From positions 1 through 44,185 of the IMG/VR virus record IMGVR_UViG_3300010885_023693: 44,185 nucleotides of DNA. One strand, written 5' to 3'. A program made the translations under genes and the position numbers. A model generated the notes under the pieces. It was not told the DNA's origin. It worked only from the letters and a program-made list of their open reading frames with translations, and searched no databases. This DNA is from a virus. Positions 1 to 44,185 of this stretch are shown here, piece after piece; within the stretch, counting starts at the first letter, position 1, and each line of letters starts with the position of its first letter.

Positions 1-2295
1 AGCACTGAATGTGTTGACTTGTGTTACACCGGTATATAGTGGTATTGCTGCACCTGACCAACCAGATTGACCAGCTACACCTTGTGTACCAGTATAACCG
101 CTTGTACCAGAGTAACCAGAAGTACCTGTAAAACCACTATAACCAGATATACCGGAACCACTATAACCTGAAATACCAGAATAACCAGATATACCAGTTG
201 CACCTGTAAAACCGCTGTAACCGCTTGCACCACTTACACCTGAATAACCGCTATAACCGCTTATACCAGACCAGCCTGACGAACCAGAGTAGCCAGTATA
301 GCCTGAAATACCTGTATAACCAGAATAGCCTTGAGTGCCTTGAAAACCTTGTGTACCTTGGAAACCTTGTACTCCTTGAAACCCTTGGGTGCCTTGAGAG
401 CCCTGGAAACCACTATAACCGGAATAACCAGCATTACCAGCTGATACCCAAACTACACCAGTACCAGTTGAAGCAAGTACATAGCCGCTTGAACCGAGAG
501 AGCTGTTTGCGTATATACCACCGGTAGCTGATAATGTACCGACTGATACCACACCACCGGGGCCAGGTGTTAATACTATATTGCCACTTGCCGCAGATAC
601 TAAAAATTGTAGACCATTTGTAGCTGATAATACACCAGAACCAGTAGAACCTACTACTAATGAAGATAATGTAGTAGTACCAGTTACATTTAAAGATGAG
701 AACGTAACACTGCTTGTAGTATTTAATTGTTGGTTAGCACCAGGACCTGAATAACCAGATACCCCACTACCACTATAACCACTGTAACCACTTGCACCAC
801 TACCACCAGAGTAACCAATACCAGAATAACCTGATATACCGGTATAACCGCTAACACCGGTGTAACCAGAAATGCCTGTAAAACCACTATAACCTGAAAT
901 ACCAGAATAACCAGATACACCAGAATAGCCTGAAAGACCTGTATAACCACTATAACCAGAAATGCCTGTAAAACCACTATAGCCTGAAATACCAGAATAG
1001 CCTGATATACCTGTATAGCCTGTAAAACCGGAATAGCCTGAAATACCAGTATAACCAGAAATACCACTACCGGAATAACCACTATAGCCTGATATACCAG
1101 AAGAACCGCTACCACCGGAATAACCAACACCAGAATAACCTGATATACCTGTATAACCAGACACACCGGTATAACCACTATAACCAGAAATACCAGATGC
1201 CCCGCTTATACCACTATAACCAGAATAGCCTGAAATACCTGTATAGCCTGAATAACCAGAAATGCCTGTATAACCACTGTAACCAGAAATACCTGTGTAA
1301 CCGCTTATACCTGTATAACCGGAAATACCTGTAAAACCGGAGTAACCAGAAATACCAGAACCGGAATAGCCTGATATACCAGTATAACCAGAAATGCCTG
1401 TAAAGCCTGAGTAACCTGATATACCAGTGTAACCACTTATACCTGTATAACCGCTGATACCGGTATAACCACTTATACCAGTATAACCACTATAACCAGA
1501 TATACCTGTAAAGCCGGAGTAACCAGAAATGCCTGTAAAACCAGAATAACCAGAAATACCGCTATAACCGCTTATACCAGTGTAGCCTGAAATACCTGTA
1601 AAGCCAGAATACCCTGATTGTCCAGATTGACCAACAGCACCACGGTAAATACCGGTTGAAATATTACTGTAATGATCTGTACCTAGATAATAAAATTGTA
1701 CACCAACACCTGTAGTAGCTGTTGTTATTGCAAATACTCTATATACTAACCGGTCTGTACCATCAGCAGTAAGATTGATCGGTGTAGTTATTGAATAGTT
1801 TTGAGTTTGTGTTTCTGGATTTGCAGTATCTGTATTAGTTAATGCATCTCCACGAGCAGAAAATAATAATGTTTCAGTACCGCCAGTTGTTCTACTGTAA
1901 ATAGAATGTATTAAATTAGTAGTACTAGAGCCTACATTTGTACCGGTAATTGAATAGTATGCTGTAAATGTCCAAGTACCTCTACTTAAAAATGCTAAAC
2001 TTGGATCCCCTACAGGGGTAATTAACTGACCAACTGTTGTAATACCTTGACTTGCACTAACTGTAAAACTTAAACTTGTTTGCGCTGCTGCTTGTGGTGT
2101 TTGACTTAAATAACCATATGTAATACCAATATCTGCTGCAGAACTTGTTGGATAATAAGTAACACCAACAGCTGGATTACCGGATTGACCAGAAAATCCT
2201 GACTGACCTGTATAACCAGATATACCTGAATAGCCAGATGAACCAGAAAATCCTATCGGTCCTTGAATTGCTTGATATACAAAAGTGTTACTCAT
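1..2295 (-). CDS. Collagen-like tail fibre protein A (3' end beyond the window)
   Basis: Translating leftward from ATG at 2295, the frame stays open to base 1 (765 codons), so the C-terminus is missing. Order: a short N-terminus (MSNTFVYQAIQGPIGFSG), a few Gly-X-Y triplets, a beta-rich globular domain at about residues 38-220, a collagen-like shaft of GYS/GIS/GFT triplets at about 222-518, a second globular segment at about 520-622 containing the fibre phrase LSATGGIYANSSLGSSGY, then a glutamine-type collagen stretch (GFQGTQG) that returns to GYSG triplets. The last visible residues (AAIPLYTGVTQVNTFSA) begin the GQVIYRT-type module found complete in the fibre genes at 8915, 11465 and 14864. 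Likely a trimeric virion fibre. The receptor is unknown. An AATAAATA box lies 6 nt before the start. Structural role is fairly sure, exact position on the virion is not. Confidence 0.85.
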   Translation of the reverse strand, partial: MSNTFVYQAIQGPIGFSGSSGYSGISGYTGQSGFSGQSGNPAVGVTYYPTSSAADIGITYGYLSQTPQAAAQTSLSFTVSASQGITTVGQLITPVGDPSLAFLSRGTWTFTAYYSITGTNVGSSTTNLIHSIYSRTTGGTETLLFSARGDALTNTDTANPETQTQNYSITTPINLTADGTDRLVYRVFAITTATTGVGVQFYYLGTDHYSNISTGIYRGAVGQSGQSGYSGFTGISGYTGISGYSGISGYSGFTGISGYSGFTGISGYSGYTGISGYTGISGYTGISGYTGISGYSGFTGISGYTGISGYSGSGISGYSGFTGISGYTGISGYTGISGYSGYTGISGYSGYTGISGYSGYSGISGASGISGYSGYTGVSGYTGISGYSGVGYSGGSGSSGISGYSGYSGSGISGYTGISGYSGFTGYTGISGYSGISGYSGFTGISGYSGYTGLSGYSGVSGYSGISGYSGFTGISGYTGVSGYTGISGYSGIGYSGGSGASGYSGYSGSGVSGYSGPGANQQLNTTSSVTFSSLNVTGTTTLSSLVVGSTGSGVLSATNGLQFLVSAASGNIVLTPGPGGVVSVGTLSATGGIYANSSLGSSGYVLASTGTGVVWVSAGNAGYSGYSGFQGSQGTQGFQGVQGFQGTQGFQGTQGYSGYTGISGYTGYSGSSGWSGISGYSGYSGVSGASGYSGFTGATGISGYSGISGYSGSGISGYSGFTGTSGYSGTSGYTGTQGVAGQSGWSGAAIPLYTGVTQVNTFSA

Positions 2296-2301
2296 TGTTT
2301 A

Positions 2302-2309
2302 TATTTATT
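2302..2309 (-). promoter_or_regulatory. TAAATA box before fibre gene A
   Basis: AATAAATA on the minus strand, 6 nt from the ATG at 2295. It resembles the T4 late promoter TATAAATA, and no Shine-Dalgarno sequence lies between it and the start. Confidence 0.45.
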
Positions 2310-3102
2310 AAGAAGACATATACCTCAATGAACCGACCATTGAAGCAGGTACAGAAAAGATATCTGGTGTAAGATTTACAGTTGATCCAGGGCTTATATT
2401 GTACAGTGTAAATCCTTGATTAGTACCTTCATTACCGCCTGTTATACCTTGACCCCCACCGGTAAGCCCGGCATAACGATAAACACTTAAATCTCCAAAC
2501 GGCATTAATAACGGGCCGTTTTCTACCGCGAACGGCAAATTAACTAAATAAAGATTAGCTGATTTTGATACACCTGTAAACGCAGATACTGATATATTAA
2601 AAGTGCAATACACATATCTACCAGTCTTTATATACGCCCCTACTGGTGTACCGCCACTATAACCTACAGCAGACAAAGCATACCCGGCGGCTGATATTTG
2701 AGGTACCCAGGTACCGCTAATTTGTGCTGCATAAGTACCAGATGGTGGCGCTACATAAGCTGTTATTTGACTGGTATTGTCACCAAATGTTATTGAACCA
2801 CCTGCTGAAGTAATAGTATAACTGGTTGATGAAATTTGACCGAACGTAGTAATGTTGCCTGCACTACTAGTATAAAAAGAAGTTGCACCGGTTATTGGGT
2901 TTAATATTTGTAAACCACCTCTACTAATAACAACATTACCAGATAAGTTAGCTACTTGTACCCCTGTTAAACCAGTTGTTTGATTAGCTAAATTAATAGA
3001 ACCAAATGATACGAATAGGTCCTTAAACGGACGGTTAAGAGTACCAATAGACCAAGCACTGGTTGAAGGAACGATTGATTGTTGAAAGTAGTTATAACTC
3101 AT
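2308..3102 (-). CDS. Tail fibre / virion structural protein without collagen repeats
   Basis: 264 residues. The N-terminal third holds a phrase common in phage fibre proteins (IVPSTSAWSIGTLNRPFKDLF), followed by beta-strand-rich sequence with alternating hydrophobic and small residues. The C-terminal part (about 125-264) looks like a compact beta-sandwich tip: it runs from GTWVPQISAAGY through GRYVYCTFNISV and YLVNLPFAV to SVPASMVGSLRYMSS. Similar C-terminal arrangements are familiar from T4-like cyanophage fibre proteins. It lies between two collagen-like fibre genes (1 bp from the next, 12 bp from the previous), so it is probably co-transcribed and may be a fibre tip or adaptor. A related phrase (IIPSASAWNVD) occurs near the C-terminus of the fibre encoded at 11465-14809. 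Confidence 0.7.
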   Translation of the reverse strand: MSYNYFQQSIVPSTSAWSIGTLNRPFKDLFVSFGSINLANQTTGLTGVQVANLSGNVVISRGGLQILNPITGATSFYTSSAGNITTFGQISSTSYTITSAGGSITFGDNTSQITAYVAPPSGTYAAQISGTWVPQISAAGYALSAVGYSGGTPVGAYIKTGRYVYCTFNISVSAFTGVSKSANLYLVNLPFAVENGPLLMPFGDLSVYRYAGLTGGGQGITGGNEGTNQGFTLYNISPGSTVNLTPDIFSVPASMVGSLRYMSS

Positions 3103-3103
3103 A

Positions 3104-6100
3104 TTATACGATATCCCAGTTGTTGTTAAAGATTAAATGTAAGCACCCATATGGCCCAATTAACTGTGCAAATGTTAACCCGTCAATAAGACTCGGTCCT
3201 GTTGCAGATACAGTTATTGATCTTGTAATACCGTCTAATGCACCAGATTCGTCTTTAATATAATAGTTCATACCTGCAACACCAACTGGTAACTGAACAG
3301 TCATTGCACCGTTATAATTTACACCAATATAGTAATCAGTTGCCTGTACTACATAAGGGGTGGTGTTGGTAGAAGTGGTTGCAACTAAATTCCCATATAT
3401 ACCAGAATTTTGTATACCGCGTTCATTTACTACTACTGCTGTAGTGGTGTCTATTGCACGCATTACTGGTTTAGATACTTGACCTATAGCACTTGGAGAT
3501 ACTGTTGTTAATGCACCGGATACTGTTGGTGATAAGAAATAACATTCTCCAGGGGTTAAGCTTGAAAGCCCTGTGATTAAACCATTGTATACAATTGAGA
3601 ATGTACTACTATTGGCCGACTGAATAACACCTGTAGCTTCAGCGTTCACAGCATTGTTTGCTATTGCAAGGTACCAGTTACCTGCTGCATCATCTAGTCT
3701 TACTACTTGCCCTGCACTAAACGAATTAGTATAAGTGATTGTTTGACTAGAAATATTAACTGTACTACCACTATAACCTGTATAACCAGAAATACCTGTA
3801 TAACCGCTATAACCACTAGCGCCTGTAAAACCGCTATAACCAGATATACCTGTATAACCACTAATACCAGTGTAACCAGAAACACCTGTAAAACCACTAT
3901 AGCCAGTAAAACCGCTGTAGCCAGAATAACTACTATAACCAGAATAACCTGTAAAGCCGCTATAACCGCTATAACCAGAAATGCCTGTATAACCAGAATA
4001 GCCAGATATACCACTCCAACCTGATGTACCGCTATAACCAGTATAACCGCTTATGCCAGTGTAACCGGAATAACCAGAAATACCAGTATAACCAGAGTAA
4101 CCACTTACACCTGTGTAACCAGTAATACCCGAATAACCTGAGGCACCTGAAGTGCCTGAAAAACCAGATGCACCATCAGAACCGGCATAACCTTGAGTAC
4201 CTGGGTCGCCTTGTGGTCCACTATAACCGGAAATACCACTGTAACCAGAAATACCAGAATAGCCTGATATACCAGAATAACCCGATATACCGGTATAACC
4301 ACTATAGCCAGATATACCTGTAAAACCACTATAACCTGATATACCGGTATAACCACTAATACCTGTGTAGCCACTATAACCAGAAATACCACTGTAGCCA
4401 CTATAACCAGATTCGCCTGAATAACCACTATAACCTGAAAGACCTGTATAACCAGAATAGCCGCTTATACCAGACTCGCCTGTAAAACCACTATAACCTG
4501 ATATACCAGTATAGCCAGAAATACCTGTATAACCTGAATAGCCAGAAATGCCTGTAAAACCAGAATAACCGCTATAACCAGATGTACCAGTAAAACCTGT
4601 AAAGCCTGAGTAGCCAGAAATACCAGTAAAACCAGAGTAACCAGACTCACCAGAATAACCAGTAAAGCCTGAATAACCTGAAATACCAGAATAGCCTGAT
4701 TCACCACTAAAGCCTGATACACCAGAATAACCAGAATAACCGCTGACACCGGTATAGCCAGTAAAACCGCTTATACCTGTATAACCAGAATAACCAGAAA
4801 TACCTGTATAGCCTGTTGTACCAGAATAACCAGATATACCACTAAAACCAGAATAACCAGAAATACCTGAACCAGAATAACCACTAATACCGGTATAACC
4901 TGAAATACCAGTAAAACCAGAATAACCAGACTCGCCAGAATAACCTGTATAGCCAGATATACCAGAGTAACCTGACTCTCCACTATAACCGGAATAACCT
5001 GAAGTGCCTGTAAAACCTGAGTACCCACTAATACCTGTGTATCCTGAATTACCTGAATAACCGCTTGTACCAGACTCGCCTGTAAAGCCTGAATAACCTG
5101 ATTCCCCAGTAAAGCCTGAGTAACCTGAAATACCGCTGTAGCCAGATTCTCCACTAAAGCCTGACACCCCTGAGTAACCAGAATAACCACTTATACCAGT
5201 ATAACCTGAATAACCAAAATTGCCTGAATAACCGGAGTAACCAGAAATACCAGAATAACCAATATCTCCTGTAAAACCAGAATAACCGCTTGTACCACTA
5301 TAACCTGTTAAACCAGATAAGCCTGTATAACCTGATAACCCGCTATAACCACTTAAACCGTCAATACCATTAGTACCAGAATAACCTGAACCACCAGAGT
5401 AACCACTATAACCTGAAATACCAGATTCACCAGTATAACCACTAATACCAGACTCCCCTGTAAAACCAGAATAACCAGATATACCAGAATAGCCAGTAAA
5501 GCCTGAATAACCAGACTCCCCAGAATAACCTGATACACCAGAATAACCACTATAACCTGATACACCGGTGTAACCTGATACACCAGAATAGCCTGTATAA
5601 CCACTAATACCAGAATAACCAGAAAAACCTGTAAGACCAGATTCTCCAGAGTAACCAGTAAAACCACTATAACCAGAAATACCTGTAAGACCGGTTAAAC
5701 CAGAATAACCACTATAACCTGAAAAACCTAAATCTCCACTAAAACCAGAAAAACCACTTATACCTGTATAACCTGAGAAACCAGAAATACCTGTATAACC
5801 TGAATAACCCGATATACCGGTATACCCCATATCACCTGAAAAACCTGAAATACCTGTGTAACCTGATACACCAGAATAACCTGTGTAGCCTGATATACCA
5901 GAATCTCCTACATACCCGCTATAGCCACTATAACCAGAAATACCAGTATAGCCTGTTTCACCACTATAACCTGTAAAGCCTGAAAAACCTGACTCACCAG
6001 AAAAACCAGATGTTCCTGTAAAGCCTGAATAACCAGACGTACCACTAAAACCTGATATACCAGTAAAGCCTGAAAAACCTGATATACCGGTAAAACCTGA

Positions 6101-6502
6101 TATACCACTAAAACCTGAAAAGCCTGATATACCAGAACTACCAGCATCTCCACTATAACCAGAGTAACCAGAGTAACCAGATATAGAAACTAATTGACCG
6201 TTTCTATAATAATTACCAGTAACATTAACATCCCCTGTTACATCTAATTTGTATTTTGGATCATTATTACCTATACCAACTGCACTACCACTTACTATTA
6301 AATTAGAATCATTACTAAATGCTCTTACCCCTTGAGTGTTTGAAAGTACTACATATTCTGCGCTTGCTGCACCAACTGCTACACCTAGATTTGGTTCAGC
6401 ATCTCTTAAGTTAAGAAATTGATAACGATCCCCTGCAGCACTCAGCGGCGGGTTAACCGGAGTTCTGTTGCTTATATATTGAGGATAATTATAAGTAGCC
6501 AT
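3104..6502 (-). CDS. Giant collagen-like tail fibre protein C (1132 aa)
   Basis: The longest shaft in the window. Residues 1-107 form a fibre-type N-terminal domain ending in VGIGNNDPKYKLDVTGDVNV, a phrase typical of phage fibre proteins. Residues about 108-911 are an almost unbroken Gly-X-Y run of GYS, GIS, GFT and GES triplets, with one conventional patch (GPQGDPGTQGYAGSDG). Residues about 912-1020 are a divergent copy of the GQVIYRT-type module (SAGQVVRLDDAAGNWYLAI). The last about 90 residues (YVVQATDYYIGVNYNGAMTV to NNNWDIV) match the C-terminal tip style of T4-like and cyanophage fibres. The ATG overlaps the last base of the upstream gene, suggesting translational coupling. If triple-helical, the shaft would be roughly 230 nm. 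Role in adsorption is inferred. Confidence 0.85.
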   Translation of the reverse strand: MATYNYPQYISNRTPVNPPLSAAGDRYQFLNLRDAEPNLGVAVGAASAEYVVLSNTQGVRAFSNDSNLIVSGSAVGIGNNDPKYKLDVTGDVNVTGNYYRNGQLVSISGYSGYSGYSGDAGSSGISGFSGFSGISGFTGISGFSGFTGISGFSGTSGYSGFTGTSGFSGESGFSGFTGYSGETGYTGISGYSGYSGYVGDSGISGYTGYSGVSGYTGISGFSGDMGYTGISGYSGYTGISGFSGYTGISGFSGFSGDLGFSGYSGYSGLTGLTGISGYSGFTGYSGESGLTGFSGYSGISGYTGYSGVSGYTGVSGYSGYSGVSGYSGESGYSGFTGYSGISGYSGFTGESGISGYTGESGISGYSGYSGGSGYSGTNGIDGLSGYSGLSGYTGLSGLTGYSGTSGYSGFTGDIGYSGISGYSGYSGNFGYSGYTGISGYSGYSGVSGFSGESGYSGISGYSGFTGESGYSGFTGESGTSGYSGNSGYTGISGYSGFTGTSGYSGYSGESGYSGISGYTGYSGESGYSGFTGISGYTGISGYSGSGISGYSGFSGISGYSGTTGYTGISGYSGYTGISGFTGYTGVSGYSGYSGVSGFSGESGYSGISGYSGFTGYSGESGYSGFTGISGYSGFTGFTGTSGYSGYSGFTGISGYSGYTGISGYTGISGYSGFTGESGISGYSGYTGLSGYSGYSGESGYSGYSGISGYSGYTGISGYTGISGYSGFTGISGYSGYTGISGYSGISGYSGISGYSGISGYSGPQGDPGTQGYAGSDGASGFSGTSGASGYSGITGYTGVSGYSGYTGISGYSGYTGISGYTGYSGTSGWSGISGYSGYTGISGYSGYSGFTGYSGYSSYSGYSGFTGYSGFTGVSGYTGISGYTGISGYSGFTGASGYSGYTGISGYTGYSGSTVNISSQTITYTNSFSAGQVVRLDDAAGNWYLAIANNAVNAEATGVIQSANSSTFSIVYNGLITGLSSLTPGECYFLSPTVSGALTTVSPSAIGQVSKPVMRAIDTTTAVVVNERGIQNSGIYGNLVATTSTNTTPYVVQATDYYIGVNYNGAMTVQLPVGVAGMNYYIKDESGALDGITRSITVSATGPSLIDGLTFAQLIGPYGCLHLIFNNNWDIV
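3765..6180 (-). repeat. Collagen-like Gly-X-Ser/Thr coding repeat, about 800 residues
   Basis: About 2.4 kb of 9-bp codon-triplet repeats, read on the minus strand as Gly then Tyr/Phe/Ile/Glu/Val/Leu then Ser/Thr. Glycine and serine codons vary synonymously, so the DNA is a degenerate rather than an exact tandem repeat. Proline is almost absent. Confidence 0.9.
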
Positions 6503-6843
6503 TAGGGTGTATTAACTGCTTCAAGTACTGATAAAGTAAAATTAAGCGCAGAATTTACTGCGCTGTATGTTACAAGTTGATCGGCTGTACCTAAAACTAG
6601 TTTACCCACTGCTACATTTAAAGCGTCATTTGAAGGAACTGGAAACTCGTGTAATATATCATGATACAAACCATCCGAGCCTGAAATACCCACAGTTATT
6701 GTTTGTGTACTGCCGGTTAAATTGGTTGCAAGGCCAGATAATATAATACCAGCGCGTTTGTCTGGAGCAGTGTAAACAACTGTTGGAGTCGTAGTTACTA
6801 ATGTTGTTACACGTCGGAAATAATTTAGTGGTATAGTGGCCAT
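6502..6843 (-). CDS. Small virion structural protein (113 aa)
   Basis: 113 residues, beta-rich, no signal peptide or membrane segment. Visible pattern: TPTVVYTAPDKRAGIILSGL near the start, a glycine/serine-flanked middle, then LNVAVGKLVLGTADQLVTYS and a C-terminal LNFTLSVLEAVNTP. Small proteins with this VVYTAP ... GKLVL ... LSVLE arrangement sit among fibre and structural genes of T4-like aquatic phages and are usually labelled virion structural. Its stop shares a base with the next fibre gene's start at 6502. It may be a fibre-attachment or decoration subunit. Its exact role cannot be read from the sequence. Confidence 0.65.
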   Translation of the reverse strand: MATIPLNYFRRVTTLVTTTPTVVYTAPDKRAGIILSGLATNLTGSTQTITVGISGSDGLYHDILHEFPVPSNDALNVAVGKLVLGTADQLVTYSAVNSALNFTLSVLEAVNTP

Positions 6844-6862
6844 ATACTTTAATATACTTACT

Positions 6863-8881
6863 TTATTCTAGTGCTAACGTCAATGGTGTCACTAAAGACA
6901 ATATAGATTTATTGAACACGTCGCCTTGTATAGTTCCAGTTGATTGTACGATAGTAAATCCACTACCTACTTTAAAGTTACCTAATTGATTAGTACTGGT
7001 ATAGTAAACAGCGCCGCCATTGGTTGCTACTGCTTCATTATTTGGATTACCTACACCACCTAAGGCAGGTATAGCTGATGTAATTTCTGTACCAGAACCG
7101 ACGTATTCCATCGTATGAGCACTAGTTGTAACTGTACTTCTTATATAAAATTTTATTAATGCACCAGCTGATAAATACACAACAGCATTGTTTACTGTAA
7201 CAATATCATAACCATAGTTTACTCCATCAGTTAATGCTACACTATCTATTGTATATAATGTGTCACTTGGATCCCCGTCTATTGTGAACACTAAACCCAC
7301 ATAGGGATTATCTACAGGACAATCGTATTGATCTGGTGGTCTTGGTGTAGCGTTTGTAACTGAAATTATATTATTATTAACAAACACTGCAGATGCTAGT
7401 GTTGCTGTTAATACCGGAGATGTAGAATAACCATCTGCAACGATACCGGATAAACCAAAGGAACAATTAGAAGTATTAATTGAGCATGTTCCACCACTAT
7501 CTGCTCGAATACCTTCTGTACAACAAATTGTAAACGTAGATACTAATTGTGCGTAACCGTTATTAAGAATATGTATACCTTGACCGCCTTGATTGTACTG
7601 AGTATAAGAATCAATAACAAAGCTTCTTAAATAGCCTCTTACCAGACTACCGTCAATTCTTAAACCTGCACCAGCAGCAATACCTGCAGAAGCACTAGTA
7701 ATAGAACTACTACCCTGTATATAAGGACTTGTTGTAGAAAATGGTTTTACTGTTGGTGCTGTTATTTCGTAGCCAGCTGTATTAAATGCTATTGCATACT
7801 GTGGGTCACTTGCAGATAGTACTGGGAATGCACAAGCAGCACCCGGTGCTAAATGTTCTCTAAATGTAACACCCCAAACGTAACACCCTGGATTACACCA
7901 TAAAATATCATACTGTCTATTAATAGGTATGATACTGCACCGCTTCAAATTATCCCCAATAATAGATGTATTAGTAGGGAGATAAATTGGGTTATTTTCT
8001 CTATACGCACCAGAACCTAAAAATATTGTATATTTTGATGAAGTGTTAGCTGCAGCAATTGCTACTGCTTTTTTAATTGTTGCTAAAGGCTGTGTTGGGT
8101 TAAGACCGTTATTGTTATCATTACCATTTTCTGAAACATATAGCCTGTTAGCTATATCAACTGTATCATATGTAAAACCACTGACTGCAGATAAAAACCC
8201 TGTTGCTGTTGCTGTTGTACCATTATCTACAATTGTACTAGCAACTAAAGAATTTAAACCGGTAAAAACTGGTATATAACCAGAAGTACCTGAACCGGCA
8301 AATGCACCACTTGTACCAGAATAACCGCTATAACCATTAGCACCTGAATAACCAGAAGTACCAGAATCACCTTTTACTTGACCAACATCAGTCCATACCC
8401 CGCTACCATATACCCATAAATGTCCAAGTGTTTCATCTATAACACCATTACCGTTAGTAGCAGACGGAAATGCTGCATTTAAAGTTGCTTGCGGGTCATT
8501 TGGTGGGGCGACGTAAACATTTGGTATAGTACCAATAATTGTTACTGATGAACCATTAATACCAGAATAACCAGAAAGACCTATGCCAGAATAACCTGAT
8601 ATACCAGTATACCCAGAATAACCAGTGAAACCGCTACGGCCAGAATAACCTGAAATACCTGTATAACCAGAATAACTACTATAACCAGATTTACCACTAT
8701 AACCGGAATAACCTGTAAAGCCGCTATAACCAGAATAGCCTGTTGTACCAGAATAACCTGTATAACCAGATGTACCGGAATAGCCTGTATAACCTGAAAC
8801 ACCTGAACCACTAAAACCGCTATAACCTGATGAGCCTGAAATACCTACGGTGTTATATGTATATGCAAAAGGAGTGGCCAT
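6863..8881 (-). CDS. Collagen-like fibre protein E with pectate-lyase-like beta-helix domain
   Basis: 672 residues. It starts with the anchor peptide MATPFAYTYNTVGISG, shared in form with the next two fibre genes, then a short collagen-like stretch (about 12-105) and the SVTIIGTIPNVYV...LWVYGSGVWTDVGQVKGDSG module (about 107-175). A second short GYSG stretch follows. From about residue 247 the protein switches to a parallel beta-helix-like domain: LYVSENGNDNNNGLNPTQPL, then ATIKKAVAIAAA, IFLGSGAYRENNPIYLP and TSIIGDNLKRCSIIP. This motif set is well known in cyanophage structural proteins and resembles pectate-lyase folds. The domain could bind or cleave surface polysaccharide, but no catalytic residues can be assigned by eye. 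The C-terminal about 170 residues are unassigned beta-rich sequence. Confidence 0.85.
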   Translation of the reverse strand: MATPFAYTYNTVGISGSSGYSGFSGSGVSGYTGYSGTSGYTGYSGTTGYSGYSGFTGYSGYSGKSGYSSYSGYTGISGYSGRSGFTGYSGYTGISGYSGIGLSGYSGINGSSVTIIGTIPNVYVAPPNDPQATLNAAFPSATNGNGVIDETLGHLWVYGSGVWTDVGQVKGDSGTSGYSGANGYSGYSGTSGAFAGSGTSGYIPVFTGLNSLVASTIVDNGTTATATGFLSAVSGFTYDTVDIANRLYVSENGNDNNNGLNPTQPLATIKKAVAIAAANTSSKYTIFLGSGAYRENNPIYLPTNTSIIGDNLKRCSIIPINRQYDILWCNPGCYVWGVTFREHLAPGAACAFPVLSASDPQYAIAFNTAGYEITAPTVKPFSTTSPYIQGSSSITSASAGIAAGAGLRIDGSLVRGYLRSFVIDSYTQYNQGGQGIHILNNGYAQLVSTFTICCTEGIRADSGGTCSINTSNCSFGLSGIVADGYSTSPVLTATLASAVFVNNNIISVTNATPRPPDQYDCPVDNPYVGLVFTIDGDPSDTLYTIDSVALTDGVNYGYDIVTVNNAVVYLSAGALIKFYIRSTVTTSAHTMEYVGSGTEITSAIPALGGVGNPNNEAVATNGGAVYYTSTNQLGNFKVGSGFTIVQSTGTIQGDVFNKSILSLVTPLTLALE

Positions 8882-8891
8882 GTGTATTATA

Positions 8892-8899
8892 TATTTATG
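8892..8899 (-). promoter_or_regulatory. TAAATA box before fibre gene E
   Basis: CATAAATA on the minus strand, 10 nt before the ATG at 8881, one mismatch from the T4 late promoter consensus TATAAATA. Confidence 0.5.
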
Positions 8900-8914
8900 C
8901 CGTTAAAGCACATA

Positions 8915-11392
8915 TTACCTACTTATTAAATATGCACTAAAGAACGTACCTTGACCTGCACCACCTTGAGTTATAGTTTGACCACCTGTTTGAGAGTTGA
9001 AAGAAGTAAAATCCAAATAATCAGTTGAACCATTTAAGTATACAATTTTTGAAGTAATTTGACTGTACCCATTACCTGACAACGGGTTAGTTTGTACAAT
9101 AGATTGAGTACCACCATTTTTTCTTAGTTGTATATTATTTTGCCCCCATGCATTAGCAAGAGTGGAAACAGACCACCAAACTTGATACTCTATATGATAG
9201 AAACCAGCTATTGTAGGTGTAAAATGATATGTTGTAGTGTTTAACCAATTATTAGAATCAGCCACAACTGTTTGCCAAGGCATTATAGTATCTGAACCTG
9301 ATACAGTTTTGATATCTCCACTTAATGTAGCAACTGTAATATAAGAACTTGAAACAACTGGTACAGATATTGAATTAGTAATTGTTAAGTTAGCTGCAGA
9401 TAAAGCGTTTGCAGAAATAAAAGTTGTTACAGTTAAACTATTAAGCGGATAATTAATATTACCTGAGTAACCAGAATAGCCTGTATTACCTGTATAACCA
9501 CTATAACCAGATATTCCGGTAAACCCGGTAAAGCCGCTATAGCCAGTTATACCACTATATCCTGAAACCCCGCTACCACTGTAACCGGAGTAACCTGAAA
9601 CCCCACTGCCACTAAAACCACTGTAACCTGTTATACCAGTTATACCTGTATAACCACTGTAACCTGATAAACCTAAACCACTATAACCGCTGTAACCAGA
9701 ACGACCTGAATAACCACTTACACCAGAATAGCCTGACGTGCCTGTAAAGCCTGAATAACCACTTACTCCTATACTACCTGTGTAGCCTGAATACCCAGTA
9801 AAACCAGAATAGCCAGACGTACTAGAAAAACCAGAAAACCCAGATATACCTGTAAAGCCTGATACACCAGAAAACCCAGATGTACTTGAATAACCAGAGT
9901 AACCTGTAAAGCCTTGTACACCTTGAGCACCTTGTACGCCTAAAGCGCTATAACCAGAATAACCTGTATTACCGCTCCAGCCACTATAACCTGAAAGACC
10001 TAGACCTTGAAAGCCTTGAGGACCAGAATAGCCTGATTTACCAGAATAACCAGATGCACCAACAGTACCAGAAAAACCAGAGTAACCAGAAGTTGCTATA
10101 CCACTATAACCTGATGTACCTGCGCCTTGTGCTCCTTGAAAGCCTTGGAAACCTTGAAAACCAGAATAACCTGATGTACTAGAATAGCCTGACAAACCAC
10201 TATAACCAGAAAGACCTAAACCTTGTGGACCTTGATAGCCAGAATAACCAGAAATACCAGAAATACCACTAGAGCCTTGTGCGCCTTGAAAACCTTGAGT
10301 GCCTTGTGGTCCACTATAACCAGAAAGACCTAAACCTTGAGGGCCTTGTGGTCCTGAATAACCGGAATAACCTGTATAGCCTGAAGTACCGTCAATACCT
10401 TGGGCTCCTTGACTACCATCAATACCTTGAAAACCTTGAGGGCCAGAATAGCCTGATACTCCGTTATTTCCAGAATAACCAGATGTACCGTTACCGCCAG
10501 AGTAACCAGATGTTCCAGTACCCATTGCGCCTTGAACTCCTGAATAACCAGAGTAGCCTGATACACCAGGGCCACCGCCACCGCCACCCACCCCACTCAC
10601 TAATGCCCAAACTGTACCAATACCTGTTGATTGTAAATAGTAACCGCTTGAACCTAAAGAACCGTTAGCATATATACCACCAGCGGCGCTAAGATTGCCT
10701 GAAATAGATGTGTTAGCGTTAATGATAACGTCTGGACCAGTATCATATATACTGCTGTTTAAAATTGTACCTGGGTTAACCCATTTTGCTAAATAACCAC
10801 TTGTACCGTTACTTATACCGCTTATTATTACAGGAGGGTATTCGACAACTATACCTGCATCCGTACCTATACCTATTAAAATTGGTTTTCTTAATGAACC
10901 AGTAGCCGTAGGCATTGTTGTAGTCATTAGACCTGCTACAGTATCAGAAAGATAATATTCAGACCCGTCTTCAATAGCAGAAAGACCACTTATGTAACCA
11001 TTAACAATGTATGTAAAATTATTTAAATCTGCTGAACTAACAACACCAATAGCATCAGTAGTAGCAGGGTCATCAGCTTTTGCTAATGCATACTGCCCAG
11101 CTGCTGTTCTGTATATAACTTGACCAGGCGTAAAATGATTTGAGTAACCGTAAACAACTTGATACAACGGAGCAGATGAACCAGAGTAACCACTATAACC
11201 TGTATAACCACTGATACCGGATTCACCAGTATAACCGCTATAACCGGATTCACCGCTATAACCACTATAACCTATACCTGAATATCCTGATGTACCTGAA
11301 CCGCTATAACCTGAAGTACCAGAAACCCCAGTATAACCAGAAAATCCTACAGGGTTATATGTATATGAAAAAGGCTTGGAAGTTATAGACAT
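8915..11392 (-). CDS. Collagen-like fibre protein F with C1q/TNF-like C-terminal head
   Basis: 825 residues. Anchor peptide (PFSYTYNPVGFSG) at the N-terminus, a short collagen stretch, then the GQVIYRTAAGQYALAKADDP module and its SGISNGTSGYLAKW tail (about 72-260). The long shaft (about 277-644) mixes glutamine-type triplets (GPQGFQGIDGSQGAQG) with GYSG triplets. The last about 150 residues read like a C1q-type jelly roll: TIMPWQTVVADSNNW, YHFTPTIAGFYHIEYQVWW, IQLRKNGG, SKIVYLNGSTDYLDF and a final GTFFSAYLISR. Collagen shaft plus C1q-like head is the architecture of C1q and adiponectin and has counterparts in phage fibres. It predicts a trimeric adhesin. Family assignment of the head rests on motif spacing alone. 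Confidence 0.85.
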   Translation of the reverse strand: MSITSKPFSYTYNPVGFSGYTGVSGTSGYSGSGTSGYSGIGYSGYSGESGYSGYTGESGISGYTGYSGYSGSSAPLYQVVYGYSNHFTPGQVIYRTAAGQYALAKADDPATTDAIGVVSSADLNNFTYIVNGYISGLSAIEDGSEYYLSDTVAGLMTTTMPTATGSLRKPILIGIGTDAGIVVEYPPVIISGISNGTSGYLAKWVNPGTILNSSIYDTGPDVIINANTSISGNLSAAGGIYANGSLGSSGYYLQSTGIGTVWALVSGVGGGGGGPGVSGYSGYSGVQGAMGTGTSGYSGGNGTSGYSGNNGVSGYSGPQGFQGIDGSQGAQGIDGTSGYTGYSGYSGPQGPQGLGLSGYSGPQGTQGFQGAQGSSGISGISGYSGYQGPQGLGLSGYSGLSGYSSTSGYSGFQGFQGFQGAQGAGTSGYSGIATSGYSGFSGTVGASGYSGKSGYSGPQGFQGLGLSGYSGWSGNTGYSGYSALGVQGAQGVQGFTGYSGYSSTSGFSGVSGFTGISGFSGFSSTSGYSGFTGYSGYTGSIGVSGYSGFTGTSGYSGVSGYSGRSGYSGYSGLGLSGYSGYTGITGITGYSGFSGSGVSGYSGYSGSGVSGYSGITGYSGFTGFTGISGYSGYTGNTGYSGYSGNINYPLNSLTVTTFISANALSAANLTITNSISVPVVSSSYITVATLSGDIKTVSGSDTIMPWQTVVADSNNWLNTTTYHFTPTIAGFYHIEYQVWWSVSTLANAWGQNNIQLRKNGGTQSIVQTNPLSGNGYSQITSKIVYLNGSTDYLDFTSFNSQTGGQTITQGGAGQGTFFSAYLISR

Positions 11393-11401
11393 AGACTTAT
11401 A

Positions 11402-11409
11402 TATTTACT
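11402..11409 (-). promoter_or_regulatory. TAAATA box before fibre gene F
   Basis: AGTAAATA on the minus strand, 9 nt before the ATG at 11392, the same placement as in the two flanking fibre genes that share its N-terminal peptide. Confidence 0.4.
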
Positions 11410-11464
11410 TAAAGTTAAATAGTTATAACTGATTTAACATGTAAATTATAAGAATTTGTTGCTA

Positions 11465-14400
11465 TTAAGCGCCAGGTCTTGTTCTTACTGCAAAGAATGT
11501 ATAAGATTGTGTACCTGCTTCGTCTGCTGTAAATGTATATCCGTTGTTACCGTTACCAGCAACTGAGCCTACATTACCACCACCGGATTTGCCTAAGCTA
11601 AATGCAGCACCACTACCACATAAGAACATTTCGACAGATCCTGATCCCCAACAATTAACTGTTAAAATGCCAGAGAAATCATTAAATGCAACAGTACTAA
11701 AACGTGCAAGGTGATATACGTTATCTGAAACATCAACATTCCAAGCACTAGCGCTTGGTATTATAGAACTATAAATAGGCCCTCTTGCAGATAAACCACC
11801 GTTTACTGTTAAATTAGCGTTGTCATCTTTTAGTATGCCGTCCCCTATAGTATTGCTATTTACCCATTTACCATAATAACCGCTTGTACCATTGCTTATA
11901 CCGTCAATAATAACAGCTGGGTACTCAACTACAATACCGTCTGTACTGTTGATACCAGTTAGTATTGGTTTAATTAAAGAGCCTAGAGCTGTTGGTGGTA
12001 CATTTGTTAATGCACCTGGAGTAACGTCAGAAAGATAATAATTAACTCCAGCATAAAGACCGGAAAGATAAGTTATATAACCGTTAATTATATATGTAAA
12101 ATTGGTACCATCAGATTGCTGTACAACACCAATTGCATCTGATGTAGCAGGATCATCTGCAAGTGCTAAAGAGTAATTACCATCTGTAGTTCTATAAATT
12201 ACTTGACCTGCAGTAAACGCATTGGAGTAGCCGTAAACTGTTTGTTGTAATGGAGCTGCTGTACCAGAATAACCTGTGTAACCGCTATAACCAGATACAC
12301 CAGAATAACCACTATAGCCAGTAAAACCAGAATAACCAGTAAAGCCACTATAACCTGATATACCAGTATAACCTGAAGCAGCAAATAATGACCAAGAAAG
12401 ATCTGAAGGAGGTATGGTATTACCGTAAACACTATTAATACAAATGTATGTAGAGCCTTGATAACTAACTAAATCACCAGGTACATATGTACCATAAGTT
12501 GTACCAGACCAACCACCACGAGGCACTAAACCATAGCCTGAATAACCACTAATACCAGATTCACCAGTAAAGCCTGAATAGCCTGAAATACCTGTATAAC
12601 CAGAATAACCAGATTCACCACTATAACCGCTGTATCCAGATTCACCAGAGTAACCAGTGTAACCTGAAATACCAGAGTAGCCGCTTATACCAGTATAGCC
12701 TGAATAACCAGATTCACCAGAATAGCCGGTAAAGCCAGAATAACCTGAAATACCTGTATAGCCTGAATAACCACTAATACCAGATTCACCTGTAAAACCA
12801 GAATAGCCTGAAATACCAGACCAGCCAGAGTAACCTGATTCACCAGAGTAGCCTGTAAAGCCGGAATAACCACTAATACCAGTATAACCAGAATAACCGC
12901 TTATACCAGAGTAACCTGTAAAGCCGGAATAACCACTAATACCAGTATAACCAGAATAACCACTAATACCAGATTCACCAGTAAAGCCTGAGTAACCTGA
13001 AATACCTGACCAACCGCTATAACCAGATTCACCAGAATAGCCTGAAATACCAGAGTAGCCTGAAATACCAGTATAACCAGACGTACCTGAATAACCACTA
13101 TAGCCGGAAATACCTGAATAACCAGAAGCGCCGGTTTGACCTGTCACACAAATTACTACACCACCTTGAGTTTTATAACCAGGGTATTGAGAATCTGTAA
13201 TTGTTGCACTAAGTCCGCCAGTTGCTGGATCATAGGAACTAACCAACATGTGCTGTCCGACATTGTCACCTGGTGCGTATACAGATAATACCTGACCAGC
13301 AGACCATGCCATTCCTACATATGAAGGACCGTTGTAAAGTTGATCTACGGATTGAAAATAATAATCTCCTACTATGAACGGGGTGCAGAGTAAAGGAGTA
13401 TAACCTGATATACCAGATTCACCGGTAAAGCCAGAATAACCACTTATACCACTATATCCTGAAATACCAGAGTAACCGGATTCGCCTGAAAAACCAGAAT
13501 AACCAGAAATACCAGACCAGCCTGACCAACCAGATGTACCAGAATCTCCTTTTACTTGACCGACATCTGACCAATTACCGCCTGAATGTATTTGTACTGT
13601 GGTCGGAGCTGAGAAATTTTGAGGTGTTGCTAATGTTAAATCGTAATACGTACCGTTAACATCTGAACCAGGTACTACTTGGGTGATATCTGTTTGAGAT
13701 GTGCCGTCTGTAACTGTTGAGCCACTAACTGGAGTAACAGCAGGATTTGAAGCGTATACCCGTAAATGGCTTGTATCACTTTGATTTGTACCACCGTAAA
13801 ATAATGCTGTTGGGTAAACAATTATTGTTTCATTGCTATATACCCATAAATGACCGGTTGTTTCATCTATAATACCATCTCCGTTAATAGCATATGGAGC
13901 TGCAGTATTTAAAGTTGCTTGAGGGTCATTTGGTGGGTTTACATATGCATCAGTTACGTATGTTATAATTCTTACTGATGAACCATTTTGACCTGAAAAG
14001 CCAGAAAAGCCTGTAAAGCCAGAATAACCTGAAATACCTGTATAACCACTAATACCTGTAAAACCAGAATAACCTGTAAAGCCGCTATAACCAGATTCAC
14101 CAGAATAGCCTGTGAAACCGCTGTAACCAGAAATACCTGTGTAACCGCTATAACCACTAATACCTGTAAAGCCAGAATAACCTGTAAAGCCGCTGTAACC
14201 GGATTCACCAGAATAGCCGGTAAAACCACTGTAACCGCTTATACCTGTATAACCACTAAAACCAGACTCACCAGAATAGCCTGTAAAACCAGAATAACCA
14301 GAAATACCAGACCAGCCGGAATATCCAGATTCGCCAGAATAACCAGTAAAGCCGCTATAACCACTTAAACCTGTATAGCCTGAATAACCAGATTCACCAG

Positions 14401-14809
14401 AATAACCTGTAAATCCTGAGTAACCTGAAATACCTGTATAGCCTGAATAACCACTTATACCAGACTCACCACTAAAACCTGTATAACCACTAATACCAGA
14501 CCAACCACTATAACCAGATTCACCAGAATAACCTGTAAAACCACTATAACCACTTAAACCTGTATAACCACTAAAACCGCTTATACCTGACTCTCCAGTA
14601 AAGCCTGAATAGCCTGAAATACCAGTGTAACCAGAATAGCTAGAATAACCGCTAATACCTGAGTAACCAGATTCCCCACTATAGCCAGATATACCTGAGT
14701 AGCCAGATATACCAGAGTAACCAGACACCCCGCTACCTGAAAAGCCGGAATATCCTGAAAAACCTACTGGGTTGTATGTATAAGAAAATGGTCTAGATGG
14801 GATGGACAT
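11465..14809 (-). CDS. Giant modular collagen-like fibre protein G (1114 aa)
   Basis: Order: anchor peptide (PFSYTYNPVGFSG); GYSG shaft to about 275; a TIIGT-type module that is split (NPPNDPQATLN at about 290 and NWSDVGQVKGDSG at about 416) by an extra about 80-residue beta-rich insert; a short shaft; a globular domain at about 470-560 (WSAGQVLSVYAPGDNVGQHM, SSYDPATGGLSATITD); shaft; a carbohydrate-binding-module-like domain at about 760-812 (GGWSGTTYGTYVPGDLVSYQ, TYICINS, DLSWSLF), recalling CBM5/12; shaft; the GQVIYRTTDGNYSLALADDP module (about 848-1000); and a unique C-terminal about 105 residues ending FFAVRTRPGA. The most module-rich fibre in the window. Polysaccharide binding is inferred from the CBM-like aromatic/GD pattern. 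Confidence 0.85.
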   Translation of the reverse strand: MSIPSRPFSYTYNPVGFSGYSGFSGSGVSGYSGISGYSGISGYSGESGYSGISGYSSYSGYTGISGYSGFTGESGISGFSGYTGLSGYSGFTGYSGESGYSGWSGISGYTGFSGESGISGYSGYTGISGYSGFTGYSGESGYSGYTGLSGYSGFTGYSGESGYSGWSGISGYSGFTGYSGESGFSGYTGISGYSGFTGYSGESGYSGFTGYSGFTGISGYSGYTGISGYSGFTGYSGESGYSGFTGYSGFTGISGYTGISGYSGFTGFSGFSGQNGSSVRIITYVTDAYVNPPNDPQATLNTAAPYAINGDGIIDETTGHLWVYSNETIIVYPTALFYGGTNQSDTSHLRVYASNPAVTPVSGSTVTDGTSQTDITQVVPGSDVNGTYYDLTLATPQNFSAPTTVQIHSGGNWSDVGQVKGDSGTSGWSGWSGISGYSGFSGESGYSGISGYSGISGYSGFTGESGISGYTPLLCTPFIVGDYYFQSVDQLYNGPSYVGMAWSAGQVLSVYAPGDNVGQHMLVSSYDPATGGLSATITDSQYPGYKTQGGVVICVTGQTGASGYSGISGYSGYSGTSGYTGISGYSGISGYSGESGYSGWSGISGYSGFTGESGISGYSGYTGISGYSGFTGYSGISGYSGYTGISGYSGFTGYSGESGYSGWSGISGYSGFTGESGISGYSGYTGISGYSGFTGYSGESGYSGYTGISGYSGISGYTGYSGESGYSGYSGESGYSGYTGISGYSGFTGESGISGYSGYGLVPRGGWSGTTYGTYVPGDLVSYQGSTYICINSVYGNTIPPSDLSWSLFAASGYTGISGYSGFTGYSGFTGYSGYSGVSGYSGYTGYSGTAAPLQQTVYGYSNAFTAGQVIYRTTDGNYSLALADDPATSDAIGVVQQSDGTNFTYIINGYITYLSGLYAGVNYYLSDVTPGALTNVPPTALGSLIKPILTGINSTDGIVVEYPAVIIDGISNGTSGYYGKWVNSNTIGDGILKDDNANLTVNGGLSARGPIYSSIIPSASAWNVDVSDNVYHLARFSTVAFNDFSGILTVNCWGSGSVEMFLCGSGAAFSLGKSGGGNVGSVAGNGNNGYTFTADEAGTQSYTFFAVRTRPGA
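12852..12961 (-). repeat. Recent 63-bp tandem duplication in the fibre G shaft
   Basis: A 47-bp stretch starting CCTGTAAAGCCGGAATAACC at 12852 recurs identically at 12915. The 63-bp period equals 21 residues or seven triplets, so frame and Gly phase are kept. Confidence 0.8.
14047..14236 (-). repeat. Diverged 108-bp tandem duplication in the fibre G shaft
   Basis: An 82-bp segment at 14047 recurs at 14155 (period 108 bp, 36 residues). The few base differences fall at third codon positions and the encoded triplet order is the same in both copies. Confidence 0.75.
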
Positions 14810-14818
14810 GGTTATATA

Positions 14819-14826
14819 TATTTATA
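14819..14826 (-). promoter_or_regulatory. Exact T4-type late promoter box before fibre gene G
   Basis: TATAAATA on the minus strand, identical to the T4 late consensus, 9 nt before the ATG at 14809 in an A+T-only spacer that lacks any Shine-Dalgarno sequence. Confidence 0.6.
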
Positions 14827-14863
14827 TAAAAAAATATTAATTTTAGAGTTTATAAAAAAAAAA

Positions 14864-17275
14864 TTAAAAATACATTTGATACCAAGTAGGTATACTATTA
14901 ATTGTACCAGCATACACCCAGGTGATAGGTTGTCCTCCAAAGCCTGAATTATTTGATATATCCAAATAGGCAGCAATTGCTGAAGCGCCTTGCCCGAATG
15001 TAAATCCACCGTCAGGACCATTTTGTAAAGTATTAACAGCTTGCCCAGATGCTGGTAAAAATATAAGTTTAGATACACTGCTGCCAGTTGCAACGGGTAT
15101 TGAAAAGGCGTCCCCTACACTAGGACTAGATGGAAATTGTACCACTAACCCTAACGAACTGCCACTCACAGTGGAATTATTAATTAACAATGTTTTTGTA
15201 CCTGTAGCTATTTGCTTACCATAAGCAGTCTGATTGTTATATGTAACATCAGTTGGACTACCACCGTAGAAGAATTGCTTTACTACACCAGTTAATGTAT
15301 ATCTAGTCCAGAAATTATCTGCTTTTGTACTTAAAACCCAAACATCAGAATAATTAATAGAACCACTGCCATTACCTGCAGGACCTTGCGCTCCAGAATA
15401 TCCAGAATAACCTGAAGCTCCACCACCACCACCAGTTACACCATATATAGTACCGGTAGCAGACAGATTACCTATAATGGTAACTGTAACATTATCATCT
15501 GTAATTAAACCCGTACCGATAACTTGAGTGCCTGACCATTTAGCATAATAACCACTCATACCTGAACTAATACCATCAATAATAACTGGAGGGTACTCAA
15601 CAACTATACCGCTATTTGTACCTAAACCTGTTAATATAGGTTTAATAAGAGAGCCTGGTGCTGTAGGTACTGTAGTGGTAATTTGTCCTGCAATAGTATC
15701 AGATAAATAATAATTTACTCCGTCTACAATACCGGTTAAGTTAGTAATATAACCATTTATAACATAAACAAATGAGGTTGTATCTGCATACTGTATAACA
15801 CCAACAGCATCGCATTTATTTGGATCATTAGCTATAGCTAATTCGTATGTACTATCTGTAGCTCTATAGATTACTTGACCAGGAGTAAATGAATTTGCAT
15901 AACCTGTTACTTGTTGAAATAGTGGTGCTGCTGTACCTGAGTAACCTGATACCCCACTACCACTATAACCACTAATACCTGATTGACCTGTGAAGCCGCT
16001 ATAACCACTTATACCAGTGTAACCTGAAATACCAGAATAACCAGATATACCAGATTCGCCAGTAAATCCAGAATAACCAGATATACCAGATTCGCCAGTA
16101 AAACCTGAATAGCCAGAATAACCACTAATACCGCTATAACCAGATTCGCCAGAATAACCAGATATACCTGAATAACCACTATAACCACTGATACCTGATT
16201 CACCAGTAAAGCCTGAATAACCAGACATACCAGATTCACCTGTGAATCCAGAATAACCACTGATACCTGATTCTCCAGTAAAGCCTGAGTAGCCGCTTAT
16301 ACCTGATTCACCTGTAGAACCGCTATAGCCAGATTCGCCAGAATAACCTGTAAAACCTGAATAGCCTGATGTACCGCTATAACCAGAAATACCAGACCAG
16401 CCAGAATCACCTTTTATTTGACCGACATCAACCCAAGTACCGTTACCATAGACCCATAAATGGCCTGTTGTTTCATCTATAACACCACTACCAGATGTTG
16501 CAGAAGGATAGGCTGCATTAAGAGTTGCCTGTGGGTCATTAGGCGGGTTAACGTATACATTTGGTACTGTACCAATAATAGTAACAGAAGTACCATTTAT
16601 GCCTGAGTAACCTGAGTAACCAGATACGCCTGATCCACTATAACCACTTATACCAGACTCGCCTGTAAAACCTGAGTAACCTGATATACCACTAAAGCCT
16701 GAGTAGCCTGATATACCGGACTCGCCTGTAAAGCCTGAGTAACCACTTATACCAGAATAACCCGAATAACCGCTTATACCTGATTCGCCAGTAAAGCCTG
16801 AATAACCTGATATACCGGACTCACCTGTAAAGCCTGAGTAACCGCTTATACCAGATTCGCCTGTAAAACCAGAATAACCTGATTCTCCGCTATAACCAGA
16901 CGTACCTGAATAACCTGATATACCGGACTCGCCTGTAAATCCAGAATAACCAGATATACCAGTGTAACCCGAAATACCAGAATAACCACTTGTACCAGAA
17001 TAACCTGAAGTACCATTTGTACCGGACTGCCCACCAACAGCTACTAAATCTGCATTAGCAGTACCTGCCCCATACCAATATAAATAAGGATTACCAGCAA
17101 TAATGAGCCGGACCTGCATTGTCTGAAACCTTACAGATGATGGTATAGCTGCATTAGCTGCTGAAAGTGCAATTGCTTCTGTTGAACCTACATACGGGCC
17201 TGACCATGTGTCAACTGGTAATGGGTTGACTGGTTGAACACCGTACGGTAATTGTAATCCTGGGTTGAGTGGCAT
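14864..17275 (-). CDS. Collagen-like fibre protein H (803 aa)
   Basis: The N-terminal about 85 residues differ from the other fibres: LPYGVQPVNPLPVDTWSGPY, then AANAAIPSSVRFQTMQVRL and YLYWYGAGTANADLV, a head seen in aquatic T4-like phage structural proteins. Then a GYSG/GES shaft (about 88-225), the SVTIIGTVPNVYV...LWVYGNGTWVDVGQIKGDSG module (about 228-295), a second shaft (to about 445), the GQVIYRATDSTYELAIANDP module (about 447-585) with its SGISSGMSGYYAKW tail, one short collagen piece (SGYSGAQGPAG) and a unique C-terminal domain (about 640-803) ending INSIPTWYQMYF. The repeated ESGISGYSGFTG unit makes its shafts very regular. Inferred: a virion fibre with its own attachment site, because its N-terminus is not the shared anchor peptide. 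Confidence 0.85.
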   Translation of the reverse strand: MPLNPGLQLPYGVQPVNPLPVDTWSGPYVGSTEAIALSAANAAIPSSVRFQTMQVRLIIAGNPYLYWYGAGTANADLVAVGGQSGTNGTSGYSGTSGYSGISGYTGISGYSGFTGESGISGYSGTSGYSGESGYSGFTGESGISGYSGFTGESGISGYSGFTGESGISGYSGYSGISGYSGFTGESGISGYSGFSGISGYSGFTGESGISGYSGSGVSGYSGYSGINGTSVTIIGTVPNVYVNPPNDPQATLNAAYPSATSGSGVIDETTGHLWVYGNGTWVDVGQIKGDSGWSGISGYSGTSGYSGFTGYSGESGYSGSTGESGISGYSGFTGESGISGYSGFTGESGMSGYSGFTGESGISGYSGYSGISGYSGESGYSGISGYSGYSGFTGESGISGYSGFTGESGISGYSGISGYTGISGYSGFTGQSGISGYSGSGVSGYSGTAAPLFQQVTGYANSFTPGQVIYRATDSTYELAIANDPNKCDAVGVIQYADTTSFVYVINGYITNLTGIVDGVNYYLSDTIAGQITTTVPTAPGSLIKPILTGLGTNSGIVVEYPPVIIDGISSGMSGYYAKWSGTQVIGTGLITDDNVTVTIIGNLSATGTIYGVTGGGGGASGYSGYSGAQGPAGNGSGSINYSDVWVLSTKADNFWTRYTLTGVVKQFFYGGSPTDVTYNNQTAYGKQIATGTKTLLINNSTVSGSSLGLVVQFPSSPSVGDAFSIPVATGSSVSKLIFLPASGQAVNTLQNGPDGGFTFGQGASAIAAYLDISNNSGFGGQPITWVYAGTINSIPTWYQMYF

Positions 17276-17281
17276 TTTAAA

Positions 17282-17289
17282 TATTTATT
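17282..17289 (-). promoter_or_regulatory. TAAATA box before fibre gene H
   Basis: AATAAATA on the minus strand, 6 nt before the ATG at 17275. It overlaps the end of the upstream gene. Confidence 0.45.
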
Positions 17290-19477
17290 AGGACCAAGTT
17301 ATTTGATGTCTATGAGATGCAGTATAAGGTATAGCATTAGTTAATGTGTAAATATTATAAGAGGTTGCTGTACCTGCTCGGTTATAAACATTACCAGCAC
17401 TTAATACATATGTAATAGAAGCATTAAGAGCATCTAAATCAATTACACTAGACACTGTATGGGGTGTTGGTAAAGCTATTGAGAAATTATTATACACATT
17501 ACCAGTACTCAATATAAACGGACTACCTAATGTAGATAATAACGCATTGTATGGTAGCGATCTAATACTATTTGAATCTATTGGAGCAGAAGCTTCGGGT
17601 CCATACCATATTAAATTATAAAAATTAACTATAGAACTTGTTGAAGTACCAGTACTATAACTATCCGTTGCAACAACCTGGTATTGTATACTTGTTGCAG
17701 CACTTACTGTAGGTACAGCAAATACAATATTTGTTGAAGACAACGTACTTGTGTTAGGTCCAACGTTTGCAGATGCTAAAAATACATAAGTGCCACCGTT
17801 TACAGAGTAGTTTAGTTTATAGGAACTCAACGGTACGTAATTGCTATTGTTATGCTGTGTAATTGTACCAGTAAGATAGCTACAAGTGTTGCCTATTTCT
17901 CTTGCATAAGCTGTTTCTGTAGCTGTTATACTTGAAGCAGCTACTGTAATAACTGTAGTAGGTGCAATATAGGCAGTAGGGGCTATATTGACTGTTGCTA
18001 CTGCAGTGGTGTATACAGTATCTGTAACTATATATTGATAATTAAATGGCTGAGTATTATAATTTGTATCAGTTAATATATGAGTATATGTTGTAGCAGA
18101 TGTTGTATTAGTAAGTGTTGTCCAACTACCTGTGTTGTTTCTTCTCCATTGTAAAGTAGTAGCAGATACTGAAGCACCTTGAGTATTAATTGTATAATTA
18201 AAATTTAATATATTGGTTATAGCTGTTTGATTAAACGCTATAGTTGTGGGTGTTGTTAATATTACATCTGGTGCAATATTTTCTGCAATTGCCATCGTTA
18301 TAACATCAGCAGGAGTCTTGCCTGTTGCAGGTATAATACTACCGTTTACGTATTTACCAAATGTTTTACCGCTTGCTAAGCTAACAGTTAAGTCACTAGG
18401 GAATACATATTGTGCACCACTATAACCAGATACTCCAGAACCACTATAACCAGATACTCCAGAACCACTATAACCGGAATAACCGCTAACACCTGTAAAG
18501 CCTGAATAACCACTAACACCAGTATAACCTGAAATACCAGACCAACCAGATATACCGGAATCTCCTTTTATTTGACCTACATTGTTCCATACTGTACCAC
18601 TATAAACCCATAAATTACCAGTATCTTCAGCAATGACTCCATTACCGGCTACAGCGCTTGGAAATGCTGTAGTTAATGTACTTTGATTAACAACTGTTGG
18701 TACAGTACCGATAATAGTAACTGAGGTGCCGTTCTGACCAGAATAACCAGAGTAGCCTGAAACCCCACTTATACCACTATAACCGGAATAACCACTAATA
18801 CCTGTAAAACCCGATATACCTGTATAACCAGAAATACCAGAATAACCACTGTTACCTGATATACCTGTAAAACCAGAATAACCAGAAATACCTATAACGC
18901 CTGAATAACCAGAAATACCTATAAAACCTGAATAACCAGAAATACCAGAATAACCACTGTCACCTGATATACCTATAAGGCCTGAATAGCCAGAAATACC
19001 TGAATAACCGCTATTACCGATATAACCGCTATAACCTGATATACCTATAAGGCCTGAATAGCCAGAAATACCAGAATAACCACTGTCACCAATATTACCG
19101 CTATAACCTGATATACCACTAAAACCAGACTTACCTGCATAGCCTGAAATACCACTATAACCAGACTCCCCAGAATAGCCTGACTCTCCTGCATATCCTG
19201 AAATACCACTATAACCAGACTCCCCTGTATAGCCACTTATACCAATATAACCAGATATACCAGACCAACCAGATATACCGGAATAACCACTTGCACCGGA
19301 ATAACCGTTACCGCCACCACCACCTATACCTGATAATGCTGATAATGCAATCGAATACGTTGTAAAACTACCATCTCCATTAGCTTGTTCAACAAATATT
19401 AAATCGCTCGGTTTTGGCGAAACATTTAGCGGTAGCTCGTGCGGGTAAACAATTGTTGGGTACTGAGTATCAGCCAT
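17288..19477 (-). CDS. Collagen-like fibre protein I with Ig-like C-terminal repeats
   Basis: 729 residues. The N-terminal about 55 residues (YPTIVYPHELPLNVSPKPSD, then LIFVEQANGDGSFTTYSIA) are again unique. The shaft (about 60-240) uses many GLI, GFI, GYI and GVI triplets in place of Ser/Thr endings. The SVTIIGTVPTVV...LWVYSGTVWNNVGQIKGDSG module follows (about 246-310), then short collagen. The C-terminal half contains two or three Ig/FnIII-like beta-sandwich stretches: NILNFNYTINTQGASVSATT, TYTHILTDTNYNTQPFNYQY and IQYQVVATDSYSTGTSTSSI. The last about 105 residues end in SHRHQITWS. Ig-like domains are common add-ons of tailed-phage virion proteins that bind weakly to carbohydrate. Binding here is inferred. 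Confidence 0.85.
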   Translation of the reverse strand: MADTQYPTIVYPHELPLNVSPKPSDLIFVEQANGDGSFTTYSIALSALSGIGGGGGNGYSGASGYSGISGWSGISGYIGISGYTGESGYSGISGYAGESGYSGESGYSGISGYAGKSGFSGISGYSGNIGDSGYSGISGYSGLIGISGYSGYIGNSGYSGISGYSGLIGISGDSGYSGISGYSGFIGISGYSGVIGISGYSGFTGISGNSGYSGISGYTGISGFTGISGYSGYSGISGVSGYSGYSGQNGTSVTIIGTVPTVVNQSTLTTAFPSAVAGNGVIAEDTGNLWVYSGTVWNNVGQIKGDSGISGWSGISGYTGVSGYSGFTGVSGYSGYSGSGVSGYSGSGVSGYSGAQYVFPSDLTVSLASGKTFGKYVNGSIIPATGKTPADVITMAIAENIAPDVILTTPTTIAFNQTAITNILNFNYTINTQGASVSATTLQWRRNNTGSWTTLTNTTSATTYTHILTDTNYNTQPFNYQYIVTDTVYTTAVATVNIAPTAYIAPTTVITVAASSITATETAYAREIGNTCSYLTGTITQHNNSNYVPLSSYKLNYSVNGGTYVFLASANVGPNTSTLSSTNIVFAVPTVSAATSIQYQVVATDSYSTGTSTSSIVNFYNLIWYGPEASAPIDSNSIRSLPYNALLSTLGSPFILSTGNVYNNFSIALPTPHTVSSVIDLDALNASITYVLSAGNVYNRAGTATSYNIYTLTNAIPYTASHRHQITWS
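18963..19072 (-). repeat. 72-bp tandem duplication in the fibre I shaft
   Basis: The 38-bp sequence beginning CCTGATATACCTATAAGGCC at 18963 recurs identically at 19035. The 72-bp period is 24 residues or eight triplets, preserving frame. Confidence 0.75.
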
Positions 19478-19484
19478 ATTGTAT

Positions 19485-19492
19485 TACTTAGT
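19485..19492 (-). promoter_or_regulatory. TAAGTA box before fibre gene I
   Basis: ACTAAGTA on the minus strand, 7 nt before the ATG at 19477. It is the G variant of the box seen at several other starts. Confidence 0.35.
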
Positions 19493-20495
19493 TGTTATTA
19501 CTATAAAGCCCGAGATAAGTGTTAGGTCTGTTACTTGAACCGATAGCGCTTGCTGAAGGAGTGTGAGCACCACCACCTGCATATAGATTTATTAATACCC
19601 CACCATCATCATATGAACCATATATTCCTGTATCAGGTTTACCTGTTACACCACTATAACCACTGTAACTCAAATAACCGGAAAGTGGTGCATTAGAGTT
19701 AGCAATATAACTATAAACGTTTTCTCTACTTTGCTTATCAACATTTTGTGGATAAGCTTTATTTTCAATGATACGAGAGTTAACACTTAAGTCCCCAGTA
19801 GTTAAAGGTACGAAGCCTTCATACTTGTTATCATACACTTGCTTACTAAGATTTTCCCGAGGGGATTGTGGCTCATATGTATATGTAAAACGCTTACCCT
19901 TTATTATCCATATATAATGACCCATTAATTGATTATTCTGACCACCTTGTTGATCAACACGTTCAGTTATCTCAAATATTTGACCACTTCTACCGTTTGG
20001 TCGAGTAGAACCGTATTCTGATAACTCTATAAGATCTCCGGCTTTAGGTTCATATGTATATGTAACTGCAATAGTACTTAAAGATGAACTAGTTAAAGTA
20101 GATGTAAACGTCTTAATTGCAATTAATGCAGTTATATCGGCATCTCCCTGTATACCAAACTTGCTCAATATAATACTATCATTATTAAGCGTAAGGCACA
20201 TTACCATTGGTACTGGAGGACAGTAACCAGCTAGTGGCTGCTCACCATAAAAGAAATCATGCCCGGAAAGACTATACAAATTAATATAATAGTTAATCTT
20301 CATTCCGTATTGGGATATTTGTTCAGTCCACCAATTATTAAACAAAGCAAGTTGACCAGCATTGTTAGCTACATCTAAATAACGTATTGGACCGATAGCA
20401 CATTCATATCCACCAGGAACGTTAGTACCAACCGGATAGGTTGTACCTGGAGCAATATACGGACCTGTATTAACACAATACTGGGCAATGGACAT
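19488..20495 (-). CDS. Probable T4 gp14-like neck protein
   Basis: 335 residues. The order resembles T4-type gp14 neck proteins: a lead region that ends in a trunk sequence (NNWWTEQISQYGMKINYYIN), a short EQ-P loop, LSKFGIQGDADITALIAIKT, then PKAGDLIELSEYGSTRPNGR, SGQIFEITERVDQQGG, and WIIKGKRFTYTYEPQSPRE. In T4 gp14 helps close the head and receive the tail, and its gene lies near the terminase genes, as here. The C-terminal about 60 residues are an extension holding one collagen-like piece (LSYSGYSGVTGKPD) of the same style as the neighbouring fibres. The TGTAAATA box sits 5 nt before the start. Assignment is by pattern and gene order, so moderate confidence; another neck or connector role is possible. 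Confidence 0.55.
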   Translation of the reverse strand: MSIAQYCVNTGPYIAPGTTYPVGTNVPGGYECAIGPIRYLDVANNAGQLALFNNWWTEQISQYGMKINYYINLYSLSGHDFFYGEQPLAGYCPPVPMVMCLTLNNDSIILSKFGIQGDADITALIAIKTFTSTLTSSSLSTIAVTYTYEPKAGDLIELSEYGSTRPNGRSGQIFEITERVDQQGGQNNQLMGHYIWIIKGKRFTYTYEPQSPRENLSKQVYDNKYEGFVPLTTGDLSVNSRIIENKAYPQNVDKQSRENVYSYIANSNAPLSGYLSYSGYSGVTGKPDTGIYGSYDDGGVLINLYAGGGAHTPSASAIGSSNRPNTYLGLYSNNN

Positions 20496-20500
20496 GAAAA

Positions 20501-20508
20501 TATTTACA
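20501..20508 (-). promoter_or_regulatory. TAAATA box before the neck-like gene
   Basis: TGTAAATA on the minus strand, 5 nt before the ATG at 20495. With the box at 20535 it makes a compact divergent start region of 55 bp. Confidence 0.45.
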
Positions 20509-20534
20509 AAAGTAATAGATTTAAACGTTATTAT

Positions 20535-20542
20535 ACTAAATA
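20535..20542 (+). promoter_or_regulatory. TAAATA box before the acidic protein gene
   Basis: ACTAAATA on the plus strand, 8 nt before the ATG chosen at 20551. It supports that start over the in-frame ATG at 20488, which would overlap the divergent neck-like gene. Confidence 0.4.
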
Positions 20543-20550
20543 ATAATATA

Positions 20551-21531
20551 ATGAGTAAAATAAAGAACTTATCCGATCTAGGTGCATTATATGGTATGGT
20601 GCAAGAAAATGCTTCAAATCAACCATTAATTGAATCGGGTAACAAGCAACCAGATATCCTTAATACAAATACAGCAATGTATCTTTCAGAATCTTCTGAA
20701 GGTAAGATGCCAAAGGCTGGTTCAGCTTTTGGTAACGAAGATGGTAAAGAAAAACTTGCTAAAGGTACAGGCCCAGAGGCTGCTGGTTATTTTAAAAAGA
20801 ATGCTGCTAAAGAAAAACAAGATGCAGCTGAAGAAACAGATAAGGAGAAAGAAGATAGAGAAGCAGCTCATGAATCTAAACCAGAAAAAATGGAAGAAAA
20901 TGTAGATTCTGCATCTAAATCTCCTAAGTATAAGAAACAATCTTTTACTATGCCTAAATCAAAATTCCAAAAATTGTACGAGGACGCAATCAATAGCGGT
21001 CCTTTTGTTAACGAAGAAGAAGAGATGACCCCAGTTGCTCCTGCTGCTGATCACGAAATGGGTGGCGAAGAGCCAGCTATGGATCATGAAATGGGTGACG
21101 AAGAAACTCATATGACTCATGAAGAGGCAATTGAAGCAGTTGAAAAACTTTTAGCTTTCTTAAAGAAAGATATGGAACATGATGTTGAGACAGGTACTTT
21201 AGGTGATGAAGATCAAGCTGAAGAAGGTCACATGGGCCATATGGAAGAGGACGAAGAAGAAGAGAGCACAATGGAAGAAGCTATTGATGCTGAAGAGATG
21301 GGCCACGCTTTAGTCGATGGCAAATCAGAAGAACTTAAAGACGGTCATAAGATCCATAAAGCAGGTTCAGGTACAGTTGCAAAAAATGGTTCCGGTGCTG
21401 CTAAAGATCAAAACGGTCCTAAAGGCCAAGACGGTGCAGCTTCAAAAGCTAAAGAATCCGCTCACCTTAAAGACGGTCACAAGCTACACACAGCTGGTAC
21501 CATCAAAAAGGGTGACCTTTTCGATCAGTAA
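20551..21531 (+). CDS. Acidic low-complexity protein of unknown function (326 aa)
   Basis: Not recognised. Starting at MSKIKNLSDLGALYGM, it has a Lys/Glu-rich, probably disordered or helical middle (KEKQDAAEETDKEKEDREAA), a short conserved-looking block (SFTMPKSKFQKLYEDAINSG), then a strongly acidic stretch rich in His and Met (DHEMGGEEPAMDHEMGDEE, HMGHMEEDEEEE) around one predicted helix (MTHEEAIEAVEKLLAFLKKD). Near the C-terminus a motif is duplicated: LKDGHKIHKAGSGTV and LKDGHKLHTAGTIKK. Composition and position beside the terminase would fit a head-interior, scaffold or core protein, but there is no direct evidence. The start at 20551 is preferred because of the upstream box. A hairpin terminator follows the stop. 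Confidence 0.75.
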   Translation: MSKIKNLSDLGALYGMVQENASNQPLIESGNKQPDILNTNTAMYLSESSEGKMPKAGSAFGNEDGKEKLAKGTGPEAAGYFKKNAAKEKQDAAEETDKEKEDREAAHESKPEKMEENVDSASKSPKYKKQSFTMPKSKFQKLYEDAINSGPFVNEEEEMTPVAPAADHEMGGEEPAMDHEMGDEETHMTHEEAIEAVEKLLAFLKKDMEHDVETGTLGDEDQAEEGHMGHMEEDEEEESTMEEAIDAEEMGHALVDGKSEELKDGHKIHKAGSGTVAKNGSGAAKDQNGPKGQDGAASKAKESAHLKDGHKLHTAGTIKKGDLFDQ

Positions 21532-21555
21532 AAATTAAGGCATAGATATATTTGC

Positions 21556-21583
21556 AAAGCCCTTAGCAATAAGGGCTTTTTTA
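21556..21583 (+). terminator. Rho-independent terminator after the acidic protein gene
   Basis: Stem AAAGCCCTT / AAGGGCTTT (9 bp), loop AGCAAT, followed by a T-run that reaches the end of the convergent terminase gene. Confidence 0.8.
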
Positions 21584-23362
21584 TTGTATAAATTTTCTGT
21601 TAGCCATACCAGCAGCTGGACTGTTTCTAGGTATGCGCCAGCCTTGATCGTACAGTTCTTCCATATCAGCTTCAACTATAGAATCTTCAGAATTACCCGA
21701 CATAAAGACCGGGTTATATGGTATAATACCATCATCTATTTTTTTATCTCCAAACTTTCTATACATCTCTGAGGGTTTCGGAAAACTTACTATAAACGGA
21801 TCCCAGTTATTGGGTAACATTTTTAACGGTTTGCCGTTAGAGTCTTGTTGTGTGACCTCATAAAACTGATCTACTACTTTAGGGTCTAGTATAAACATTG
21901 CCCATATTAAAGCTTCTACCCTGTCATCAAGATATTTGTCTGTTTGTTTTTTCCATACCCCATTAGACTGACGTACATATGTCTTAAATTCTTCTATAGT
22001 TTGTTTATCGTATAGTTTAACACATCTCAATACATTCATCCAATATCTAAAATTAGCCATAGAGTTAAACTTACTATTAGTGTGAGAATAAACTCCTAAG
22101 CGATTATCTTTTTCTGCTCTTTCAGTAAATGTACCCATACTAGGGGTATATTTTACTATATTAGGGTATTGATGGGTATGGGTAAGAGCATCAACTACAG
22201 AAGCACCGCAATTATTCCTTTCAACTAATAACGGTGGGTTACCCCATTGCCCGGCTATTTCTACAAGTTTGCCGGTAAAATTAAATGTATCGAGCTTGTT
22301 ATTAGCATATGTAGCTACTTGTTCTATATTAGTTAAATCTGTAACATCTACTATTTGTATGACTGAATTAGCTCTACCAATACCTTCCCCAACGTCAACC
22401 CCTATACTGTAAAAATGCCCATCAATATGATCTTTATATATTTTAAATGCACTTTCATCATCTTCATATATAGGTTCAGGTGCATTAGTAATCATTTCAT
22501 CTAATTGATCTTTATCAAATATGTTTTCTCCAGCAGCTCTAAACTCGTTACCATACTCTTGGTTAAATGCTTCTACAGAGCCTAAAGCTCTTGCAGTCAT
22601 TTCTTTCCATTGTTCATCTCTACCAGGCACTTCAAACCAGTCTACTCTTTCACTATGCCAACCATTTTTACCAGCTACTGCATCTGTGTAAGTATTAAAA
22701 AATAAATTGCCTACACCATTAGGCGTAGATAACATAAAAATTTTGGACTTCTTTGAAGAAGAAATAACCGGAAATACTGATTCCCAAAAATCGTCCATGA
22801 ACTCTGGCGGGATAAATGCAGCCTCGTCAAGTAAGAGGCAATTTATAGACTCACCTCTAGCAGCATCAGACGTAGTGGTACTGATACCAATAGAACTACC
22901 ATTAGCTAATTCTAAACCAGTTTTAGCATAATTTATGACACCAGGCTTCATATAATTAGGCAACATTTCATACGCTAACCTAATACGTTTAAAAATATTA
23001 AAAGCAGTACCTTCTTTATTAGCTAATAACAATACTCTATAATCATCTTGAAAACAAATCATCCATAAAGCAAATATAGTTAAGATTGTTGTTTTTCCTA
23101 TTTGACGGCTTGCTAATACAACATTAAATCTATTTTCTACTAATGCTTTAAGAATACGCTTTTGATATGGATAAAGTTTAATCGGTTGTTTACCTTCATC
23201 TAAGTTAACTATATAAAAGAAACGCGAAAAATGTAATATTGACTTACGAGCACGCTCGAGGTCTTCTATCATTTCTGCTGTCCACTCGAAATTGGTTTCC
23301 GGTGTGGGTAGGTTTTTATTACCTAAATAAAATGATACTTGGTCTTTTTTAGGCTTTGGCAT
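21581..23362 (-). CDS. 17: Terminase large subunit (T4 gp17-type packaging ATPase/nuclease)
   Basis: 593 residues, close to T4 gp17 (610). ATPase domain: Walker A ASRQIGKTT at 84-92, Walker B CLLLDEAAF at 175-183 with the catalytic Glu after Asp, and coupling motif LSTPNG at 211-216. C-terminal RNase-H-like nuclease: GVDVGEG at 321-327, a second acidic residue in LLVERNN at 379-383, and a third in YLDDRVEALIWA at 477-488. The protein drives DNA into the prohead at the portal and cuts the concatemer. It is convergent with the acidic gene and starts 1 bp after the reductase-like gene's stop on the same strand, so the two are probably co-transcribed. No box precedes the start. Confidence 0.95.
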   Translation of the reverse strand: MPKPKKDQVSFYLGNKNLPTPETNFEWTAEMIEDLERARKSILHFSRFFYIVNLDEGKQPIKLYPYQKRILKALVENRFNVVLASRQIGKTTILTIFALWMICFQDDYRVLLLANKEGTAFNIFKRIRLAYEMLPNYMKPGVINYAKTGLELANGSSIGISTTTSDAARGESINCLLLDEAAFIPPEFMDDFWESVFPVISSSKKSKIFMLSTPNGVGNLFFNTYTDAVAGKNGWHSERVDWFEVPGRDEQWKEMTARALGSVEAFNQEYGNEFRAAGENIFDKDQLDEMITNAPEPIYEDDESAFKIYKDHIDGHFYSIGVDVGEGIGRANSVIQIVDVTDLTNIEQVATYANNKLDTFNFTGKLVEIAGQWGNPPLLVERNNCGASVVDALTHTHQYPNIVKYTPSMGTFTERAEKDNRLGVYSHTNSKFNSMANFRYWMNVLRCVKLYDKQTIEEFKTYVRQSNGVWKKQTDKYLDDRVEALIWAMFILDPKVVDQFYEVTQQDSNGKPLKMLPNNWDPFIVSFPKPSEMYRKFGDKKIDDGIIPYNPVFMSGNSEDSIVEADMEELYDQGWRIPRNSPAAGMANRKFIQ

Positions 23363-23363
23363 T

Positions 23364-24110
23364 TTAATCTTTTATACCAAATACTTTTTCAAATGCTTTA
23401 GGGGCTTCTTTATAACTTTTTTGAGATTCGTCTAAAACGTCTTTAGTATACTGCCAATTAAAACAAAGATCTTCTATTACGCTAAAACCATAAAAGTCTA
23501 ATACCTTTTTCTGAGTTTCAACCACTTGTTCTCCGTTCCAGTTTTGTCCTATAGCTATGATACCAACTTCTTTATTTTTAATAATACTATCTTCTTTTAA
23601 CGTTGTCCATCGATTTTCAATCCAGTTCAGTCGCTCTATTAAGCGCTGGTATACACTATTAGTTTGTCCCCAGCGTACACTTATAAAAAACAAAATAGTA
23701 TCAGCCTCTAATAAAGGTTTAGATACTTTCCATAATTCATCATCTTTGTTATTAACTGAAGCCCAACATCTATGATTACCAGAGGGATTTTTTTCTTTGT
23801 CTTTTAATATAGCTTCTTTTACACCGCAATTATTACCGTCTTTTTTGCTTACATTGCCTTCACAACAATGTATATTAAGCTTGCTAACATCTATTAGTTC
23901 CACATTATTACCAACTTCAGATTGTATATATTCAGCTAATAATGTACTCTTTGGTGTTTCTTTGTCTCCTTCCCAGCGATTGGAAGTAGTTAACAATAAT
24001 ACTTTATCTCTGTTTTTAAGATGGGTTATTACCTTTTTTAATTTCTCTTTGTAGATATCAGGATTATTGGTATTAACAATATCTTCGAATAGCTTGAGAT
24101 AGTCGGGCAT
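23364..24110 (-). CDS. NAD(P)H-dependent FMN reductase / flavodoxin-fold oxidoreductase-like protein
   Basis: 248 residues from MPDYLKLFEDIVN. The core follows the NADPH-dependent FMN reductase / iron-sulfur flavoprotein plan: VLLLTTSNRWEGDKETPKST (strand, phosphate-binding loop, helix) at about 37-56, a Cys-rich segment (HCCEGN, NNCG, HRCW; Cys 82, 83, 95, 115) followed by an Asp pair (DDELW, 123-127), LLEADTILFFISVRWGQTNS at about 133-152 with LIERLNWIENRW after it, and VGIIAIGQNWNGEQVV. It probably binds FMN; the electron acceptor is unknown. The longer start at 24146 would overlap the divergent gene by 16 bp; the ATG at 24110 has TGTAAATA 8 nt upstream and is preferred. It is a metabolic gene placed between terminase and tail genes. 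Confidence 0.65.
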   Translation of the reverse strand: MPDYLKLFEDIVNTNNPDIYKEKLKKVITHLKNRDKVLLLTTSNRWEGDKETPKSTLLAEYIQSEVGNNVELIDVSKLNIHCCEGNVSKKDGNNCGVKEAILKDKEKNPSGNHRCWASVNNKDDELWKVSKPLLEADTILFFISVRWGQTNSVYQRLIERLNWIENRWTTLKEDSIIKNKEVGIIAIGQNWNGEQVVETQKKVLDFYGFSVIEDLCFNWQYTKDVLDESQKSYKEAPKAFEKVFGIKD

Positions 24111-24111
24111 A

Positions 24112-24126
24112 TTGTAAGTATTTACA
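24112..24126. promoter_or_regulatory. Overlapping divergent TAAGTA / TAAATA boxes
   Basis: On the plus strand TGTAAGTA (24113-24120) faces the start at 24131. On the minus strand TGTAAATA (24119-24126) faces the start at 24110. The two boxes share two bases in a 20-bp intergenic space. Confidence 0.45.
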
Positions 24127-24130
24127 TAAA

Positions 24131-25198
24131 ATGCTATCTTCTGCAAACGACTTAACCTTTGAATACCATAATGAACTCAATCCATTAATATGGGAAGGGG
24201 ATGTACTTAAACCTGAAATTAAAGATAAATTATTTCAAATAGCTGAAGCGTTTTTAGAATTTATTGAAATACCTGTTGATATAGAAGATATTACAATGAC
24301 AGGTTCATTAGCTAATTACAACTATACTGAGTACAGTGATATTGATTTACATATAATAACAGATAGTAGAGAGTACAAGATAGACAAAACTCTATTGTTA
24401 GATTATTTTAAAGCTAAAAAGACAATTTGGAATAGCTCTCATGAGATAAAAATTAAAGGATACGATGTAGAGGTATATATACAGGATATACTTGAACCTC
24501 ATCACTCAACTGGGGTTTATTCTATTAAGAGTGATACTTGGTTGGTTGAGCCTAGTAAAATAATGAAGGCTGTAGATAAAAAAGCGATACTTAAAAAGGT
24601 TGAATCAATGAAAAATATGATTAATCATGCTTTAAGCGACAATTGTGACTTAGAGTGTGCTGAAAATGTTAAGTTGAAAATATTAAAATCTAGACAGGCA
24701 GGTTTAGTGAAAAATGGGGAATATTCAGTAGAGAATTTAGCATTTAAAGAATTAAGACGTACAAAAGATATAGATAGATTGATACAAGGGGTGACTGCTA
24801 AAAGAGATGCAGAATTATCTTTAAAACAAGAAACATTTAAAATGTATACTGGTTTACCGGGTATGGGAGGTACAGGTAAAGGTAGTAGAGGTCCTAGACA
24901 CAGAGGGTTGACAGCAGGTGCTAGTAAATTAACTAAAGATCCAAGTACAGTAAAATCGGTCAAAGTAGTGGCTGCTATGCATACAGATATGGAGTCTCCT
25001 TTTAATGAAGTAGAAAATATAAAGAAAAAAGAAAGAGGTAAAGCATATCTTACCCCACAAATAGCTAGTAGTATAGCACGTTGGTATAATTTAAATTTTG
25101 AAAAAGTGTTAACAGAACCTCGTGGCTTAAGTACTAGCGGTATTGTACTCGGTTATGATCCTTCTGTTAAAAAGTATTATCTAAAAAAAGGAAAATAA
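24131..25198 (+). CDS. Nucleotidyltransferase-fold protein (355 aa)
   Basis: The N-terminal half carries the pol-beta-type minimal nucleotidyltransferase signature: MTGSLANYNYTEYSDIDLHI, with Gly58-Ser59 and the metal-binding pair Asp70 and Asp72, and a later acidic strand (GYDVEVYIQD, Asp112/Glu114) as candidate third carboxylate. Residues about 145-240 are helical and Lys/Arg-rich. The C-terminal part has a Gly/Arg loop (GMGGTGKGSRGPRHRG) and an unassigned domain ending GYDPSVKKYYLKKGK. It could transfer a nucleotide to RNA or protein, as relatives do, but the substrate cannot be told. It ends directly against the next ATG (stop 25196-25198, ATG 25199), so it is translationally linked to the tail operon. 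Confidence 0.7.
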   Translation: MLSSANDLTFEYHNELNPLIWEGDVLKPEIKDKLFQIAEAFLEFIEIPVDIEDITMTGSLANYNYTEYSDIDLHIITDSREYKIDKTLLLDYFKAKKTIWNSSHEIKIKGYDVEVYIQDILEPHHSTGVYSIKSDTWLVEPSKIMKAVDKKAILKKVESMKNMINHALSDNCDLECAENVKLKILKSRQAGLVKNGEYSVENLAFKELRRTKDIDRLIQGVTAKRDAELSLKQETFKMYTGLPGMGGTGKGSRGPRHRGLTAGASKLTKDPSTVKSVKVVAAMHTDMESPFNEVENIKKKERGKAYLTPQIASSIARWYNLNFEKVLTEPRGLSTSGIVLGYDPSVKKYYLKKGK

Positions 25199-25813
25199 AT
25201 GGCAACAGGTCAACCTATACAACAACAATCTGTTCTTAACAAAAGTAGAAAAGATAAATTTCAATTAATATTGGATTTACCTGATGCGCTTAAAAAAATA
25301 AACATATTAGATCAGGGCAGCAGAGAAAGTGATAAAGTAAGTTTAGATTCTTTACAGTATTCAGTTTACGGTACTGTTGTGCCTCAAACTACAATTAATC
25401 CTGTTACTTTACCTTTTGCTGGTCAATCTTTAAATTTAACTTCAGGTAAAAGAGAAAAATATCAAGACATAACAGTAAGTTTTACTGTTGACAATTATTA
25501 CAATAATTGGTGGGTACTGTGGAAGTGGTTAGACTACATTAACGGCTCTACAAATAGTTTACTTGATCCGGATAGTTTAACGACATTACCTTTTGCGCCT
25601 ATAAACTATGCAGGTACAGCAAATTTACAGCCATACCAAACAACTGTTACTGTATACGGTTTAGATGAGTATAATAATAAGAAAATCCGTTGGATATATA
25701 GTAAAGCTTTTATTACAAATTTAACTGGAATAACTTATAATTATAGGGATGCTGATCAAATGGAATCTTCATTTACATTTTCATTTAGTCAATTAACTTC
25801 AGAATTACTTTAA
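25199..25813 (+). CDS. Tail-tube-fold protein, diverged (204 aa)
   Basis: Beta-rich protein with features of the gp19/tube fold: LDSLQYSVYGTVVPQTTINP, LPFAGQSLNLTSGKREKYQD, ITVSFTVDNYYNNWWVLWKW, and a C-terminal strand pair (IRWIYSKAFITNLTGITYNY, then DQMESSFTFSFSQL). The pattern of a VP-type loop, a PFAGQ/PG-type turn, a VSFTVD strand and a C-terminal Y..ADQMESSFTFSFSQL matches tube-like proteins in contractile tails. It sits just before the sheath gene, so it may be a tube initiator, terminator or neck-adjacent ring rather than the main tube subunit. An AAGGAAAATAA lead just before ATG provides one of the few Shine-Dalgarno-like starts. Confidence 0.55.
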   Translation: MATGQPIQQQSVLNKSRKDKFQLILDLPDALKKINILDQGSRESDKVSLDSLQYSVYGTVVPQTTINPVTLPFAGQSLNLTSGKREKYQDITVSFTVDNYYNNWWVLWKWLDYINGSTNSLLDPDSLTTLPFAPINYAGTANLQPYQTTVTVYGLDEYNNKKIRWIYSKAFITNLTGITYNYRDADQMESSFTFSFSQLTSELL

Positions 25814-25822
25814 TATAGCAGA

Positions 25823-25838
25823 GTTTCCTTCCGGAAAC
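25823..25838 (+). other. Short hairpin before the sheath gene
   Basis: GTTTCC / GGAAAC stem with a TTCC loop, no T-run after it. It may cap or stabilise an RNA end rather than terminate. Confidence 0.35.
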
Positions 25839-25849
25839 GCCTAAATAAT

Positions 25850-25857
25850 AATAAATA
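25850..25857 (+). promoter_or_regulatory. TAAATA box before the sheath gene
   Basis: AATAAATA, 5 nt before the ATG at 25863, inside an A+T-only run with no Shine-Dalgarno sequence. Confidence 0.5.
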
Positions 25858-25862
25858 CTACT

Positions 25863-28151
25863 ATGGCTACTTTACGTCAAATACAATCCCCTGGTGTACA
25901 AATTAACGAAATTGATTTAAGTCAAAGAAACAGCGCACCTACTGGTACAAGCGTGTTTATTACAGGTTTTGCTCCACAAGGACCAGCAAATGAAATTGTA
26001 AATCTTACTTCAAAAAATGATTTTGCAAATATTTTTGGTACTCCGACTAACGCAGCTGAACGTTATTTTTATTATTCCGTACAACAACAGTTTAATGCAG
26101 GTACAAACGCGCAAGTAAGTGTTTATCGTTTACCTTATGGCGGGGGAATGGGTGACGGATATGCAACTAATAAATATAGTGCTTTAGTATTTCCGGTTGT
26201 AGCAGCTTCAGCAGGGGATACAGTTTCACATGCTGCAACAAGATCGATATACCTTTCATCTGCAGGCACTTACTATCTAGGTGCGCCAGAGCTTATTCAA
26301 TTAACTCAAGATGATTATACTACATTAAAACAAAACGGTATACAGTGGAGTGGTTCTAGTAGCAGTACTGCACCAGTTATTCAGGATATTAACAGTTTAA
26401 GCGGTGACGGTATTGGTTTAATTGTTATTAATGAAGCCCAAACTACAATTAACGAAAAGTTTGAAGGGTTATATTTAAACATTGCAGATAATAGTAATCT
26501 AAGTCCAACTACAGACTATAAAGCAGTACGAAATGTATACACAATTACAACTGATTACCAATACTTTGGTTTGAATACAGGCACGTATTATCAAACAATT
26601 CCTACAGATCGTTTAAGCTTTCAATTGTCTGCAACTTATACAGATTTAACACCAAGTATTTCTCAGTTAATTGAAAACATTCCACAATATAATATTTCTT
26701 CTATTGGCGGCTCTGGTTTTGATGATTTAGCGATTGTTTCTCTCTTTAAGGTAAGAACGTCACCTTTTGGCAATAATCCATTAGAGTTATCTTATAGCTT
26801 ACAAGAGGGTTATGCAACATCATTTTATTCTAACCGTACTGTACAAGATAAAAACGGTGGGGCAGCTAAAAGCGATTATATTGAAACAGTTATAAATAAT
26901 GCTTCATCAAATTTAACTGTTTTACTTAATCCTAACATTGCAAATAATACTAACTGGTTGGATGGTAATGGTAATGCCCAAAAACATGTTAGAGTATTAA
27001 CTAGTTCTAATGTACCAGCAGGTTACGGGGCAGCAAACAATTTATTCCCATTAGGGGTATACGCACCTTCATTAGATACAACAACTACTAAAACAATTGG
27101 TGATGTAGGAGCTAAGCTTGATAACGCATTAGCTTTAGCAAGCAATGCTGATGTATATAATATAGATGTAGTAGTTGATGCAGGTCTTTCAACTATTGCA
27201 GCAATTGCAAATAATGGTGTATATGATGATACAGCATACAGTTCAACGATTTCTGCTCAAATAGACGCTTTAACTAGCTCAGATGGCTCTTATGCACCAG
27301 GAATATATGATAAAATAGTTCCGACGTGGAAGCAAATAACTCAAAAGTTTATACAGTTTACCACATATCAGCGTAAAGATTGTATTTTTATTTCTGATCC
27401 ATTACGTCAAATATTTGTACAAGGTGCAAATTTTAAAACGTTAAATGACCATGCTGCAACTTTTTCAAATAATATTTACTGGCCGCTACGTAATACGTAT
27501 ACGGATTACAATACAAGCTATGCTACAACTTACGGTAATTGGGTAAAAATAATTGATTCCTTTACTTCTAAAGTAGTATGGTTGCCGTTCTCTGGCTATG
27601 CTGCAGCAATTTATACAAATAATGACGCAGTAGCTTATCCATGGGCAGCACCAGCAGGGGCAACACGCGGTACAGTAACAGGTGTTGTTGATATTGCAGT
27701 TAACCCAAATCAAAAGCAACGCGATTTACTATATAAAATTGCAGTCAATCCAGTAGTAAATCAGCCAGGTGCGGGTATTTCAATACAAGGACAAAAAACA
27801 TTACTACAAACACCAAGTGCGTTTGACCGTATTAACGTACGTCGTTTATTCTTATTCTTAGAAAAATCAGTACTTGCTACAAGCAAATCGTTCTTGTTTG
27901 AACCAAATACAACATTTACACGCAATAGATTAATTAATACAATCAACCCTGTATTTAGTTTAGCTAAAAACAGTCAAGGTGTTTATGACTATTTACTTGT
28001 ATGTAACGACACAAATAATACCCCAGATGTTGTTGACGATAATTCGCTTGTTATAGACATTTATATTAAACCAGTACGTACAGCAGAATTCATATTAGTT
28101 AACTTCTATTGTACAAAAACATCTCAAAACTTTCAGGAGTTAACACAATAA
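25863..28151 (+). CDS. 18: Contractile tail sheath protein (T4 gp18-like)
   Basis: 762 residues (T4 gp18 has 659). The N-terminus is typical of sheath proteins: SPGVQINEIDLSQRNSAPTG then FITGFAPQGPANEIVNLTSK and FANIFGTPTNAAERYFYYSV. The C-terminal domain is also typical: AYPWAAPAGATRGTVTGVVD, AVNPNQKQRDLLYKIAVNPV, a basic/aromatic stretch (DRINVRRLFLFLEKSVLATS), FLFEPNTTFTRNRLINTINP, and the final strand YIKPVRTAEFILVNFYCT used for subunit linking. Large variable insertions lie in the middle, as in gp18. The sheath surrounds the tube and contracts at infection. It has its own TAAATA box, and the tube gene follows 20 bp later. Confidence 0.95.
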   Translation: MATLRQIQSPGVQINEIDLSQRNSAPTGTSVFITGFAPQGPANEIVNLTSKNDFANIFGTPTNAAERYFYYSVQQQFNAGTNAQVSVYRLPYGGGMGDGYATNKYSALVFPVVAASAGDTVSHAATRSIYLSSAGTYYLGAPELIQLTQDDYTTLKQNGIQWSGSSSSTAPVIQDINSLSGDGIGLIVINEAQTTINEKFEGLYLNIADNSNLSPTTDYKAVRNVYTITTDYQYFGLNTGTYYQTIPTDRLSFQLSATYTDLTPSISQLIENIPQYNISSIGGSGFDDLAIVSLFKVRTSPFGNNPLELSYSLQEGYATSFYSNRTVQDKNGGAAKSDYIETVINNASSNLTVLLNPNIANNTNWLDGNGNAQKHVRVLTSSNVPAGYGAANNLFPLGVYAPSLDTTTTKTIGDVGAKLDNALALASNADVYNIDVVVDAGLSTIAAIANNGVYDDTAYSSTISAQIDALTSSDGSYAPGIYDKIVPTWKQITQKFIQFTTYQRKDCIFISDPLRQIFVQGANFKTLNDHAATFSNNIYWPLRNTYTDYNTSYATTYGNWVKIIDSFTSKVVWLPFSGYAAAIYTNNDAVAYPWAAPAGATRGTVTGVVDIAVNPNQKQRDLLYKIAVNPVVNQPGAGISIQGQKTLLQTPSAFDRINVRRLFLFLEKSVLATSKSFLFEPNTTFTRNRLINTINPVFSLAKNSQGVYDYLLVCNDTNNTPDVVDDNSLVIDIYIKPVRTAEFILVNFYCTKTSQNFQELTQ

Positions 28152-28157
28152 CCTTAA

Positions 28158-28165
28158 CATAAATA
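28158..28165 (+). promoter_or_regulatory. TAAATA box before the tail tube gene
   Basis: CATAAATA, 6 nt before the ATG at 28172. One mismatch from TATAAATA. Confidence 0.5.
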
Positions 28166-28171
28166 TATAAT

Positions 28172-28693
28172 ATGTCACAAACTATTCAGGATTTTTATCG
28201 CGTAGCGCAGCAAAGAGATTTTACTCGTGACTACATGTTACGGGTAACGTCTTTAGGTAATAATGTATTAAACGAGGATGATTTCGTGTATATCACCACT
28301 GCTACTTTACCAGGTAGAGATATACACCCACAAAAAGCAACCTATATGGGCTTAGATTTTAATTTTCCAGGAACTGTAATGTATCCAGGTAGCAATGGCT
28401 GGGCAGTTGAATTTCGTTCTGATAAAGCTAATATTATAAGAGAAAAACTAGAATTCTGGCAAAGAGGCGAGATTTTTAATGATTTAACTAGTACTGGTAA
28501 TCTAGGAGTAAGAGGTCCCGAATCTGTTATACAACTTAATCAAGTTGATGATAAACTTAACACTCTTAATGTATACAATCTTTACGGTGCATATATATTA
28601 AAAATTGGTGATTTAAAGTACAATATAGCAGGTACTGGTGCGCCTTTAAGCTTTGCAGCTACTTTAGCATATCATTACTGGACTAAAGGATAA
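28172..28693 (+). CDS. 19: Major tail tube protein (T4 gp19-like)
   Basis: 173 residues, close to T4 gp19 (163). Order: an N-terminal helix-strand start (TIQDFYRVAQQRDFTRDYML), TATLPGRDIHPQKATYMGLD, FPGTVMYPGSNGWAVEFRSD, IIREKLEFWQRGEIF, then the C-terminal strands LNVYNLYGAYILKIGDLKYN and FAATLAYHYW. This is the gp19 tube plan. It follows the sheath gene and is closed by a strong terminator, fitting the need for high and equal supply of sheath and tube. Two further paralogues with the same signature follow. Of these, this copy is most likely the main tube subunit because of its position next to the sheath gene and its short length. Confidence 0.85.
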   Translation: MSQTIQDFYRVAQQRDFTRDYMLRVTSLGNNVLNEDDFVYITTATLPGRDIHPQKATYMGLDFNFPGTVMYPGSNGWAVEFRSDKANIIREKLEFWQRGEIFNDLTSTGNLGVRGPESVIQLNQVDDKLNTLNVYNLYGAYILKIGDLKYNIAGTGAPLSFAATLAYHYWTKG

Positions 28694-28714
28694 GTTTTAC
28701 AATATATTATAACG

Positions 28715-28740
28715 AACCCGGCTGCAAAGTCGGGTTTTTT
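28715..28740 (+). terminator. Rho-independent terminator after the tail tube gene
   Basis: Stem AACCCG+GCT / AGT+CGGGTT (one G-T pair), GCAA tetraloop, followed by TTTT. It separates sheath and tube from the downstream tube paralogues. Confidence 0.85.
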
Positions 28741-28751
28741 GTTGTATTAAG

Positions 28752-28759
28752 CTTAAGTA
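28752..28759 (+). promoter_or_regulatory. TAAGTA box restarting transcription after the terminator
   Basis: CTTAAGTA, 5 nt before the ATG at 28765 and just downstream of the terminator hairpin, as expected for a new transcription start. Confidence 0.45.
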
Positions 28760-28764
28760 TTAGT

Positions 28765-29322
28765 ATGACTGTTATACCAGACATACAAACTTTTTTTGCG
28801 CAGTCTAGAACTTTTGGTTTTAGTAAAAAATATAATTTTCAAATATCTAATATAACTAATGCCCCGGTGCCAATAAATGCCGGAGTTTTATTGTACGCTC
28901 AATCCACAAGTGTACCTTCGCGAGGTATTAATACTACAAAAGTACCATACAAAGCGTTTGATTTCGTGGTACCTACTAATGCTAATTTTCCTGATCAAAA
29001 TCGATGGAAGATTACTTTCTTTTCAGATGACAAACAATATATAAGAAGCTTGTTTGAGGCATGGAGTAATGCTTTGTATGATCCTTTAACTAATCAAAGT
29101 ACAGGCACTATAGCTAATGACGCATTTAACGGGTTTACATCTTGTAATTTAGACTTAGATTTATTAAGCGAAAATAAAGCAAAAGTAATTAGAACATATA
29201 AATTACAGGGAGTGTTTCCAACACTTATAGAAGGAGTGGAATATGATATATCTGATACTGGTACAAATGTAGTTAAGTTACCGGTTATATTAGCGTTTCA
29301 GTATTTTACAGTTACAGCATAA
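28765..29322 (+). CDS. Tail tube paralogue 2 (185 aa)
   Basis: Shares the tube signature with the gene at 28172: DIQTFFAQSRTFGFSKKYNF, a VPSRGINTTKVPYKAFDFVV turn, NRWKITFFSDDKQYIRSLFE and a final VIRTYKLQGVFPTLIEGVEY then VILAFQYF. Probably a ring protein at one end of the tube (initiator near the baseplate or terminator near the neck), because the main tube gene is cut off from it by a terminator. In T4 such rings are made by gp54, gp48 and gp3; which one this replaces cannot be told. Confidence 0.7.
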   Translation: MTVIPDIQTFFAQSRTFGFSKKYNFQISNITNAPVPINAGVLLYAQSTSVPSRGINTTKVPYKAFDFVVPTNANFPDQNRWKITFFSDDKQYIRSLFEAWSNALYDPLTNQSTGTIANDAFNGFTSCNLDLDLLSENKAKVIRTYKLQGVFPTLIEGVEYDISDTGTNVVKLPVILAFQYFTVTA

Positions 29323-29325
29323 GTA
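29318..29325 (+). promoter_or_regulatory. TAAGTA box before tail tube paralogue 3
   Basis: CATAAGTA, 5 nt before the ATG at 29331. It overlaps the stop codon of the preceding gene. Confidence 0.4.
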
Positions 29326-29330
29326 ATAGT

Positions 29331-29996
29331 ATGGCAGATACAGATCAAACGTTAACAAGATTTTATCAAACAGCGCAGGATTATGGATTTTCAAGAGATT
29401 ATCAAGCTAGGGTTGAGCATTTAAAAATAAATGGTATTGATTATCCTCAAGATGGTTTATTGTATATTAAAGATTTTTCTGTACCAGGTGTTAAAAGATC
29501 CGTATCAACAGTAAAATATTTTGGTGTGGATGTACATTCGCCGGGAACTAGAGATTACGGAGAAAGCAATAATTGGAGTGTAACATTTTACGTAGACCAG
29601 GCTTTAGCTTTTAGGTTTTGGTTAGAACAGAGAGCTACAGAAACTGCTATAAACAATGGCGGACAAATAAGGCAACATAATCAAGTACCTACTGAAACCG
29701 ACCTTGCTCAAATTGTAATATACGACGATCAATTAATTAAACGTACTACTTATTACATTTACGGTTTATTTGTAATAGATGTACCTGCTATGTCTTATAG
29801 TTTAACTGGTAACGGTAAAGCACAAGAAATTAAAGTAAAATTTGGTTATCAATACTGGGATTATCTTTTGCATACTCCAAGTACCCCCTCGGTAGTTGTT
29901 AATAATCCTGTACCATCAGCCGCTACCTCAGTACTTTTTTCCCCTCTTAAATCTGGTAATTCTTTTGCACAACCGTTAAGTTTTAGTAAAGGATAA
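29331..29996 (+). CDS. Tail tube paralogue 3 (221 aa)
   Basis: Tube signature again: LTRFYQTAQDYGFSRDYQAR, KDFSVPGVKRSVSTVKYFGV, DVHSPGTRDYGESNNWSVTF, YVDQALAFRFWLEQRATETA, then TTYYIYGLFVIDVPAMSYSL and VKFGYQYWDYLL. It differs by a 45-residue Pro/Ser-rich C-terminal tail (TPSVVVNNPVPSAATSVLFS). The tail could contact the baseplate or a terminator protein. Likely an end-ring of the tube; co-transcribed with its neighbours. Confidence 0.7.
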   Translation: MADTDQTLTRFYQTAQDYGFSRDYQARVEHLKINGIDYPQDGLLYIKDFSVPGVKRSVSTVKYFGVDVHSPGTRDYGESNNWSVTFYVDQALAFRFWLEQRATETAINNGGQIRQHNQVPTETDLAQIVIYDDQLIKRTTYYIYGLFVIDVPAMSYSLTGNGKAQEIKVKFGYQYWDYLLHTPSTPSVVVNNPVPSAATSVLFSPLKSGNSFAQPLSFSKG

Positions 29997-30005
29997 GCTT
30001 AAAAA

Positions 30006-30896
30006 ATGGCTTCTGATACGGAAAATTTTTTACAGAAAGTATTGTCCAATCCTGGTTTTCATATACCTATTGAAGCTAATTTTATAATAGGTATGCAGGG
30101 TTTAAACACCCGTATAATAAAAAACTTAAATACAAACTATAACAATATACAATTTTTTGATAAAGTTAATATAGCAGACACTCGAGTACTTTGGAAAGTT
30201 ATAACTGATGATGATTTATTTTTAGCTAATGGTGTATCTATACCCGGTGAAACTTTAAAAACTAGCAAAGTAGGTTATTCTTCTGATAGTAACGGATTGT
30301 ATGGGGGGTTTTTATCTAGTCCAGTTTTTAATGGTCGTGGAGATACAGGCAATTTAAGTATAACGTTTCTAGAAACAAACAAATCGTTTTTAGATTATGT
30401 AATTAGACCTTGGATAATAGCAGCTTCTCATTATGGGTATTTTGCTAAATCTAGCGGCTCTACTCAAAACTTTAAAACTGATATAACTATAACTTTTTTA
30501 GATAAAACTTCAACAGGTAATGATGCCGGAATTCGTAAAATATTTGTGTTTCATGATGCAGTACCTGTCAATTTAGAGGGTGCTGATGCAAACTATGGTA
30601 GTACAGCAAGTACTGGAATACGTACTTCTAAAATATCTTGGACTTATTCAACATATGAAGTTAACGCTGTAAATTTACCTAGCATTACCTCGTTTGTTAG
30701 CGCTCCTAAAGCTAATTTCAATCCTACTAATTTTAATACTAATTTTGAAAATACACCAGCTAAGATGGATCAATCTACTCTTTTATATAATAACAATATA
30801 AATGCATTTCAAAAAACTATTATTTTACAAGATAATATATTAAATCCTAAAGCTTCTTTAGCTAAGTCTGCGACAATAGGGACTGGTATAGGTTAA
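30006..30896 (+). CDS. Tube-associated baseplate protein (gp54/gp48-type, tentative)
   Basis: 296 residues. Beta-rich, with a tube-like core: ITDDDLFLANGVSIPGETLK then SKVGYSSDSNGLYGGFLSSP, GNLSITFLETNKSFLDYVIR and WTYSTYEVNAVNLPSITSFV. N-terminal NPGFHIPIEANFIIGMQGL and a C-terminal tail with PKANFNPTNFNTNF extend it beyond the tube fold. Size and place, after tube paralogues and before hub chaperones and the tape measure, fit a baseplate-tube junction protein such as T4 gp54 (320 residues). The assignment is a family-level guess. Confidence 0.5.
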   Translation: MASDTENFLQKVLSNPGFHIPIEANFIIGMQGLNTRIIKNLNTNYNNIQFFDKVNIADTRVLWKVITDDDLFLANGVSIPGETLKTSKVGYSSDSNGLYGGFLSSPVFNGRGDTGNLSITFLETNKSFLDYVIRPWIIAASHYGYFAKSSGSTQNFKTDITITFLDKTSTGNDAGIRKIFVFHDAVPVNLEGADANYGSTASTGIRTSKISWTYSTYEVNAVNLPSITSFVSAPKANFNPTNFNTNFENTPAKMDQSTLLYNNNINAFQKTIILQDNILNPKASLAKSATIGTGIG

Positions 30897-30922
30897 TTGT
30901 AGAGTAATTAGCATATTTTGTA

Positions 30923-30930
30923 AGTTAATA
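30923..30930 (+). promoter_or_regulatory. TTAATA box before the hub chaperone pair
   Basis: AGTTAATA, 5 nt before the ATG at 30936. A weaker member of the fixed-distance box series. Confidence 0.3.
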
Positions 30931-30935
30931 CTAGT

Positions 30936-31850
30936 ATGCCTTTCAAACTAAATGCTTATCTACCGAGTAAACAATGCGAGGTACGTATAAAAGAGCTCTA
31001 CTATAAACAATATAGAGATTTAGTTAAAAGTCTGTATAATACTAATAAAAAAGAAACTATACAACAGTATAATTCAATTTTAGAAGACCTTTGTTCAGAT
31101 GCTGTTGATAACGAGACAACTTTTGAAGACAAATTATCCTTACTGTTAACTATACGTAATTATTGTGTAAGCCCGGATTTGAAATTAAAATGTGTACTGG
31201 CTAACGGGGAAACGTTTAATAGTAATATAGATTTAGAAAAAATAATTAAATTAGTTAATAATATTAATAAATCCAGTATAGTGGTATTAAATGATATAAC
31301 AATAAGATTTTCATCTTATAAAATAAGAGACGAATGGGTTTTTTCAGGAAATAACAAAGATACTATTAGTATTTTGTCTTCTTGGGTAGATTCTATAGAG
31401 ATTAATAATCAGCTTATATTATTTAAGGATTTGTATTATGAAGAAAGGTTTAAGATAATAGAAGCATTACCTGTAGAGTTGGTAAGATTATTAAATAGAG
31501 AGGTAAAAAAAATAGAAGACAAATTTGAAAGTATTGAGCTATTAACGGTAAAAAATCCTATCACTCAAAATACAATTTTAAGTTTGTCCTGTAATATTAC
31601 ATTTGAAGTATTGCAGAAAATGGTTGAATTTTTGTTTGCAGAAAATCTAAACAATGTGTATCGGGCATTTTATAATATGGTTAACTATGGTGGATTTACT
31701 GCTGAATATGTGGACAGTATAACTCCAATTGAATTACAGGTGTATTGGATGTATTATATGCAGGATAGGCAAAAAAAAGAAGAAACAAAAGCCCCTTCTG
31801 TACCAGTGGGTAGTTTACAAACAACACACAATAATGAATTAGGATTTTAA
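30936..31850 (+). CDS. Baseplate hub assembly protein-like (T4 gp26/gp51 type), copy 1
   Basis: 304 residues, mainly helical and charged. It begins with a short beta segment (FKLNAYLPSKQCEVRIKELY, YKQYRDLVKSLYNTNKKET), the pattern of T4-type baseplate assembly proteins that start with a target-binding beta segment followed by helices. Middle: LLTIRNYCVSPDLKLKCVLA. C-terminal part: LSCNITFEVLQKMVEFLFAE, then YRAFYNMVNYGGFTAEYVDS and ITPIELQVYWMYYMQDRQKK. In tail operons such genes lie just before the tape measure and help assemble the hub. The next gene is of the same type. Confidence is moderate because the similarity is structural in style rather than motif-based. Confidence 0.45.
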   Translation: MPFKLNAYLPSKQCEVRIKELYYKQYRDLVKSLYNTNKKETIQQYNSILEDLCSDAVDNETTFEDKLSLLLTIRNYCVSPDLKLKCVLANGETFNSNIDLEKIIKLVNNINKSSIVVLNDITIRFSSYKIRDEWVFSGNNKDTISILSSWVDSIEINNQLILFKDLYYEERFKIIEALPVELVRLLNREVKKIEDKFESIELLTVKNPITQNTILSLSCNITFEVLQKMVEFLFAENLNNVYRAFYNMVNYGGFTAEYVDSITPIELQVYWMYYMQDRQKKEETKAPSVPVGSLQTTHNNELGF

Positions 31851-31852
31851 CT

Positions 31853-32593
31853 ATGACAAATATTAATGATATAATAAACACTCTTAATACAATAGCAGAG
31901 AAAAACTCTATAGATGTGTATTTGCCTTGTATAGGGTCTACAACAAAAGTTAAATCTCTCACCACCAAGCAACAAAAAATGTTTTATACATGTATTAAAG
32001 ATAATATACTTTATAATACCAAGTTTATTATTACCGCGTATGACGTAATAAAAGAAAATTTATTAGATAAAACAATATTAAACATATTAACTATTGTAGA
32101 TAGAGATATTATATTGCTAGCATTACGTAAACAAGCGCTCGGTACTAAAGTAAAAAAAGCTGATTTTACTAACTGCTTAAACAATGCTAATACTATAATT
32201 CTGCCTGAAAGTAAAAAAATAACATTAGATAGTATTACCTTAGAATTACAAGTACCACTAGCAACAGATCAGTACAACATGGAATGGGAGTTAAGAAGAA
32301 ATTTAGATGATATAAAATTAACCTTAGAAGAAATTACCCAAAATGTAGTTATTAATAATGTAGTTAAATTTATTAAAGAAATTTATATAAATGATGTAGC
32401 TATAAATATCAATAATTTGTCTTATGCAGATAGAATTAATATTGCTGAAAAGTTACCTTCAGAGTTTTTGAATTTGATTCAAGTTTATGCAATTGAAATA
32501 AATGATACAACATCAAGTATCACAATTGCTCGGGTTAATGAAAATTCTTTGTTAGAATTCAAGATAAACGCGGATTTCTTTATTGATAATTGA
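31853..32593 (+). CDS. Baseplate hub assembly protein-like (T4 gp26/gp51 type), copy 2
   Basis: 246 residues. It opens with a helix, then SIDVYLPCIGSTTKVKSLTT and KQQKMFYTCIKDNILYNTKF, the same beta-then-helix start as the gene before it and as T4-like baseplate gp26. Later: LNILTIVDRDIILLALRKQA, LNNANTIILPESKKITLDSI and YADRINIAEKLPSEFLNLIQ. The two adjacent copies differ in sequence but share the YLP...TT/KELY lead and the RI.IAE/EALP motif (ERFKIIEALPVELVRLL in the first, DRINIAEKLPSEFLNLI here), so they look like an old duplication. It starts 2 bp after the previous stop. Confidence 0.5.
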   Translation: MTNINDIINTLNTIAEKNSIDVYLPCIGSTTKVKSLTTKQQKMFYTCIKDNILYNTKFIITAYDVIKENLLDKTILNILTIVDRDIILLALRKQALGTKVKKADFTNCLNNANTIILPESKKITLDSITLELQVPLATDQYNMEWELRRNLDDIKLTLEEITQNVVINNVVKFIKEIYINDVAININNLSYADRINIAEKLPSEFLNLIQVYAIEINDTTSSITIARVNENSLLEFKINADFFIDN

Positions 32594-32612
32594 TATAAAG
32601 GAAATGCCCGTA

Positions 32613-32620
32613 CCTAAGTA
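32613..32620 (+). promoter_or_regulatory. TAAGTA box before the tape measure gene
   Basis: CCTAAGTA, 5 nt before the ATG at 32626. Confidence 0.4.
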
Positions 32621-32625
32621 TTTTT

Positions 32626-34569
32626 ATGTCAGAAAAATTAAACGAATCCATTGATACTTTAAATACCACTATAGAAAGTTTTGGAAATTCGATTGCACAA
32701 TTACCAGGAAATATTGCAAAACAAAATGTATCTGAATTAGAAAGAGTATTAAATACAATAACCAATAATGTAAGTACTGCTTTAAATCAAAGTAAACTTG
32801 TAGACACTATAGGTAAATTATCTTCAGCTATTGAAGCTGGTAAACCAGAAACTAATGAAAAAGACAAATCGGATGAAAGTAAAGAAGAAGAAACATTACA
32901 AAAACAAATTTTAGCTGCAATATTAAGTGGTAATGAATTAACTCAGAAACAGTTAGATGAACAACAAAAAATAAAAGAAATTGAAAGTAAGTTTGCAGAA
33001 AAAATAGAAAAATTAAATGAAACTTTAGAGCAATCAAAACAAGCGTTAAGGGAGACTGATTATAGTGAAGAAGTATCTACAGTAAAAGGAAAGTATAGTC
33101 CTTTTAAATTTTCTAAAGCTAAAAACAAGGGTATTTTAGGAGGTATACCTGGCTTTGCGGAAGGATGGGATAATTTAATAAAAGAAAAAGAAAAAAATGA
33201 AATAAGTAAAATTGAAAATAAATATCCTGAAGTAGCTAAAATTAGAGAAAATGAAAAAGAAATAAAAGCGTTGGAGAGACAAAAGAATAGCGAAATAAAA
33301 GAGGCTCTTAATGTACTACCTAAACAACAGGAAATACCTTCACTTGCTGTTCAAGCGAAAGTGTCGGAAGTAGAACAGAAAGCAGGAGAACAGCGATTAC
33401 AAGACGCATTAAATGAAGAAAAGACTAAAAAAGATGATCGTCAGTTAGAATTATTACCTAATAGCTCTTTAGATAATGTAGTTATAACTCCCGAACTAGA
33501 AGAAAAAAACAGAGATGCTGTAGCTAAACAGCAACAACAAATAGTTAATATTATTGAAGCGGCTAAACAAAAACAAAATGAAAGTGTAGGTACATCTGAT
33601 AAAAATAAAAATCCTGAATCAGGAGCTGAGAGTGAAATAACTATTGTAGATATAAAACCAGATGCAATTGAAAAATTAGCAGAAAAAATAGGGGAAAAAC
33701 TTGCAGATGCTATTAATTCTAATAATTTGCAAGAAAGAGAAGAACAAGCAGAACTAGCGGCTTCTGGAATTGAAGGTTTAAATGAAAATGAAATAACGAC
33801 AGAAAAATTAACAAACAATTCTAATCCACCCGTAGAACAATCTCAACCTATTGGTCCGGTTTTACCACAAATAAAAGAAGGTTTTGAACGAATAGAAATG
33901 TCTAATGGACAAGTTAGATATAGAGAAGTAGAAAGTAAAAAATTTGTTAGTATAGAAGAAGCTACAATTGCTGGTACAGTTTTTAGGGAAAATGTTAACG
34001 CAGATACACTAATTGAACCTGGCGGTGAAGGTATACCAAAAAAAGCAGAAGGTGGAGAAGTTTATAACGGAGAACCTGTAGTTGTAGGAGAACAAGGACC
34101 TGAATTATTTATACCTGAAAATAAAGGTCAAATTATAACAAATGAAAATTTTAAATCTAGTACAGAAAGCCAAACTAATATTATTAAAGGTATTTCAGCT
34201 ATACAAAAGACAGCTAGTTCTTTACAAACTAATTTAAACAATACTACATCTAATTTAAACAAAATACAGGGAGATGTGTTAGCTAATACTTCTAGTGTAT
34301 TAGAAAATATATCGAATACAGCCACTCAAATACAAGATAATAGTTCGAGTGAATTATTAAAAAATATGTGTATGTCTTTACACGATATTAGTGAAAAGCT
34401 TGATATTAATAATAATCAAAACAATAGTGGAAATAGTAATGCTATAAATAGTAATTCTACTAGTTCAAGTAATAGTACAACATTTAATATTACAACTACA
34501 GGCAATCCTATAACTAATTCTCGATTAAGAACTGACAGTATGATGAATTTTAGAAGATCTATTAATTAA
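32626..34569 (+). CDS. Tail length tape measure protein (gp29-like position)
   Basis: 647 residues (T4 gp29 has 590). Largely helical and coiled-coil: repeats of Glu/Lys/Gln/Asn such as LTQKQLDEQQKIKEIESKFA and KEKEKNEISKIENKYPEVAK. Near residue 480 it carries the short tape-measure phrase EGGEVYNGEPVVVGEQGPEL then FIPENKGQIITN, which many phage tape measures share (VGE-GPEL). The C-terminal about 130 residues are Asn/Ser/Thr-rich helices followed by a low-complexity NNQNNSGNSN stretch. It would set tube length inside the tube and leave with the DNA. At about 0.15 nm per residue the tail would be near 100 nm. Its place before the tube cap gene agrees. Confidence 0.75.
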   Translation: MSEKLNESIDTLNTTIESFGNSIAQLPGNIAKQNVSELERVLNTITNNVSTALNQSKLVDTIGKLSSAIEAGKPETNEKDKSDESKEEETLQKQILAAILSGNELTQKQLDEQQKIKEIESKFAEKIEKLNETLEQSKQALRETDYSEEVSTVKGKYSPFKFSKAKNKGILGGIPGFAEGWDNLIKEKEKNEISKIENKYPEVAKIRENEKEIKALERQKNSEIKEALNVLPKQQEIPSLAVQAKVSEVEQKAGEQRLQDALNEEKTKKDDRQLELLPNSSLDNVVITPELEEKNRDAVAKQQQQIVNIIEAAKQKQNESVGTSDKNKNPESGAESEITIVDIKPDAIEKLAEKIGEKLADAINSNNLQEREEQAELAASGIEGLNENEITTEKLTNNSNPPVEQSQPIGPVLPQIKEGFERIEMSNGQVRYREVESKKFVSIEEATIAGTVFRENVNADTLIEPGGEGIPKKAEGGEVYNGEPVVVGEQGPELFIPENKGQIITNENFKSSTESQTNIIKGISAIQKTASSLQTNLNNTTSNLNKIQGDVLANTSSVLENISNTATQIQDNSSSELLKNMCMSLHDISEKLDINNNQNNSGNSNAINSNSTSSSNSTTFNITTTGNPITNSRLRTDSMMNFRRSIN

Positions 34570-34572
34570 ATA
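34565..34572 (+). promoter_or_regulatory. TAAATA box before the gp48-like gene
   Basis: ATTAAATA, 5 nt before the ATG at 34578. It contains the stop codon of the tape measure gene. Confidence 0.4.
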
Positions 34573-34577
34573 TTACT

Positions 34578-35759
34578 ATGCCTGCACCCACATACAATAA
34601 CGATATAGATAAATTTCCGGTAAACAACGGTGCCCCTACATTAAATGCAAGTAAAGCTAATTTAAATTATAATGTACATGGAGATTATGCTTGGGCTTTA
34701 AATGCATCAAATTCATTAAGAAGTTTTGTACCTAGAATAGAACTGAAAGAATATAAAGTAACTTCTTCTGCTCAACTTACTCAGTTAAAATTATCGTTAG
34801 CTCAAAATCTTTCTACAGTCGGGTCTAGGTTAGTGTTTGGTGCTCAGATAGGTAACAAGCTTAATACTGGTTATATTGGTAGTATTGCTGTTGCTGGAAT
34901 AGCTGCAATTACAAACACTACAACATTATTGGGATTTAACGCGAATGACCCTTATGAAGGTCTTTATCAAGGAGATCTTACAGGTTTCAATTATGTGTTG
35001 CCGTATCTAAGTCCAGATAATATGATAGCTAGTAATATAGGTACTTGGAATAAAGTAGAGGAAAGCAGAACAATACAACAATTAGCAAAAGGTGCAGGAG
35101 CTGTAGGTAATGCAATAGCTGGAGATGTAGGTAAAACAATTGCTGGTTATTTAGGTAAAGAAGTTAAAGACATTTATGAAGGGGCAAGTGCTATTAATCA
35201 AGCATATTTAGAGTTAACAAACCCGGGTGTTTCTAAAGAATCTGTAAAAGCATTTGCACCAAGCGAAATAGGCGACACTTTAACTACATCGTTTTACCTC
35301 TTTAATACCCAAAAACAACAAGACATACAAGATAATTGGAATTTTTTGTGGACGTTAACTTATCAAAATTTACCTAATAGAAAATCTATAAATTTAATGG
35401 ATCCGCCGTGTATATACTCAGTAGAAGTGCCTGGTTTTAAACGATTTCCATGGGCTGTTATAACCGGCTTAAAAGTTCAAAACGTGGGTACTACTCGTCT
35501 AATTGATATAACTACAGGAGAAATAGCATCAGTTGCGCAAGCGGCAAACAATACTAACATAAAGATTATACCAGAAGTGTATAAAGTTACTATAAATATT
35601 CAAAGTTTATTTATGAACTCCCGTAATTTATTTTATTATATGAAAGACGGTAATACATCGACTAAGATTAATGTAAGAGATCTTTTTAACGGTCAACCAG
35701 AAGGTTTTTACGGCGTTTATGGTGGTGCTAGTGGTGGTGGAGAAACCGGAATATTATAA
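34578..35759 (+). CDS. 48: Baseplate tail-tube cap protein (T4 gp48-like)
   Basis: 393 residues (T4 gp48 has 364). N-terminal FVPRIELKEYKVTSSAQLTQ, a helical Ala/Gly-rich middle, then the part that carries the family look: DPPCIYSVEVPGFKRFPWAV, ITGLKVQNVGTTRLIDITTG, IIPEVYKVTINIQSLFMNSR and NLFYYM. The SVEVPG / VQNVGT / IPEVYKVTI.IQSL order matches gp48-type proteins that sit on the central hub and start tube growth. It follows the tape measure, as expected for the hub-tube junction, and is followed at once by the gp53-like gene. Confidence 0.75.
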   Translation: MPAPTYNNDIDKFPVNNGAPTLNASKANLNYNVHGDYAWALNASNSLRSFVPRIELKEYKVTSSAQLTQLKLSLAQNLSTVGSRLVFGAQIGNKLNTGYIGSIAVAGIAAITNTTTLLGFNANDPYEGLYQGDLTGFNYVLPYLSPDNMIASNIGTWNKVEESRTIQQLAKGAGAVGNAIAGDVGKTIAGYLGKEVKDIYEGASAINQAYLELTNPGVSKESVKAFAPSEIGDTLTTSFYLFNTQKQQDIQDNWNFLWTLTYQNLPNRKSINLMDPPCIYSVEVPGFKRFPWAVITGLKVQNVGTTRLIDITTGEIASVAQAANNTNIKIIPEVYKVTINIQSLFMNSRNLFYYMKDGNTSTKINVRDLFNGQPEGFYGVYGGASGGGETGIL

Positions 35760-35760
35760 T

Positions 35761-36120
35761 ATGGACGGACAAAAACAAAATAATATCTCTACCTTACCAA
35801 TTTTAAACACATTAGCATTAGAAAATCTGTTTAATGTGTATAATGACGGTCAGAATTATCATTATAATTTAATAGGTACCGTTAATATACCTGAAAGTTT
35901 AGATCAAAGTACTTATAGTACTTTTACAGTAACTAATGATAAAATGCCTTGGACATTAATATCTCAAAAAGCGTACAATACCCCTCTATTATGGTGGCTT
36001 ATCTGTACAGTCAATAATATACAAAACCCTATCGATTATCCTGCAGCCGGTACAGTATTAAAGATCTTAACACCTGATTTTGTATCTAGTATATTACAGC
36101 AAATAAAAACTACTAATTAA
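35761..36120 (+). CDS. 53: Baseplate wedge protein, LysM-type (T4 gp53-like)
   Basis: 119 residues. The C-terminal half has the gp53/LysM pattern of phage baseplates: VTNDKMPWTLISQKAYNTPL then LWWLICTVNNIQNPIDYPAA and GTVLKIL, where the protein part D..PWT.IS..AYNTP..WW.I...N is shared with T4-like gp53 and similar wedge proteins. The start at 35761 (one base after the previous stop) is chosen over an in-frame upstream ATG at 35719 inside the gp48-like gene, since the protein begins cleanly with MDGQKQNNISTLPILN. It joins wedges around the hub. The next gene starts at the last base of its stop. Confidence 0.85.
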   Translation: MDGQKQNNISTLPILNTLALENLFNVYNDGQNYHYNLIGTVNIPESLDQSTYSTFTVTNDKMPWTLISQKAYNTPLLWWLICTVNNIQNPIDYPAAGTVLKILTPDFVSSILQQIKTTN

Positions 36121-37691
36121 TGGCTATATCTAATTTAACCTCTAATAGTATACCTTCTACAGAAGTTAATACTAAGTTTTACAACCGTCAAAAATATCAA
36201 ATTGATATTGTGTTTGATAATTTACAAGGTAACAAATTCCAATTAAATTTAGCAAGCTTGGTTACATTAGATATTGAGGAAGATAGTAGAATTTGGTATA
36301 AAAAAGCTAGTTTAGTTATTAGGAATCCAGATAATATATTTGAACAAAAGATAACAACAAGCGCTGCTGCTAATCAATATTATAAATTTAGAAATGATGG
36401 TAGAGATTTAGTTTACGTATCTATTAAAGCTATACAAGATGACGCAATAAAAGATACCGGTATAAAAGTAGACTATGATATATGGGGTATGTCTTATATA
36501 TTTGCAGTATATGATAGAGAAGAAATACCTGGAGATACTTCTAAACAAAAACAATTAAAATTATATTTATGGGAATTTGAACAACAAATATTGAGTGAAA
36601 CTAATGTACAGTGGTCAACTAATGAATTATTACCTTCTACTATTGTACCGGCGTATGCTACAGATGAACAAAAATTAATATTAACAGGAAATGCTATTAA
36701 AGATTTATTAAACAAAAGTTTATCTAATTATGTTTCTCAAGCTTTCGATAAAGAATGGGATATAGGTTCTAGCAAATTGTTCTTTTCAACACCATCTAAC
36801 TATAAAGCTGAAGATACTTTAAGTTATCTTTTAAAAAAACATGTAAGTGCGCAAATAGGTTCTAATAGCGGGGCAGATCCGTGTATATTATCTCGCACAC
36901 GATTTACTAGTCAATGGAAGTTAATTTCTTATAGTAACTTTTTCTCTAAAGCTATAAAAAGTCAAACTTTAAATAATGGTGGTGGTACTGCTACTGCAGG
37001 TGAATTACAAAGAGAAATTATACGCTTATCAGTACAAACAGGTGAAGAGGATCAAAGTTTTTTGTTTAATTTACAACAATCTCCATTCAGTTCTAATATT
37101 GCTAATACTAATTTTGTTAGTAATGTAACTAGTTACATAAAAAATATAAATTTCGTAGATATGTCTACTATAGACAATACCAGTAGTATGGTTACTTCTC
37201 CGTGTTATAGTAATGATATAAAAAATAAATTATTTAAAGTAGATTTCGTTAACAATAATATAGAAAACGTAAAAAACTATATTAATACAAACTATTCCAG
37301 CAAGCTTAAACTATATTCTACACCAGACACTTTAATAACTTTAAATAAAAATAAGATAAACACTCATGCTATTAACAATGTCTATTCTTATAGTCCGGAC
37401 AAAATTAGCCAACTAGCTGAAGGTAGAAATTTTATGTTAACAGCAGCTTTATTTTATAATACTGCTGTAAGCTTTACAGCGCCTGGTTCTGTTAATAGAG
37501 AAGCTGGTACGTTTATTAGTATTGAAAAAGGCAAAGGCGGAATAATTGACGAGTTTTATAATAAACTTTTAGGTCAATGGATGGTTTATAATATATTACA
37601 TCGTTTTTCTGAAAGTGACTACATGAATGAGGTAACTGCATTGAGAGTACATGCTAATGATAACATTGATATAAAGAACAATATAATTTAA
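36120..37691 (+). CDS. Baseplate hub protein (T4 gp27-like, tentative)
   Basis: 523 residues (T4 gp27 has 391). N-terminal half: YQIDIVFDNLQGNKFQLNLA then LVTLDIEEDSRIWYKKASLV and KQLKLYLWEFEQQILSETNV; this reads as the first hub beta-barrel that forms the tube-like ring. Middle: NYKAEDTLSYLLKKHVSAQI. C-terminal: VSFTAPGSVNREAGTFISIE then LLGQWMVYNILHRFSESDYM and NEVTALRVH, a typical ending of hub proteins of the gp27 / late-control-D family (G-W-V..V.H.F....Y...V...R). It would sit between the tube and the gp5-like spike two genes on. Overlap of 1 bp with the upstream gene suggests coupled translation. Confidence 0.65.
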   Translation: MAISNLTSNSIPSTEVNTKFYNRQKYQIDIVFDNLQGNKFQLNLASLVTLDIEEDSRIWYKKASLVIRNPDNIFEQKITTSAAANQYYKFRNDGRDLVYVSIKAIQDDAIKDTGIKVDYDIWGMSYIFAVYDREEIPGDTSKQKQLKLYLWEFEQQILSETNVQWSTNELLPSTIVPAYATDEQKLILTGNAIKDLLNKSLSNYVSQAFDKEWDIGSSKLFFSTPSNYKAEDTLSYLLKKHVSAQIGSNSGADPCILSRTRFTSQWKLISYSNFFSKAIKSQTLNNGGGTATAGELQREIIRLSVQTGEEDQSFLFNLQQSPFSSNIANTNFVSNVTSYIKNINFVDMSTIDNTSSMVTSPCYSNDIKNKLFKVDFVNNNIENVKNYINTNYSSKLKLYSTPDTLITLNKNKINTHAINNVYSYSPDKISQLAEGRNFMLTAALFYNTAVSFTAPGSVNREAGTFISIEKGKGGIIDEFYNKLLGQWMVYNILHRFSESDYMNEVTALRVHANDNIDIKNNII

Positions 37692-37695
37692 TAGT

Positions 37696-38958
37696 ATGGC
37701 ACTTAGCGCAACACAGGTAATAAAAACATACGACTACTACAACACCTTGACGTTGTTACCTGGTTATGTTATGCCTGGTTACGAAGATGAACAAAATATA
37801 ACTAGAGCACATTATAGTACAGATTTTTCATCTAACCCTTTAGGCTCTAAAGTAGACTTCTTTGTACATTTAAATGATCCTTGTAAGTCTATAACAGACC
37901 CTAATCCTGTATTTACTGTACCTAAATCTTTGTCTGCATTAGATCCACAATGGTTTGACGGTTATTGGGACCATGCAATGTTTTATTCCCATCCGTTAGT
38001 TACTGCACAGTTAACTGCTTTACATCCTGATATATATCAAAGTTTTTCAGACTCAGTTGGTACATTAGCTTATGTACCACCAGATTATAACCCTGATAAT
38101 CCAGAAGTATACGGTAGAGCTTCTGTTAATTCTTCATTAAGTCATAAAATACCGGTAAACTTGTTTAACGCAATGGATAGTTTAAATAACGATGTATTTA
38201 AATTATATGATAAGTTTACACCAAATAATCTTGGTTTAACTAAAAATTCTTTTCTAAAACAGGTATTTGCTTTACAAGGCTCTTCTAATACATTACAGTT
38301 AGGATTAAAAACAAGGTTCGGTTCGTTGAAAGTTAAATTACCGTTTGATACAAACATAACAGGTAATATGTTTAACCCGCAAGAATGGGCTCATAAAAAT
38401 ATTATTGAAGGTATTAATACAAATGTTGATAAACTTAATAACTTCCTTAAAAATAATTCCCCGGGTAAATTGTTATCAGAGGGATTAATTAAGTTAAAGA
38501 GTTTATTGCCTAAAATTAATTTACCGTCTATTAGCAAGTTACTAGGTATAGATGTACCAAATATGCCGGCTATTAGTAATGCTATAAAACAAATACAAAA
38601 TTTTGGTAATGCAGTTAAATCCGTAGTAAGTGAAGCTCAAGGAGTAATAAGCGCGGTTAAAGAGACTGCAGGTGCAATTCAAGAAGGTATAGGTACTATA
38701 GCTGGTACTATAAATTCAGAAACTAATGAGATAAAAAATATAGTTAATACAGTCAAAAGACTACCTTCTTCTGTACAAGGATTAGAATCTATAGTTAATG
38801 TTGGAGGTACTAATGTTGGTTTATCTTATCAAACACCTAATGCACCCACTGGATTAGATAAGAACAGTGTAGTAATTATACCTGGTAACACTATTAACTC
38901 CCAAGGCAATACTTCTGTAGTTAAAGTTATTACTAATCAATTCCCACCATCTTCATGA
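37696..38958 (+). CDS. Unrecognised protein of the baseplate operon (420 aa)
   Basis: Not recognised. Residues 1-150 are rich in aromatic residues and proline (YDYYNTLTLLPGYVMPGYED, VTAQLTALHPDIYQSFSDSV). From about 230 to 360 it is a chain of amphipathic helices with Leu/Ile/Val spacing (LLSEGLIKLKSLLPKINLPS, ISNAIKQIQNFGNAVKSVVS, EAQGVISAVKETAGAIQEGI), then a beta-like tail. The helices could form a bundle around the hub or contact a membrane. Its place between the gp27-like and gp5-like genes and a 4-bp overlap with the latter (ATGA at 38955) point to a hub-associated structural or ejected protein. Confidence 0.6.
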   Translation: MALSATQVIKTYDYYNTLTLLPGYVMPGYEDEQNITRAHYSTDFSSNPLGSKVDFFVHLNDPCKSITDPNPVFTVPKSLSALDPQWFDGYWDHAMFYSHPLVTAQLTALHPDIYQSFSDSVGTLAYVPPDYNPDNPEVYGRASVNSSLSHKIPVNLFNAMDSLNNDVFKLYDKFTPNNLGLTKNSFLKQVFALQGSSNTLQLGLKTRFGSLKVKLPFDTNITGNMFNPQEWAHKNIIEGINTNVDKLNNFLKNNSPGKLLSEGLIKLKSLLPKINLPSISKLLGIDVPNMPAISNAIKQIQNFGNAVKSVVSEAQGVISAVKETAGAIQEGIGTIAGTINSETNEIKNIVNTVKRLPSSVQGLESIVNVGGTNVGLSYQTPNAPTGLDKNSVVIIPGNTINSQGNTSVVKVITNQFPPSS

Positions 38959-41150
38959 TTGAAAAATATAATAGTATTTATTTAGGTATCTGTGTACAAA
39001 ACAATGACCCCGATTATAGAGGTAGAATTAAAGTATGGGTACCGCATATTAATCTTAATGTGTATAATAAATGGAACCAGTTAAAACAGGATCAAACATT
39101 TGCGTTTCCTGGTTCTCCTGGGGGTGAAAACTTAAGTCAAATATTACCGGAATTAAAAGATGCTTTACCTTGGGCTGAATTTGCAAGTCCAATAATGGGC
39201 GCATCTACTGCTGGTTATTATAATGCAAGATCAGATACAAATTCAGTATCAGATGCACCTATAATTTACGGACAACCCGGTACTAATTTTAGTAATACAT
39301 TATCATCTACAAGTATAGATCAAGAAAACAAAGGTAACAAGCCTGGTGCATTATATGAAAGCCATCCTATTAGGGATGCATTTAGTAATACTGCTAAAAT
39401 AAATAGTCAAAATTTTAATCAATACGGAGATGCTTACAGGCCTTCAATGTACTCTAATGCTGCTAAAGGTGTATTTTCTGTACCTAATGTTGGTGCCCAT
39501 ATCTGGGTGTTTTTTAGAGATGGTAGTCCATTGTTTCCTGTATACTTTGGGGCTGCATTTGGCCAGGAAGACTTAAATAGTATATTTAAAACTGGAGATG
39601 GAACGTATCCTGATTATCCAGGTTCTTATGAAAATAAAGATTATAGAGCAGGACCTACAACTCCAGATCATTCAATTTATCGTAATAAATTAGTAATTAA
39701 TCAACGCGGTGCTGCAATAGAAATAATTAATACTACTGATAGAGAGTCTTATAAGGTTTCCCATTTTGCTGGGGGTTATTACGAACTAAACAATAAATTT
39801 ACGACTTTATTTAATCCTAAAAACTTTCAACTATTTACTTTAGCTGATAAATACGAAACTATAAACGGACACGGCAATCTTTATATAGGTAGAAATAGCG
39901 ATAATATCGTACAAGGAGATCATTGGTTAAAAGTTGGTAATTTTAATGTTGATGCTCATTCCAGTTGGAATAAGTTGTATCAAACTTTAACCGGTATAAC
40001 TGATCCAACTGCTATAGCTAATCAATTAAAAAGTTTAGCTAACCCGCTTGCAGATCAAGAAAAAACTATGGGTTTTGGTGGTAGTAGTTTTGAATTTATA
40101 GCTAAACATAAAGTTGTGACTGTAGGGTTAACACCTAATACGTCACCAGCTTATAATACAGATTATTTAAACTCTACTTCTATTGTTACTAGCATATCAC
40201 CATTTATACCATACGGCTATTTTGCTCCAATAAAAAGAGATATACATAGATACAAAGAATTATTCTTACCTGATATGCCTGGCGGTAATTATGATATATT
40301 TGCAATGAATCGTTTTAAAATACAGTCTGGTACAGGCGGTGGAACGATACAAACAACCGGCAACTTAAAACTCAATGGCGGTACTGTTAATATAAGAGGA
40401 GAATATGTAGGTATCGGTGCTAAAGATGGTCAAGTTGATATTAATTCTAGTGTTACAACGATAGGTGGAGACACTGTTATACTCAAGAGTAATATCGAAG
40501 GACAAGTTGTAGTTGATAGTACATTAGGGGTATCAAAGAATGTTATTATAGGTGGTGGTGCGTATATTGAAGGGGAATTATTTGTCAATCATGTTACTGC
40601 TCCAATTGAATATCAAGTAACTGAAAACACTCAAATAGAAGCTTACGGACCAGTGATTAACCCAGGTGGTACACCAGACGTAATTGCAAGCGGGTGGAAT
40701 ATAATAGGTTCAGATACAAGCGGAGAAATGCAATTAGTTATACCACCGCTACCAGTAGCTCCTGGGGGTAAGTCTACTGCTTTTACAACCGTTTCTGTAC
40801 AGATAGTTGGCGGTTTAATAAATTTAAACGCTGTTGGTTCCGGGGCATTAATAATTGCTCAACCACACTCTCATGTGTTTAAAAATATACCTCTTACATT
40901 AAAGAATAAGCCTGCAGTTGCTGGGGTTGTTGTACCAGGTCCAAATGAATTTAACACTTATGCTGCAGAAAAAATAGGTATTAGTGATAATACCGCTATA
41001 GGCTCTGAAGCACGTGTTGATGGTAGAATACCTACTGTAGGGGTACCACCACCAGAAATATATGCAGTCGGGGTTGAAGGGTTTCCGTTTAATCAACCAA
41101 ACGGTCCTGGATCAGATCTCGCAGGACCGTCGATAATACCAGGTATTTAA
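38955..41150 (+). CDS. 5: Baseplate central spike (T4 gp5-like), apparently without lysozyme
   Basis: 731 residues (T4 gp5 has 575). The N-terminal OB-fold is clear: YLGICVQNNDPDYRGRIKVW, VPHINLNVYNKWNQLKQDQT, then after an insert FSVPNVGAHIWVFFRDGSPL and FPVYFGAAFG. No lysozyme motif is visible where T4 gp5 has one. Residues about 455-560 give a beta-helical spike of short alternating repeats (TIQTTGNLKLNGGTVNIRGE, VTTIGGDTVILKSNIEGQVV). Farther on lies QPHSHVFKNIPLTL with an HxH pair at residues 638 and 640, recalling the metal-binding apex of P2-type spikes. The protein should pierce the outer membrane. It overlaps the upstream gene by 4 bp and is the last gene of the operon. Confidence 0.8.
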   Translation: MIEKYNSIYLGICVQNNDPDYRGRIKVWVPHINLNVYNKWNQLKQDQTFAFPGSPGGENLSQILPELKDALPWAEFASPIMGASTAGYYNARSDTNSVSDAPIIYGQPGTNFSNTLSSTSIDQENKGNKPGALYESHPIRDAFSNTAKINSQNFNQYGDAYRPSMYSNAAKGVFSVPNVGAHIWVFFRDGSPLFPVYFGAAFGQEDLNSIFKTGDGTYPDYPGSYENKDYRAGPTTPDHSIYRNKLVINQRGAAIEIINTTDRESYKVSHFAGGYYELNNKFTTLFNPKNFQLFTLADKYETINGHGNLYIGRNSDNIVQGDHWLKVGNFNVDAHSSWNKLYQTLTGITDPTAIANQLKSLANPLADQEKTMGFGGSSFEFIAKHKVVTVGLTPNTSPAYNTDYLNSTSIVTSISPFIPYGYFAPIKRDIHRYKELFLPDMPGGNYDIFAMNRFKIQSGTGGGTIQTTGNLKLNGGTVNIRGEYVGIGAKDGQVDINSSVTTIGGDTVILKSNIEGQVVVDSTLGVSKNVIIGGGAYIEGELFVNHVTAPIEYQVTENTQIEAYGPVINPGGTPDVIASGWNIIGSDTSGEMQLVIPPLPVAPGGKSTAFTTVSVQIVGGLINLNAVGSGALIIAQPHSHVFKNIPLTLKNKPAVAGVVVPGPNEFNTYAAEKIGISDNTAIGSEARVDGRIPTVGVPPPEIYAVGVEGFPFNQPNGPGSDLAGPSIIPGI

Positions 41151-41638
41151 GATTTAGGCAATATGTTGTTAGTAGTAACAACATAAACCGGTTCTTTAGT
41201 TTTAATCTTAAGATTTTCAGTTTTAAAGAACTTACTTGGAACGTTTGCAATAGCTTGACCAATGGAAGATACCGGATACTTGCGGCCTTTCTTAGAAGCG
41301 TTAAAGTTATATGCACCTTTCTTAACTGAATCTAATACAGTTGCAACATCACTGTCTTCTGGTATTTGTAACACCCAACCCACTAAATCATTAGTAATAA
41401 GTTTATTAGGGTCTGATACAACAATAACAAACTGTTGCTTAGGTTTTGGTTCCCCTTCTTCTTCAGCTGTTTCTTCAGAAGCATCAACTGCTTCTTCTTC
41501 TGTTTTAGCAGCTTCATCAACAGCTACTGTAGCATTACTTAAGAGATCGAGGATTTCATCGATTGTCTCTTGATTGTCTACAGTCTTTTGCAATGCAGCA
41601 ACTACAGCTTGTAATTTAACGTATTCTTCTTTTGACAT
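41147..41638 (-). CDS. Acidic two-part protein of unknown function (163 aa)
   Basis: Not recognised. Residues 1-45 look helical (MSKEEYVKLQAVVAALQKTV, then DEILDLLSNA), 46-66 form an acidic linker (EEAVDASEETAEEEGEPKPK), and 67-163 form a small mixed domain: FVIVVSDPNKLITNDLVGWV then LQIPEDSDVATVLDSVKKGA and KFFKTENLKIKTKEPVYVVT. It is convergent with the spike gene, overlapping it by 4 bp. No box or Shine-Dalgarno sequence is clear before the ATG at 41638. Presence of a clean start, steady codon use and an internal domain plan argue for a real gene. Confidence 0.7.
   Translation of the reverse strand: MSKEEYVKLQAVVAALQKTVDNQETIDEILDLLSNATVAVDEAAKTEEEAVDASEETAEEEGEPKPKQQFVIVVSDPNKLITNDLVGWVLQIPEDSDVATVLDSVKKGAYNFNASKKGRKYPVSSIGQAIANVPSKFFKTENLKIKTKEPVYVVTTNNILPKS
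41162..41185. other. Perfect 10-bp inverted repeat at the convergent gene ends
   Basis: TATGTTGTTA / TAACAACATA with a GTAG loop, 11 nt beyond the spike gene's stop and inside the end of the convergent gene. No T-run. It may protect or end the tail-operon mRNA. Confidence 0.4.
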
Positions 41639-41724
41639 AGTTTGTATTGGTTACAGGTACTATGTTATACCATATTTTTACTTAATCAAGTATAATCCCT
41701 GAATTTTTCTTGTTTATATATTGT

Positions 41725-42321
41725 TTATCCTGCTTGTAGACGGCGTTTAAGATGTGCGTCTCTTCTAGCCTGAGACCAAGGTTTTTTCATTTTTATACGA
41801 GGTAACCCCTTGTCTTTACGGGTCTTATATTTCATTCCAGTTCTAGTAATAGCTGCTTTAATAACACTTGCAATAGGTCGTTTTTTTCCAGCTAAAGCTA
41901 ATGAAACCTTAGGATTTTTATAACCCTTTATCGGACTTGGTCTTCCTTTTATTGGGCTAGGTATTCCTTTGCGACTAGGCGGCTTTATAGCAAAAGGGTT
42001 AACATTCATACATAACGGTTTACCGAAATGTTCGTTAAGATATTTTTGTTCAATTTCTTCTAACAATGCACTGCAATTTACTTTTTCAATAAGTTCGTAA
42101 TTCCATACCCAATTCGGATTATTATTGTATACGTTCTGCCAATAATAATTGTGGTCTTTTTTAGCTTTATTACCATTTTCTAAAAATCTAAAATGATCTT
42201 TAATTCTTTTTTGAAAATTAACAGTTGAACCTATATAATAATGCCCATCTGGTGCTGTTATTTTATAAATACCCATAGACGCATTTTCCGGTATTAAGTA
42301 ATTGATATTACCAGTGTTCAT
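41725..42321 (-). CDS. GIY-YIG homing endonuclease
   Basis: 198 residues from MNTGNINYLIPENASM. N-terminal GIY-YIG nuclease domain: GIYK at 17-20, YYIGST at 28-33, the catalytic Arg in VNFQKRIKDHF (Arg39), and Glu in EEIEQKYLNEHFGKP (about 88-102) followed by NVNPF. The C-terminal part carries Lys/Arg/Gly/Pro-rich DNA-binding repeats of NUMOD3 type (RKGIPSPIKGRPSPIKGYKN) and a basic end (KMKKPWSQARRDAHLKRRLQ). It is a free-standing relative of the T4 Seg enzymes, which spread by cutting related phage DNA. A longer start at 42363 repeats the first codons (ATGAACACT), but the ATG at 42321 sits right after a palindrome holding TAAATA and is preferred. Confidence 0.85.
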   Translation of the reverse strand: MNTGNINYLIPENASMGIYKITAPDGHYYIGSTVNFQKRIKDHFRFLENGNKAKKDHNYYWQNVYNNNPNWVWNYELIEKVNCSALLEEIEQKYLNEHFGKPLCMNVNPFAIKPPSRKGIPSPIKGRPSPIKGYKNPKVSLALAGKKRPIASVIKAAITRTGMKYKTRKDKGLPRIKMKKPWSQARRDAHLKRRLQAG

Positions 42322-42339
42322 CTGTAAATATTTACAGAT
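42320..42339. promoter_or_regulatory. 20-bp perfect palindrome at the endonuclease start
   Basis: ATCTGTAAATATTTACAGAT, a perfect palindrome touching the ATG at 42321 and containing a TAAATA box on each strand. It may be an operator or a duplicated promoter element. Confidence 0.5.
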
Positions 42340-42418
42340 CTTACCCTCATTATTAGTGTTCATCTACAATAAAAACTTGCACAAGCAAGCCTGAGGGTGA
42401 GATTTTTTTCATTGTAAA

Positions 42419-42426
42419 GATAAATA
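42419..42426 (+). promoter_or_regulatory. TAAATA box before the 76-residue gene
   Basis: GATAAATA, 7 nt before the ATG at 42434. Confidence 0.45.
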
Positions 42427-42433
42427 TAATAAA

Positions 42434-42664
42434 ATGCCCACAACTTTTCAGCAACTCTTAGAACAATACGGTATGATAAAAAAAGAACAACGTATGTTCT
42501 ATCCAAAAAATTTTAATCTATCGGAAGGATTTCTTAGAGCCTTAAAGACTGAAATAGCTTTGCAGAAAAAAGCCGGTATTGATTCAAAAAAATTTGCTCA
42601 TAAGCTTAATAGAGCTTTACAGTTTCATATCGACGAACATAAAAAAACCCCTACACCGAAGTGA
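42434..42664 (+). CDS. Small protein of unknown function (76 aa)
   Basis: Not recognised. 76 residues, basic, mostly helical: TTFQQLLEQYGMIKKEQRMF, YPKNFNLSEGFLRALKTEIA, GIDSKKFAHKLNRALQFHID. No membrane segment or signal peptide. Its last codons lie inside a terminator hairpin that serves the opposite strand, which is unusual. It stands alone on the plus strand among minus-strand genes and has a box before it, so it is probably expressed. Confidence 0.65.
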   Translation: MPTTFQQLLEQYGMIKKEQRMFYPKNFNLSEGFLRALKTEIALQKKAGIDSKKFAHKLNRALQFHIDEHKKTPTPK

Positions 42665-42670
42665 GGGGTT
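42641..42670 (-). terminator. Terminator with UUCG tetraloop for the outer-membrane protein gene
   Basis: Read on the minus strand: stem AACCCCT-CAC, loop TTCG, GTG-A(bulge)-AGGGGTT, then a run of seven T. It overlaps the last codons of the plus-strand 76-residue gene. On the plus strand the T-run is missing. Confidence 0.8.
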
Positions 42671-42678
42671 AATTAATA

Positions 42679-42699
42679 AAGTTCTAACTATTAGAACTT
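42679..42699 (-). other. Perfect hairpin across the stop codon of the outer-membrane protein gene
   Basis: AAGTTCTAA / TTAGAACTT (9 bp) with a 3-nt loop. It includes the TAA stop at 42691-42693 and lies just before the terminator. Confidence 0.5.
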
Positions 42700-43434
42700 G
42701 AATTTGTAGCCAACGTTATAGCCGGTAATTTGTTTATCGTTGCTTGTTAATGATGTACGTTGAGCAAATAGGTTTGCTGTAACGCCATGCCATTCAAGAC
42801 CGATACCTGGCTGATAGTACTTCTTAACGTTCTTAAGAGCAGCAATAGTAGCAGCACCTGGATCGTTGAAGCCTAGAGCTAATGCTGGAACAACATTAAC
42901 ACCGTAGATAGCGCCGATTGGTGCGTTAACACCGAATTCATAGTTATTGCTACGGTTCATAGTGTCGTTTAGCGCGCGGCCTTCCCAATTAAGGTGACCA
43001 CCAAACCAGCTACCACTTAATTTAACAAATGGTAAGAAGTTATGATTTGCTAAACCAGCAGCTTCAGTTGCATTGACGTGTCTCAACTCAGCACCGAGTG
43101 TTAAGTCAGCGAGAGGGGACGTGAATTTATAGCCAGCATCGAGATAAACGCGCTTTAGACCAGATGCATCTGTTGTAGCTGTTGTGACAGATTTGCCAGC
43201 AACTACTGCAGTTGAATACGTGGTTGTGTCGCTGACCTTGTCAAATGCTGTTACAGCAAGATCAATGCCGTAAAGATTTGTTTCAACGCCTGCTGTCGCG
43301 TAGTTAGTGCCAACTAAGACGCCTTGCTGGATCAACTTTGAAGTGAATCCGACATCTAAGTTACCGCTAACTGGAGCAGCTTTTGCAACGAGTGCGATTA
43401 ATACCAATGAGGTTAATGTTAATAGTTTCTTCAT
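42691..43434 (-). CDS. Secreted outer-membrane beta-barrel (porin-like) protein
   Basis: 247 residues. N-terminal signal peptide MKKLLTLTSLVLIALVAKA, likely cut before APVSG. The mature part is a chain of alternating amphipathic beta strands: NLDVGFTSKLIQQGVLVGTN then YATAGVETNLYGIDLAVTAF, VYLDAGYKFTSPLADLTLGA and ELRHV, VKLSGSWFGGHLNWEGRALN, YQPGIGLEWHGVTANLFAQR, ending in GYKFKF with terminal Phe, as outer-membrane proteins end. The FTSKLIQQGV opening recalls TorF/Gcw_chp-type porins. The gene is visibly richer in G+C (28 of 60 bases in 43141-43200) than its neighbours, suggesting recent transfer. It has an exact TATAAATA box 6 nt upstream and its own terminator. Function in infection is unknown. 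Confidence 0.75.
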   Translation of the reverse strand: MKKLLTLTSLVLIALVAKAAPVSGNLDVGFTSKLIQQGVLVGTNYATAGVETNLYGIDLAVTAFDKVSDTTTYSTAVVAGKSVTTATTDASGLKRVYLDAGYKFTSPLADLTLGAELRHVNATEAAGLANHNFLPFVKLSGSWFGGHLNWEGRALNDTMNRSNNYEFGVNAPIGAIYGVNVVPALALGFNDPGAATIAALKNVKKYYQPGIGLEWHGVTANLFAQRTSLTSNDKQITGYNVGYKFKF

Positions 43435-43440
43435 ACTCTA

Positions 43441-43448
43441 TATTTATA
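43441..43448 (-). promoter_or_regulatory. Exact T4-type late promoter box before the outer-membrane protein gene
   Basis: TATAAATA on the minus strand, 6 nt before the ATG at 43434. The foreign-looking gene thus carries the phage-style start signal. Confidence 0.6.
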
Positions 43449-43501
43449 TAATACAAACAAAAATTACCTACTTTTAATTAGAATTTTTAGTTTTAAGAAA
43501 T

Positions 43502-44032
43502 CTAAACAGGCATTAATTTGGTTAAAATTGCTATAGAGCTATCAAACGCAACATTGGCTTCTTCAGCTAGATCCGGGGTAGCAACGCCTCTAATTTTCAT
43601 AATTAAGTCTCTTACATTGTCAAACTGAAACCATTTAGCAGAACCTGGTACTTTGTTTTTAAGTGTTTGGCCGCCAAACAAATCACCCATATGTCTTACA
43701 TAAACATGAGCCATTACTTTTTTAGGATCGGTAAGCTCTTTAAGATATTTTTCGTAATTAAGTGTTTCTTGTAAATAAGGAAACGTTGTGTTGAGTTCTG
43801 TTTCTAGTTCTTTTCTATCTTCTTTAATTCTTGCACTACGTTCAATACCAGATAGGTCATTAAATAAGCCTAAGTTATTAGCTTTATTTTCAAGGGTTTC
43901 ATAAAGTTTATCCATTTGTACTAGGTAGTTTAAATAATCAGCTTTAGAAACAGTCTTATTGAACACTGCATCTAAAAACGGAAGTTTATCAGCAATATCA
44001 TGTTTTGGTTGTGTTAATTCTCTTAGTGTCAT
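43502..44032 (-). CDS. Heme oxygenase (biliverdin-producing type)
   Basis: 176 residues from MTLRELTQPKHDIADK, shorter than cyanobacterial and cyanophage HO1 (about 230-240). Proximal heme ligand His11 in QPKHDIADKLPFLDAV and the distal-helix signature AHVYVRHMGDLFGGQ at 108-122, with the Gly-Asp-Leu-x-Gly-Gly core intact. All-helical pattern. It should open heme to biliverdin, iron and CO with an electron donor such as ferredoxin. In-frame ATGs at 44053 and 44047 lie almost against a hairpin; the ATG at 44032 has GGTAAATG 5 nt before it and matches the family N-terminus. It lies upstream of the outer-membrane protein gene on the same strand. Confidence 0.85.
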   Translation of the reverse strand: MTLRELTQPKHDIADKLPFLDAVFNKTVSKADYLNYLVQMDKLYETLENKANNLGLFNDLSGIERSARIKEDRKELETELNTTFPYLQETLNYEKYLKELTDPKKVMAHVYVRHMGDLFGGQTLKNKVPGSAKWFQFDNVRDLIMKIRGVATPDLAEEANVAFDSSIAILTKLMPV

Positions 44033-44037
44033 ATTAA

Positions 44038-44045
44038 CATTTACC
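44038..44045 (-). promoter_or_regulatory. TAAATG box before the heme oxygenase gene
   Basis: GGTAAATG on the minus strand, 5 nt before the ATG at 44032; a last-base variant of the common box, used to choose the start. Confidence 0.35.
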
Positions 44046-44058
44046 ATGTACATAAAGA

Positions 44059-44086
44059 AGCTCTACCATCTTGCGATAGTAGAGCT
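44059..44086 (-). terminator. Hairpin, probable terminator of the gene entering from the right
   Basis: AGCTCTAC / GTAGAGCT (8 bp) with an inner ATC / GAT helix and TTGC loop. On the minus strand it is followed by TCTTTATG, a weak T-run. It lies between the truncated gene's stop and the heme oxygenase start. Confidence 0.65.
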
Positions 44087-44103
44087 GTTATTTACTATAC
44101 TAA

Positions 44104-44185
44104 TTAAAAGTGATAACGGTGAGGAAAAGTAAAAGCATCTTTCAGCTCTTCCTTAAACTCAGGCCAACGACTTTTAATGAACTTA
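44104..44185 (-). CDS. C-terminal end of a gene entering from the right edge
   Basis: Open from the right edge to a TAA at 44104-44106. It encodes 26 visible residues, beginning KFIKSRWPEFKEELKD and ending AFTFPHRYHF. The length is too short to name a family. The coding-like residue use and the hairpin after the stop support a real gene end. Confidence 0.6.
   Translation of the reverse strand, partial: KFIKSRWPEFKEELKDAFTFPHRYHF

Follow-up and report, generated by a model that had tools for sequence, protein, structure and literature searches.

A virus fragment of 44,185 nucleotides (IMG/VR record IMGVR_UViG_3300010885_023693, hereafter the window) carries beside an Hc2-like neck gene an array of nine genes. 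Seven of these encode collagen-type fibres, and one of the remaining two was recently exchanged with other phages. The products of the array are probably late-expressed trimeric adhesins, several of them carried by one kind of N-terminal anchor, that evolve by exchange of cassettes and tips within a neck-side host-recognition cluster. ORF calling showed that positions 1 to 19477 are filled by nine consecutive, packed ORFs, all on the minus strand and with intergenic gaps of -1 to 72 bp; they were named in order of transcription F1, F2, F3, F4, F5, f6, F7, f8, and F9. Pfam profile searches matched the Collagen family (PF01391) above its cut-off in seven of the nine genes, with E-values from 1e-11 to 3e-119, and no shaft occurs in f6 (6502-6843, 113 aa) and f8 (2308-3102, 264 aa). 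These results confirm an earlier note on this DNA, which had described nine minus-strand genes in a row, seven of them collagen-like, and support its view that adhesion is a major investment of this phage. The window is a linear fragment whose end cuts F9 (1-2295), so that seven collagen-type genes are a minimum; all other ORFs of the array are intact. Repeat-driven misassembly is unlikely, since the longest exact DNA repeat within the array reaches only 47 bp. A megablast search of the window against phage records gave no match.

The array is bordered by a putative neck gene (19488..20495, minus strand) whose product resembles the head closure protein Hc2 (phrog_679, E 7.7e-7). This protein has counterparts at 23 IMG/VR loci with 66-78% identity and at two more with 44%, and gave no tblastn match in phage records and no match in the PDB. 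As in the host-recognition clusters of aquatic T4-like phages, the surroundings are a T4-like structural core that includes the terminase (phrog_2, E 2.2e-49), the sheath (phrog_23, E 2.4e-66), and a tail tube protein (phrog_45) near the array, as well as hub and wedge proteins and a Phage_base_V protein. The terminase matched 2547 phage records, mostly T4-like phages, with 29-35% identity among the matches listed; a search of genome contigs for a terminase relative that might provide a clue to the host found none. Pelagimyophages and cyanomyophages have a hypervariable host-recognition cluster bounded by VrlC and the neck gene gp14 (PMC7029224). The array follows the Hc2-like neck gene; judged from the PHROG profile call of that gene, the start of the array likely corresponds to this known site, and the array is probably the first part of the hypervariable cluster of an aquatic T4-like myovirus. 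In one relative, PHROG scans of selected genes did not recognise VrlC, the window itself being cut.

Several other genes were observed in the window. A nucleotidyltransferase-domain gene (24131-25198, plus strand; PF01909, E 3.1e-7; phrog_36119) lies beside the tail genes and has relatives in the same place in other contigs (60% in L014, 53% in G018). The sheath gene (25863-28151, plus strand, 762 aa), of which the best phage-record match covers only 41%, in the C-terminal part, is surrounded by four tail-tube-like genes (phrog_45; 25199-25813, 28172-28693, 28765-29322, and 29331-29996, plus strand). A homing-endonuclease-like gene (phrog_314, E 1.3e-13) occupies positions 41725-42363 on the minus strand.

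The earlier note had set the array against the few fibre genes of T4, a contrast that overstates its oddity, as long neck-side fibre arrays are normal in aquatic T4-like phages (PMC7029224). The cluster described in that study is, as the present one probably is too, a hypervariable, fibre-rich island beside a neck gene, and triple collagen repeats were noted there in unidentified structural proteins. The window differs from it in its run of at least seven collagen-type fibres, in its distinct anchor types, and in the visible movement of cassettes. In the Prochlorococcus phage P-SSM2, too, about ten tail-fibre, collar, and hypothetical genes stand in a row, with a relative of the F5 distal region and with Collagen matches in several ORFs of the array; these are weak matches, however, with a best E of 1.5e-7, and the P-SSM2 array follows a tail lysozyme gene.

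The shafts are collagen-like by periodicity, not by composition. The longest uninterrupted Gly-X-Y runs range from 13 to 146 triplets among the collagen-type genes, lengths that are not explicable by chance. Over 948 triplets, the X position is occupied by Tyr, Ile, or Phe in 73% of cases and by Pro in about 1%, and the Y position by Ser or Thr in 89%, giving a Gly-(Tyr/Ile/Phe)-(Ser/Thr) pattern in place of the Pro-rich X and Y positions of classical collagen. With so little proline, a true collagen triple helix may not form. Repeats of 24 nucleotides are more frequent in the shafts than in synonymous-codon shuffles (316 vs 124 +/- 29) and occur mostly within genes; selection against DNA repeats in the shafts was rejected on this ground. 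Searches of phage records with the shaft gave no match, a result of little weight with the low-complexity filter on. Each collagen-type gene would encode a trimeric adhesin in which the shaft, variable in length, serves as a spacer between a short N-terminal anchor docking on the virion and a distal domain touching the cell surface.

Based on their sequences, the array genes are mosaics of conserved N-terminal anchors, shafts, reused inner domains, and differing distal domains. F1 (17288..19477, 729 aa; PF01391 E 2.9e-30) starts with anchor type a (YPxIVYPHELP), which is common to the first genes of relatives: in several lineages it opens the first gene after the neck, while the distal part varies between them. 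The distal region of F1 (17291..18409) is 67% identical to that of G005 and 45-51% identical to its counterparts in L172/L173. F2 (14864..17275, 803 aa; E 2.3e-41) carries anchor type c, and its N-terminus shares 74% identity with G005 and 49-51% with L172/L173. The F1-F2 pair is also present in L172/L173, contigs devoid of any collagen match, and the shafts accordingly look like an added module as far as these sequences indicate. Anchor type b, M..FxY...GxSG(F/Y)SG, starts F3 (11465..14809, 1114 aa; E 2.5e-75), F4 (8915..11392, 825 aa; E 6.7e-39), F5 (6863..8881, 672 aa; E 1.2e-11), and the 3'-open F9 (E 7.5e-57). F7 (3104..6502, 1132 aa; E 3e-119) has an N-terminal type of its own. Once the shafts were masked, a linker of about 58 aa was found to recur in F1, F2, F3, and F5, and a domain of about 105-130 aa, designated D2, in F2, F3, F4, and F7. 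The suggestion of the earlier note that each fibre has a different head or tip therefore stands for the distal domains, the only fibre parts that differ throughout, but not for the linker and the D2 domain, each shared by four fibres.

Carbohydrate-binding signals in the array are weak; F3 contains a CBM5/12-like insert (12374..12529; PF14600, E 6.2e-6) whose 26.5 bits just missed the cut-off of 27. F4 likely ends in a C1q/TNF-like domain (8918..9454), as suggested by weak Pfam C1q signals in three of three homologues (best E 0.026) together with a structure model of the tip that matched TNF/C1q proteins with a confidence too low to stand alone. The distal region of F5 (6866..8299; phrog_17885, E 6.3e-65; PF07602, E 2.3e-5) has a beta-helix-type signal (DUF1565, of the pectate-lyase type) that is also found in cyanophages, and it matched 147 marine phage records. 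The shaft-less f6 gene (phrog_1276, E 2.5e-8) follows. The same arrangement is seen again in G032, G034, and G039, where an f6-like gene, its product 34-39% identical to f6, each time lies between an F5-like gene and a collagen gene or adjoins a collagen gene. Among these, G032 (L174-L176) and G034 (L177-L178) belong to distant phages, and their collagen ORFs beside the F5-like and f6-like genes reach about 2880 aa. When IMG/VR was scanned with f6 or with the distal domains of F2, F3, and F4, no relative was detected; these negatives are weak, since homologues of the F2 tip, the F4 tip, and f6 are present in other contigs of this analysis, which shows that the scan misses relatives.

The anchor b motif is also found in three genes each of G002, G003, and G005, and 18 fibres in all bear it. 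Sharing this motif, F3, F4, F5, and F9 are likely to dock at one kind of site. These fibres might then compete for one kind of socket, each particle receiving a random mixture, a mixed coat that we regard as possible but rather doubtful. Besides the common N-terminus, which may however only start trimer folding, the separate late-promoter-like elements of the genes (see below) are consistent with such a mixture; F1, F2, and F7 have other anchors, which predict other sites. Equally tentatively, the motif could act as a docking code, any fibre bearing it entering the same socket so that the phage shows a mosaic of fibres. If so, a newly arrived tip would work at once.

F7 ends in a region designated the E tip (3107..3760), which combines a D2-type domain with a distal domain resembling XD1 (about 3107-3361), with 54-71% identity in 10 homologues and no match in phage records. 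The model of this tip has a mean pLDDT of 56.7, but its distal 85 aa mostly reach 75-87, and the fold match holds for this distal part only. There, Foldseek retrieved T4 gp9, T4 gp10, CBA120 TSP4, and CpaA, the same proteins that were reported as the structural matches of the XD1 domain (PMC8825819). This raises the question of whether the fibres bind each other in one composite apparatus, a fixed branched complex like those of RaK2 and CBA120 that would sit on the baseplate or neck and be joined through the XD1-like E tip or other inner domains. The assembly of ten fibre proteins in one adsorption complex of RaK2 (PMC10253068) and the gene order kept in sub-cassettes favour such a complex, as does the XD1 set matched by the E tip, yet XD1 apparently serves as a spacer, and the same fold acts elsewhere as a glycan-binding domain (PMC8825819). 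Moreover, the partner-binding modules XD2 and XD3 were not found in the two tips modelled, and the number of array members varies between relatives, which a fixed complex would resist; we thus hold this arrangement to be somewhat unlikely. RaK2 and CBA120/kuttervirus phages (PMC10253068, PMC8825819, PMC11414711) do resemble the present phage in having several receptor-binding proteins per phage, an XD1-like fold, and exchange of receptor-binding genes. In contrast to them, the phage studied here has Gly-X-Y shafts and only one beta-helix-type tip, and no XD2/XD3 was recognised in its two modelled tips.

Some fibres could instead decorate the capsid or collar, in the manner of SPP1 gp12 or the T4 whiskers, and promote retention on surfaces rather than the choice of a host. 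The array adjoins a neck gene, head fibres have been described, the collagen-like gp12 among them (PMC7602432), and phage CBB has whiskers on its tail (PMC5259590); nevertheless, the distal domains are of the tail-fibre type and no capsid-binding module was recognised, so that we consider a decorative role unlikely. SPP1 gp12 (PMC7602432) is likewise phage-encoded and collagen-like, and is a trimeric virion protein, but it is one single capsid-decorating protein. A mixed coat, one branched apparatus, and head or tail decoration look alike at the level of sequence and are not mutually exclusive.

The reading that we favour, in which the array encodes late-expressed adhesins, also draws on promoter-like sequences. 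Of the 32 genes in the window, 17 have a TAARTA motif in the 25 bp before their start, compared with 3 on the antisense strand and 4.1 in shuffles; the motif precedes six of the seven collagen-type genes in the same interval, and relatives agree. Late promoters are TATAAATA in T4 and NATAAATA in cyanophage (PMC2984593). Read directly, the element before F3 is TAAATA (14819..14824, minus strand), and a motif search placed similar elements at about 2302-2307, 6855-6860, 8892-8897, 11402-11407, 17282-17287, and 19485-19490 on the same strand; the positions were read directly for F3, F9, and F4. These elements are predicted promoters, from which most of the genes would be expressed together with the structural proteins. 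As they precede six of the seven collagen-type genes, it is unlikely that most genes of the array are silent. This bears on the view that few of the proteins are incorporated and that the array is mainly a reserve of unused tips, a stock for recombination. Strong cassette exchange and the excess of shaft repeats over synonymous shuffles would suit a reserve, but the late-promoter-like elements and the intact state of every ORF other than the cut one make it improbable.

Relatives of the array were compared by ORF calling on whole contigs. Directly after the neck gene, the first array contains four collagen genes each in G002 and G003, five in G005, and a minimum of seven in the window; the short contig G007 has at least two. 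This variable, non-syntenic fibre content with swapped distal domains is typical of the aquatic host-recognition clusters, and the gain and loss of single members, for which the earlier note had proposed to search related genomes, is real as judged from these gene counts. In G002, G003, and G005, the first array is followed by genes of unassigned function and then by about three more collagen genes, giving seven or eight per contig; the whole genome therefore probably encodes more of them than are visible in the window. In G002 and G003, the region extending from the neck gene up to a gene of 1751 or 1769 aa spans about 40 kb and includes seven collagen genes. Further along the same region, G002 has a collagen-type gene of 2185 aa (49180-55737, starting in L041).

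Overlooked by the earlier note, along with the mosaic exchange, is the recent transfer of the 264-aa gene f8 (2308..3102, minus strand), which encodes a putative receptor-binding-type protein. G007 and G017 have versions of it that are 97% identical, with third codon positions 98.5-98.9% identical. Across all three sequences (window, G007, G017), the f8 proteins share 97.0-98.5% identity and the third codon positions 98.5-99.6%, while the third positions of the terminase, neck, and sheath genes are only 49-65% identical in pairwise comparisons of the window, G007, and G001. With third positions nearly unchanged in f8 against this divergence of the core, the exchange of f8 must be recent. The near-identical segment shared with G007 has its breakpoints at about the gene edges; L071/L072 share mainly the distal part of the f8 protein, indicating that exchange works below the gene level too. 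Between f8 of the window and the others, 10 base differences fall in changed codons and 1-2 are silent, which is only suggestive of positive selection, the counts being too few to test. The set of E-tip fibre, f8, and anchor-b fibre was found at three sites: in the neck array (window, G007), at the portal gene (phrog_213; G016, G017, G019), and at the terminase gene (G018). The third place of the set is taken in G017 by a 204-aa protein that combines anchor b with an F4-type tip. G017 is in part collinear with the left end of G001 (46-99% identity), which puts the portal-side copy in the same wider lineage; the possibility that G016/G017 represent an unrelated phage was rejected on this basis. 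Host contact would evolve through swaps of distal domains and through cassettes of two to three genes moving within and between phages.

Multi-fibre clusters and collagen-like repeats were already known in aquatic T4-like phages. Within the reach of our searches, the following are new: how many shafts there are and of what kind, the classes of anchors, the relatives of F1-F2 that lack a shaft, and the recent exchange of f8, which could be measured. The Tyr/Ile/Ser-type Gly-X-Y shaft is an unusual candidate material, and raises the question of whether a triple helix can form almost without proline. With the comparison of f8, the gene flow that affects host-recognition parts can be measured directly in a natural phage community, and, if the docking code holds, the freely moving f8 set would be a plug-in module of the local phage population. 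With its constant anchors, expandable shafts, exchangeable tips, and mobile cassettes, the array provides a concrete anatomy for how aquatic T4-like phages may keep and renew many adhesins, and the parts visibly swapped between phages suggest how such viruses keep changing their adhesion targets.
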